A DNA stretch of 64,000 nucleotides, taken from Halichondria panicea. Its lineage: Eukaryota > Porifera > Demospongiae > Suberitida > Halichondriidae. The notes beneath the pieces are model-generated. The model searched no databases. It was given only the letters and a program-made list of their open reading frames with translations, and had not been told where the DNA came from. Positions 1 to 64,000 of the stretch are shown piece by piece. Numbering within the stretch: the stretch's first letter is position 1; every line of letters begins with the position of its first letter. Location of the stretch: positions 1,079,002-1,143,001 of the forward strand of contig NC_087393.1 of the NCBI RefSeq assembly GCF_963675165.1, written 5' to 3'. The translations under genes were made by a program, and so were the position numbers.

Positions 1-1613
1 CCCTATTTTCAGTTCAAAACACTACTCAAGGCATCAGTATATCCATCACTCCACTTTGTTCCAATGCTCCCTGTTCAACTCCGGAGGCAATCACTATCGA
101 CAATGTGTTCCTCCCTGCCGAATGCTCTCTTGCTCCATGTGATTCACACATGTTGTTCAAGAAGGAAGTGCTTAACGAGTCTTTTGTCCAGTATTTGATT
201 GGAGTGCCAGCTAATCAGTCGATGGTCATGCTAAGATTTCTGTATGAGACGACACTGCAATTGTTTGAAATGGTCGAGAAGGTTATAGCAAATCAAGGAA
301 TTGCTGACTGCAGTCCTACATCAGTTGTGCAGTTACACGAACAGTACTACACGCTGTGTGTTAATGAAGTTGACAACAATCTTCAAGTGCGTGCCATTAA
401 CAGTCTAGGCAATTTGAGTCAAGTGAGGTTCAACCCCATAACGGACATACCGATGGCCCTCCCAATAACTGCCATTTCCGTTCTCGACTACTTTGATATT
501 GTGAGACTCCTGCTTGCAAATGGACCAATATTGACCATAGTAAGCATTGGATTGCTTGAGAAAAGGTCACATCCTATTACCGAGTGTGTGGGGATTATAC
601 ACCAATTGAAGCTTCGCGATATTACTGACATTTATTCGACCATACCATACCTAGTCTATTGTGAAACAAACTACATTGTACTGGATACTTGGAGCTCTGA
701 CGATCCAAGTGTTATATCATCCCATTACTACAACGAGACTGGCTATCCTGTGATCTGTTCGAATGAAAATGGCTCTATAGTTGCTGAAATTGCTATCATT
801 CAATCTGATTTTAACAGTACAATCCACTACAGAGGCAAGGAAATCATTATACCAGGGCAAGAAATTGATCTCGAAAAAAGCGTTTGTTTTGGTGTTGAAA
901 AAAAACTGTTTTATCTCTACTCTGATTTTACACTAGGGGCGTTTCTTGTAAATTTAGAAACTGGAAACTGGATTGTTCTCTCTAGTTTATCAGCTATATG
1001 CACCAAACCACAAGTGTTTGATAATCGCTATGTTCTACTGGAAGAGGTGTTCAGTGGAAGCAATGTGACTCTACGTTTGTTTGATGTACTCGTACAAGAG
1101 TTTGTATCAGTAGTCAACATGGATCATGCTTCGAACTTTGTTCAGTTGTTACAGTTACCACAGCAAAAACCAGCAGAAAAAAATCTCACTACGGTGCATA
1201 ACATTTTCATTGGAATTGGTGCATTTCTATTCCTATTGCTGGTTGTAGTAGTTCCAGCAGTCATCATCATTGCATCACGGTGAGTCCTAATATTGTATTA
1301 TTATAATGTGTTATGATGATATTTTTTACTACACAGCCGTTGTCAGAGCAATCAGCAACCTCCCTTCAGTGTACAGGCAGATCCATCCAGTGAGATTCCA
1401 GGCTGCACGGAAGGAGAAAACGATCTAGGTTTCGGAATTGATGAAGCTGAGGACGTCCCTCAAGAAGAAGGTAATAGGGAATCTGATTCTGAAGAGCGTT
1501 CCCCTACAACTATCAGCCAAGAAGCCGACCCGACCAATGATGTATCTGATATATCTTATTTAGTACCAGGTATGGACAAAACACCAGTTACATACTCATT
1601 ATTAGCTAGCTAG
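1..1613 (+). CDS. Type I membrane glycoprotein, family B copy 1 (5' end outside window)
   Basis: Unrecognised receptor-like protein, partial. The reading frame is open from base 3. Exon 1-1279 encodes a Cys- and N-glycosylation-rich ectodomain and, at its end, a hydrophobic segment (FIGIGAFLFLLLVVVVPAV) followed by ASR. A donor (g|gtgagt at 1280) joins in phase to an acceptor (ctacacag, 1336). The second exon, 1337-1613, encodes an acidic cytoplasmic tail of about 92 residues (RCQSNQQPPF...). The ectodomain aligns with the second plus-strand gene at 7192-9045, for example QNTTQGISI versus QNTSHGISI and YYNETGYPVIC in both. The signal-peptide exon lies left of the window. The tail ends in VTYSLLAS, which fits the ITIM consensus. 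A possible further donor (cag|gtatgg near 1569) could change this C-terminus. Function unknown; cell-surface location is inferred from the TM segment. Confidence 0.75.
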
Positions 1614-2047
1614 CTGCTATTGTACATTAATTTTTTGGCTGCTAATGAACTTTTTCCTCATATATATCTACTACCATTATTTTTGTATTTTCGTTTGGCT
1701 ATAAAATCCCACCTGTCCTACCTTAAAGATATATTGGGCCCCAGGGTTTGTCCAATGAGTATATTATATAATTATTGTAACACTAACTTCACTAAAAGGA
1801 TACTAACCTCCCTAGAATCGCAATCGGAGTCATTCAAAATGGAGTCCTTTGTTGGTTTGGATATACTTACATAAATTAAGGAGGAGTGGGCATGCAAGCA
1901 ATTTGTCTGAATACGCCATCTGTATCTACCCTGTTTAAACTCATTTTTATTATGTGATGATTAACACCAATTAATTAACACTGATATATTAAAAACCTAA
2001 TTGTGTGTCAGCTGCCAACACTTAGCTAACCTAACTCATGTATTGCA
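1614..2047. other. Convergent intergenic spacer with poly(A) signal for the minus-strand gene
   Basis: This stretch separates the 3' ends of two convergent genes. On the minus strand an AATAAA (plus tttatt at 1946-1951) lies about 97 bases past the stop codon of the gene at 2048-5176 and is the likely polyadenylation signal. No other gene or repeat was seen. Confidence 0.45.
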
Positions 2048-5000
2048 TCAGTTTTCATGGTCGTTGTTGGGCTCTGGAGAATCAACATCGTTGTCTGAGT
2101 TGCTAGGTGTGGTTGGTGAGTTAGAATGTTCTGGACGGGTGTTGGTAACGTCAGCTTTCACACGATCATATCGTTCAGACAGTCTAACTCTTCTTTGCGC
2201 TACGTCTTCATATTGATCTGTGTGGTGTGCGTTGATTCCAAGAGGGAGCCCAGGGCTAACTGTATCGTGACAATGATCACACTCTTGTTGACTCCTATCT
2301 GAGAGTGGAACAGCAGTCGTTTCTTCTCCATTAAAAGTCCATCTCTCTTCATCAGATTGAACCAGAGGGCTTTCACTTTGATGTTGAGTTATCAATGTTG
2401 GTACAGAAGGAATTTCGGGTGTCACAAGTGCATTCTTATTACAATTAGATTTCACAGTTGTAGGGGTGCCAATATTCTCCTGTGTCGTTGCTACCTCCTC
2501 TTCTGCTAGTTTCAGCATTGGTGTATTGTTCTCAATAGAAGCCTGTGTAGTGCCCTGTGTAGTGTCCTGTGCAGTGTCCTGTGCAGTGTCCTGTGCAGTG
2601 CCCTGTGTAGTGTCCTGTGTAGTGCCCTGTGTAGTGTCCTGTGCAGTGTCCTGTGTAGTGCCCTGTGTTTGCTTGTCCTTGCTAATTTGGTCAGATGAGG
2701 AACTCGATTCAACTTTATTGAGAGATCCAACAGAATGATTTTTTGTGGGGAATACTGCTGACTGATTTTCTGTAAACTCATTGCTACAATCCACAGGAAC
2801 AAAATCGACGGTATTACTGTTTCTGTGCATAATAAAGCATGAATGAATAATTACTTCCTTCAAATGACAACAATTATTTGCATATTAAGTAAGTAACTGG
2901 AAAAACTTACCCAGTACAATATGTCCTACATTTCCATATTATGATTGATCCCGCAACAATTATGCTGACCAAAACAATTAAGGCAACAACAATTCCAGCA
3001 ATAGCACCGTCAGACAAAGCTTGTGCAGTTGTTTCCACAGGAACAGTGGTCATGGTGGGTGGTTGCGTTGGTTGAACAGTAAAGCACGAAAATGAATGAT
3101 TTGCGGAGAAATTCGATAACTCAAAGGACACATTACTGACATGAATTGGAGTGGATGGATCCGGACAAGACAGGTCCAATAGAGCGGAGGAGGTGGAGTT
3201 ACTGTACAGTATGAATCGATTATCAATCACTTGATGGTTGACTATGGCATCCGTCGAGAGAATAGTTGTGGAGTTCTGTAACACATCAGTGAGAGCAATA
3301 GTTCCATCAGCTGACGATCCAATAAAGTGAACGTTTCCATTTATCTCCACACAGTCACCCACATACGGAAAAGACAGATCCAAAGGGAATGGAATCACAT
3401 TGTTATTGAAACTTAAATTTCCAGCTCCAACTTCCAAAAATGTATCCCTCCTTCCAGAGCAGTAGAAGGTAATTGAATTAACGATAAGGGCAGCCTCGCC
3501 ACAGATATCGACCTCCACAGTGTTGGATCCACAGTACGCTAACAGATATCTGTCTTGAAACAAAACCACTTGCTGGGTGCCATTGTCGAAGCACTGTGAT
3601 ATATTAGTGTCCATAGAGACAAGAGGTGAATCAATATCGATCCGTAGACTGTGCAGGAATGCATTCCCGTACCAGTATAAGTTGGTACCGAACGTTGCTC
3701 CAGAACAAGTGGAATGAAAAGCTTCTGAGATATACAATGTATTCCTAGTGTTACGTCCAATGTTAGAGATGATTGTCGACTGACTCAATGTTCCAAAATC
3801 CAAAAAGATTATAAACACTTGCACAATAACTTCTTCACCGGACACAATCTCATAACACAGTCCATAGACCACGACACCATCCACTATAAAAGTAGTGAGA
3901 GCACAACTTGGTGTACCAGGAAGTGGTACAAAGTATTGTTCAATAAAGTTTAAACTAGAGGATTCTTGGTCAAACAAAGCAACAGCTGCTCCATCTCCAA
4001 CAGCAACTAAAACTGCAACTCTGGTTCCAGCCTCCTCGTAGTGTATGGTCACATGACAGCGAGTGTATCGATCCCCACACGTCTGAGATGGTAGCTGTAC
4101 ACTAGGGAAGATGACGTCAGTGTAGGTGGTATTGCCTGAGGGGATCACAGCAGCTGCTGAGATTGTCAAACTGTTGTCTGGTGATTGGATGGCATTAAAG
4201 CAATATCCAGCAGGGGTTGAAGAAGTTTCTGTGAGGAGACAAAACAATATCATTGACCTCAAAAGGTGGAATGCATGGTGGAAGTGATAAAAACCCACAA
4301 GTGATTGATGCATGCACCCAATGAACGGTTTAGGCTACATGCACAGGGATAACCATTGGCAACATACCTTCCCACTGCACTAGAGTATGTACAAACAATG
4401 ACCACACACAAAATGCCTAGTCACTATTATTAACCTGAGGCCTGTACATATGTACATGCCATGTGTACATGTGGCTGTAGACTAAACCCCAAATTAACGC
4501 TGAGGGTTTGCACTTTAGTGCTCTAGCAATGAGGTAAAATCGGCCTTGAATTTAATCGGCCTTGAATCGAGGCTAGCCATTGCTAGGTAGCTACATGCAC
4601 AAAAAGGAGCAATGAGGTAGACCTAGTTACCACAAATACCACACATACCAATAGCTAGTAAACACACCTTTTGAAGTATATTATAGCTAACCACTCAATA
4701 ACTGGATATCAGCTATGGGCTAAACATATTTACAACAGCCACAAATTATACAACAGGTGCAACTCCACTTGCTGGCCGGAGCAATGCCATGACAGACATA
4801 CACACCTTACACTGCTAGTCATGAACCAACATCATACGTATGTAGACTACATGCCGTACTGTACTGTATGACTGGCTATGGTACACCAATTAGATCTAGC
4901 CATGCATATGCGCATAGATTTACTCATGATCAAGGCTGGTCTATTGAATCAAGAAGCTACATTCATCAGATTGAATGTAGACTATTCATATGGGCTAGCT

Positions 5001-5176
5001 TTATAGCCTGCCTGTACCTGTAAGAGTTGTAGATCTACTGCATACTGAAATGTGATTCATCGTAGATCTACATATAGAGTCTACAGTAGGTTTACAAAAC
5101 TTAATAACACACCTTCACAACAAGCTCCGGTACACAGTACATACAGTACAGTCAGTCTAGGCAGCCAGTAATTCAT
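2048..5176 (-). CDS. Type I membrane glycoprotein, family A copy M1 (intact, TQDT-repeat tail)
   Basis: Three exons in consistent phase. Exon 1 (5113-5176) encodes a signal peptide, MNYWLPRLTVLYVLCTGACC. Exon 2 (2911-4228) encodes the ectodomain and a TM helix (GAIAGIVVALIVLVSIIVAG). Exon 3 (2048-2822) encodes the cytoplasmic tail. Introns are 884 and 88 bp with GT-AG ends (gtgtgtta/ctcacag and gtaagttt/tgcacag). Predicted length is 718 residues. Family hallmarks are LPSQTCGDR near the N-terminus, YVGDC, and VIDNRFILYSNSTSSALLDLSC split across positions 3165-3235. Many N-X-S/T sites suggest a glycosylated surface protein. M1 is the most diverged member of the array and has the shortest second intron. 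Its tail contains a 12-bp repeat encoding TQDT/TQGT units. No known domain recognised; ligand and function unknown. Confidence 0.8.
2541..2669. repeat. 12-bp coding minisatellite (TQDT/TQGT) in the M1 tail exon
   Basis: About ten tandem units of the form cctgtgyagtgy, in phase with the coding frame on the minus strand, giving alternating T-Q-D-T and T-Q-G-T. A shortened relic of the same repeat is at about 6240-6280 in the neighbouring pseudogene. Confidence 0.8.
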
Positions 5177-5401
5177 CTCTAAATATTAGCGTACATTACG
5201 TACTCTTAGCAGTTTTTAATAACAACTCAGTGGAATGTACGGTACTGGTCATTAACTGTGCTTGCATTACTTGAACTTGCACTTAACTTTGTGAAGGCTC
5301 ATGCAACAACTAGAAAAAATGTTATTGTTTGGTAGTCTCACTGGGGGGGGGGGGGGGGGGAGGGGGTACCACACAAGGAGAATGACTTTTGGTTTTGGAA
5401 A
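5177..5401. other. Spacer upstream of M1 with an 18-base G run
   Basis: The short region between the M1 start codon and the 3' end of the next copy (a pseudogene) contains an uninterrupted G run at 5343-5360. It is followed by a conserved block (cacaaggagaatgactt) that recurs downstream of each family A tail at about 13520, 18600, 22910, 29140 and 33555. Confidence 0.6.
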
Positions 5402-6790
5402 GCTACGAGTCCCGCCTAAGAGTCCCTATAAATCTTAATTACAGACTATATAATTGTTATCATGGTGTTCTTCTTCTTTTCTTTCGGCTGATCAATTTCC
5501 ACGACATAATCGAGTTTAGGCATTTTTGGTCGACACTCCACTTCACCAGAGAGGCGCTGTAGATCCGGCACCATAACATTGTTTGGTGTGCTACTTGATA
5601 TAACTTCAGAGAAAAAATGATGGCTCTGCAGAGGTAAGTTCCTCAGTAGTGATAAGTTCAGGCCTTTTTTTGATCTGAGGTGGTGGTGTTGTGTTTTTCT
5701 GATTTGTATATTCATCCACTTTCCTGTCTCTCTTTTGTAAGGTGGCTGCGTGTTCGTCAGAGTGAATATTATTGGATGGAATTAGGTTCGCATGGCCTGT
5801 TACAGTTAGTTCATTGTCGGATGCTTGAACAGGAACAAAGTGGTTCGCTCCATTACTCTTTTCAGAAACAGCGGGTGAGGACTGAGAAGCATGATGAAGA
5901 GGATCGGCATTACAACGTATTCTTGAACGTTTCTTTAATACATTAACAAACTTATTGACATCTGTGTACTGAGTCTGAGGTTCCTCAAGGGAATTGCTGG
6001 TACTTCAGAACCATAGATAAGAGTTCCACTTCTACTCTATATATCTATGGTTGAACAGCTTCCACAGCTTGCGTCTTCTTCCCTCGACTTGCCGAGTTAA
6101 TTGTGTGGTTGTATCGCTACCAGGAAGTGGGATTGTAGTCAGAGTATCGTTTGCATGCATGTGGTGGGCCACAGCTAGGACACAAAGAAAGGTAGTGGTA
6201 CATTTGGAGGGGGGTTTGCTAAAAGGGTATCCTTCTCAAAGCCTGTGCAGTGTCCTGTGTGTAGTTACCTGTGTTTACTTATCCTTGCTTCAAGGGGTAA
6301 CATGCATGAGGTACTCGATTCAACTCTATCATAATCTATATACTTTATAAACTCATTGCTACAATTAACATTATCGGGAAAGAACCAAATTGAATTCCTC
6401 ATTTCCATTTCTGTGCATAGAATAAAGACGATAGACAATCTTAAAACATTAATACGTATTATTTAATTTACCTCTTACCAATGAAGTCTTAATTGCTCTT
6501 ACTAATATCCATTTCAATCTGCAAAAACCCAGCTGATGGAGTATAACCAAAAAACGAAGACGACCCCACTAGTAAAGCCTGAGAGGGTTCTGGGTTTGTT
6601 TCCATAGGAACGGGTGGTCATGGTTGTATATGGAATAATACCCATAATTTGAGGAGAAAGTCGATAACTCAAAATACATAATACACCGCTGACATGAATT
6701 GCCCCGGGTAGGATCAAGCGAATATCAATCACTTGATGTTTGACCGGCATCTGTCGAGAGAATAGTTGTAGAGTTCCGTGTAGCAATGAG
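5402..6790 (-). pseudogene. Family A remnant with a chimeric tail
   Basis: Degenerate minus-strand copy. From its 5' side, 6790-6560 matches the end of the ectodomain and stalk (ttgatgtttgaccggcatct and cgataactcaaaatacata are corrupted M1-like segments). Then 6425-6240 matches the start of the M1-type tail, including the relic TQDT repeat and the tgcatag splice region. Finally 6230-5446 matches the tail type of M4-M7 (LSGEVECRP, MPKLDYVVEIDQPKE). Multiple frameshifts, no signal-peptide exon and no full ectodomain exclude a functional protein. The joining of two tail types shows recombination inside the tail region before or during decay. Confidence 0.75.
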
Positions 6791-7191
6791 AAAGAGACGC
6801 ACGCCATCCGTTTCCTGTGAGACTGCATGCAAAGAGATAGTCCTGGCTGCAAACTGGGACATCCTATATAAAAGACCCGAGTGAATCGACAATTGCTGAT
6901 CAATTTGTACAATAATTTTCTCAGTTTTTGACGTTTCCTTTCGATTTCACGGACTGAGGCCATGAGAATTACATGTACATGTACGGTACGTAGACCATGA
7001 AATATGATAGTTGTGGCAGTGAAAGACACAACAAATACAGATCAGTGTGGGTCATTTTGGGGGCTCCCCAGGGAAAGCCCCAAACTTCACATTAATATAA
7101 GCGTCTATATAAGTACATGTACACAACATTACGTGTACTCTCAAGACTTCGATCATTAGGAACTCTTGTGGTTAAGTAGCTACCACAAGGA
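6791..7191 (+). other. Upstream region of family B gene 2
   Basis: Sequence between the pseudogene and the start codon at 7192. Apart from the candidate TATA box at 7106-7113, nothing is recognised. A divergent promoter is not required, because the left-hand neighbour is a pseudogene. Confidence 0.4.
7106..7113 (+). promoter_or_regulatory. Candidate TATA box of family B gene 2
   Basis: TATATAAG lies 79 bases before the ATG at 7192, a spacing compatible with a transcription start about 30 bases further on and a roughly 50-base leader. Not tested. Confidence 0.35.
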
Positions 7192-9045
7192 ATGCTGCCT
7201 GCACTTGCTGGACATGCTGCTCTGAGCTTCATATTGTGTCTTTTCTGCACTGCAGGTAAGAAACTAGCTCTTTTATATAATTATGCATGATGGCCTATAA
7301 TTATGTGCAATAAAGGAATAGTATATGAGAAATATTAAGGCTTACAAAAGTTTTTTTTTTTCACCCATGCATGCATGCAGGGACTGGATTGGCATCAACA
7401 AATTCCACAGACAATACAACACTCTTACTAGAAGTCAATTCGGACATAGTTCTGTTTTCGATTCAAAACACTTCTCATGGCATTAGCATTGCAGTCACTC
7501 CTCTGTGCCCCAATCAAGATGACTGTTTTGCCCCCCAATCTCTACTAATAGACGGTATTTTCTTGCCTGAAGAATGTACGAATGTCCCCTGTAACGAGCA
7601 CCAACTTGTCATCACCAAGGCATTGGATAATAATTCTACAATCCAATATGTAATAGGAGTACCAACCGTTCAATCTTTGCTGCTGCTACGGTTCCATTAT
7701 CATGTCCAATCACATATATTTGAGCTGGTCGAGAAAGCTACTGTAAATCGAGGAATTGTTCAATACAACTGTAATCCAACAGCAATTGTGTCTTTGAAGG
7801 AGGTGTACTATACGCTATGCGTGAATAATTCTGAAAATCGACTAATTGTTCTTGAAATAGATAATCTTGAAAAATTCAGTGATGTTACCTTTAATTCAGT
7901 TTTAGAGAGTTTGGTCGATATAAACCTCCCAATAACGGACATCTCAGTGGTAACCAGACAATCGAAATTGTATATCTTGTTTGTTGGAGGATCTGAATTG
8001 ACTGCTATAGACATTGGAGTGTTTGACTTTCATTCTCAAAATTTTGTGGATTGTACTGAAATAATTTACAGAATGCGTCTACGCAATGACACGAAAAGTG
8101 ACGACACAATTCCTTACCTGCTCTACTGTAGTGAGAACTATGGGTTGATTGACATTGAGGATGACTTTAACCCACCACTGTCCTATTACTACAATGAGAC
8201 TGGCTACCCTGTAATTTGCCAAGAACGAGATGCTATCGTTGCACAGATTACAGTCTTCAAAGACGGTGTGAATAGTATTCTACGACATAACGGCACAAAC
8301 TTTACTTTACCTGGGCAAGCAATTTCATTTGAAGATAGCTCGTGTTTTGGATTCGAAGATACTCTATTGTACGTTTACAGTGACCAGGATTTAGGTACAG
8401 TAATTGTTCACTTGCAAAAGCATATTTTAAGGGAACTGCTAATTGTGAAATGTCAGCCATTAATCTATTCCTCTTCTGTGCTCAACAATCGATACGTCTT
8501 GCAGAAACAAGAGTACAGTGATTCCAACATTACTCTGATATTGTACGACATGCAACAACAAAAGTTTGTGGCTGAAACTGCAATCGAGCATTCTACAAGC
8601 CTAATACAACTGCTTGAATTACCACAGCCACAACAACCCGATTGGTCGATCAAATTTACCACCCCATTAACCATTGGAGTGGTTGTTGCGTCTATAATTG
8701 CAATTTGTGTATTGGTTATTGCAATCATCGGCAGGTAAGATTGTAGACGTTACTGAGTATCAGTTACACTACTTCATATCCCACAGGTATTGTAAAAGTC
8801 GGAGAAGAGAGATAATAAGGGAGCCACTTTTTCCACCAGGAGAGCAGGCTGAAGTAAATGCAGCACCATATGCACATGTATACAACATACCAGCCCCACT
8901 ACCACTCCCACCACTACTACCATTACCACTCCCACCACCATCACCACTACTACCACCCCCACCACCACCATCACCACTACTACCACCCCCACCACCTGCA
9001 CCACTCAATGCTGCCCCCAATAACAATCTATTAATTTTTCTCTAA
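7192..9045 (+). CDS. Type I membrane glycoprotein, family B copy 2, polyproline tail
   Basis: Complete three-exon gene. Exon 1 (7192-7255) encodes a signal peptide (MLPALAGHAALSFILCLFCT). Exon 2 (7381-8734) encodes an ectodomain of about 430 residues with many N-glycosylation sites and paired cysteines. It ends in a TM helix (PLTIGVVVASIIAICVLVIAII). Exon 3 (8787-9045) encodes the tail. Phases match: 1 base is carried over the first intron and 2 over the second. Splice sites are gtaaga/atgcag and gtaaga/cccacag. The tail starts RYCKSRRREI and then runs into long proline blocks separated by Ser/Leu, typical of SH3, WW, EVH1 or profilin ligands. Homologous to the gene at 1-1613 and more distantly to the minus-strand array (shared V-x-N-N/D-R-Y/F-V/I-L motif near the membrane). 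Function unknown. Confidence 0.8.
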
Positions 9046-9333
9046 TAATATATGAATGGTCCCTGCATGAGTTTTTGGGTTACCACTAATTTGACCACCA
9101 CTACCCAGTAATGTTTTTATAGAATTGTATGGACTGTAGTTTTTATAATATTTTAATTTACTTCCCCGCCCTGAACTGCAGTTATAACATCATTTTTTGT
9201 ATAATTATTATGCTGTGCACTGATAAAAAAAAGAATAGAAACCTACGTGAATGAAAATAATGATTAAAATAGACTAGCTACTGGGTCTGCCAACACTAAA
9301 AACTAACTTCTGTAAGTATGTAAAATAATAGCT
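9046..9333. other. Convergent spacer
   Basis: Short AT-rich region between two stop codons, holding the 3' ends of the plus-strand gene 2 and the minus-strand M2. No repeat or gene seen. Confidence 0.5.
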
Positions 9334-12300
9334 TCAGTTTATTCTCTCATTATCGGGCTCTTGAGAATCACTGTGGTCAGTATGGATTAGGTTGGTAGGT
9401 ACAGATAGTGGTGAGTTAGAACATTGTGAGTCGGTTGAGGTTCTAGTAGGAGCAGTTTCCAGTGGTGGTCTCGAGTCTATTGCACCTTGAAGCTGATCGA
9501 AATGAAAAGACTTTGATTTAAGGAGAAGTTCGACGCCAGGTTCAGTCCTGTGATGTTCGGTATCTAGATGTCCAGTTTGGGAAACTGAAACTGCACAACA
9601 CTCGGCTGCTCTACTGTAATCATTGATGCTTGGATCAGCTTGAGAAGCTGTAATTGCACGACTCACACGGCTCGTAGATGTCCTCATTGTTGCAACAAGG
9701 GGAATACCATTGGCCACAATCTCAGCGTCATCATTGCCATCACGTTGGGCAGGCTCTGCAGCTACAACAGTGACACTGCTTTCTACACTTGTTATCGAGT
9801 TTTGCCGTTGTATATCGTCCTCTACAGGGTTCAAGTCTGTTCCTTGATCATGTGGATTTGCCAAATAAGCTGAACTGTCTATTTCCTTTCCTTCTTCTTG
9901 AGCTGAACCTGCTACATGTAGATCAAGTTTTGGGATTCCGTTGGGGATAAACGTATTGGGAGTAGCCCCTAACTGTGGTTGTGGTCCAGTAGGCTCAGTC
10001 ACAGTGGGGGGTCCGGGTGTTGGTTCTGTGGATGGTGGTGTATCGATGGAAGGTTCTGTGTACAATTCTTTAGTGGGCTCTTGTGTGGCAGGAATATTCT
10101 GTTCTACTGTAGTGGGTGGTTTTAACTGCTGTTCAATGAGTGGAGTTGACGCTTGTTGAGGATTTGCAGTGATCCTGCAGGGACAGGAGGATATATTATT
10201 ATTGATTAAGCTATACAACTCTTAGGACAAAATTAATATCAATTATTACAAGCTACTCAGACATGTTAGTAACAGATATATAGCATGAGACCGAGTGTTG
10301 TTTGATGAAAAAGAAATTTCATGCTATAATTATTATGTGTAACAACGACCTTTACCAAAAACATGCCTCAAGCCCGTGACCATGCAATAAAAATAATAAC
10401 TATATGTATAACACGAAAGGGACTGTATGACTTTATTACAACCTTGAAAATGTGATCATAATTATAAATAACTATATTATACAGCTTGGCCATAATAATA
10501 TATAAGTACCAATACGCAAACAAACCAATACACAAACATGTCACACTAAAAATTAGGCCACATACGGTACATGTTATTGTAGGCTATAATTGTATGATGT
10601 GCTATTAGTGACTGGAGAGTAATCCCGTATCACATCCGGTCCAGTAATCGCACGTCGTCATTGACAGTGTGCAATTACCTGTCACACTGTCAATGACAAC
10701 GTACTGTTCGAATAACGGCCGCGGTCAAAAATATTAATAAAAACTGCAGACGGAACTTCATCATGCACGATTAGTATGGCTACTCGTGCAATAAGGGATT
10801 AATAGCACTCATAACAAGCACTGGCAAGGCTACGCCTCGTCAATTAGTATCCTTGCCATTGCTTGTTACTCGTGCTATTATCCCATATTGCACTCTTAGC
10901 CATACTATTAATTGTACTATAATTATACACAGGCATGTAATAATCATCAGTGTATACAGTGCACACCATGCACATAATTATAGCAATACACAGACAATTA
11001 CAGAACTAACTTACGGAAACTTTCTTTGCTTTTTTCTTCTTTGCCTGTACCCCAGTATGCCCAGTATGGCCACAACAACGATTCCAATTCCAAACAAAAG
11101 TGTTCCAAAAATAATTCCTACAATAGTGCCACCTGAATGAGTTTGAATAGCACTACTTTCTTCTGTGAAGTCAGTTGTGTCCGTAGAAATAGTAACGGTA
11201 GTGGAGGGTGGTTGAGTTGGTTGATCGGTGAAGCAGGAAAACTCAGAATTTGAAAAGAAAGCCGACAACTCAAAGGACACATTGCTGACATGAATTGGGA
11301 TGGATGGTTCCGGACAAGACAGGTCCAATAGAGCGGAGGAGGTGGAGTTACTGTACAGTATGAATCGATTATCAATCAGTTGATGGTTCACTTGAGCGTC
11401 TGTGGCTAAAATAGTGGTAAGGTTTCCCAGTACATTGGTAAGCACAATGAAGCCATTAGTAGACGATCCAACAAAGAAAATTAGTCCTCTTATTTCCACA
11501 CAGTCACCCACATAAGGTACAGACGAATCCAAAGGGAAGGGAATCGCATAATCCATTGATGAATTTACGGTCAAATTATCACTAACTTCAAGATATGTGT
11601 CCCTGCTTCCAGAACAGTAGAATCTAGTTCTTGTCACTACAGGTTCACTTCTTTGACAGAAATCTACTTCAACAGTTATGTTATTATTGCAGTAGGCCAA
11701 TAAAGAGCTGTCGTCAAATATCACTACTTGGTGGGTTCCATTATCAAAGCATTGTTCAATGGCAGGATCACTCAAACTAATATCTTGGTCGTTGATTGAG
11801 GAGTCACTGATGTCAACTCTGAGATAGTAGAAAAATGCATTTCCAAACCAGTAGACATTGGTGAACCCAGTACAAGAAGAGAGAAAACCTCGAGAAATGT
11901 AAAAATCATAATTAGTACTTCTTGGAGCAATATAGACATCAAAGCTTGAGAGTTCCAGTTGATCAAAGTTCAACACCGTCCTATACACATTCAACAATAC
12001 TACACCATCATTGCTCGTGAATTCATAGCATAAACCATACAAAAATATGTCGTCTTGAACGAACGTTGTAAGTGAACAAGTTATGCCAGGCAAGAAGAAA
12101 AAATGCTGGTCGATAAATATCAGTCTATTGTTCAGTCTGTCAAATAAAGCAACAACAGTTCCATTTCCAACAGCCACTAAAACGGCAACTCTAGTACTTC
12201 CATCAATAGTAAAAACACTGACATCACAACGCCCATTTCGATCCCCACATGTCTGAGATGGTAGCTGTACACTTGGGAACACGACATCAGTGTAGGTGGT

Positions 12301-13290
12301 GGTATTGCCTGAGGGGCTCACAGCAGCTGCTGAGATTGTTAAATTGTCAGCACTTTGGAAAGCACTAAAAAGATAACCAGCAAAGGTTTGAGAGGATGCT
12401 GCAGGGAGAACAAATTATAAATATGCTTACTTGACCAAACAAGGAATATAGTCAGATGAGGTACGACACTTTTTTTCCATTGTGATGATGTTTGCTTAGC
12501 TGGCAGTTTATCACAACCATGCCACGACAAACTCTAGGCTTGTAGAACGCTTGTAACCGACTGTTTAGCCAATGTCAAAAAGATTGGAATGCAATTAGAA
12601 GAAAGATCACGAGATACGTGTCGTACCACCTCTGAGGGCTAGTGGTGGAAACAATATTCCCACAAGAGATTGTTGGCTTAAAATATTTATCATGCATGCA
12701 CCCAATAAACCGTTTAAGCTGGGATAACACTTAGCAACACATGACCCTCCCACTGCACTAGATTACCCTCCCACTGCACTGGACAAATGTACTGACAAGA
12801 CCACACATAAAATGCCTAGTGACTATTATTATGAATAGCAATGAGGTAGTTACCACAAATACCACAATAGCTATAGTAAACACACTTTTGAAGTGAATAT
12901 AGTTAACCACTCAAATAAAGTATATTGGAGATAGATTAACATGTATATAAAGCGCTGGAACTCCGTACACACTCTTGCTAAGCATGCACGACAAACGGTA
13001 GACTTTGTCAATGTTTCTGAACCAATGTCTACATAATATATTACATGTATAAGCTTACGTATGTCACACCGATTACAATGTAGGCATTCATAGATATACT
13101 CAATTGAAGCTGTATCCAATGAATGTATTGATATGGAATACCTAGCTTTATAGTCCAGTACGTGTATGTGCTATGTGTGAATAAGCAGGCTGTACATATG
13201 CGGTAGTCAAACATTAATTGCTAACACACCTTCACAACCAGCTCCTGTACATAGTACACACAGTAGAGTCAGTCTAGGCAACCAGTTCAT
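9334..13290 (-). CDS. Type I membrane glycoprotein, family A copy M2 (intact)
   Basis: Exon 1 (13230-13290) encodes the signal peptide MNWLPRLTLLCVLCTGAGCE. Exon 2 (11015-12398) encodes the ectodomain and TM segment (GGTIVGIIFGTLLFGIGIVV) with a basic stop-transfer YRQRRKKQRK. Exon 3 (9334-10174) encodes a tail of 279 residues (ITANPQQAST...). Lengths 61, 1384 and 841 sum to 762 codons, so 761 residues. Splice phases agree. The ectodomain has the family pattern (SQTCGDRNGRC, PGITCSLTTF, QCFDNGTHQVV, PYVGDCVEI, NHQLIDNRFIL). Intron 2 is unusually long (840 bp) and holds two hairpin sequences. The tail is Pro/Ser/Thr-rich, with TEPTPGPPTVTEPTGPQPQ and no recognised signalling domain. Closest relative is M3, which shares the long intron. 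Confidence 0.82.
10657..10697. repeat. Short hairpin in M2 intron 2
   Basis: GTCATTGACAGTGTG and its reverse complement surround a loop of about 11 bases. An identical hairpin is in the M3 intron at about 15719-15759. Confidence 0.7.
10770..10912. repeat. Long imperfect foldback (MITE-like) in M2 intron 2
   Basis: The two arms, each about 60 bases (attagtatggctactcgtgc ... and its near reverse complement ending gccatactattaat), form an almost continuous foldback. The same structure is in M3 at about 15831-15973, so it predates the M2/M3 duplication. Confidence 0.6.
12453..12634. mobile_element. MITE-like inverted-repeat element in M2 intron 1
   Basis: CAGATGAGGTACGACAC at the left is repeated inverted at the right (gtgtcgtaccacctctg), 15 of 17 positions matching. 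Equivalent elements occupy intron 1 of M3 (17505-17687), M5 (25917-26127) and M6 (32419-32601), with a worn version in M4. They were therefore present before the array expanded. A solo relative is at 46634-46751. Confidence 0.55.
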
Positions 13291-13620
13291 CCTCCGTACA
13301 ATATAATTGTATAGCATCTAGCCTAGCTGTACTATTGACAGACTCGCCACTTAATAAAATATTGACACTGAATGGTATTGGTCATTGCTGTAAAAAATTA
13401 ATTTGCACACTTACAAAATTGGACAGCAATGGTAAACGATCAGTAATGGGATCTTTAAGTATACCGATAAGATTAATTATTGTTTGGTGTACACCTCACT
13501 GGTGAAGGGGGGGGGGGTGCCGCACAAGGAGAATGACTTGTGGTTGAATAAAAAGTTTGACTAATGGTTTTTACCTGAATAAAAATGGAAAATTAAAAAG
13601 CTACGAGTCGCTACGAGTCC
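13291..13620. other. Array spacer type (repeated between copies)
   Basis: Region between the M2 start codon and the M3 tail stop. It includes a G run (13507-13516) and a block cacaaggagaatgacttg. The same spacer recurs at 18352-18673, 22676-22999, 28770-29238 and 33259-33656. The spacer must contain both the promoter of one copy and the 3' end of the next; no clear TATA or terminator was identified. Confidence 0.6.
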
Positions 13621-16600
13621 CTATAAATCTTCATCACTATGATTGTTAGCATCGTGTTCATCTTTTTCTTCTTTCGGCTGATCGATATCCATGACACAAT
13701 CGAGTTTGGGCATTTCTGGTTGACACTCCACTTCACCAGAGAGACTCTGTATAGTGTCGTCACTGTTTAGTTCACTACTTGGTGGGTCTGGAGCAAAAAC
13801 AAATGGCTCTGCAGAATCATCAATAGTGGTAAGTTCCTCAGTAGTGGTATGTTCAGGCCTTTCTTCGGTCTGAGGTGGTGGTGTTTTGTATTCATCCACT
13901 TTCCTGTCTCTCTTTTGTAAGGTGGCTGCGTGTTCGTCGGAGTGACTGTTATTGGATGGAATTAGGTTCGCATGGCCTGTCACAGTTGAGCGATTAATTT
14001 CTGGTCCATTGTCCGCCTCATCACTCTTTTCAGAAACAGCGAGTGAGGACTGAGAAGCATGATGATGAGGATCGGCATTACAACGTATTTCTTGAACGCT
14101 TCTTTCAGTTTGAACATTACGAACTTTTTCACTCCAGTTTTTAGTTGGTAGCAGTGTGTCTGACTTCAGAATAGTAGCTTTATTCTCTTCTCTGTCTTGT
14201 ACAGCAACAGCGTCCATTAAATGTTCAGCTGGCTCTGTTGGAGGAGATGGAGTAGATGTTAGATTGACATTTGTGTGAGTCTGAGGTTCCTCTGAGGGGA
14301 CTTCAGATGGTGTTAACTTGTCTGTTGGTTGAACAGCTTCCGTGTCTCTACAGCTCACATCTTCTTGAGATTCTCGACTTGCCGAGTCTGATTGTGTGAT
14401 CGTATCGCTATCAGGAGGTGAGGTTGGAGAAACATCGAAGTTTGTATATGGCGGACAACGGGACGCAAAGACAGGTGGTGGTACATTCGGAGAGGGTAGG
14501 CTATCAGGTGAGGGTGGTGGGTTAGTTAGTGCGTGTTCGTTAGAGTGAATGTTATCTATTGCACCTTGAAGCTGATCGAAATGAAAACCTGCTACATGTA
14601 GATCAAGTTTTGGGATTCCGTTGGGGATAAACGTATTGGGAGTAGCCCCTAACTGTGGTTGTGGTCCAGTAGGCTCGGTCACAGTGGGGGGTCCGGGTGT
14701 TGGTTCTGTGGGTGGTGGTGTATCGATGGAAGGTTCTGTGTACAATTCTTCAGTGGGCTCTGGCAGGAATATTCTGTTCTACTGTAGTGGGCGGTTTTAA
14801 CTGATGTTCAATGAGTGGAGTTGACGCTTGTTGAGGATTTGCAGTGATCCTGCAGGGACAGGAGGATATATTATTATTGATTAAGCTATACAATTCTTAG
14901 GACAAAATTAATACAAGCTACTCAGACATGTTAGTATAGCATGAGACCGAGTGTTGTTTGATGAAAAAGGAATTTCATGCTATAATTATTATGTGTAACA
15001 ACGACCTTTACCAAAAACATGCCTCAAGCCCGTGACCATGCAATAAAAATAATAACTATATGTATAACACGAAAGGGACTGTATGACTTTATTACAACCT
15101 TGAAAATGTGATCATAATTATAAATAACTATATTATACAGCTTGCAGGGGCGTAGGGAGGGGGAGGGCTTTGGGGGCTGGAGCCCCCCCTTTCTCTGCAA
15201 AAACTACACTAAGAGCCCCACCTTCTCTGATGAGTCTTCAGCCTGGGAATTACTGGTATAGATTAGTGGCAGACAAACAGCATGTCCAAGAGCTAGCTAT
15301 ACTATACTAGTAACTTTGATTTTTTAGTGCAACAGAACTAAGCTAGCTAGCTAGGGCTAGCTAGCTAGCTTTAGCAGTATTATTAATTGAAGCAAGGTGT
15401 GGCTATTTCTTGCACATGCGCAATGAGTCATTAATTAGGGGGTGTGGCTCCTGGTCACCGGAATTTTCGGCGCTCCGCGCCAAGTAGTTTCTGGCGCGAA
15501 CAGCTCAGCCCCCCCTTCCTCAAATTCCTGCCTACGCCCCTGGCTTGGCCATAATAATATATAAGTACCAATACGCAAACAAACCAATACACAAACATGT
15601 CACACTAAAAATTAGGCCACATACAGTACAAGTTATTGTAGGCTATATAATCGTATGATGTGCTATTAGTGACTGGAGAGTAATCCCGTATCACATCCGG
15701 TCCAGTAATCGCACGTCGTCATTGACAGTGTGCAATTACCTGTCACACTGTCAATGACAACGTACTGTTCGAATAACGGCCGCGGTCAAAAATATTAATA
15801 AAAACTGCAGACGGAACTTCATCATGCACGATTAGTATGGCTACTTGTGCAATAAGGGATTAATAGCACTCATAACAAGTACTGGCAAGGCTACGCTCGT
15901 GCAATTAGTATCCTTGCCATTGCTTGTTACTCGTGCTATTAATCCAATATTGCACTTTTAGCCATACTATTAATTATACACAGGCATGTAATAATCATGT
16001 ATACAGTGTACACCATGCTGCACATAATTATAGCAATACACAGACATTTACAGAACTAACTTACGGAAACTTTCTTTCCTTTTTTCTTCCTTGCCTGTAC
16101 CCCAGTATGGCCACAACAACGATTCCAATTCCAAACAAAAGTGTTCCAAAAACAATTCCTACAATAATACCACCTGAAAGAGTTTGAATAGCACTGCTTT
16201 CAGTTTTAGCTTCTGTGAAGTCAGTTGTGTCCGTAGAAACAGTAACGGTAGTGGAGGGTGGTTGAGTTGGTTGATCGATGAAGCAGGAAAACTCAGAATT
16301 TGGAAAGAAAGCCGACAACTCAAAGGACACATTGCTGACATGAATTGGAGTGGATGGATCAGGGCAAGACAGGTCCAATAGAGCGGAGGAGGTGGAGTTA
16401 CTGTACAGTATGAATCGATTATCAATCACTTGATGATTCACTTGAGCGTCTGTGGCTAGAATAGTGGTAAGGTTTCCCAGTACATTGGTAAGCACAGCGA
16501 AGCCATTAGTAGACGATCCAACAAAGAAAAGTAGTCTTCTTATTTCCACACAGTCACCCACATAAGGTACAGATGAATCCAAAGGGAAGGGAATCACATA

Positions 16601-18351
16601 ATCCACTGATGAATTTATGATCAAATTATCACTAACTTCAAGATATGTGTCCCTGCTTCCAGAACAGTAGAATCTAGTTCTTGTCACTACAGGTTAATTC
16701 ACTTCTTCGACAGAAATCTACTTCAACAGTTATGTTATTATTACAGTAGGCCAATAAAGAGCTGTCTTCAAATATCACTACTTGGTGGGTTCCATTATCA
16801 AAGCATTGTTCAATGGCAGGATCACTCACACTTATATCTTGGTCGTTGATTGAAGAGTCACTGATGTCAACTCTGAGATAGTAGAAAAATGCATTTCCAA
16901 ACCAGTAGACATTGGTGAACCCAGTACAAGAAGAGAGAAAACCTCGAGAAATGTAAAAATCATAATTAGTACTTCCTGGAGCAATATAGAGATCAAATCT
17001 TGCGAGTTTCAGTTGATCAAAGTTCAACACCGTCCTATACACATCCAACAATACTACACCATCATTGTTCGTGAATTCATAGCATAAACCATACAAAAAT
17101 ATGTCATCTTGAACGAACGTTGTAAGTGAACAAGTTATGCCAGGCAAGAAGAAAAATGCTGGTCGATAAATATCAGTCCACTGTTCAGTCTGTCAAATAA
17201 AGCAACAACAGTTCCATTTCCAACAGCCACTAAAACGGCAACTCTAGTACTTCCATCAATAGTAAAAACACTGACATCACAACGCCCATTTCGATCCCCA
17301 CATGTCTGAGATGGTAGCTGTACACTTGGGAACACGACATCAGTGTAGGTGGTGGTATTGCCTGAGGGGCTCACAGCAGCTGCTGAGATTGTTAAATTGT
17401 CAGCACTTTGGAAAGCACTAAAAAGATAACCAGCTAAGGTTTGAGAGGATGCTGCAGGGAGAACAAATTATAAAATGCTTACTTGACCAAACAAGGAATA
17501 TAGTCAGATGAGGAACGACACTTTTTTTTCCATTGTGATGATGTTTGCTTAGCTGGCAGTTTATTGCAACCATGCCACGACAAACTCTAGGCTTGTAGAA
17601 CGCTTGTAACCGACTGTTTAGCCAATGTCAAAAAGATTGGAATGCAATTCGAAGAAAGATCACGAGATACGTGTCGTACCACCTCTGAGGGCTAGTGGTG
17701 GAAACAATATTCCCACAAGAGATTGTTGGCTTAAATTATTTATCATGCATGCACCCAATAAACCGTTTAAGCTGGGACAACACTTAGCAACACATGACAC
17801 TCCCACTGCACTAGATTACCCTCCCACTGCACTCTACAAATGTACTGACAAGACCACACATAAAATGCCTAGTGACTATTATTATGAATAGCAATGAGGT
17901 ATAGTTACCACAAATACCACAATAGCTATAGTAAACACACCTTTGAAGTGAATATAGTTAACCACTCAAATAAAGTATATTGGAGATAGATTAACAGCCA
18001 TATATATGTATATAAAGCGCTGGAACTCCGTACACACTCTTGCTAAGCATGCACGACAAACGGTAGACTTTGTCAATGTTTATGAACCAACGTCTACATA
18101 ATATATTACATGTATAAGCTTACGTATGTCACACCGATTACAATGTAGGCATTCATAGATATACTCAATTGAAGCTGTATTGAATGTATTGATATGGAAT
18201 ACCTAGCTTTATAGTCCAGTACGTGTATGTGCTATGTGTGAATACTAAGCAGGCTGTACATATGTAGTCAAACATTAATTGCTAACACACCTTCACAACC
18301 AGCTCCTGTACATAGTACACACAGTAGAGTCAGTCTAGGCAACCAGTTCAT
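13621..18351 (-). pseudogene. Family A copy M3, frameshifted
   Basis: Same layout as M2: exon 1 18291-18351 (signal peptide intact), exon 2 16065-17451, tail exon 13621-14849. Compared with M2, exon 2 has a 1-base loss in the A run near 17150 and a 4-base gain near 16692 (taat before ttcacttc). The tail exon lacks 5 bases near 14757, giving a TGA at 14750-14752 after only about 33 tail residues. Downstream of that stop the frame is still open for 374 codons. That part is itself a fusion: it starts like the M2 tail (EPTGPQPQLGATPNTF) and switches to the M4/M7 tail type (LTNPPPSPDS) near 14540. Intron 2 carries a hAT-like insertion that M2 lacks. Sequencing error could explain single indels, but three in one copy favours a decaying gene. 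Confidence 0.75.
15145..15542. mobile_element. hAT-like non-autonomous element in M3 intron 2
   Basis: Terminal inverted repeats CAGGGGCGTAGGGAGG / CAGGGGCGTAGGCAGG (15 of 16 identical) are flanked by a 5-bp target duplication GCTTG (15140-15144 and 15543-15547). The uninterrupted site acagcttggcc is present in the M2 intron at about 10480. Length 398 bp, no coding capacity. Confidence 0.85.
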
Positions 18352-18673
18352 CCTCCGTACAATATAATTGTATAGCATCTAGCCTAGCTGTACTATACTA
18401 TTGACATCCTCCTCTTCAGACTTGCCACTTAAATATTGACACTGAACGGTATTGGTCATTGCTGTAAAAAATTAATTTGCACACTTGGACAGCAATGGTA
18501 AACGATCAGTAATGGGATCTTTAAGTATACCGATAAGATTAATTATTGTTTGGTGTACGCCTCACTGGTGAATTCGAATGGGGGGGGGGTGCCGCACAAG
18601 GAGAATGACTTGTGGTTGAATAAAAAAGTTTGACTAATGGTATAAAAATGGAAAATTAAAAAGTTACGAGTCA
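18352..18673. other. Array spacer between M3 and M4
   Basis: Copy of the conserved spacer with a G run (18580-18589) and the cacaaggagaatgacttg block. No gene seen. Confidence 0.55.
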
Positions 18674-21600
18674 CTACGAGTCCGTATAAATCTTCATCTC
18701 ATCACTATGACACTCCACTTCACCAGAGAGACGCTGTATAGCGTCGTCACTGTTTGGTTTGCTACTTGGTGGGTCTGGAGCAAAAACAAATGGCTCTGCA
18801 GAATCATCAATAGTGGTAAGTTCCTCAGTGGTGGTATGTTCAGGCCTTTCTTTGGGTATTTTGTATTCATCCACTTTCTTGTCTCTCCTTTGTAAAGTGG
18901 CTGCGTGTTCGTCAGAGTGAATGTTATTGGATAGAATTAGGTTCGCATGGCCTGTCACAGTTGAGCGATTAATTTCTGGTCCATTGTCCGCCTCATCACT
19001 CTTTTCAGAAACAGCGAGTGAGGACTGAGAAGCATGATGATGAGGATCGGCATTACAACGTATTTCTTGAACGCTTCTTTCGATTTTAACATTACGAATT
19101 TTTTCACTCCAGTTTTTAGTTGGTAGCAGTGTGTCTGACTTCAGAATAGTAGCTTTATTCTCTTCTCTGTCTTGTACAGCAACAGCGTCCATTAAATGTT
19201 CAGCGGGCTCTGTTGTTGAAGTAGATGTTAGATTGACATTTGTGTGAGTCTGAGGTTCCTCTGAGGGGATTGCTGGCACTTCATATGGTGTTAACTTGTC
19301 TGTTAGTTGAACAGCTTCCGTGTCTCTACAGCTCATATCTTCTTGAGATTCTCGACTTGCCGAGTCTGATTGTGTGATCGTATCGCTATCAGGAGGTGAG
19401 GTTGAAGAAACATCGACGCTTGTATATGGCGGACAACGGGACGCAAAGACAGGTGGCGGTACATTCGGAGGGGGTGGGCTATCAGGTGAGGGTGGTGGGT
19501 TAGTTAACAGTGTTGGCAGTTGAGATTGTGCTAGTGATCCTTGATGATCTGAAATGATTACAGATTGGCGGTTGTGTGGAGAAGGTAGTACTCTGATAAG
19601 TAGCTCTTCTTCGTGATGTAAGGGGCCGTATTCTGAACGTGTAAATGTATCTTCATAGGTAAACTCTTCTATCGGCGAGTCAATACTACAACTGCATGAG
19701 TTTGAGAAGATTTATGGATGTCAATACATACGTATAATAAAGCCTAAAAATACGAATAAACAGTTCACTACCAATATTACTTACACAGACATTTCAACAT
19801 TAGATGGATAAGAAAATTTTCGGCGCATTTTTGTGCGTTTCACAATCAATCTCAAGCAAACTCCGACACATACAAGCAACAACATCAGTAAAATAAAACT
19901 TCCAACGGCAATCCAAACCACCGCTCCAGTAGTGAGACCAGTGGAGTTACCAGTCGGCGGCAAACTAGTCGTTGAAGTGATAGTATCATTGTGGGTAGTC
20001 ATTGTCCCAGGGGGTTCAGATCTATTTGTAATTCCTGTTGGTTCTTGGGTACTTCCATCATTGGTAGTAGGTGGTGGTTTGACTGTGGTTACCATGGGAA
20101 CATTAGTCGTTACCCTGGGAACGGGAGCGGCAGTGGTGGGTGGTTGAGTTGGTTGATCAGTGAATGAAAACTCAGAATTTGGAAAAAAAGCCAACAACTC
20201 AAAGGACACATTGCTGACATAAATTGGGGCGGACGGTTCCGAACAAGACAGGTCCAATAGAGCGGAGGAAGTGGAGTTACTGTACAGTATGAATCGATTA
20301 TCGATCACTTGATGATTGACTTGAGCGTCTGTGGCTAGAATAGTGGTAAGGTTTCCCAGTACATTGGTAAGCACAGTGAAGCCATTAGTAGACGATCCAA
20401 CAAAGAAAAGTAGTCCTCTTATTTCCACACAGTCACCCACATACGGTACAGATGAATCCAAAGGGAAGGGAATCGCATAATCCACTGATGAATTTACGGT
20501 CAAATTATCACTAACTTCAAGATATGTGCCCCTGCTTCCAGAACAGTAGAATCTAGTTCTTGTCACAACAGGTTCACTTCTTTGACAGAAATCTACTTCA
20601 ACAGTTATGTTATTATTGCAGTAGGCCAATAAAGAGCTGTCTTCAAATATCACTACTTGGTGGGTTCCATTATCAAAGCATTGTTCAATGGCAGGATCAC
20701 TCAAACTAATATTTTGGCTGTTGATTGAAGAGTCACTGATGTCAACTCTGAGATCGTATAAAAATGCATTTCCAAACCAGTAAACATTGGTGAACCCAGT
20801 ACAAGAAGAGAGAAAACCTCGAGAAATGTAAAAATTAGTACTTCTTGGAGCATGGAGATCAAATGTAGAGAGCTCCAATTGATCAAAATTCAACACACTC
20901 CTATACACATCCAACAATACTACACCATCAGTGCTCGTGAATTCATAGCATAAACCATACAAAAATATGTCGTCTTGAACAAACGTTGTAAGTGAACAAG
21001 TTATGCCAGGCAAGAAGAAAAAATGCTGGTCGATAAATATCAGTCCATTGTTCAGTCTGTCAAATGAAGCAACAACAGTTCCATTTCCAACAGCCACTAA
21101 AACGGCAACTCTAGTACTTCCATCAATAGTAAAAACACTGACATCACAACGCCCATTTCGATCCCCACATGTCTGAGATGGTAGCTGTACACTTGGGAAC
21201 ACGACATCAGTGTAGGTGGTGGTATTGCCTGAGGGGCTCACAGCAGCTGCTGAGATTGTTAAATTGTCGGCACTTTGGAAAGCACTAAAAAGATAACCAG
21301 CAAAGGCTGGAGAGGATGCTGCAGGGAGAACAAATTATAAAATATGCTGTTTTCATTTACTTGACCACACAACTATAGTCAGATGAGGTATAACACTTTT
21401 TTACATTGTGATGACGTTTTTGCTTAGCTGGCAATTTATCGCAAAACCATGCAACGACAAACTCTATAGGCTTGTAGAACGCTTGTAACTGCTAGCTTTG
21501 TACATTGCTCGAGGTATCTATGGCTAGTTATAGTGTTTCTCCAGCTGGGGTCCTTGTTAGAACTCGTTCAGATATTTATGAAGGGTGCAGTGCTGCTCTC

Positions 21601-22675
21601 ATCTCAAGACTATATCTTGTAACTGAAAGGGTTCACTGGAGTGGAAACAGTTCGATCTCTATACTATGAAAAGCCTTAGTCATAGAATAACAATTATTAT
21701 GGAAAACACACTACATTGAAAAAACCAATGTCAAAAAGATTGGAAAGAGAGATCACGAGATGCATGTCGTACCTCCTCTAGGACTAGCGGAAACAGTTAA
21801 AACTAATATCACGCATGCACCCAATAAACCCTTTAAGATGCACAGGGATAGCCATTGCAATTGGATAACCATTGGCAACATTACCCTCCCACTGCACTAG
21901 ACAAACGCACAGACAATGACCACACATAAATGCCTAAGGTACAACACAAATGGAAATGAGTTTGACCTTCATAAAGTTGTCATATCAAAGTTTCATATAC
22001 CATTGGATTCCTTGTTAAAAAGCGCTTGTATCTATATGCTGTAGAGCTGATAAGCTCCAACCAGCTAAAAGTTAGCATTTTCCGTAAGAAGTCCCTGGCT
22101 TATTTGTCTACCACATAAAGCATAAATGAAGCCATGACTACATAACTTCCGGAGCCCGAAGTCAACGCAAATTAAATAGACTTTAGATAACTATTTATAT
22201 TGTGAGGTAGTTCCACAAATACCATACAATACCACACAGCTAGTAAACACACCTTGAAGTACTTCAGTTAACCACTCACATAAAGAGTTATAGTCTACTG
22301 GGAATAAACTGCCATATGTTAACTAAAAAGCGTTGGACTCCATACTAACACACTTGCTAAGTATTCACGACAAACTTTTAATGTTTCTGAACTAACGTCA
22401 ACATAGATATGTACGTATGTTACACACCGATTAAACAATGTAGGCATGCTGCATGCCATGCATAGATTTACCCAAGGCTAGTCTATTGAAGCTGTATCTA
22501 TTGATATGGAATTGCTAGCTTTATACCCTTGTATCAGTGTATCTATGTGTGAATAAACTACATGCACATGATCATCTATAGTCAGTTTTACAAAACATGC
22601 CAACACACCTTCACAACCAGCTCCTATACATAGAACACACACTGACAGTAGAGTCAGTCTAGGCAACCAGTTCAT
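18674..22675 (-). CDS. Type I membrane glycoprotein, family A copy M4 (intact)
   Basis: Exon 1 (22609-22675) encodes a signal peptide (MNWLPRLTLLSVCVLCIGAG). Exon 2 (19785-21318) encodes the ectodomain, a Thr/Pro-rich stalk of about 90 residues and a TM helix (GAVVWIAVGSFILLMLLLVC). Exon 3 (18674-19691) encodes the cytoplasmic tail. Lengths 67, 1534 and 1018 give 873 codons, 872 residues, with matching phases. The tail is Pro-rich (NPPPSPDSPPPPNVPPP, SRESQED, EERPEH-like region) and contains RSEYGPL, which fits the ITIM pattern S-x-Y-x-x-L. M5 and M7 have His instead of that Tyr. The last residues (ECHSDEMKIYTDS) differ from other copies because of a deletion that replaces the common MPKLDYVVEIDQPKE ending. 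Introns: 1290 bp and 93 bp. Confidence 0.8.
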
Positions 22676-22999
22676 CTTCTGTACTATAAAATTATAGATC
22701 TAGCTGACTATTGTATGGTCATTGTGGATGAATTCGAATGAATTTGCACACACATTTTAGGTCAAAGCACGATGCCAAATTACATTAATGCATTATTGAA
22801 CTAAACAAGGACAGACTCAATAATGACTGTCTGTTGTTGGTACGCTGATAACATTGACATTATTATGGTGTACGCCTCACTGGTGAAGGGGGGGGGGGTG
22901 CCGCATAAAGAGAATGACTTGTGGTTAAATAAAAAGTTGACTAATCTAACGGTTTTTACCTGAATAAAAAAATTAAAAACTACGAGTCGCTACGAGTCC
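22676..22999. other. Array spacer between M4 and M5
   Basis: Conserved spacer with a G run (22888-22898). No gene seen. Confidence 0.5.
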
Positions 23000-25900
23000 C
23001 TATAAATCTTCATCACTAGATTCACTATGATTGTTATCATCGTGTTCATCTTCTTTAGGCTGATCGATTTCCACGACATAATCGAGTTTAGGCATTTCTG
23101 GTCGGCGTTCTACTTCACCAGAGAGGCGCTGTATAGCGTCGTCATCGTTTGGTTCGCTACTTGGTGCATGGGTCTGGAGAAAAAACAGATGGCTCTGCAG
23201 AATCATCAATAGAGGTACGTTCCTCAGTGGTAGTAAGTTCCTCAGTATAGTGGTACGTTCAGGCCTTTCTTCGGTCTGAGGTGGTGGTGTGTGTTGGTTA
23301 GATGTGACACTCTTCATCTTCTCAGCTTTGTATTCATCCACTTTCCTGTCTCTCTTTTGTAAGGTGGATGCGTGTTCGTCAGAGTGAATGTTATTGGGTG
23401 GAATTAGGTTCGCATGGCCTGTCACAGTTGAGTGATTAATTTCTGGTCCATTGTTTGGAGTTTCTTCGGATGCTTGAACAGGAACAAAGATGTCCGCTCC
23501 ATCACTCTCTTCAGAAATAGTGGGTGAGGACTGAGAAGCATGATGAGGAGGATCGGCATTACAAGGTATTTCTTGAACGCTTTTTTCAGTTTCAACATTA
23601 CGAACTTCTTTACTCCAGTTTGTGGTTGGTAGCGGTGTGTCTGACGTCAAAATAGTAGCTTTATTCTCTTCTCTGTCTTGTACATGTACAGCAACAGCAT
23701 CCATTAAATGTTCAGCTGCCTCTGTTGTAGGGGATGGAGTAGATGTTAGATTGACATTTGTGTACTGAGTCTGAGGTTCCTCTAAGGGGATCGCTGGCAC
23801 TTCAGATGGCGTTAACTTGTCTGCTGGTTGAACAGCTTCCGTGTCTCTATATACAGCTTGCATCTTTTTGAGATTCTTGACTTGCCAAGTCTGATTGTGT
23901 GGTCGTATCGCTATCAGGAGGTGAGGTTGAAATTGGAACATCGACGCTTGTATGTGGCGGACTACGAGATGCAAAGATAGGTGGTGGTACATTCGGAGGG
24001 GATTCGCTATCAGGTGAAGGTGGTGGGTTAGTTAACAGTGTCGGCAGTTGAGATTGTGCTAGTGATCCTTGATGATCTGAAGTGATTACAGATTGGTTGT
24101 GTGGAGAAGGTGGTAGGGCAGGTATCAATGGTAGCTCTTCATTGTTATGTAAGGAGCTGTGTTCTGAATGTGTACCTTTATAGGTACCATCTTCTACACG
24201 TAACCTCGGTGGGTCTGACATATTGGTAGATTGTAATAATTATAAGCGATTCAGGAAGGGGTAGATTTTCACGCCTGGATGGGAAAAAAATTATGCTGTC
24301 AATATATACATGTACGTGCAATCAAGCCTCAATGATATTATTATGTAACAATAGTGCTCATCATTACCTTACTCATTCATTTCAATCTCATAGATATTTT
24401 GCACTCTCTTTCTTTTGTGTTTCACAATCAATCCCAAGAAAACACAGACAAATAGCAACATCAGTAAAATAAAACTTCCAATGACAATCCCAGCCACCTC
24501 TCCAGTGAGAAGTATGAATGGGCTGCTGATTGTTTGTTCTGGGGTAGTAGTAATATATATTAGTTAGTTGTTGATTCTGAGATCATAGTTGCAGCACTAG
24601 TTGCAGCATTGGTTGCAGCACTAGTTGGTGGTTCTACAAAGTTGTTCATGGTACTAACAGCAGCAGTAGTTACCATGGGAACGGTAGCGGAAGTAGTGGG
24701 TGGTTGAGTTGGTTGATCAGTGAAGCATGAGAACTCAAGAGTTTGGGAAAAAAAGCCGATAACTCAAAGGAAACATTACTGACATGAATTGGAGTGGATG
24801 GATCAGGGCAAGACAGGTCCAATAGAGCGGAGGAGGTGGAGTTACTGAATCGATTATCAATCACTATGATGATTGACTTGAGCGTCTGTGGCTAGAATAG
24901 TGGTAAGGTTTCCCAGTACATTGGTAAGCACAGTGAAGCCATTAGTAGACGATCCAACAAAGAAAAGTAGTCCTCTTATTTCCACACAGTCACCCACATA
25001 AGGTACAGACAAATCCAAAGGGAAGGGAATCGCATAATCCATTAATGAATTTATGATTACATTTTCACTAACTTCAAGATATGTGTCCCTGCTTCCAGAA
25101 CAGTAGAATCTAGTTCTTGTCACAACAGGTTCACTTCTTCGACAGAAATCTACTTCAACAGTTACGTTGTTATTACAGTTGGCCAATAGAGAACTGTCTT
25201 CAAATATCACTACTTGGTGCATTCCATTATCGAAGCATTGTTCAATGGCAGGATCACTCAAACTAATATCTTGGTCGTTGATCGAGGAGTCACTGATGTC
25301 AACTCTGAGATAGTAGAAAAATGTATTTCCAAACCAGTAGAGATTGGTGAACCCAGTACAAGAAGAGAGAAAACCTCGAGAAATGTAAAAATCCAAATTA
25401 TGACTTCTTGGAGCAATATAGAGATCAAAGCTTGAGAGTTCCAGTTGATCAAAGTTCAACACCGTCCTATACACATCCAACAATACTACACCATCATTGC
25501 TCGTGAATTCATACAAAAATATGTCGTCTTGAACGAACGTTGTAAGTGAGCAAGTTATGCCAGGCAAGAAGAAAAAATGCTGGTCGATAAATATCAGTCT
25601 ATTGTTCAGTCTGTCAAATAAAGCAACAACAGTTCCATTTCCAACAGCCACTAAAACGGCAACTCTATACTTCCATCAATAGTAAAAACACTGACATCAC
25701 AACGCCCATTTCGATCCCCACATGTCTGAGATGGAAGCTGTACACTTGGGAACACGACATCAGTGTAGGTGGTGGTATTGCCTGAGGGGCTCACAGCAGC
25801 TGCTGAGATTGTTAAATTGTCAGCACTTTGGAAAGCACTAAAAAGATAACCTGGAGAGGATGCTGCAGGGAGAACAAATTATAAATATGCTTACTTGACC

Positions 25901-26859
25901 AAACAAGGAATATAGTCAGATGAGGTACGACACTTTTTTTCCCCATTGTGATGATGTTTGCTTAGCTGGCAGTTTATCGCAACCATGCCACGACAAACTC
26001 TAGGCTTGTAGAACGCTTATAACCGACTGTTTAGCTAGCTCTGTACGTTGCTCAAGGTAAACCAATGTCAAAAAGATTGGAATGCAATTAGAATAGAGAT
26101 CCTGAGATGCGTGTCGTACCTCCTCTGAGGACTAGTGCATGGTGGAAATAATATTCCCACAAGATTGTTGGCTTAAAATATTTATCATGCATGCACCCAA
26201 TAAACCGTGTAAGCTGCATGCACAGGGACAACACTTTTAGCAACATGACCCTCCCACTGCACTGGACAAATGTACTAACAATGACCACACATAAAATGCC
26301 TAGTAACGAATAGCAATGAGGTAGTTACCACAAATCAGTACCACCACAATACCAATAGCTATAGTCAACACACCTTTGAAGTGAATAATTATAGTTAACT
26401 ACTCGTACATTGGAGATAGATTAACAGCCATATATATGTATATAAAGCGCTGGAACTCCGTACACACTCTTCCTAAGCATGCACGACAAACGTTTGTCAT
26501 GTTTCTGAACCAACGCGTCTACATAATAGATATACATGTATACGTATGTCACACCGACACAATGTAGGCATTCATAGATACACTCAATTGAAGCTGTATC
26601 CAATGAATGTATTGATATGGAATACCTAGCTTTTAATAGTCCAGTACGTGTATGTGCTATGTGTGAATAAGCAGGCTATACATATGTAGTCAAACATTAA
26701 TTGCTAACACACCTTCACAACTAGCTCCTATAGAGCTATTTCATGTGACGTCACAGTCACGTGAAAAATGCCTAGTCAGCCATGTTGGTGTACAGATATT
26801 CATAATATCACAGCCAAAAAGAAGGGTGGGGCTCACCATAGATACTATAAATCACAGTC

Positions 26860-27180
26860 ATGGTTTTGTGCGTAGTGATAGGCTGCTCGAAGCGCTCTGG
26901 GCGAGATAAAGAAGTATCCTTCTATAGAATTCCTGCTATAATAAATGGCAGGAGTGCTGTTGAGAAAGAGCTCAGTAAAAAAAGGAGAAACGGATTTCTG
27001 GCTGCCATTTCACGAGAAGGTCTCACCAATAAGATATTGGTGAACGATCGAATTTGTTCAAGACATTTCATTTCTGGGAAGCCCGCCTATCTTTTTGATA
27101 AGAATAATCCTGACTGGCTGCCTTCCTTACACCTTGGCCATGAGAAACAAATGATTCATTCAGAAATACGTTCACCTTGA
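26860..27180 (+). CDS. THAP-type zinc-finger protein of the transposon (short)
   Basis: A 106-residue frame beginning MVLCVVIGCSKRSGRDKEVS. It shows the C2CH pattern of THAP DNA-binding domains: C4 and C9, then C66-x2-H69 (RICSRHF), followed by a Trp-Leu-Pro motif where the family has AVPTIF-like residues. THAP domains bind transposon ends in several DNA transposon families. The frame stops right after the domain and overlaps the 3' end of the convergent YqaJ gene by 25 bases, suggesting an internal deletion removed the rest. A TGACGTCA site and a TCACGTGA site at 26747-26766 lie upstream and could act as promoter elements. Confidence 0.75.
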   Translation: MVLCVVIGCSKRSGRDKEVSFYRIPAIINGRSAVEKELSKKRRNGFLAAISREGLTNKILVNDRICSRHFISGKPAYLFDKNNPDWLPSLHLGHEKQMIHSEIRSP

Positions 27181-28621
27181 TGAGAGTAAGGGCATTTAAC
27201 CTCTAATACACCTGTTCCACAGCATGTGCAATTGATTATACCATCTGGTGAGGCACCGATATATGGCCATTCATTACTAATGAATAAACCGTTGTCTCGT
27301 ACTTCAAACTCAGCATGCACTTGAGTAGATTTTGCAAAATATCGATCTCTTGCTGGTTTTTCGTGTTTGCAACCCCAGGTAGTTTGCTTGCTTTTGAAAC
27401 AAAAAGCCTCGGGATAACAAACACGTTTTACTAAGCTCTGGGAAGGGTTTAAGGCATCGGTGTGACAAACAGCTTTCATTTTTGACGCAGTCACCCTTCC
27501 AGCTCGAAATTTAAACCAAAGATTAGACTTAGCCTGATTCCTGGTTTCGATTTCAACCTTTTCTGCTTGATTCTTAGTTAAAAGTATCTTAAGTGATGCA
27601 CATTCGTTAAGGAGCTCTTGATATTCTAGAGTCATGAATTTAGGATCATGAAGCAACTGAAGAGGCCTAGGAAGTTCATTACATTTTACAAATTTGTCCG
27701 AATAATTAGGAACCAATGAGAGTACTACTGGTATTGTACCGCAATGATTTAAGCTCTCAAAAAAATCACTCATTTCCTTTTCATCAGGGATATTTGTGTA
27801 TACCTTTTGCTCTGTGCTAGTAGCAGGATGATTATCAGATTGTTGCTGTTTAGAAGTAGAGGAGGAATCGATCATTTCGTCCAATTTTCTTTTTTTACTA
27901 TTTGTAGAAGTGAAGTCAATGTGCCTGACGGGTTTGTATTCTATCTTCTTCAAAAAAGATGGCAAAAGCCATTCACACTTGGTTTGCGTACACGTTTCCT
28001 TTCCTTTAATCCTGTAAGCAGCTTCCAGATAAAACAGTACTGCCGCTATATGCGTACAAACCTCTCCAAGGCCAGCCATACAATTACAGTGAGCACAAGA
28101 CACAGCACCTGTCAAATCAAGTATGATCCAACATGCCAAAGGAGTATCGTTTAAGCGCTGAGAATGTCGAACCTATAATTTATAGAAAAGATTTGTTTAC
28201 TGTCCATATAGTACATACGTATCTACATGTAAGCTACATGAGCAAGTGAATTCAAGCATTGCATACTACTTCATCAGTGTCATAATCAGTACATGCATCT
28301 CATTATCTATGCACTTACACGGCCAACTGTGAGGTATGATCCACACACTGTCCAGGTACTGACATCCTTGACCCATCCACAAACAAACTGATTGTATGCT
28401 TCAAGCGATTTTCTGGCTTGGAATTGTTTAGATGTGATGAAACTAGTCTGCAGGATCAAGTAAGAGACAATATCACTTGCCTCTAGTGGTGGAACATGAT
28501 CTACTGGCTTTCCAAGGGCTGCTGAAAATGGATCTAGACCACCAATCACTGCTATTTTCTCTTTGTATCGCTTTATAGCCTCCAATCCCAGAGTTGCAGC
28601 GTATGAAGATAGATGCTGCAT
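27156..28621 (-). CDS. SWIM zinc-finger / YqaJ-type nuclease protein of the transposon (C-terminally short)
   Basis: Two exons: 28319-28621 (start ATG at 28621) and 27156-28172, joined in phase 0 (gtaagt/tttatag), 439 residues. The first exon has the conserved LEASDIVSYL, QTSFIT and LEAYNQFVCGWV segment typical of these transposon proteins. The second starts VRHSQRLNDTPLACWI. It continues with a SWIM finger (CAHCNC...CTHIAAVLFYLE) and later a YqaJ nuclease region with W-x-F-R-x-G-R-V-T-ASK, GASPDG and EVKCPYSH. Acidic residues of the nuclease core are visible, but the protein ends nine residues after EVKCPY. The usual C-terminal half of the YqaJ domain is therefore missing and nuclease activity is doubtful. 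Confidence 0.8.
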
Positions 28622-28769
28622 CTGCACGATAGCTAAATGCCGTATTTGCTACACCTGCCTGTGTTGAACAGTACACCATGCGTGGGCGGATGGATGAAAT
28701 GGATCACGTGATGAAATAGCTCTATACATAGTACACACAGTAGAGTCAGTCTCTAGGCAACCAGTTCAT

Positions 28770-29238
28770 CCTCTGTACAATATAAGTGTATAGCATCTAT
28801 ATCTAGTCTAGCTGTACTGTACTATGGACATCCTATATCGATATCGACATCCACAGACTCTAAATATTAAATGGTATTGGTCATTGCTGATAAAAAATGA
28901 ATTTGCACACACTTGCAAAATTGCGATAAGATCCACCAGACTCACTTTTATAACCAAAATACGTATCATTATGGATGCACATTCCAATGTTTGCCAACAT
29001 GCTATGCACATTGAAAAAACAAGGACAGACTAAGTCAATGGTAAACGATCAGTAATGGGATCTCTAAGCATACCGATAAAATTAATGTTATTGTTTGGTG
29101 TACACCTCACTGGTGAAGGGGGGGGGGGGGTGCCGCACAAGGAGAATGACTTGTGGTTGAATAAAAAAGTTTGACTAATGGTTTTTACCTGAATAAAAAA
29201 AATTGGAAAATTAAAAAACTACGAGTCGCTACGAGTCC
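28770..29238. other. Array spacer between M5 and M6
   Basis: Conserved spacer with a 13-base G run (29118-29130) and cacaaggagaatgacttg. No gene seen. Confidence 0.5.
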
Positions 29239-32200
29239 CTATAAATCTTCATCACTGGATCTACTATAATTGTTATCATCGTGTTCATCTTTTTCTTTAG
29301 GCTGATCGATTTCCACGACACAATCGAGTTTGGGCATTTCTGGTCGGCATTCTACTTCACCAGAGAGATGCTGTATAGCGTCGTCATTGTTTAGTTCGCT
29401 ACTTGGTGGGTCAGGAGAATAAATAGATGGCTCTGCAGAATCATCAACAGAGGTACGTTCCTCAGTAGTGGTACGTTCCTCAGTGGTGTTAAGTTCCTCA
29501 GTAGTGGTACGTTCAGGCCTTTCTTTGGTCTGAGGTGGTGGTATGTGTTGGTTAGATGTGGCACTCTTCATCTTCTCAGCTTTGTATTCATCCACTTTCC
29601 TGTCTCTCTTTTGTAAGGTGGCTGCGTGTTCGTCAGAGTGAATGTTATTGGATGGAATTAGGTTCGCATGGCCTGTCACAGTTGAGCAATTCATTTCTGG
29701 TCCATTGTTTGGAGTTTCTTCGGATGCTTGAACAGGAACAAAGGTGTCCGCTCCATCACTCCCTTCAGAAATAGTGGGTGAGGACCGAGAAGCATGATGA
29801 GGAGGATCGGCATTACAAGGTATTTCTTGAACGCTTCTTTCAGTTTCAATATTACGAACTTCTTTACTCCAGTTTGTGGTTGGTAGCGGTGTGTCTGACG
29901 TCAGAATAGTAGCTTTATTCTCTTCTTTGTCTTGTACAGCAACAGCGTCCATTAAATGTTCAGCTGGCTCTGTTGTAGGGGATGGAGTAGATGTTAGATT
30001 GACATTTGTGTACTGAGTCTGAGGTTCCTCTAAGGGGATTGCTGGCACTTCAGATGGCGTTAACTTGTCTGTTGGTTGAACAGCTTCCGTGTCTCTAGAG
30101 CTCGCATTTTCTTGAGATTCTTGACTTGCCAAGTCTGATTGTGTGGTCGTATTGCTGTCAGTGGGTGGGGTTGGAATTGGAACATCGACGCTTGTATATG
30201 GCGGACAACGAGATGCAAAGACAGGTGGTGGTACATTTGGAGTGAGTTCGCTATCAGGTGAGGGTGGTGGGTTAGTTAACAGCGTCGGCAGCTGAGATTG
30301 TGCTAGTGATCCTTGATGATCTGAAGTAATTACAGATGGTGTCAATGGTAGCTCTTCATTGCGATGTGAGAGGCTGGCAGATTGTGACTTAAGAAAGGGT
30401 TCTGGATTTGTAAGCCTGCATGAGTATGAGAAAAATTATGCATGTCAAATACACATGTAATCAAGCATAAAATATGGGTGCAAATAGTACTTATTATTAC
30501 AATGTGATACTAACATTACTTACTCAATCTCATTAATGTCATAGCTCTTTCTTTTGCGTTTCACAATCGAAAAACAGACACAAAATACAAGCAACAATAT
30601 CAATGTCAGTAAAAGTCCAATTCCAATTAAAATCCCAGCCAGCGCTCCAGTAGTGAGACCTGTGGAGTCAACAGTCTTCGGCGAACTAGTCGTTGGCATA
30701 ACGATGATGGTATAGAGGTTGGTAGCACTGTTATTTATAGTCGTGAAAGGGCCGGTTATTGGTTCTGGGGTAGTAGTAGCATTGGTTATTGGTTCTGGGG
30801 TAGTAGTAGCATTGGTTGTTGGTTCTGGGGTAGTAGTAGCATTGGTTATTGGTTCTGGGGTAGTAGTAGCATTGGTTGTTGGTTCTGGGGTAGTAGTAGC
30901 ATTGGTTATTGGTTCTGGGGTAGTAGTAGCATTGGTTGTTGGTTCTGGGGTAGTAGTAGCATTGGTTGTTGGTTCTGGGGTAGTAGTAGCATTGGTTATT
31001 GGTTCTGGGGTAGTAGTAGCATTGGTTATTGGTTCTGGAGCATTGGTTGTTGGTTCTGGGGTAGTAATAGCATTGGTTGTTGATTCTGGGATCATAGTTG
31101 TAGCATTGGTTGGTGGTTCTACAGTGGTACTATCAGCAGCAGTGGTTACCATGGAAACAGTAGCGGTAGTGGAGGGTGGTTGAGTTGGTTGATCAGTGAA
31201 GCACGAGAATTCAGAGTTTGGAAAGAAAGCCGATAACTCAAACGAAACATTACTGACATGAATTGGGGTGGATGGATCCGAACAAGACAGGTCCAATAGA
31301 GCGGAGGAGGTGGAGTTACTGTACAGTATAAACCGATTATCAATCACTTGATGATTGACTTGAGCGTCTGTGGCTAGAATAGTGGTAAGGTTTCCCAGTA
31401 CATTGGTAAGCACAGTGAGGCCATTAGTAGACGATCCAACAAAGAAAAGTAGTCCTCTTATTTCCACACAGTCACCCACATACGGTACAGACGAATCCAA
31501 AGGGAAGGGAATCGCATAATCCACTGATGAATTCATGATCAAATTATCACTAACTTCAAGATATGTGTCCCTGCTTCCAGAACAGTAGAATCTAGTTCTT
31601 GTCACTACAGGTTCACTTCTTTGACAGAAATCTACTTCAACAGTTATGTTATTATTGCAGTAGGCCAATAGAGAGCTGTCTTTAAATATCACTACTTGGT
31701 GGGTTCCATTATCAAAGCATTGTTCAATAGCAGGATCACTCAAACTAATATCTTGGTCGTTGATTGAGGAGTCACTGATGTCAACTCTGAGATAGTAGAA
31801 AAATGCATTTCCAAACCAGTAGACATTGGTGAACCCAGTACAAGAAGAGATAAAACCTCGAGAAATGTAAAAATCATAATTAGTACTTCTTGGAGCAATA
31901 TAGACATCAAAGCTTGAGAGTTCCAGTTGATCAAAGTTCAACACCATCCTATACACATCCAACAATACTACACCATCATTGCTCGTGAATTCATAGCATA
32001 AACCATACAAAAATATGTCGTCTTGAACGAACGTTGTAAGTGAACAAGTTATGCCAGGCAAGAAAAAAAATGCTGGTCGATAAATACAATCCATTGTTCA
32101 GTCTGTCAAATAAAGCAACAATAGTTCCATTTCCAACAGCCACTAAAACGGCAACTCTAGTACTTCCATCAATAGTAAAAACACTGACATCACAACGCCC

Positions 32201-33258
32201 ATTTCGATCCCCACATGTCTGAGATGGTAGCTGTACACTTGGGAACACAACATCAGTGTAGGTGGTGGTATTGCCTGAGGGGCTCACAGCAGCTGCTGAG
32301 ATTGTTAAATTGTCAGCACTTTGGAAAGCACTAAAAAGATAACCAGCAAAGGTTTGAGAGGATGCTGCAGGGAGAACAAATTATAAATATGTTTACTTGA
32401 CCAAACACGGCATATAGTCAGATGAGGTACGACACTTTTTTTTCCATTGTGATGATGTTTGCTTAGCTGGCAGTTTATCGCAACCATGCCACTACAAACT
32501 CTAGGCTTGTAGAACGCTTGTAACCGACTGTTTAGCCAATGTCAAAAAGATTGGAATGCAATTAGAAGAAAGATCACGAGATACGTGTCGTACCACCTCT
32601 GAGGGCTAGTGGTGGAAACAATTATTATTCCCACAAGAGATTGTTGGCTTAAAATATTTATCATGCATGCACCCAATAAACCGTTTAAGCTGCATGCACA
32701 GGGACAACACTTAGCAACATGACCCTCCCACTGCACTAGTCCACTGCACTGGAATGTACTGACAATGACCACACATAAAATGCCTAGTGACTATTATTAT
32801 GAATAGCAATGAGGTAGTTACCACAAATACCACAATAGCGTATAGTAAACACACCTTTGAAGTGAAATAGTTAACCACTCAAATAAAGTATATTGGAGAT
32901 AGATTAACAGCCATATATATGTATATAAAGCGCTGGAACTCCATACATACTCTTGCTAAGCATGCACGACAAACAGTAGACTTTGTCAATGTTTTTGAAC
33001 CAACGTCTACATATTATATAGATATACATGTATATGTATGTGACACCGATTACAATGTAGGCATTCATAGATATACTCAATTGAAGCTGTATTGATATGG
33101 AATACCTAGCTTTATGCCCAGTACGTGTAATGATGTACTATGTGTGAATAAGCAGGCTGTACTGACATATGTAGTCAAACATTAATTGCTAACACACCTT
33201 CACAACCAGCTCCTGTACATAGTACACACAGTAGAGTCAGTCTAGGTAACCAGTTCAT
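29239..33258 (-). pseudogene. Family A copy M6, frameshifted in the ectodomain, long stalk repeat
   Basis: Exon 1 33198-33258 (signal peptide), exon 2 30524-32364, tail exon 29239-30415 (open, 391 residues plus stop, same type as M7). Relative to M2 and M4, two single-base losses occur close together: one in the A run near 32065 and one near 32088 (ataaatacaat for ataaatatcagt). Together they shift the frame, so the N-terminal 110 residues and the rest of the ectodomain are in different frames. Everything after 32094 is open through the TM helix (GALAGILIGIGLLLTLILLL) and tail. The stalk has an expanded 30-bp repeat. Either a very recent pseudogene or a homopolymer sequencing artefact; if the two bases were miscalled, the gene would be intact. 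Confidence 0.65.
30754..31090. repeat. 30-bp coding minisatellite in the M6 stalk
   Basis: About ten to eleven 30-bp units (attggttattggttctgggg plus tagtagtagc) encode, on the minus strand, T-T-T-P-E-P-I/T-T-N-A repeats just outside the membrane. Units alternate between two variants (ggttatt and ggttgtt), suggesting duplication of a 60-bp dimer. M7 has only one to two relic units, and M5 has a decayed version. Confidence 0.9.
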
Positions 33259-33656
33259 CCTCTGTACAATATAAGTGTATAGCATCTAGTCTAGCTGTAT
33301 TGTTGACATCCTATCCTAGCTCCTATCCCATATCCACAGACTCCGGCACCAGACTTAAATATTGAATGGTATTGGTCATTAATATTGCTGATAAAAAAAA
33401 ATGAATTTGCACACACTTACAAAATTGCTATGCACATTGAAAAAACAAGGACAGACTAAGTCAATGGTAAAAGATCAGTAATGGGATCTCTAACTTAAGT
33501 ATACCAATAAAATGTTTGGTGTACACTTCACTGGTGAAGGAGGGGGGGTGCCGCACAAGGAGAATGACTTGTGGTTGAATAAAAAAGTTTGACTAAATGG
33601 TTTTTACCTGAATAAAAAAATTGGAAAATTAAAAAGCTACGTGTCGCTACGAGTCC
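33259..33656. other. Array spacer between M6 and M7
   Basis: Conserved spacer with a shorter, interrupted G run near 33539-33548. No gene seen. Confidence 0.5.
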
Positions 33657-36600
33657 CTATAAATCTTCATCACTGGATCTACTATAATTGTTATCATCGT
33701 GTTCATCTTCTTTAGGCTGATCGATTTCCACGACACAATCGAGTTTGGGCATTTCTGGTCGGCATTCCACTTCACCAGAGAGACGCTGTATAGCGTTGTC
33801 ACTGTTTAGTTCGCTACTTGGTGGGTCAGGAGAATAAATAGATGGCTCTGCAGAATTATCAACAGAGGCACGTTCCTCAGTGGTGTTAAGTTCCTCAGTA
33901 GTGGTACGTTCAGGCCTTTCTTCGGTCTGAGGTGGTGGTGGTGTGTGTTGGTTAGATGTGGCACTCTTCATCTTCTCAGCTTTGTATTCATCCACTTTCC
34001 TGTCTCTTGTTTGTAAGGTGGCTGCGTGTTCGTCAGAGTGAATGTTATTGGATGGAATTAGGTTTGCATGGCCTGTCACAGTTGAGCAATTCATTTCTGG
34101 TCCATTGTTTGGAGTTTCTTCGGATGCTTGAACAGGAACAAAGGTGTCCGCTCCATCACTCTCTTCAGAAATAGTGGGTGAGGACCGAGAAGCATGATGA
34201 TGAGGATCAGCATTACAAGGTATTTCTTGAACACTTATTTCAGTTTCAACATTACGAACTTCTTTACTCCAGTTTTTAGTTGGTAGCGGTGTGTCTGACG
34301 TCAAAATAGTAGCTTTATTCCCTTCTCTGTCTTGTACAGCAACAGCGTCCATTAAATGTTCAGCTGGCTCTGTTGGAGGGGATGGAGATGTTAGATTGAC
34401 ATTTGTGTACTGAGTCTGAGGTTTCTCTGAGGGGATTGCTGGCACTTCAGATGGTGTTGACTTGTCTGTTGGTTGAACAGCTTCCGTGCCTCTACAGCTT
34501 GCATCTTCTTGAGATTCTTGACTTGCCAAGTCTGATTGTGTGGTCGTATCGCTATCAGGAGGTGAGGCTGAAATTGGAACATCGACGCTTGTATGTGGCG
34601 GACTACGAGATGCAAAGACAGGTGGTGGTACATTCGGAGGGGGTGGGCTATCAGGTGAGGGTGGTGGGTTAGTTAACACTTTCGGCAGTTGAGATTGTGC
34701 TATTGATCCTTGATGATCTGAAGAGATTACAGATTGGCTGTGTGGAGAAGGTGGTAGGGTAGGTAGCTCTTCTTTGTGATGTAAGGGGGTGTGTTCTGAA
34801 TGTGTATCGTCAACTTCAGACTCTTCTATCATGTCGGGCGTATTACGTAAACTGTATCGGAGAAAAATATGTGTGTAAATACATGTACGTGTAATCCAGT
34901 CTCAAATATACATAAACAGTACTTATTACTACCAATATAATTTATTACTTACACGTCCATTGGAAGCATTTGAACAGCTTCCGTGTTTCCACAGCTCGCA
35001 TCTTCTTGAGATTCTTGATGAGTAGACCATGATAAAGAGTAGCGCCTTTTGCGTTTCAAAATCAATCCCAAGCAAACACCGACACATACAAGCAAAAGCA
35101 ATAATATCAGTGAAACAAAACTTCCAACGGCAATCCAAACCACCGCTCCAGTGGTGAGACCAGTGGAGATACCAGTCGGCGGCAAACTATTCGTTGAAGT
35201 GTTAGTATCATTGCGGGTGGTCATTGTCGGTTGGCTGTCGGTATTAGTATATTCAGGTCCAGACGTGAATGGGGTGGTTGTTGGTTCTGGGGTACTGGTA
35301 GCATTGGTTGTTGATTCTGGGATCATAGTTGTAGCATTGGTTGGTGGTTCTACAGTGGTACTATCAGCAGCAGTAGTTACCATGGGAACGATAACAGCAA
35401 TGGTGGGTGGTTGAGTTGGTTGAACAGTGAAGCACGAGAACTCAGAATTTGGAAAGAAAGCCGATAACTCAAACGAAACATTGCTGACATGAATTGGGGT
35501 GGATGGATCACGGCAAGACAGGTCTAATAGAGCGGAGGAGGTGGAGTTACTGTACAGTATGAATCGATTATCAATCACTTGATGGTTGACTTGAGCGTCT
35601 GTGGCTAGAATAGTGGTAAGGTTTCCCAGTACATTGGTAAGCACAGTGAAGCCATTAGTAGACGATCCAACAAAGAAAAGTAGTCCTCTTATTTCCACAC
35701 AGTCACCCACATAAGGTACAGACGAATCCAAAGGGAAGGGAATCGCATAATCCATTGATGAATTTATGATCAAATGATCACTAACTTCAAGATATGTGTC
35801 CCTGCTTCCAGAACAGTAGAATCTAGTTCTTGTCACTACAGGTTCACTTCTTTGACAGAAATCTACTTCAACAGTTATGTTATTATTGCAGTAGGCCAAT
35901 AGAGAGCTGTCGTCAAATATCACTACTTGGTGGGTTCCATTATCAAAGCATTGTTCAATGGCAGGATCACTCAAACTAATATCTTGGCTGTTGATTGAAG
36001 AGTCACTGATGTCAACTCTGAGATCATATAAAAATGCATTTCCAAACCAGTAGACATTGGTGAACCCAGTACAAGAAGAGAGAAAACCTCGAGAAATGTA
36101 AAAATTATTACTTCTTGGAGCAATATAGAGATCAAAGCTTGAGAGTTCCAGTTGATCAAAGTTCAACACCGTCCTATACACATCCAACAATACTACACCA
36201 TCATTGCTCGTGAATTCATAGCATAAACCATACAAAAATATGTCGTCTTGAACGAACGTTGTAAGTGAACAAGTTATGCCAGGCAAGAAGAAAAAATGCT
36301 GGTCGATAAATATCAGTCCACTGTTCAGTCTGTCAAATAAAGCAACAACAGTTCCATTTCCAACAGCCACTAAAACGGCAACTCTAGTACTTCCATCAAT
36401 AGTAAAAACAGTGACATCACAACGCTCATTTCGATCCCCACATGTCTGAGATGGTAGCTGTACACTTGGGAACACGACATCAGTGTAGGTGGTGGTATTG
36501 CCTGAGGGGCTCACAGCAGCTGCTGAGATTGTTAAATTGTCAGCACTTTGGAAAGCACTAAAAAGATAACCAGCAAAGGTTTGAGAGGATGCTGCAGGGA

Positions 36601-37353
36601 GAAAAACATGTTTGTTTATTACTGAGTTTACCGAGTCCATTTATTTGACCACAAAGGGGGTGGAATTGACTAGTGGTGAACCGGTGAAACAAACCCACAA
36701 AGAAGAGATTGGTTGTCTTGTGTGCATGCAATAAACCACTAACTGTAAATATGTAAAGCTCAGTATTATGTATAAATTATACATGTACAGGTATAATGAA
36801 ATAACCGACTTAGCAACCCAACTGAAAATACAAATGTACGGGTGTGGTGATCCCACACATAAAATGCCGAGTCACTATAATGAGTAATCAATGAGGGTAG
36901 TTACCACAATTACTAAACAGTAAACACACTAAATTTATAACTAGATCTAAGTTTCTAAGTTCAAACTGTGCTACAAGAAAATAATGGGCTATATTCCTAT
37001 AAGGGATACACTGACATGGCAGATTGTATCTCGCACAGACTTACAACAGCAATATAAATACACGTACTTCTTTCTAGCTAGCTGTATTACTCTGCAGGAC
37101 ACACGTACTTACAGGAACATGTTTTTCACGTAACGTACGTAGATATGTTATTCAAGGCTGCCATGGTCAATCAATCGCTGTATCTGATGAATTTATAGAT
37201 ACGGAATCTCATGCTAGCTTTATAGCCTTGTATATATCTATGACTTGTGTCAGTTTACACAAAACTTGTTATTAATAACAAACCTTGACAGTACGCTCCT
37301 GTACAAAGTAGAAAGACATACAGTACAGCCAGTCTTGATAACCAGTAAATCAT
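33657..37353 (-). CDS. Type I membrane glycoprotein, family A copy M7 (intact, largest)
   Basis: Exon 1 (37284-37353) encodes a signal peptide (MIYWLSRLAVLYVFLLCTGA). Exon 2 (34953-36591) encodes the ectodomain, a Thr-rich stalk, a TM helix (GAVVWIAVGSFVSLILLLLL) and a juxtamembrane segment. Exon 3 (33657-34851) encodes a long tail. Sizes 70, 1639 and 1195 give 968 codons, 967 residues, all phases consistent (gtttgttatt/ctgcag; gtaagtaa/gatacag). The juxtamembrane part contains HQESQEDASC...TEAVQ, a duplicate of a motif found again inside the tail (SQESQEDASCRGTEAVQ). Tail sequence was evidently copied into exon 2. The tail is rich in Pro and Ser/Thr and ends MPKLDCVVEIDQPKEDEHDD. This is the outermost copy; its signal-peptide exon differs from M2-M6 and resembles M1. 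Confidence 0.82.
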
Positions 37354-37995
37354 CCTGTGAGATCTACTTTTGTGCACTTATAGCTAGCTAGCTAACTAAC
37401 TAGCCTTAGCCTCTAGGCGCTAGGTGCACACTTGATTCATGACTCAGCACTCGAACTCTATAAGAATGGAAATGATCACTAGATAATTATATATACGTAC
37501 TATTACTGGCCTCATATCCTTTGAATCACAAATGAAAAAGCAATTAATTGTAGTAGCAACCAATGAAATTCATTATATAATGTTTCATAGACTTTTCATT
37601 GATAACAGCTTTAACTGTAAAACATCATGAAATCAAAGCATACCCATGAAAATACAATTAGTTCACCATGATTTTCGTATTCACGTTGTATTCACGGTGA
37701 TTTGATGGGTATGCTGTTTTTGACAACTTTATTCAATCCATGAAACTAACAGTAAAATAAAAATTATTAATTTTTGGCCTGATAATGATTGCAGCAGGTA
37801 AATTTATGGCCTAAATTTAATATCATGTGAGCACTGAGCAAAGTTAACATAAGAAAGTTTGGATCATGTCTGGTGGATCTTGCAGACACCCCTCCATAAA
37901 GCAAGAGAAGACCATTGAGTTCTCATTAAGTCTTAGACTTTGTTGGTTGCTTTTCTTTTCTTTTTTCAGAATTTCTATATAAAGCCCAGTGCAGC

Positions 37996-38032
<37 letters not shown>

Positions 38033-38216
38033 CCTTTATGGCGAAACGAGTAGTTAAGGTAAGTACAAACTGGTAGACAGATATAAATCGAAATCTAAGT
38101 AAGGTAAAGATATGAAGAACAAACATATAGCTATGCGCATGCGCAGTTACTAGTTGCTATAGCTTCAGAACTGAGAGTAGTCTAAAAATTAAAGCAGGGA
38201 AACTTCAGAGGATACC
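37354..38216. other. Intergenic region with a 33-base T run
   Basis: Boundary of the receptor array. Contains inverted pieces around 37632-37710 (agcatacccatgaaaatac ... tgatgggtatgct) and an uninterrupted T run at 37998-38030, which may be the poly(A) tail of a minus-strand retrocopy or part of a repeat. No gene recognised. Confidence 0.5.
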
Positions 38217-38810
38217 ATGTACGCCACTACGTATATCAGGGAACAAAGGCTCAAAGAGGATGAAACAGAGAATGGTGTCATGACCAGGATAGCAAGTGGT
38301 GAGTTTCTCCAGGCAGTATAATAGCTGTACACATCCAACGATAGAGTAAAATACCTATAATTATATATAGACTACTTTGCAGCTGCAGCCTAGGATTCTA
38401 CTAGAGAGACTTGAGTCAAAGTAGTCTGAAATAAGGAGGGACCAAGAGTGGCTTTTTATTATAGGTGAGTTTCTCCAGGCAGTTCTTCTGGCTAGCAGTA
38501 GACAACAGTTAATACGTACGTACCTACCTGTTTATTAGTGTTCTGTGTGTGTTGGTGTATCTCTACAATAATGATACACATGCAGGCTCATAATAATTAT
38601 GTTTATACAGGTAAAACTATTGTATTCACTGTTATCCCTCATGAATGCAAATCAATAGAAATTTTTTATATGCACATAGGGCTCGAAATATTGGTTGTCA
38701 GAGATAACGAAAAGAACGACCCTTCTACGTGTGCACTGGGAGAGGAAAAAGAGACAGGAAGATATTATGTTATGTTATGGCATACAAATGACAAATGCTC
38801 GTGGCCATAG
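38217..38810 (+). CDS. Small unrecognised protein, two exons (tentative)
   Basis: Exon 1 38217-38298 (MYATTYIREQRLKEDETENG...), donor g|gtgagt at 38299, acceptor tttatacag at 38610, exon 2 38611-38810 ending ...WHTNDKCSWP and a stop. The two parts join in phase (1 base carried over) to give 93 residues. No known domain. The intron contains a second copy of the donor context (ggtgagtttctccaggcagt at 38297 and a near copy at 38463), which could be an alternative site or a small duplication. No signal peptide. Supported only by splice consensus and phase. Confidence 0.35.
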
Positions 38811-39396
38811 CATGTACGTTTTTTAAGTTTCATTTGATGGATATGTAAATTTTGACTCACTTTATAACTATTATTAAATTTTAATGGATATTTCACAATG
38901 CTCAATCTTTGAAATTCTAAAATTTAATAGATGTATCCATGAATTTCCCATGAAAAGCAATGATGCCGTAGTTTGATTTTCCATCTGCTTTTCATGGGTG
39001 TGTAAAATTTTCAGCTGGTCTATCGGGCTGTGAAATGCACATGATTTTTAATGGGTATTTCACATTTCATGGTATGTACTATCCTTGAAATTCTTAATTT
39101 TAATGGGTGTTATCAATGATTTGCCTATGAAAAGGCAATTAAGTCATTGTGATTAATCCATAACATTTTCCCTGAAAAATAATGGATATGCACCCAACAG
39201 TACAGTGCTAGCTCTCTGAATGAAAAATGACCTGTACATTATCAAGAGTCATTAGGAAGAGCAGAGTTCGAGTAGTGTATGACCATAGATGAAGGAAATA
39301 GTCATTTCAATGTATGGTTCATGCATGATACATGAATTTTTGCTGTAAAAGGGTTAATATAAATATAAAATGACACACACGAAAAAATAAGAATCA
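38811..39396. repeat. AT-rich diverged tandem repeats downstream of the small gene
   Basis: Two diverged units of about 170-190 bp (38878-38975 and 39048-39155) share ttaatgggtatttcacat-, ccttgaaattct- and cccatgaaaagcaa-like blocks. Related words (catgaaaatac, gatgggtatg) also occur around 37640-37710. Likely remnants of an interspersed repeat. Confidence 0.5.
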
Positions 39397-41823
39397 TTAG
39401 TTGGTAGACAAGGAGAATTCACAATTGATAGGTAGTGTGTTAGGATCAGTAGGTACAGGCATCCCGACATCATTGTCAGGTGTAGGACTCCTGTCCGCTG
39501 GTGAAAGGGTTGGTATCCTGCTAGGAGGATGAGGATCATTGATCACATGAGTTTGTTGTAAGGACAACCCTGGAGATGCTGACCTTGGCAGGACAATAGT
39601 GGGGCAATCCATCTCTTGACTCGACGTAGACTGTGAATGATGCAAGACCGCCAATTCAATGGCTGTGGGGCAAAATAATCCAGTCAATTCATTATTAACC
39701 ATCACAGCTTGATATCACCTCAAATAAACATAAAATGTATATCTAGTGTACCTCTTTCATGGTTTTCAGGGGTGTTGTTGCCATTGAGCAAGGCCGCTTG
39801 ACTGTTAGCAGAGTGATCCTCCCTCCCTCCCTGAGCCTCACCGCCAACCTCTTGTGTCGGCCTTAGAACAAATAATAACAGTGTAAGACTTACAATGTGC
39901 ATGCAATTAACAGAGACGTGACTGCATGTGTACCACTATATTGCTCACCTACTTCTGGCCATTCGCTTTTTTACCCAATAACACAGGCAAACTGCAATGA
40001 AGACGACAGCCAATACAACGACGACAACAAATCCACTCAGTCCAATTGAAAGACCAAGGGCGAGCTGTTGTCGATCAGTATAAACTGCTTCACCCGGTGG
40101 AGGAGAAGTCTCATTGTTCGGCTTATCTTGAGAGGTGGCAGCTGTTGTTTCTGCAGGAGTAGTCACGGGTTGCTGGTCAGGACAAGAAAAATCTGGATTC
40201 AACTCGAATGTGGCCAGAAGAAATGTTTCGTTGCTACTGAATTGCTGTGAGTGACAAGCGAGGTCTTGGACGACAGAAACGGTTGAATTACTGAACAGTA
40301 ACACATGACCATCAATCAGCTGGTGATTGATTTGCGCATCGTCAGCGAGAATGATTGTTTGATTGTCCAGAAGGTTTGTGAGTGCAATGCTACCGTCTCT
40401 CGAAGTACCAATAAAATACGCGGCATCTTCAGTCAATGCACAATCACCGACGTATCTCTCCAACAAGTTCAATGGATGAGGGATCACATGATCTAACAAT
40501 CCGGGTGACACCAGCGCTAAAGTTTTATTTCGTTGTTCAATATAAACGCCTTGAGGGCAGTGAAACCTCGTTTGAGTTCGCTTAACGCCGACTTTCATTT
40601 CCCCACGACCGCTCACGCTGATGTTGATCAGATTGTTCTCTGAGCAATACACTAGCAGATTATTTAAGTCTCTCGATTGCCTCACGTCCGTCACATTGTT
40701 CCCAAAGCATACACTCCTGTTGGAGTCAGCGTAAAAATGTTCAGCCGATGAGAATGAATTACCATTACCGGGTAGAACAGTGAATAAGACTTCATCGTCA
40801 AACCAGATCACACGACTGTCACTAACTAAATCAACACTAGAGAAGAAGATCGGAGATAGGCCAGTAGAGTACGATTGATACGGGGTATCAATATTGTCGT
40901 TCAGCAGCGATAGGGACGACTGGTTCAAAGTCTCAAAGTTGATGTGAACTTCGAACAACCATAAATCTACTTCAAAACGAGCAAGTGGAGTAAAGCGAAC
41001 ACACGATACCACACGTCCATTGTCTGATGGGTTTTTTGCGATGGAGGTGAAGCTACAGTTGACCTCTTCTTGCGGGCCAAGGACAAACTGGTCTATTAGG
41101 GTCAGCCTATCACTGTTTATGCCAGCAAATAGTGCCAGAGCAATTCCGGCTGAATGGGGGACTATAGCCACTTCTCTGTTGTTTGGAGTGTCTTTGATTA
41201 GGGTAACACGACATCGCCACAATCGATCACCACAAGTGCTAGGGAGATATGCCTCAGGGAATATTGCGTCACGTTGTATAGAAATATTGGTTGAGATTAG
41301 ACGAGCGGATACCACCAAACCATTCGAGGACTGTTGAACAGTAAATTGAGTACCTAATGGAGACGAACCTGCAGTGAGAGAGAATACTACATGAATGGGC
41401 TCGTACTAGCTGGGCGTGGCCCGGCCTCCGTTCTGACAGATGACCGGGGGACACGCTTATAATTATAGGAGAGAGACTACAATAGTGCATCATGAATATA
41501 ATTATAAACCGTATCCAGTTATGAATATTGTTATCTGCACTCCTCAGCACAAACCCTATATAAATGTGTCCCCCAGCCATCTGTCAGATGCAGAGAACGG
41601 GGGCCGGACCACGCCCAGCTAGGCTCGTACTGTACGTCTGATAGATCTAGTCTAGTCTCTTCTATTCATGATCTAGCGAGCATTCATGATGTAAACATGT
41701 ACTCTACTGTGTTAGATCTACATTTCTATACACTGTACGTACTGACTACGTACCTTGTAGCTGAGCTCGAGCATTGATCACAACAGTAAGAGAAAACAAC
41801 AGCACAGTAGGAAAGACTTCCAT
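39397..41823 (-). CDS. Type I membrane glycoprotein, family C copy C1 (intact)
   Basis: Four exons. 41754-41823 encodes the signal peptide (MEVFPTVLLFSLTVVINARA). 39949-41368 encodes the ectodomain and TM helix (GLSGFVVVVVLAVVFIAVCL) with YWVKKRMARSR. 39752-39861 and 39397-39662 encode the tail. Sizes 70, 1420, 110 and 266 give 622 codons, 621 residues, phases consistent. Clear homology to family A: LPSTCGDRLWRC versus LPSQTCGDRNGRC, ERYVGDC versus PYVGDC, DAQINHQLIDG versus DAQVNHQLIDN, LLFSNSTVSVVQDLAC versus LYSNSTSSALLDLSC. Many N-glycosylation sites. The tail is split over two exons, unlike family A, and is Pro/Ser-rich. It lies directly downstream, on the same strand, of a serine carboxypeptidase gene with which it is duplicated. 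Confidence 0.82.
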
Positions 41824-42193
41824 CACAGATCACCCACACGCTGATACGTACTTCTGTATAATATTTGCTGGCCGCTTACTCACTCTGTTTTACTGGATGC
41901 CTTTTTATAATGCCCAGCTGAGCTGCAACGCTCACACGTAACGTCATATTAATTATATCTACCATGCATTGTTAATGTTCAATTTGGAAACTTAAATTTC
42001 CCTTCCTTTCACTCCTTACATATGTACATTATATTTGTAGATACAAATTGCGCAATCATCTACCATTATATCACCACAAAATCCCCACAATACATGGAAA
42101 CACAGAAACCATTATTAAAATGAATGATTTAGAGTCACAGTAATGTTATTATTTAGAGTCTTGTTATTATGAATCTATACACTGTTTGTGTAG
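41824..42193. other. Intergenic spacer between SCPEP1-a and C1
   Basis: Holds the 5' flank of C1 and the 3' end of the carboxypeptidase gene. The same spacer recurs at 56090-56438 and 62435-62985. No further feature seen. Confidence 0.5.
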
Positions 42194-42360
42194 TCAGCCA
42201 GTGATGACCCTCTGCAGCATGGTGAGGGCAGTGTCTCCGTTGTCAGCTGGTACCTGTAAATGCAAAGTTCTACATAATTAATAGATCTACTGTGATGTTT
42301 ATATACTGTGATGCTGTTACAGTACAGGAATAGAATATCAACACAAACACACACACACAC

Positions 42361-42454
<94 letters not shown>

Positions 42455-45400
42455 CCCTCACATCCCACTCCCACCCCCACCACACCCTCACCATGTGTCC
42501 AGCATTGAGTATCCAATAGAAGGCGAGGTTTTTGTACGCCTGATAAAAGCCACCAGTGTGTTTCTTAGTGTGGTCAGTGTCAGGGTAGACAGGCATTTTC
42601 TTAGCAGCCTTAAAACTAGGCAGTCCAGTCCACTTGAGTTTGTCCATCCAAGCCACAGTGCCTGTAGTAATAAAAAGGTAATAATTATATGTAACCAGGA
42701 GTGCATGAGTATGTAACTATAGCAGGATATAATTATCCCAATTAATTTCAGTGTTCCTTGCATCATCAGCACCTGTGTTCTAGTCCCTGGGTTTTTTCTT
42801 GTGTTTACCAATATGGGAACCAAACACATTCCTAAGTAGACTTCAAACAACTTTAATTGCCAACTCATCATGACCATGCAATAACCAGGGACTTACCTTG
42901 AGTACAGCAGATGAGGTCCAGCTGGCCATTGTACACAGTCACATTTACCCCCATAGAGAGTAGCTTGTCCACTGTATGAGGGAGGGTGAGCGGGCATAAT
43001 AAGTATCACACAGATACAAGTACACCCCTCCCCACTAGCACAGACCTGTGCTGATGACATCCTTCATGAAGTCCACTCTTTGTTTCTCAAACACTTTCCC
43101 AGCTTGCGCTACAGAAGTCAATTACCTTTTGAATTTGACACAGATTAATCAAAACACAAACCAATCTTCCTAAAAGATACGTTATGAATGTATCAATTGT
43201 TACAAAATCAGGCTGGTCAAATTCAATTTGCAAGTGCAGGTTCTCAAAGATAGTTACTACCAATAGAATTAGGCTTCGATAACGTACAATAATCGAGCAA
43301 CTCACATCCCCAAACCACTTGGTCCGGAATGTGGAGCTTCTGTTTGATTGGTCCATTCATGAGTTGACTGAGTGATTGGGCATTGTACCGTTGCAGGATC
43401 CGAGGGAGGCCACGCCCACTTTGAAGGGACGTCACTTCGTCATCGTTATGACGCAGGATGTTATAAAAGTCCACATCATCAGTCAACTGCGTGGAGGGGG
43501 AGGTAATTGTGGATGGGCAGGGTGTCATACAGGATTTTAAAGTTGGGGAAATAAGAAAAGTAACCGGAAAATTTGGCTAAAAAAAGGTCAATGTTATTTC
43601 GATACCCTGTTAGTATGTAAAATTGCCAGCTATCAGGGTTTCATACAGGATTTTTAGCCAAGGGGGGGAAATGACGACAGCCATACGCCGTTGAAAATTT
43701 GGGGGTGGGTCCGGGGGGCAGCCCCCGGAGAAAATTTGGCAGAATGATTGTCTAAGGTGCAATTTTGAGGTTTTGTGATTAAAACTATTCAGTCTAGTTC
43801 TTAACTGCATTGTACACTTAACTCACCAGAAAAAAAAAATGTTTGAGCAAAGCAGAAAAGGTACTCAAATTGACCTCTAGTGTGTGTACAGAGCCTATGG
43901 TCTCACTATGTACATGCTCTGCTTATGTTGTAAGGTTTAAATTTCAAAGGGTATCATAATAATAATTGTATACATGCATTTTGTGTATGTAATCTCCTGT
44001 CTGACCTTTTGAACTGTACCGTGTGCTAGATTGGATATACATGTATGCACTCCTGATGTATGTAAGAGGCTTTTTATCAATTGATACACGTAAAATAATC
44101 ATTATAGCTACATGTAGATCTATCTGAATCACTGTACAATTTGGTATGACATCATTAATTTTTCATATTTCCAGGGAGGAATTTTGGCCAGGGGGGAAAT
44201 CCCAGGGCCGGCCCCCCCTCTGTATGAAACCCTGGCTATAGACACTCAGTCATACAACTACTACTTTTAGGGGGGATATGCCACCTTCCCCCTGTACACA
44301 CCCTGATGGGTATACAGTACTGTAGTAAAAGTTGGTTGAATTTCAATGGCTTGATGATTTTATGAGAGCTTAAAAGGAGCCCGTTCAGATGGTAAGTAAT
44401 CTCATATTCCAAACAGGAAATTGCACTTTGTAGTGCCCAGCAATATTACACTCGACTCACTGCTTCAATGACATCCTCAGTCTGAGACCAGAGCTCAGTG
44501 GACCTGGCATAGTCTCCATTGTTGAACGCAGCCTCGGTCTGTTTAGAGTAGTTTTGAATACGAGCCAGCTCCGCCTCATTCACTAGCGACTGTGTGTGTG
44601 TGTGTGTGTGTGTGGGAAGGGGATTATGAGGTCAACGCTACACTTCGACTCACTGGTATATTGCAGTACACTCACACAGGAACTAATATTATTCACTGAA
44701 AAACCAGAACTAACCGTTGCAAAAAGATATGGACCCCACATGTTGACGTAATCTATGCAGAGGGTAAGCAAAGAGCACATGAACCAGTGGGAAAGGCATA
44801 GCAACAGTGGCCTGGGGTACTCACCAATAGCAGAGATCCAGCTGTCCCCAAGACCCACACCTTTGAAGACTACTGAGACATTCCCTGCATTGATGGCCTA
44901 CAAATAATCATTAACAATAATAAAAGCTCCTAGAATCGTTAGGAAAGTTAAACTGACCTCTTGAAGCACTTCAGCAAAAGCAGCTGTCATCTTTCCACCG
45001 TACGACTCACAGAATATGTAGAATGGCATTTTCTGCGTGACCACATGTCATGAGAATATGAAACACTCAAGCTACATCCTCACACATGCCATAATAAATA
45101 TGTAGAAAATCACTAATGAAAAAAACAGTGTTCACATTACATAATTGGTACCTGAAAAACAGAGTGTGTTTTAAGAAAGGCACTGAAGAGTGAGAGGAGA
45201 TCCTTAGCAATCTCTGCAACGTCAGTGGTATATGCTGAGTCATCATCAACGTAGCTATATCCGGTGCCAACAGGGTTATCGATAAACAGAATATTAGCCA
45301 CCTGAGTCCAAGTGGTGTTTCTAGGTCTGAGGTTAATATCCAGCGGTCCAATCTCCATGAAGTTCCCGAAACCAGTCGATGAGCTTCCTGGTCCACCCTA

Positions 45401-45768
45401 GAGGAAGGAACAAACAAGACGTGTTATTGCAGCTACATGTAGTGACATTGGGAATTACCCAATTTATGATATAGGTAATAGCAATGTAATGAAGGTTGCA
45501 TTTTGTACGTAAACGTATTTTAATTGTAGTATCACAAAAGGACTGGACTACAACAGAAGTACGTACGTACCTGCAACCACAAGACGAGAGGAACTTGTTC
45601 CCTGTTCTTGGTGCTGTCCGTGCACCCATAGAGCCACCAGAACATGTGTGCAGATGTCCTCACATCCACAAAGCCCCAATCCTCGTCTGGGATGACTGGA
45701 GCTGTCGACTGGACGCTGCAAACGAGCAGTAGAAGGCTTAATCCAAACACTGCAACTGGAGATACCAT
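42194..45768 (-). CDS. SCPEP1: Serine carboxypeptidase, retinoid-inducible (SCPEP1) type, copy a (intact)
   Basis: Secreted or lysosomal S10-family serine carboxypeptidase, 435 residues from eleven exons. Exons: 45571-45768, 45152-45397, 44958-45032, 44825-44897, 44715-44752, 44461-44589, 43306-43486, 43046-43108, 42897-42971, 42492-42661, 42194-42253. All junctions are GT-AG and in phase. A signal peptide ([19 protein letters not shown]) leads. Family signatures are [40 protein letters not shown] with the nucleophile Ser at about 158, VYNGQLDLI with Asp at about 353, and [14 protein letters not shown] with His at about 415. Triad spacing agrees with vertebrate SCPEP1 (usual length about 450). 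Role: removal of C-terminal residues from peptides. Intron 6 contains two nested hAT-like elements, and the acceptor of exon 6 is made of a CA microsatellite. Confidence 0.93.
42345..42450. repeat. (CA)n microsatellite in SCPEP1-a intron 10
   Basis: About 50 CA units with one G interruption near 42365, starting some 40 bases from the exon 10 donor. Copy b has only about nine units at this position, and copy c has a diverged CA-rich tract. Confidence 0.95.
43518..44305. mobile_element. hAT-like element (outer) in SCPEP1-a intron 6
   Basis: Ends CAGGGTGTCATACAGGATTT and (reverse) CAGGGTGTGTACAGG, flanked by a 5-bp duplication ATGGG (43513-43517, 44306-44310). The paralogous intron of SCPEP1-b has the uninterrupted site gtggatgggtatac at about 57640. 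It contains the inner element 43634-44234; without it, the outer element is about 187 bp. Non-coding. Confidence 0.85.
43634..44234. mobile_element. hAT-like element (inner, nested)
   Basis: 601 bp with ends CAGGGTTTCATACAGGATTT and (reverse) CAGGGTTTCATACAGAGGGG, flanked by a 5-bp duplication GCTAT (43629-43633, 44235-44239). Its termini resemble those of the outer element, so it is a relative that inserted into it. Non-coding. Confidence 0.85.
44591..44613. repeat. (TG)n microsatellite forming the exon 6 acceptor of SCPEP1-a
   Basis: On the minus strand the intron ends (CA)n-CAG directly at exon 6, with no pyrimidine tract. The tract is about 23 bases here and about 59 bases in copy b (57942-58000). 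Confidence 0.85.
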
Positions 45769-46018
45769 AAAACAGCTTTATGCTATGTGCAGCTTAGCTT
45801 TGACACTTCCACTGAGGCATCAGCACCGTACCCACGGTGCTTTTATTATGAAATAGCAATTAATATTATACATTCTTGGCTAGAATCAAAACTACTCTGA
45901 TTCCAAAAATAGAGTATAGTGTCGTTGTTGGCTTTGTTCATGTGAGACTCTTATATAGCTAGCTACAGCCGGCCGGCCTAAGCTAGCTCTAGCCATAGAT
46001 ACTATAAATTTATAGTAT

Positions 46019-46292
46019 GGCTACACCAAATTAATCTTATGTTTCACGGATTTTCCGGGTCATATTTTTGCAGAATGCCAAAAAAATAGTGGTCCAGGTC
46101 AGAGGTCAGAATGGCCATGTGATCTAGCAAAACGTTGTAATGTTTTGCTAAAGTGATTTTTTGTGGTGTGTTGTGACTCTGTTTGTGGTTTTATAATGAT
46201 ATTCATCAATTTTTTTCTTTTCTTTGCCTGCCACCCTGGTCTGTTTTTGGAAATTAAAATTCCGTGAAACATAAGATCAATTTGGTGTGGCC
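46019..46292. mobile_element. MITE with about 32-bp terminal inverted repeats
   Basis: Left end GGCTACACCAAATTAATCTT continuing to ATGTTTCACGGA; right end is its reverse complement with two mismatches. Length 274 bp, no coding capacity. TA-like flanks (tat / tag) hint at a Tc1/mariner-type TA target, but the duplication is not clean. Confidence 0.7.
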
Positions 46293-46633
46293 TAGCTATG
46301 CTCTAGCTCTTCCAGCTAGCTAGCTACCAGTGTGGAGGTGAAAAAGATGTCCACGACATAATACAGAACAGTTTGTACTTCTTTGTAATAATTGTATCGA
46401 TATACTTTGTTTTTAGTAGTCTGTAATGGGTGAATTTATCATCTATATAAATAAATACAGTGTCTACAACGTTATGACAGATTGACACATAGTCTTCTCC
46501 CCGCTCGCTTAATTGTTTCCACGCTTTTTGGTGCTGCCCTTTAGCGACTCGCAAATTGCATGTGCATGTGATGTAGTATTATTGCAAGCAAGGGACTCCC
46601 CCCCTTGTTTACTTACATCATGGTACACAGTCC

Positions 46634-46751
46634 CAGAGGAGGTACGACAGGCGCAGTGAATACTAGTTATCCACCCAAACCCTGTGTTATACTGCTGAGT
46701 TTAATCAGAGGCTAATTGCTGAGCTGCACCGTGCTTGTCGTACCTCCTCTG
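46634..46751. mobile_element. Solo MITE related to the intron 1 elements of the receptor array
   Basis: 118 bp with perfect 16-base inverted ends CAGAGGAGGTACGACA. The same terminus is found in intron 1 of M2, M3, M5 and M6. No target duplication resolved. Confidence 0.6.
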
Positions 46752-47929
46752 ACACATGCAGTCCAATACATATGCAAGCAAGGGACTCTCCCATGAAGTT
46801 TTGTTCAGATTATGGTACACACTCATGCAGAGTCAGCCTGGGCTCAAAGAAAAAAGAGCTCGTATGATTATAACTAGCAAGCACCCTTATCATATACTTA
46901 TTCGATTTAAGGCGATACTTATAAAAAATTACGAAGCCAGAGGTCGGTGTTTCTTTTGGAGTTTGAAAAATTATGATGAAGTCATGGTGTCAAATAATTA
47001 TCAATGCATGCAGCAGTCACTACTTTAGAAGTTAGAAAATTGCCTACAGCTTACTGCACAGTAGCCTCGATCCCAGGCCGAGTTTTCGCTTTTATAACGG
47101 TTAGGCGAACAGCTAACTGCACAGCAACTCTTCATTTTGCATTAACGCGTCGATTAAACGTGCATGTGCTTTAACACAAAAAGATCTTTTGCCACTCACG
47201 ACGGTGGATAGCAATGGTTGCTATTATTTTTTGCTTGAAACCACGCCCCGTGCACAACCTCTATAATTATATAGATCTAGTTCAACGCCGTAAGAAGATA
47301 TTTTATGGTGCATGGGGGGGGGGGGCTTGAGGTGAAATTATTCATTTTTATGCTCTCAGAAATAACCGTATATATAGCGGGAAATTTTCGCGGATGCAAA
47401 TTTTCCCAGTACATAAAATAATCTGCAGAAGGCATATTACAGTCTGCCCCCAGCCCCCCTGGTTCTTACGGGCATGTGACCATAAGCTTCATGTCGCACA
47501 GCTTTGGTGCCTTAACCGAGGCATCATCAGCACCCGTAGTGCATTCAATGTAATCAGTATAATTGTATATAATTATACATGCAGCAAATTTAGCCACTTA
47601 CTTCTCCATCAGGGATTGCAGCACTGCTAGCAGTAGCTTGTTAACATTAGCTGCAAGTATATAGTGGGATATGCAAATGATGACTCACATGCAACTACAA
47701 ATTACTGTGGATCACCAAGATACTCATGCATACATGTAGAGCAATCACCCCGTGCGTTGTGAACTTCATCGCATAGCAGCAAAACCGATACAATAACTTT
47801 TTACCATAATGACCTTAGAATTATCACAAATCAGGAATGATTGCATGTGAATCTAAAGCAACAATTAGAAAACAGTGTTTTTTATCGCCTTCAAAGATCG
47901 CCTATTATACAAGTTTCAACTATATTTAT

Positions 47930-47975
47930 GCCTCGGTGCGCATGCGCAAGCGAGGTATACGGTAGTGTGTTTGTA

Positions 47976-48031
<56 letters not shown>

Positions 48032-48507
48032 CTATTTCAGCTGCTCAAGGATCAATAAAGTGCAAGTAAGAGTTTCTATAGGCTTCTAGTCATGTTTTCT
48101 TGGCATGCTATTTGTGGATTTGCAAAATAAAGCTTCGTTCTCGAGTTATGCCTAGTTTTGCTTACTTGGAATGCCATTGCAGCCTTTTCAGAAGAGTCCG
48201 TAGCAAAACTTGTTCACCGAGTGTTGCTACTCTACTTAGTAGTTAGCTCTGCACTAGAACGCTAGCTATTGGTAGCTGCAAGAGTGAGAAGAGAGCTGCA
48301 AGGCTCTGCTGACTTGCAGCCATTAATTTTAGCCTTAAACTTTTGGCCTCGATCGTTTTTAACAACAATCATGGTCGATCATTACCCACTATTTGAGTTT
48401 TCCACATGCAGTAAAAATGTTCATCATGACAATGTGTGTATAAAAGCTAGCTATTAGATTATGTAGCTTTGGCACCTCCACTGAGGCATCAGCACCCGCG
48501 GTGCTTT
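47930..48507. repeat. Probable interspersed repeat with internal (TG)n
   Basis: Starts atgcctcggtgcgcatgcgc and ends near gaggcatcagcacccgcggt, so the two ends share an inverted ATGCCTCRGTG core. It includes a TG tract at 47979-48028. The right-end motif also occurs alone at about 45804 and 47502. Limits are approximate. Confidence 0.45.
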
Positions 48508-49114
48508 CATATTATAAGTAGCCTAAACCACTGTCTCATTAGCAGTTAAATCAGTCCATGTTTAGTTTCCTCAAACAGCTCATTTTGTGTCCACAAACAG
48601 ACACACACACACACCAATCACTCTACCCCTACTGCGCGCTGTGCATGTAGAGTCGCAAGCCACTCCTTTTTCTCTGATTGGACGGGGGCAGGAAAAAAGT
48701 ACTGGTGACTCTGGCATACAGTAGACTCCTTGTCCTAGAAGTTGGGTTAGGTTAATCTTACCATAGCATGTGATCCAAACATTGCGTGAAGTAGTAGAAT
48801 TGCGCAGCCCGCAAGTGCTCGGCTTCTTAGCTACAGATTGAGCTATAGTGCATGCTATAGAAAAGAGAAGATTGATGAAGTAATAACGAGAGCAGGCATT
48901 CAGCTAGGATATAGTCATCTAAGAGACCAGCAGAGATTATACTTAGTGATGAGAACTGGGTGTGTTATTGGGTGCCCAAGGCTTTTGATAACCTGTGCAA
49001 TACAAGACAGAGGGCAGCAGTTGAATTGCTAAAGTTATATAATTATAGAGTATAGTTGTCAGACACATACAAATCGCTGTCACTCGGTTCAAAAAATTAG
49101 GGCTGCCAAGATGT

Positions 49115-51314
49115 CTACGTCATCAGCTGTTCCATGCTAATCCACAAGTTGTGGCGCAATGGACATGCACTGCATGTGTCAACAGACACTGTGGTACAAG
49201 GATCTATATCAAAAGGCTGGTTAGATAGATTTCTTTTTTACACTCAGCCAATGATGCATGGTGTTAGTTTCGCCTGCATGAACTCTTGTGGTGTTGGTGG
49301 AAGTGTACTTACATGGCTCATCTTGTTCCAGCTTGGCTTCTGGCTGCATATCTGGTTCTTTTTGTTGCTCATCTTGTTGCTCCAGGGCCTTCTTCAACTG
49401 ATAATAGTATTGCTCACGAACTGCATGTAGTGAATTAATTAACATCGAACATGTGAAAATTAAAGGTGTTACCTTCACGTTAATTATATATAGTGGTGGA
49501 AGGACTTTACCTGGGCCATCTTGTTGCCGCTGGGCATCCTTCCGCTGATAATAGTATTGCTCACGAACTGTATAATTACTGTTTATTCTCACGTAACAAC
49601 AAATTATGTGAACAACTATAATGGTGTCACTTTTGCATGAATTCCAGTAGTGTTGTTAGTGGAAGGGATATACTTACCTGGGCCATCTTGTTGCTTCAGG
49701 GCGTTCTTCAGCTGATAATAGTATTGATCACGAACTGCATGTAGTAAATTACATGCATATATCGAACATGATTAATGAGGTGTCACTTTAGCATGAATTT
49801 TAATCTGTGGTGTTAGTGTAAGGTACACTTATATGCCTGGGCCATCTTGTTGCTCATGAGAAGGCCAGATATTTATAGTATTACTCACAAACTGTAATAG
49901 TTATGACAATTATAATGTTGTGAACCAACTAAAGTTACTTTTGCATGAATTCTAACTATATTATAATATCACAGTAAAAACAGATTCGTTACAAACATCT
50001 CAAATAAAATGCGAAATTTAATGTAGAAATGACATAAATTTCTGTCCGGCATTTTAACACTAAAATACGATGATGCATCCCATATATATAACATATGTGT
50101 TTTTGCATATAGTTAGACACTTGTAGTATAGACTATATTTAGTTAGGCCTAGGTCATTAGAGTTATTTATACCTATAATTTCCTAGTTAGTCCTGTTTTG
50201 TGTGTATTTAAGTCAGTGCATGGGCTGTGTATTATATTCATGCAGTTTTACTGCCATGATCTTGTTGCTTACTGAACCCCTATCAGTTTAGCTAGTGACT
50301 CAGCTAGGCTAACACACTACACACTGTTTTGGAGGTGTCTGTGGGATTTAGAAGCCCAAAGGCACTGATTTAGTATCCCGAGCGTAGCGAGGGTACACTA
50401 CAAGTGGCTGAGGGCTTCTAAATCACATGGACACCGACAAAACAGTGTCTAGATACTAGTGCGCATGCACAAACCGCTTGATTACAATATACATGCATGA
50501 TTATTTGACAACGGAATACTATATGTATTGTATACTAAGTAAATTGGACTTAGTATACCTGCTCTGAGGCACTTTTCCCATGTACTTCCCATGTAGATCT
50601 TATCAACTAGTGTCTAAAGTGATGTTGTATATATAATTATATACATGTATACTTACCAGGGCCATCTTGTTGTATCTGAGCATTCTTCTGCTGATAATAG
50701 TATATTTGCTCACGAACTGTATAAAAATAATAATTCTCATATTCTCATACAACAACTATATCAAACATGTGAACCGACTAAAATTAATGGTGTCACTTTC
50801 GTATGAAATAATTATACTGGCCAGTATACTGTGGTTTGGCAGATAAAATTGTATCACACTTAAATAGAGCAGAATGACTTCATTATCCTCGAGACAAAAC
50901 TGCAAAATAGATTTGAAGTAAGGTCGTTTTTTTTAGCTGCGACTATTTTCTGAAATGCAGCCACCTCGCTATTCCAGCCATGCAAGCTACACTGTCCCAA
51001 GGGTGACTGGATTAACGAGAGTCTGTATATCATATATATATACTTGCAATGGGCCATCTTGGGATAATAATTATAGTATTGCTCACGAAATGTAGTAAAT
51101 TTTATGACAATTATAGTGAACCAACTAAATAAATGATGCATGCATGCATGTTATCTACTTTGGCATGAATTCTATAGTGGTGTTGGTGTAATGTATATAC
51201 AATCATATATATTATACCTGGGCCATCTTGTTGGTTTGAAGAGAGAGCAGAAGAGGCCACGGCCATATACAGGAGAGATAGCAAAGCCACACTGGCAATC
51301 ATTGAAATCTTCAT
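49115..51314 (-). CDS. Small secreted protein made of repeated VREQYYYQ exons
   Basis: Unrecognised secretory protein of about 155 residues. Exon 1 (51218-51314) encodes a signal peptide and the first QQDGP (MKISMIASVALLSLLYMAVA...). Repeat exons at 50657-50716, 49678-49734 and 49511-49567 each encode V-R-E/D-Q-Y-Y-Y-Q-x-K-x-A-x-x-Q-Q-D-G-P. Exon 49313-49420 has the same start, then an acidic extension (EQQKEPDMQPEAKLEQDEP). The last exon, 49115-49203, adds a Cys-containing end (CTTVSVDTCSACPLRHN) and a stop. All repeat exons are phase 1-1, so any can be added or skipped without a frame change. Two decayed units lie between them (about 51046-51090 without an acceptor; 49837-49891 with an internal stop and a GC donor). 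Function unknown: repeated Tyr-rich peptide units could be released peptides or a structural matrix protein. Confidence 0.65.
50321..50448. mobile_element. Hairpin MITE in an intron of the repeat-exon gene
   Basis: Imperfect inverted arms of about 35 bases (acactgttttggaggtgtct / agacactgttttgtcggtgt) around a loop with gagcgtagcgaggg. 128 bp, no coding capacity. Confidence 0.6.
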
Positions 51315-54300
51315 ATTAATATAAAAATCTTTTAGCAACTTAATTAAGGGAAGTGCAGTGAAGAGTGATTGCAGGGAATGGTCATTAGTCTCGTGGACCA
51401 GCTGTTTGCATTGACAGGTGGTTAGTGGTTGGAGGGACGGATATGTGAAACCTCATAATTAGATTTGCCAAATCTAGCAGTGCAGCTGTGCGGTTTCACA
51501 ACTTACTATAAACATTTATCAGCCACTTTGAGCGCCACGATATTCAGGGTCTGGGTCCGCGAGACTAAATGGTCATTGATCCTATAATATACTCAGCCTG
51601 CATGTATACTCATAATTATAAGCATAAGATAGTTATCTATTGATGTAAGGATGCCGGGATTCCCTAGGACTGTTCATCATTCCAGGTATATATAGTCTAA
51701 CCACCAGCAATAATAACACTGCACCACACTAGCTCGTATACATGCATGCAGTAAATTGAATAATACCGTCTTTCTTCTAATTACAGCGCCACTTATTATT
51801 TTCCGGTGCACAAATAGAACAAGAAAAACTATAAATTCCAGTTTGGCGCTTACATTCGAGTGGCGCTTAGCAATAGAACGTGTAGCTGTTTCCACAAGGC
51901 TATCATATAGATCAGTTGTCAGTTGTATATATGTATAGATCCTCGATTAAAGGCCACGTTATATCTAATTACCCGCCAGCAAAAAACAAATTTCACAATT
52001 TACCTGGCGCTCAATTAAAAATATTTTGTGAACTTGGCGCTTCTATTATAGAGTGGCACTGGAATTAAAAGAAAGACAGTACACCTGTAGCAAAAGCAAC
52101 ATTCCAGGTAAAAACCACACAAACTGCATGCATGGATTCACAGATCTAATTTCCTCGGCTACAATGCATGCATGCATGCACTATAAGTACCGGTATAATT
52201 ATATTAGCTTATGCATGTGTAACTTCGCTAGCTAGACCCCAGGCCTATAAGCTTAATAATGCATGCCCCAGAGAAGCTCCCCACTGAACTCAATAGCTTT
52301 CAGAATAATTCATATAACACAAGACTGCCCTAAGGCATCACATGACAACAGTATGACGTGGCAGCCCTAAGGCCCACGCCTTACAATTAAAGAATAATAC
52401 AATAACAATAACTCATATATAGTCACTTGGTTACACATGCAGAAGCCAGAAGTCAACTATACACAGAAGCCAGAAGGGTCATTCTGTATCAATTCAACGA
52501 AATTTAAAACGTGACCTCTTCAAAATTGCACGAAACTTGGTATATGTATGAGGAATGGTATATGATAACATCTCAGAACAATTTTGTGTTTGTAAACAAT
52601 ATGGCTTCTGAGATTGAGTTAATCATTATTCTTGTGTTGTATCATTGAGCAGGTAGATTGATCTTGACACTGTATGATGATACCTCGAGACCTTCTGCTT
52701 CGCACCTGAATGTAGATAGTAGTATAATTATGATCATTGTATTTCTTCACCATCACTTGTGATCATTCTACTACAATGTGGCATCTATATGAAGCGTCTA
52801 CCATGCTCAATGAGACAATGGGGGTACATTTATGGGATGCAAACACTAATAAAAATAAAAAGCACTCCAGCCTGTTGGTAAAAAATTAGCATTTTGTCTG
52901 TTGATACATGGACTATACTTAGGCTTAGAAAATCACATGAGGAACTAGCAATTTCAACGGCATTATCGGTAAATCGTCGCAATGTTTGACCTACTAGTGG
53001 TACTATATGTGCTGCTACCCATAAAAATACTTAGACTGGAAACCACGCCCCTTTCTTTAGGGAAAGAGACTGGCTACGACTCGTCCCAACGGAATGCTTG
53101 GAATGTAGTGTGTGCATGAATGCGTGGGAGAGATCTAAACCACAATAATTATTGCACACTAAGTTATAATTGATTTTGTGTGAGTATTATTTTTAGCTGT
53201 ACAGTTGCAGTATAACTTTTATGTCTACTATAGCTGTTTAGATATAAGTTGTCTATCAGTACTTCCAAGGAAGCAATTCTAAAGTTGCTCTGCAAGCAGC
53301 TAACTTGGCTGGTTACAAGGCCACTGCACAAATAACAGACAGAAGTAGCAGAGATATAGTTATTGTCCACTAACATCGTATACATGTATAGAGGGAAATT
53401 TTTGTGTTTTTCGAGGGCATTGAACCGCGAATACCCACGAAAACAGCAACTGTCGTCAGGGGCAAACCATAAGCACGTGGCATTGTGTTCAGCGCATGCA
53501 TGCACAATGCATTGCAAACAGTTGCAGTTTCCCATCTCCTTCACTTCCAAGTTGCATTATTTCCACATGGCCTCCCTTCCCAGTGGCGTGTACAATGGGG
53601 GGCTTTGGGGGCTTGAGTACCCCCCTGTCCTCCCAGACAACCATGAAACTAATCCTATCACTCAGTAGCTAGCTAGCTAGCTAATTGTGCAGCTCCAGAG
53701 ATACATGCAGCTCTATCTCACGGTTACAAGTAATGACCACGCCCAATTGAGCATGTGCAATCAGCATTGCCATTGCCATTCCAATGTTGTTATGTAATGC
53801 ATAATAGCTGATCAAGATCCTCTGCACTCTCCCAGTCACCTCTTGCTCCACTGAGAGATACTGCAAAGCAATGACTAACACTAGAATTACTGGACATTCC
53901 CATTGCAGTGATTGACCAGTTTGCTAGGATGTACCCCTGGAGAATAGTGCATGGAGATCCTACAAGATAACTGACTCATAATCATGTCTTATTATCACAC
54001 TATGCATGTATTAGATCCCATTTGAATGTATTTAGCAGGGAACTATGAGCTATAGTATAGATTCTGGGCTACAAACCACAACATTATACATTTTGATACA
54101 CATAAAATTATTGTAGCTAGATGCTTTGTGTAGTAACATAGTAACAGAACTAGAATGGAAGAGAGAAGCTCTAGAGTATTTTTGGCTTTGTTCGAGAGTA
54201 GTAGGAGCCGCTCGTTTCTTGGGCAGTGTGCTGTACTTTTTTGCTGCAAGGCTGCATGGGGGAGGAGCTGAATGTATGAAAGACGCGCTGCAATAAATGC

Positions 54301-54739
54301 GGGGGCATAAAATCGCGTGTGCTATGCACACAGCCCCATTTTTTTCTGTGCTCTTGAGCACCCTCCTGCTTCAATCTCTAGAAACGCCCCTGCTTCCTAG
54401 TTATAGTTTTGACTCTGACCTTCCTAACTATATAGGAAGTGAATTGCCCTAATGGGCTTCCGTATTAGTTATTGGTATCTTTGATTTTATGATCATGCTG
54501 CATGGCACTATAGATGTTGTTAAACTGAGTATATCCAGCTATATATATACAACTGGATACCCCCACACCTTAATTGATTTGTCAAATTGGCAACATTAAT
54601 AAAATTAAAATAATTAAAATTAAATAAAAATTAATTATTAATAAATTATTTAATAAATTAAAATTCGTCGCCAAATTTACTCGCTATAATTATATACGGC
54701 TTATTATAATCACAAGCATCCAATTATGTGCTCTTACAG
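51315..54739. other. Intergenic region, one hAT-like element, otherwise unassigned
   Basis: Contains the element 53581-54392 and repeated short words with ggcgct / agtggcgc around 51785-52060, possibly worn inverted-repeat ends. A catgcatgcatgcatgc tract lies near 52160. Frames on either strand (for example 53164-53550) lack introns, homologues or signal sequences and are not annotated. Confidence 0.5.
53581..54392. mobile_element. hAT-like non-autonomous element, 812 bp
   Basis: Ends CAGTGGCGTGTACAATGG and (reverse) CAGGGGCGTTTCTAGAG, flanked by a 5-bp duplication CTTCC (53576-53580, 54393-54397). Same termini class and duplication length as the elements at 15145 and 43518. Internal ggggctttgggggct resembles the start of the 15145 element. 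No transposase frame. Confidence 0.75.
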
Positions 54740-55265
54740 GGATGAAGCAAGTGGTGTGTGAAGCTCCTTGTTTATGTCCACATGATGTTGTCAACATGGT
54801 GGTTAGGTCAGATGTTCTTGTAGTAGGTATGTTAATTCACAAATTGCGCAAACCCAATTGTACTCTCGTTCATTGCAATTATGATGTAATAATGAAATTA
54901 AATGTTCCAGCCAGCAATCAGCCTGAATGTGCAGCCAGCATGCAATCAACCTGAATATGCAGTGACCGGCACATCTGATGCTGAGCAAGACATTCTGGGC
55001 ATGGTAATGATTGCCCACGACGAAGAACTGCAGATGAGCCTGCTTTAAAGTATAGTTCATGATATTCATATATACTAATTTCATGGCATACATGCAGAAG
55101 AACACTTCAACCACCTTCACCTTCTCGAAGAGATTGGACACGGTACCTTTGGGGTGGTCCACAAGGCAATTTGGAGAGGGAAAATTGTTGCTGCAAAAGT
55201 CGTTAGGGCTGAAGCTGGGACTAATGTTCACAACACTCTCCTATCTGAAAAATGGAAGCCATCAG
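54740..55265 (+). pseudogene. Protein kinase N-lobe fragment, truncated
   Basis: Exon 54740-54826 (from ATG at 54742: MKQVVCEAPCLCPHDVVNMV...) and exon 55098-55265 join in phase. The second encodes LLEEIGHGTFGVVHKAIWRG and IVAAKVV, i.e. the Gly-rich loop GHGTFG and the VAxK lysine of a protein kinase, TKL/TAK1-like by eye. A donor (gtataat) follows at 55266. No exon for the rest of the kinase is present, because receptor-C sequence starts at about 55357. Either a truncated pseudogene or a gene cut off by the segmental duplication. Confidence 0.55.
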
Positions 55266-55356
55266 GTATAATTTTTATACCAAAACAGCATATTTCATTG
55301 CATGCTTAGTATATAGGAGCATCAACCATATCCCAACATACTGAGTCTGCTATATA

Positions 55357-56089
55357 AAAACAAACTGGTCTATTAGGGTCAGCCTATCACTGTTTATGCC
55401 AGCAAATAGTGCCAGAGCAATTCTGAATGAATGGGGGACTATAGCCACTTCTCTGTTGTTTGGAGCGTCTTTGATTAGGGAAATACGACATCGCCACAAA
55501 ATCGATCACCACAAGTGCTAGGGAGATATGCCTCAGGGAATATTGCGTCACGTTGTATAGAGATGTTAGTTGAGATTAGACGAGAGGATACCACCAAACC
55601 ATTCGAGGACTGTTGAACAGTAAATTGGGTACCTAATGGAGATGAACCTGCAGTGAGAGAGAATACTGCATGAATGGGCTCGTACTAGCTGGGCGTGGCC
55701 GGGGGACACGCTTATACATGATTTGTACTGCTGTGTTATGCAATACTGCATCATGAATAAAATTATAAACCGTATCCAGTTATGAATATCGTTATCTTGC
55801 AATCTGCCTCCTCAGTACAAACCCTGTACATGTACATGTATTAAGCGTGTCCCCCAGCCATATAATATGTCAGAATGGGGGTCAAACCACACCCAGCTAT
55901 GCTCGTACTGTACGTTTAGTCTATTCATGTCTAGCGAGCATTCATGATGTAAACATGTACTCTATTGTGTTAGATCTACATTTCTATAGACAGTACGTAC
56001 CGACTACGTACCTTGTAGCTGAGCTCGAGCATTGATGACACAACAGTAAGAGAAAATTAAACAACAGCACAGTAGGAAAGAATTCCATC
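55357..56089 (-). pseudogene. 5' remnant of a family C receptor
   Basis: Matches the first about 280 bp of the C1/C2 ectodomain exon (55357-55650), intron 1, and the signal-peptide exon (about 56015-56089). The match starts abruptly at 55357. The exon 1 remnant has inserted bases (aaatt, aca) relative to C1 and shifts frame, and the ectodomain part also has indels. The rest of the ectodomain, TM and tail are missing. It sits where the receptor of pair 2 is expected. Confidence 0.8.
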
Positions 56090-57939
56090 CCAGATCACCC
56101 ACACGCTGATACGTACTTCTTGATCTTCTGTATAATATTTGCTGGCCACTTACTCACTCTGTTTACAAGAGCTAGCTACAGATTCACACAACTGGATGCC
56201 TTTTTATATAGCTGGCATCCCAGCTGAGCTGCAACGCTTAGACGTAACGTCATTTCATGCATGCTACCATGCATTGTCATGTCATGTTCAATTTGAAATT
56301 CCCCCTTCCTTTTTACCTTACAAATTGTGCAATCATAGACCATCACCACAAAATCCCCACAATACATGGAAGCACAGAAACACATTATATGATTTAGAGT
56401 CACAGTAATGTTATATGCAATCTATACATTGTTTGTGGTCAGCCAGTGATGACCCTCCGCAGCATGGTGAGGGCAGTGTCTCCGTTGTCAGCTGGTACCT
56501 GTAAATGCAAACTTCTACATAATTAATACTGTGATGTTTATATACTGTGATGCTGTTACAGTACAGGAATAGAATATCAACACACACACACACACACAAA
56601 CCCCTCACATCCCACCCCCACCCCCACCCCTCACACACCCTCACCATGTGTCCAGCATTGAGTATCCAATAGAAGGCGAGGTTTTTGTACGCCTGATAAA
56701 AGCCACCAGTGTGTTTCTTAGTGTGGTCAGTGTCAGGGTAGACGGGAATTTTCTTAGCAGCCTTAAAACTGCATGGGCAGTCCATCCCACTTGAGTTTGT
56801 CCATCCAAGCCACAGTGCCTGTAGTGATAAAAAGGTAATAATTATATGTAACCAGGAGTGCATGAGTATGTAACTATAGCAGGATACAATTAATTTCAGT
56901 GTTCCTTGCATCATCAGCACCTGTGTTCTAGTCCCTGGGTTTTTTCCTGTGTTTACTTTACCAATATGGGAACCAAACACATTCCTAAGTAGACTTCAAA
57001 CAACTTTAATTGCTAGCTCATCATGACCCATAACAAGGGACTAACCTTGAGTACAGCAGATGAGGTCCAGCTGGCCATTGTACACAGTCACATTTACCCT
57101 GCATAGAGAGTAGCTGGTCCACTGAATGAGGGAGGGTGGCAGGCAAAATAAGTATCACACAGGTACAAGTACACCCCTCCCCACTAGCACAGACCTGTGC
57201 CGATGACATCCTTCATGAAGTCCACTTTTTGTTTCTCAAACACTTGCGCTACAGAAGTCAGTTACATTTTTTGATGAATTTGACACAGATTAATCAAAAC
57301 ACAAACCAACCTTCCTAAAAGTTACGTTATGAATGCATCAATTGTTACAAAATCAGGCTGGTCAAATTCAAGTGCAGGTTCCCAAAGTCAATAGAATTTA
57401 GGCTTTGATAGCGTACAATAATCGAACAACTCACATCCCCAAACCACTTTGTCCGGAATGTGGAGCTTCTGTTTGATTGGTCCGTTCATGAGTTGACTGA
57501 GTGATTGGGCATTGTACCGTTGCAGGATCCGAGGGAGGCCACGCCCACTTTGAAGGGACGTCACTTCGTCATCGTTATGACGCAGGGTGTTATAAAAGTC
57601 CACATCATCAGTCAACTGCGTGGAGGGGGAGGTAATTGTGGATGGGTATACTAATACAGAACTGTAGTAAAGTTGGTTAAATTTCAATGACTTGATGATT
57701 TTATGAGAGCTTAGAAAGGAGCCCGTTCAGATGGTAAGTAATCTCATATTCCAAACAGGAAATTGCACTTTGTAGTGCTCAGCAATAAAATACATATTAC
57801 ACTTGACTCACTGCTTCAATGACATCCTCAGTCTGAGACCAGAGCTCAGTGGACCTGGCATAGTCTCCATTGTTGAACGCAGCCTCGGTCTGTTTAGAGT
57901 AGTTTTGAATACGAGCCAGCTCCACCTCATTCACCAGCG

Positions 57940-57941
<2 letters not shown>

Positions 57942-58000
<59 letters not shown>
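57942..58000. repeat. (TG)n microsatellite at the exon 6 acceptor of SCPEP1-b
   Basis: About 29 TG units abut the exon, on the minus strand giving (CA)n-CAG at the splice acceptor. Confidence 0.95.
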
Positions 58001-58003
<3 letters not shown>

Positions 58004-58604
58004 AGGTTTCAAAATAAAATTATAAGAAAATAATAAATAACTTTTGGGTGGAATTGTGTCCACTGCTCATATTACTAGCTCAAACGGGATGCTCGCTTAA
58101 TTTAATTTTAAATTATATTGACATCTGATGCTAATTAAGTGTATTTACGACAAGGATTTACTAGAAACAAACAAAAAACAAACAAAAAAATTAGACAGCA
58201 CAAAACTATACAGGTATAGAAAAAGCAAACAGATGCTCGGCCTTGAGAGCCGAGAATGATGGGTTAAAGAGTCTTTAACGGTGCACCAACCCTCCCCATT
58301 CATCTGTTGCAATTGCATTCAGAACTAAATAAGCTATTCACTTGGGGCCATGCTGATTGTAAGCTATATTCACATTTGAGGTAATGCTGACATAAAGTAT
58401 AGAACTTATCTTAGACTTGATATTGGCTGCTGTAATACTTCTAAATCTGACCGACTTATCTTATATAAGGCTGTATTGTATCTGATAATGGGGATGGGTC
58501 TATGTGGTTTTTCTAGGTGGCAAGCACAAAACAACTATTAACCTCTAATTTTGGTTCTTAGAATTAGCATTAGGCATTAGTCAAATAAAAATAAATAGAG
58601 ATGG

Positions 58605-58605
<1 letters not shown>

Positions 58606-58681
<76 letters not shown>

Positions 58682-58690
58682 CGTGTGTGT
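58606..58690. repeat. (TG)n microsatellite in SCPEP1-b intron 5
   Basis: About 42 TG units with a few C interruptions. The roughly 600 bp between the two TG tracts of this intron is absent from copy a, so it may be an insertion or a duplication of the tract. Confidence 0.9.
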
Positions 58691-59815
58691 GGGTGGGGGG
58701 TGGGGGATTATGAGACGCTATATACACTTCGGCCAGACTGGTACAGTGTGTATTGCAGTACTCACACAGGAACTATCACTGAAAAATCAGAACTAACCGT
58801 TGCAAAAAGATACGGGCCCCACATGTTGACGTAATCTATGCAGAGGGTAAGCAAAGAGCACATGAACCACTGGGAAAGGCATAGCAACAGTGGCCTGGGG
58901 CACTCACCAATAGCAGAGATCCAGCTGTCCCCAAGACCCACACCTTTGAAGACTACTGAGACATTCCCTGCATTGATGGCCTACAAAGAATCATTACAAT
59001 ACTAGAATCATTACAAGCTACTACAATCGTTAGGAAAGTTAAACTGACCTCTTGAAGCACTTCAGCAAAAGCAGTTGTCATCTTTCCACCGTACGACTCA
59101 CAGAATATATAGAATGGCATTTTCTGCGTGACCACAGGTCATGAGAATATGAAACACTCAAGCTACATCCTCACACATGCTATATTAATTATGTAGAAAA
59201 TCACTAATGAAAAAAACAGTGTTCACATTACATAATTGGTACCTGAAAAACAGAGTGTGTTTTAAGAAAGGCACTGAAGAGTGAGAGGAGATCCTTAGCA
59301 ATCTCTGCAACGTCGGTGGTATATGCTGAGTCATCATCGACGTAGCTATATCCGGTGCCAACAGGGTTATCGATAAACAGAATATTAGTCGCCTGAGTCC
59401 AAGTGGTGTTTCTAGGCTTGAGGTTTATATCCAGCGGTCCAATCTCCATGAAGTTCCCGAAACCAGTCGATGAGCTTCCTGGTCCACCCTAGAGGAAGGA
59501 ACAAACAAGACGTGTTATTGCAGCTACATGTAGTGACATTGAGAATTACCCTATTATGATTATATAGGTATCAATAGCGATGTAATGAAAGTTGCATTCT
59601 GTACGTAAACATATTTTAATTGTAAAGGACTGGACTACAACAGAGGTACGTACCTGCAACCATAAGACGAGAGGAACTTGTTCCCTGTTCTTGCACCCAT
59701 AGAGCCACCAGAACATGTGTGCAGATGTCCTCACACCCACAAAGCCCCAATCCTTGTCTGGGATGACTGGAGCTGTCGACTGGACGCTGCAAACGAGCAG
59801 CAGAAGGCAGTACAC

Positions 59816-60109
59816 ACAGATCTAGACTGTGTGAATTTCTACAGGATGAATTAGACCACTAGCCAGCTATAGATCTAGTGGTAATTCATCCTGATGTACT
59901 GGCCTACCCGCTTCTACACCGGTAGGCCTCTGGCTCTAGCTCTAGCATAAGTGTACAGCTAGCTAGCCGGCTAAAGGTACTAGGCCTGTGTACAGCTTTG
60001 TTTATTGATAATCGAAAAACGACCTGCACACACATATACACATAAAGAAAAAATTTATATTGAAAATGCACATGCACACAAATAAATAAGAAATTCTATT
60101 ATGCTGGTT
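59816..60109. other. Intergenic spacer between C2 and SCPEP1-b
   Basis: Spacer between the C2 stop and the broken 5' end of SCPEP1-b. Contains a short inverted word pair (acaggatgaattagaccacta / tagtggtaattcatcctg at about 59841-59895). No gene seen. Confidence 0.5.
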
Positions 60110-62434
60110 TCACGAGGTACAGACATCATTGTCAGGTGTAAGACTCCTGTGTCCTAATGAAGAAGTGGATGTCCCACGAGGATGATGAAGATCATTGTTT
60201 ACAAGAGTTTGTTGTCTGCAGGACAACTCTGGTGCTGACCCTTGGACGACAGTAGAGTGATTTACCGCTGAACTCGACTCAGAGAGCGAGCGATGTAGGT
60301 CTGTCATTTTATTGCCTGTGGGGCAGTAAAAATAATTCATTATAAACCATCACAGCTATAACCAATTACATCTAGTGAATTCATTTTACCTTGGTTTTCA
60401 CTCCTCTGAGTCGCCTGTGCTATAAGCGGACGTTGGCTAAGAGCCCTAGAAATAGTTTAAGTATACAATTAGTATACACATCTGATCAAATGTGCATGAA
60501 ATTAACAGAGATGTGAATGCTATAGACTGTACATGTATCATGGCTTACTTATTTCTAGACTTCACCCAATAGCACAAGCACAAGCAAACTGCAATGAAGA
60601 CGACAGTCATGACAATACATGTAGGTAAACCCAATCCAATTAAAAGGCCAAGGATGAGTTGTTGTTGACGAGGATCGATCGAATCACCCGGTGGAGAAGA
60701 CGTCTCATTGGTCGGCTTTTCTTGAGGGATAGTTGATTCTGGACATAAGAAGTCAGGATTCAACTCGAATGTGGCCAGAAGATATGTTTGGTTGCTACTG
60801 AATTGCTGTGAGTGGCAAGCAAGGTCTTGGACGACAGAAACAGTTGAATTACTGAACAGTAACACATGACCATCAATCAGCTGGTGATTGATTTGCGCAT
60901 CGTCAGCGAGAATGATTGTTTGGTTGTCCAGAAGGTTTGTGAGTGCAATGCTACCGTCTCTCGAAGTACCGATAAAATACGTGGCATCTTCAATCGTTGC
61001 ACAGTCACCGACGTATCTCTCCGACAAGTTCAATGGATGAGGGATCACATGATCTAACAGTCCGGGCGATACCAGCGCTAAAGTTTCACTTCGTTGCTCA
61101 ATATAAACACCTTGAGGGCAGTGAAACCTTGTTTGAGTTCGCTTAAAGCCGACTCTCATTCCCCCACGATATATCACGCTGATGTTGATTAGATTGTTGT
61201 CTGAGCAATACACTAGCAGATTATTTAAGTTTCTCGATTGCCTCACGTCCGTCACATTGTTTCCAAAGCATACACTCCTGTTGGTGTCAGCATAAAAATG
61301 TTCAGCCGATGAGAATGAATTACCATAACCGGGTAGAACAGTGAATAAGACGTCATCGTCAAACCAGATCACATGACTGTCACTAACTAAATCAACACTA
61401 GAGAAGAATATCGGAGAGAGGCCAGTAGAGTACGATTGATACGGGGTGTCAATATTGTCGTTCAGCAGCGATAGGGACGACTGGTTCAAATCCTCAAAGT
61501 CGATGTGAACTTTGAACAACCATAAATCTACTTTAAAATGAGCAAGTGGAGTGAAGCGAACACACGATACCACACGTCCATCGTCTGATGGGCTTTTTGC
61601 GATAGAGGTGAAGCTACAGTTGACCTCTTCTTGCGGGCCAAGTATGAACTGGTCTATTAGGGTCAGCCTATCACTGTTTATGCCAGCAAATAGTGCCAGA
61701 GCAATTCCGGCTGAATGGGGGACTATAGCCACTTCTCTGTTGTTTGGAGCGTTTTTGATTAGGGTAACACGACATCGCCACAATCGATCACCACAAGTGC
61801 TAGGGAGATATACCCCAGGGAATATTGCGTCACGTTGTATAGAGATGTTAGTTGAGATTAGACGAGCGGATACCACCAAATCATTTGAGGACTGTTGAAC
61901 AGTAAATTGGGTACCTAATAGAGACGAACCTGCAGTGAGAGAGAATACTGCATGAATGGGCTCGTACCAGCTGGGCGTGGCCCGGCCTCTGTTCTGACGG
62001 ATGGCCGGGGGACACACTTATAGAGGATTTGTACTGCTTTGTGCAATACTGCTCTCTGTATTAAGCGTCATGAATAAAATTATAAACTGGCTATGAATAT
62101 TGTTATTTTAGAATACTGCAATCTGATTGGGTTACACTCCTCAGTGCAGCAGTACAAATGTTATATAAGCGTGTCCCCCGGCCACCTGTCAGAACGGGAG
62201 CAGGGCCATGCCCAGCTAGGCTCGTACTGTACGTCTGATAATTACATGTACGTAGATCTAGTCTCTTCAAGTTCTATTTATGATCTACATGATGTACACG
62301 TACGTACACGTACTGTACTGTGGTTGAATCTAATTTCTATACACTAGTACATGCAGTAAGTACGTACCTTGTTGAGTTTGAGCATTGACCACAGCAGTAA
62401 CAGAAAACAACAACACAGTAGGAAAGAGTTCCAT
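60110..62434 (-). CDS. Type I membrane glycoprotein, family C copy C2 (intact)
   Basis: Exons 62368-62434 (signal peptide MELFPTVLLFSVTAVVNAQT), 60549-61929 (ectodomain and TM helix LILGLLIGLGLPTCIVMTVV), 60390-60445 and 60110-60315 (tail). Sizes 67, 1381, 56 and 206 give 570 codons, 569 residues, phases consistent. The ectodomain is nearly the same as C1, whereas the stalk and tail are shorter and diverged: the third exon is 56 nt against 110 nt in C1, and the stalk lacks a Thr/Ala-rich stretch. This mirrors family A, where ectodomains are conserved and stalk and tail vary. Confidence 0.83.
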
Positions 62435-62985
62435 GACAGATTACCCACACGCTGATACGTACTTCTGTATAATTTGCTGGCCACTGCACTCACTATAGCT
62501 AGCTATACGGTACTTGCTTTATTATAATTATTATAGCCCAGCCATAGATATAATACTATAAATTACAGCTGAGTAGCCTCGATCTCCAATCAGATTGCAG
62601 TATCTCAAGGGGATTGATCACACCCACTCAACTGTACCACGTGTGAATTTTGCACACGTGAGAGGCGAGGCCAACACCCACTTTAATAAATGATATTCAT
62701 CGCTATTGGTTAGCACCCACATAGAATGAATTATGATTTCATGATACTATTGCGTAACAGGCCAGAACAAAACTCAATTAACTGTGGATAGGCTTGATTC
62801 CCGACCTCCTTCAAGGAGGGCGGCGGCGCTCGACTACAACTTTCCCATGTACAGCTTTTACATATTGCACAATCATCATTATCACTATAATTATCAGAGT
62901 TCATTAGCCACAAAAACATGGAAACACAGAAATTCTTGAATGATTTAGAGTCTTGTTATTATGAATCTATACAATGTTTGTGTAG
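62435..62985. other. Spacer between SCPEP1-c and C2
   Basis: Homologous to 41824-42193 at its edges, with about 200 extra bases in the middle. Includes a caagg-like inverted pair gacctccttcaaggagg at about 62805 and cacgtg words near 62640-62660. No gene seen. Confidence 0.45.
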
Positions 62986-64000
62986 TCAGCCAGAGATGAC
63001 CCTCTGCAGCATGGTGAGGGCAGTGTCCCCGTTGTCAGCTGGTACCTGCAAGGAGAGACATTTGTAAAGTTCGACATAATTTATAGAATACCGTATAGTA
63101 AACTTTCGCAGAATGACCGGATTTAATTTTATGGAATATCAGCCTTTTTTTATTAAATTTGTGGTGATAAAATTAATTAATGTTTGCGGTACGTGCTGAA
63201 TCAGCGAAAACCGCAAACACCCTTGAAATACACCCGGTTACGGTACATAGATTGTAGTTACAGGAATGGAATATCAACACACAGACAGACATTACACACA
63301 AACCCCTCACACCCACACACCTCACACATAAACCCCCACCCCTCACGCACCTCACACATAAACCCCCCACCCCTTACACACCCTCACCATGTGTCCAGCA
63401 TTGAGTATCCAATAGAAGGCGAGGTTTTTGTACGCCTGATAAAAGCCACCAGTGTGTTTCTTAGTGTGGTCAGTGTCAGGGTAGACAGGCATTTTCTTAG
63501 CAGCCTTAAAACTAGGCAGTCCAGTCCACTTGAGTTTGTCCATCCAAGCCACAGTGCCTGTAGTGATAAAAAGGTAATAATTATATGTAACCAGGAGTGC
63601 ATGAGTATGTAACTATAGCAGGATATAATTATCCCAATTAATTTCAGTGTTCCTTGCATCATCAGCACCTGTGTTCTAGTCCCTGGGTTTTTTCTTGTGT
63701 TTACCAATATGGGAACCAAACACATTCCTAAGTAGACTTCAAACAACTTTAATTGCCAACTCATCATGACCATGCAATAACCAGGGACTTACCTTGAGTA
63801 CAGCAGATGAGGTCCAGCTGGCCATTGTACACAGTCACATTTACCCCCATAGAGAGTAGCTTGTCCACTGTATGAGGGAGGGTGAGCGGGCATAATAAGT
63901 ATCACACAGATACAAGTACACCCCTCCCCACTAGCACAGACCTGTGCTGATGACATCCTTCATGAAGTCCACTCTTTGTTTCTCAAACACTTTCCCAGCT
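62986..64000 (-). CDS. SCPEP1: SCPEP1-type carboxypeptidase, copy c (3' exons only, runs off window)
   Basis: Exon 11 62986-63045, exon 10 63388-63557, exon 9 63793-63867, and exon 8 from 63942 past the window end. Exon lengths (60, 170, 75) match the intact copy a, and none of the copy b indels is present. The Asp motif (VYNGQLDLI) and His motif (ILNAGHM) are intact. Near identity to copy a, introns included (63552-64000 versus about 42656-43104), points to a recent duplication or gene conversion. The rest of the gene lies to the right. Confidence 0.88.
63089..63245. mobile_element. MITE in SCPEP1-c intron 10
   Basis: TACCGTATAG...  at the left and ...GGTTACGGTA at the right (inverted TACCGTA ends), absent from the same intron of copies a and b. 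Inner arms actttcgcag and cagcgaaaaccgcaaa are also partly inverted. Possible TA target. Confidence 0.55.

Follow-up and report, generated by a model that had tools for sequence, protein, structure and literature searches.

Gene conversion of the ectodomain exon and exchanged tails in a tandem array of surface receptor genes of Halichondria panicea

A window of 64,000 nt from the genome of the sponge Halichondria panicea (NC_087393.1, forward strand, positions 1,079,002-1,143,001; all coordinates below are window positions) contains a tandem array of genes for an unrecognised family of single-pass surface receptors, and our results support birth and death of its copies. We find that the ectodomain exon spreads among the copies A2-A7 by gene conversion and that tails have been swapped between copies. 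Moreover, the ectodomain is under purifying selection between copies in families A-E, and the tails and stalks are the only parts that evolve loosely.

The array and its genes

Repeat-family detection, tblastn and gene models identify seven family A genes in tandem on the minus strand. The gene models show that four of them are intact (A1, A2, A4 and A7) and three are broken (A3, A5 and A6); one remnant was found in addition. The window also contains two family B genes on the plus strand, one of which (B2) is cut by the window edge, and, as found by tblastn and gene models, two family C genes and a C fragment. The array is thus real, and apart from the C fragment, which is an addition, all these copies and the state of the A copies had been noted in an earlier sequence-only reading. 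The layout noted there, a signal exon, a single exon for the ectodomain and the transmembrane segment (TM) and a tail, is also present in the modelled genes, with a phase-1 intron before the ectodomain-TM exon and a phase-2 intron after it. The intron phases, 1 and then 2, are identical across A1, A2, A4, A7, B1, C1 and C2. Both variable stalks and exchanged tails, which the same reading had noticed, are found.

The intact A genes have complete three-exon frames. A1 (2048-5176; exons 5176-5113, 4228-2911 and 2822-2048) encodes 718 aa with a type I tail and A2 (9334-13290; exons 13290-13230, 12398-11015 and 10174-9334) 761 aa with a type II tail. Type III tails are found in A4 (18674-22675; exons 22675-22609, 21318-19785 and 19685-18674; 870 aa) and in A7 (33657-37353; exons 37353-37284, 36591-34953 and 34851-33657; 967 aa). 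The remnant, an A-type tail exon on the minus strand (5450-5953), was detected by tblastn, and the ORF 6514-7041 shows degenerate traces of an A ectodomain that are recognised by eye only.

Among the broken copies, A3 (13621-18351) has a 1-nt deletion near 17155 and a 4-nt insertion near 16690, and its tail resembles that of A2 at the start and type III thereafter. A6 (29239-33258), which has a type III tail and a stalk built of 30-nt repeats, carries two 1-nt deletions at about 32086 and 32064. In A5 (23003-28769) exon 1 is split by a DNA transposon (26729-28726) that has 16-nt perfect inverted ends and encodes a YqaJ-type nuclease; exon 2 has several indels and the tail lies in two frames. 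Some of the one-base lesions in A3 and A6 coincide with or adjoin runs of T, and assembly errors are a possible cause of these; such errors account less readily for the A5 lesions and for the 4-nt insertion in A3.

On the plus strand, B1 (7192-9045; exons 7192-7255, 7381-8734 and 8787-9045) is intact and encodes 558 aa with a polyproline tail. The ectodomain-TM exon of B2 (1-1613) starts left of the window and ends at 1279, followed by a tail exon (1337-1613). On the minus strand, C1 (39397-41823; exons 41823-41754, 41368-39949, 39861-39752 and 39662-39397) is intact and encodes 621 aa, and C2 (60110-62434; exons 62434-62368, 61929-60549, 60445-60390 and 60315-60110) is an open four-exon model of 569 aa. 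The C fragment (55359-55681, minus strand) corresponds to the N-terminal part of a C ectodomain and is frameshifted.

The cluster measures about 144 kb in the H. panicea genome, runs past the window on both sides and includes three further families (D, E and F). A relative, family G, is found on another contig. An apparent 99% tandem duplication was noted as well. We rejected the idea that the array arose by retrotransposition or from a virus, since the genes are spliced and have signal exons.

Kinship and predicted fold of the ectodomain

The groups A, B and C of the sequence-only reading are real; they are, however, branches of one family in an array that exceeds the window, since the A and C ectodomains are 32% identical and B is a remote relative. 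BLASTP of B1 against A7 alone gives no match (best E 0.42). An alignment of nine family members reveals seven invariant cysteines.

The HMM and structure searches that had been suggested left Pfam empty and gave low-confidence models with propeller neighbours in the PDB. Pfam recognises no ectodomain family in ten window proteins, which include seven ectodomain proteins, and the sub-threshold names in these seven (podoplanin, VSP and others) fall in the stalk or TM. Ig, SRCR, LRR, FN3 and Calx-beta domains were found neither in the seven window ectodomains, in agreement with the earlier reading, nor in nine members of the wider family. WD40, Kelch, NHL, sema, FG-GAP and other Pfam propeller families are likewise not detected in the seven window ectodomains. 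For the nine wider-family members the best Pfam match is Env-gp36 (E 0.003), which is no propeller family; weaker matches, in one member each, are a phage protein (0.019), Arylsulfotran_2 (0.099), a propeller family, and DUF4691 (0.2). Searches of the PDB give best E values of 0.45 by sequence and 1.3 by profile. Finally, scans with A/C yielded 128 pattern matches in GTDB genome contigs and 167 in viral contigs, and a scan of viral contigs with B yielded 32, none of which was confirmed as a relative.

AlphaFold2 models of A, with the A7 ectodomain (35378-36607, minus strand) as input, and of B were each built from seven sequences. Their mean pLDDT is low (45 for A and 55 for B). The B model has a pTM of 0.57, and its ten-residue blocks 81 to 170, at pLDDT 77-89, show four-strand runs. 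Foldseek neighbours listed for the two models in the PDB include LGI1 EPTP, semaphorin, WD40, oligopeptidase and royal jelly protein, with TM-scores of 0.13-0.38 over the query; the neighbours that we recognise are beta-propellers. The models suggest that the ectodomain most probably folds into a beta-propeller rich in cysteines, with about seven blades. The semaphorin sema domain and LGI1 EPTP are among the listed neighbours of the two models, but the receptor family differs from these propellers in that it has no Pfam or PDB sequence match and has its own seven invariant cysteines. A propeller receptor family in sponges was not recognised in the literature covered by our search.

Gene conversion around the ectodomain exon

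From A2 to A7 the ectodomain exons share 94-97% identity, whereas the surrounding introns, stalks and tails can be unrelated. In comparisons of A2, A3, A4, A6 and A7, ectodomain identity is 95-97% in all ten pairs and stalk/TM identity only 45-58% in eight of them (A1 was left out of the stalk/TM comparison because its marker motif was not found). The tail exon of A2 is 41-57% identical to those of A3, A4, A6 and A7. Moreover, the 281-nt stretch of intron 1 that precedes the ectodomain exon shows 43-46% identity in the four pairs with A7, compared to 41% in one shuffled control. The exon itself has 33 informative sites in six copies, which divide the copies in 17 different ways. Conflict affects 315 of the 528 pairs of sites, and it is rarer between neighbouring sites than in 99% of 5000 permutations. 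Purifying selection alone was rejected as the reason for the alike exons, since the synonymous divergence between A7 and A2 is 0.055 and the adjoining intron is 45% identical (shuffled 41%).

The tract that A7 shares with A6 (36606-35275) extends from 15 nt upstream of exon 2 to a point within the stalk, and a 63-nt stretch of the A7 intron is still 84% like A6 and A2. The corresponding tract of A4 also spans about 170 nt of intron, and the signal exon of A4 is 95-97% like those of A2, A3 and A6. Thus, the exchange is not strictly confined to one exon.

Selection on ectodomains and tails

Between copies, the dN/dS of the ectodomain is 0.23-0.45 in A, 0.19-0.52 in B, 0.34 in C, 0.25-0.31 in D and 0.26-0.51 in E; these are whole-domain averages between paralogues of one assembly. 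The A tails, with a dN/dS of 0.76-0.87, are near-neutral. The description of the family as fast-evolving therefore does not apply to the ectodomain, whose dN/dS is 0.19-0.52 in five families (A-E) and which conversion has homogenised in A2-A7; nor do these values between A-E paralogues indicate diversifying selection.

This bears on whether the array is an allorecognition locus, that is a set of highly polymorphic receptors by which colonies are told apart. Allorecognition loci of colonial invertebrates consist of clustered type-I receptor genes whose copies are gained and lost, and those of Hydractinia (the allorecognition complex) and Botryllus (fuhc/fester) have highly polymorphic heads. 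The sponge array resembles them in its clustered, related surface receptors, its broken copies, the change in copy number and the exchange between copies. However, diverse heads would be expected, and the heads of A2, A4 and A7 have a dN of 0.025-0.032 and a dN/dS of 0.29-0.45, with those of D and E likewise constrained between copies. The homogenised A2-A7 heads, compared as copies within one assembly, are not what would be expected of heads that discriminate individuals. We consider allorecognition quite improbable. If so, a tandem array of receptors need not, by itself, point to diversifying recognition; in this array the heads are being kept alike.

Shared heads and different tails

The ectodomains are rich in sequons, the stalks in Thr/Pro and the tails in S/T/P/E. 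Paired immune receptors can have opposed activating and inhibitory tail motifs, or a charged TM residue that serves an adaptor. Here, an ITIM-like motif is present in two of eight tails (A4 and B2; a count that 23% of shuffles attain), an ITSM-like motif in one (A7; 19%) and a loose ITAM-like pair in one (A1; 5%). These counts are no better than chance. Seven of the eight TM windows are uncharged, and that of A4 has one Arg near its inner end. The tail motif QTQYTNVNL is found in A5, A6 and A7, and its tyrosine is lost in A3 and A4.

As the best reading we tentatively propose a locus of type-I single-pass receptors with one head fold, whose stalks vary in length and whose cytoplasmic tails are dissimilar, and which would bind the same ligand and signal differently. 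Conversion and purifying selection keep the ectodomain exon of the A copies alike, and introns, stalks and tails are exchanged between copies and drift. In the simplest functional view, several receptors might then bind one ligand, be it a self glycan, matrix or a microbial surface, and the differing tails might pass on different signals, or no signal at all, as in paired immune receptors; an immune or cell-recognition role would be conceivable. The A copies do combine alike ectodomains with different tails, and the locus resembles paired receptors more than a polymorphic allorecognition locus. The proposal is weakened because three of the seven A copies are broken and because the motif counts are at chance level, and its propeller part because of the pLDDT (45/55) and TM-score values (0.13-0.38).

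Siglec-11 and Siglec-16, as described in PMC5701461, have a near-identical extracellular region, which is due to gene conversion, and different cytoplasmic tails; their likeness to the A copies lies in the converted, alike heads and the different tails. The CEACAM and CD300 paired receptors are likewise described as having alike heads and different tails. However, Siglec, CEACAM and CD300 receptors belong to the Ig superfamily and have known signalling motifs, whereas the array has a probable propeller and motifs at chance level. That an early-branching animal independently evolved a non-Ig paired-receptor system, in which a propeller head spread by conversion is combined with stalks and signalling tails that can be exchanged, all within a single cluster of six or more families, is a doubtful extension of this proposal. 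If the proposal is right, the array would be a compact candidate cell-recognition locus of this animal and a non-Ig case of the design with shared heads and different tails.

Young tandem copies also undergo conversion where no function is involved, which weighs against the paired-receptor proposal. Ordinary adhesion or glycocalyx proteins might have been homogenised neutrally as recent tandem copies, the tail differences being by-products of unequal exchange. The purifying selection on heads and near-neutral tails would fit, as would the three broken A copies, further recent duplications within this region, the near-chance motifs and the run of the A4 tract into the intron. Random tract ends would be expected, yet the A7 tract stops just before the exon, next to an intron near the shuffled level, and we regard this explanation as unlikely.

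Rather unlikely, too, are pattern-recognition receptors that bind, through the head, a conserved structure on microbial surfaces and whose tails link this binding to uptake or defence. For a conserved ligand a conserved head is fitting, and tandem receptors with sequon-rich heads, Thr/Pro stalks and S/T/P/E-rich tails agree with this, as does a genome in which SRCR domains are very abundant; however, Pfam and PDB profile searches gave no convincing match of the ectodomain to a lectin or enzyme family. Expanded recognition genes of sponges are described in PMC5450542. The cluster shares such expansion with sponge aggregation factors and SRCR/NLR receptors, but in Pfam its proteins match neither Calx-beta nor SRCR nor NACHT. 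The genome also contains Wnt and Bcl-2 family genes, which mark it as that of an animal, and its many SRCR domains agree with a sponge but do not by themselves establish one; the PDB matches of its Bcl-2 and galectin proteins are mostly named Bcl-2/Bcl-xL and galectins.

A tandem array of receptor genes with a common exon layout

A repeat search located A-type blocks at seven sites of the window (C17:1079002-1143001, where C17 is its contig in a source assembly of 131.5 Mb and 39 contigs), and tblastn placed seven A ectodomains and tail exons on the minus strand between 2 and 37.4 kb. Spliced models yield complete proteins for four of the seven A genes (A1, 718 aa; A2, 761 aa; A4, 870 aa; A7, 967 aa). 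A3, A5 and A6 are broken in these models; one-base lesions in the broken genes may be assembly errors. Family B is found on the plus strand and family C in the right part of the window. Full gene models cover A1, A2, A4, A7, B1, C1 and C2, the other members being represented by their ectodomain frames only. All seven models have the same order: a signal exon, a phase-1 intron, an exon for ectodomain, stalk and transmembrane (TM) segment (exon 2) and a phase-2 intron, with one additional intron in the tails of C1 and C2. The signal exon of A5 holds an inserted DNA transposon (window 26729-28726) that has 16-nt perfect inverted ends and encodes a YqaJ-type nuclease. The A6 stalk contains an in-frame 30-nt tandem repeat (window 30694-31188) whose unit resembles TNATTTPEP(I/T).

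Probable sequence exchange centred on the ectodomain

The ectodomains of A2, A3, A4, A6 and A7 are 95-97% identical in all 10 pairs, and A5, compared across the initial 1200 nt of exon 2, is 94-95% identical to these five. The flanking segments follow other patterns. In the 281 nt of intron 1 that precede exon 2, A2, A3 and A6 are mutually 97-98% identical, A4 reaches 66-67% with these three, and A7 reaches 43-46% with each other copy, one shuffled control giving 41%. Pairs that include A7 have 43-52% identity at the start of intron 1. In the stalk and TM segment, identity is 96% for A2/A3, 78% for A4/A7 and 45-58% for the remaining eight pairs, and in the tail exon A2 is 41-57% identical to the other four copies, which are mutually 83-92% identical. 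The A3 tail begins A2-like and continues A4-like. Compared with A6 and A2, the tract of likeness in A7 runs from 15 nt upstream of exon 2 to a point in or close to the stalk, and that in A4 starts about 170 nt upstream of exon 2. Within exon 2, the six copies have 33 two-state informative sites with 17 different splits; 315 of 528 site pairs are incompatible, and the observed clustering was reached by 0.9% of 5000 permutations. We take this pattern to reflect exon exchange, or gene conversion, with the head (the ectodomain) at its centre. Two observations speak against such a centre, however: a 63-nt piece of the A7 intron is 84% like A6 and A2, and the A4 signal exon is 95-97% like those of A2, A3 and A6.

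Pairwise dN/dS (Nei-Gojobori), in which the figures are approximate owing to conversion, is 0.23-0.45 for the A ectodomains (10 pairs: A1, A2, A4, A7 and the open part of A6), 0.34 for C1/C2, 0.25-0.31 for D (3 pairs), 0.19-0.52 for B (6 pairs) and 0.26-0.51 for E (3 pairs). The heads of families A to E are therefore under constraint. For the tails, dN/dS is 0.76-0.87 (3 pairs: A4, A6, A7).

The receptors belong to a larger superfamily

The A and C ectodomains align at 32% identity. A and B gave no match by BLASTP; a profile comparison aligned them collinearly across 311 columns (E 0.011, 3.8% probability), and they have intron phases and cysteines in common, which together link them weakly. 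Searches of the window's own genome found two additional B genes and two D genes on the same contig, a third D, three E genes, F with remnants (C17:1018236-1019585), and a single occurrence of G on another contig, C10 (C10:4838532-4839941). In single-sequence comparisons, D matches both B (E 4e-7) and E (E 5e-6, 154-kb region searched), G matches E (E 4e-26) and A7 (E 9e-4), and F matches D (E 0.005). When A, B, C and D were combined into a profile, all three E ORFs scored between 1e-10 and 9e-13 (154 kb searched); with E added, the profile matched F at 6e-16 (224 kb searched) and G at 2e-28 (20 kb searched). F and G are further branches of the superfamily. An alignment of nine members from the seven families, 15-44% identical to its first sequence, has nine invariant columns, seven of which are cysteines. 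Five of the seven families (A, C, D, E and G) have the motif CG[DE] with a second cysteine 5 residues further; at this position F reads CGR, and the glycine is missing from B. Judged by these similarities, families A to G are one superfamily, found mostly in one cluster of about 144 kb from F through the last C, with G on C10. The ectodomain copies, counts that are lower bounds, are seven A, four B, three C plus two fragments, three D, three E, one F and one G.

A likely beta-propeller ectodomain

The ectodomain showed no recognisable family in Pfam or among PDB sequences. The AlphaFold2 model of A7 (mean pLDDT 45, pTM 0.45) is almost all beta. That of B1, built from an alignment with six relatives (pLDDT 55, pTM 0.57), has repeated four-strand runs, and its ten-residue blocks between residues 81 and 170 have pLDDT 77-89. 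In Foldseek searches of the PDB at E <= 0.001, A7 had 9 matches and B1 had 60 (best 1.4e-5). Among the 50 matches listed per model are semaphorins, LGI1 EPTP, WIPI2, Rae1 and other WD40 proteins, as well as oligopeptidase B, LRRK2 and royal jelly protein 1. The entries that we recognised contain beta-propellers; some give only the name of a large assembly and could not be judged. TM-scores over the query are low (0.13-0.38), with much of each model unfolded. Taken together, the models make a propeller of about seven blades the likely fold.

Constant heads and varied tails

Each of the seven full models has a hydrophobic start (by eye), an ectodomain and one TM stretch. N-glycosylation sequons number 9-14 per ectodomain, and cysteines 10-13. 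The tails range from roughly 84 to 430 aa, with S, T, P and E making up 34-45%; B1 ends in a polyproline tail, and proline runs occur in the A4 and A7 tails. The sequence QTQYTNVNL is common to A5, A6 and A7, its tyrosine being lost in A3 and A4. A4 and B2 have ITIM-like matches, A7 has an ITSM-like match, and A1 has a tyrosine pair that is loosely ITAM-like. These are leads only, since their number is equalled in 23%, 19% and 5% of shuffles, respectively.

Paired receptors combine a constant head with varied tails, as do the A genes. Siglec-11 and Siglec-16 are reported to bind glycans similarly and to have undergone conversion in the region that includes the exon for ligand binding (PMC5701461). 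By analogy, the receptors would share one ligand through the common head and differ in their tails, and we prefer such a shared-ligand set to an individual-specific one.

A tandem duplication in the assembly, neighbouring genes and other gene families

A roughly 21-kb tandem duplication with 99% identity (C17:1121380-1133011 vs 1142278-1153880, and C17:1133658-1143528 vs 1154701-1164569) extends from window 42379 to 64000 and past the right edge to C17:1164569, which adds a third C gene outside the window on that side. The duplication could be a true, recent one or a second haplotype that was misplaced. Serine carboxypeptidase exons recur next to both the C genes and the C fragment (window 42175-45777, 56176-59821 and 63344-64000, outer limits set by eye from ORFs and repeats), with Pfam Peptidase_S10 in all four ORFs so assigned. 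Window 49221-51452 may hold, on the minus strand, a gene for a small secreted repeat peptide, with REQYY-like units and a signal-peptide-like start by eye; two ORFs gave no convincing Pfam match. A weak protein-kinase fragment (window 55079-55306; Pkinase E 1.7e-4) lies under the family cut-off.

Elsewhere in the genome, Wnt gave at least 10 matches and Bcl-2 at least 17 (15 above cut-off), 11 of these 17 in a gene cluster on contig C3 at 0.86-1.62 Mb. The Wnt and Bcl-2 genes mark the genome as that of an animal. SRCR domains are very abundant, with at least 213 matches from 150 scored of 1364 candidates; the contigs named for the SRCR and Bcl-2 findings are C3, C2, C5, C11 and C16.
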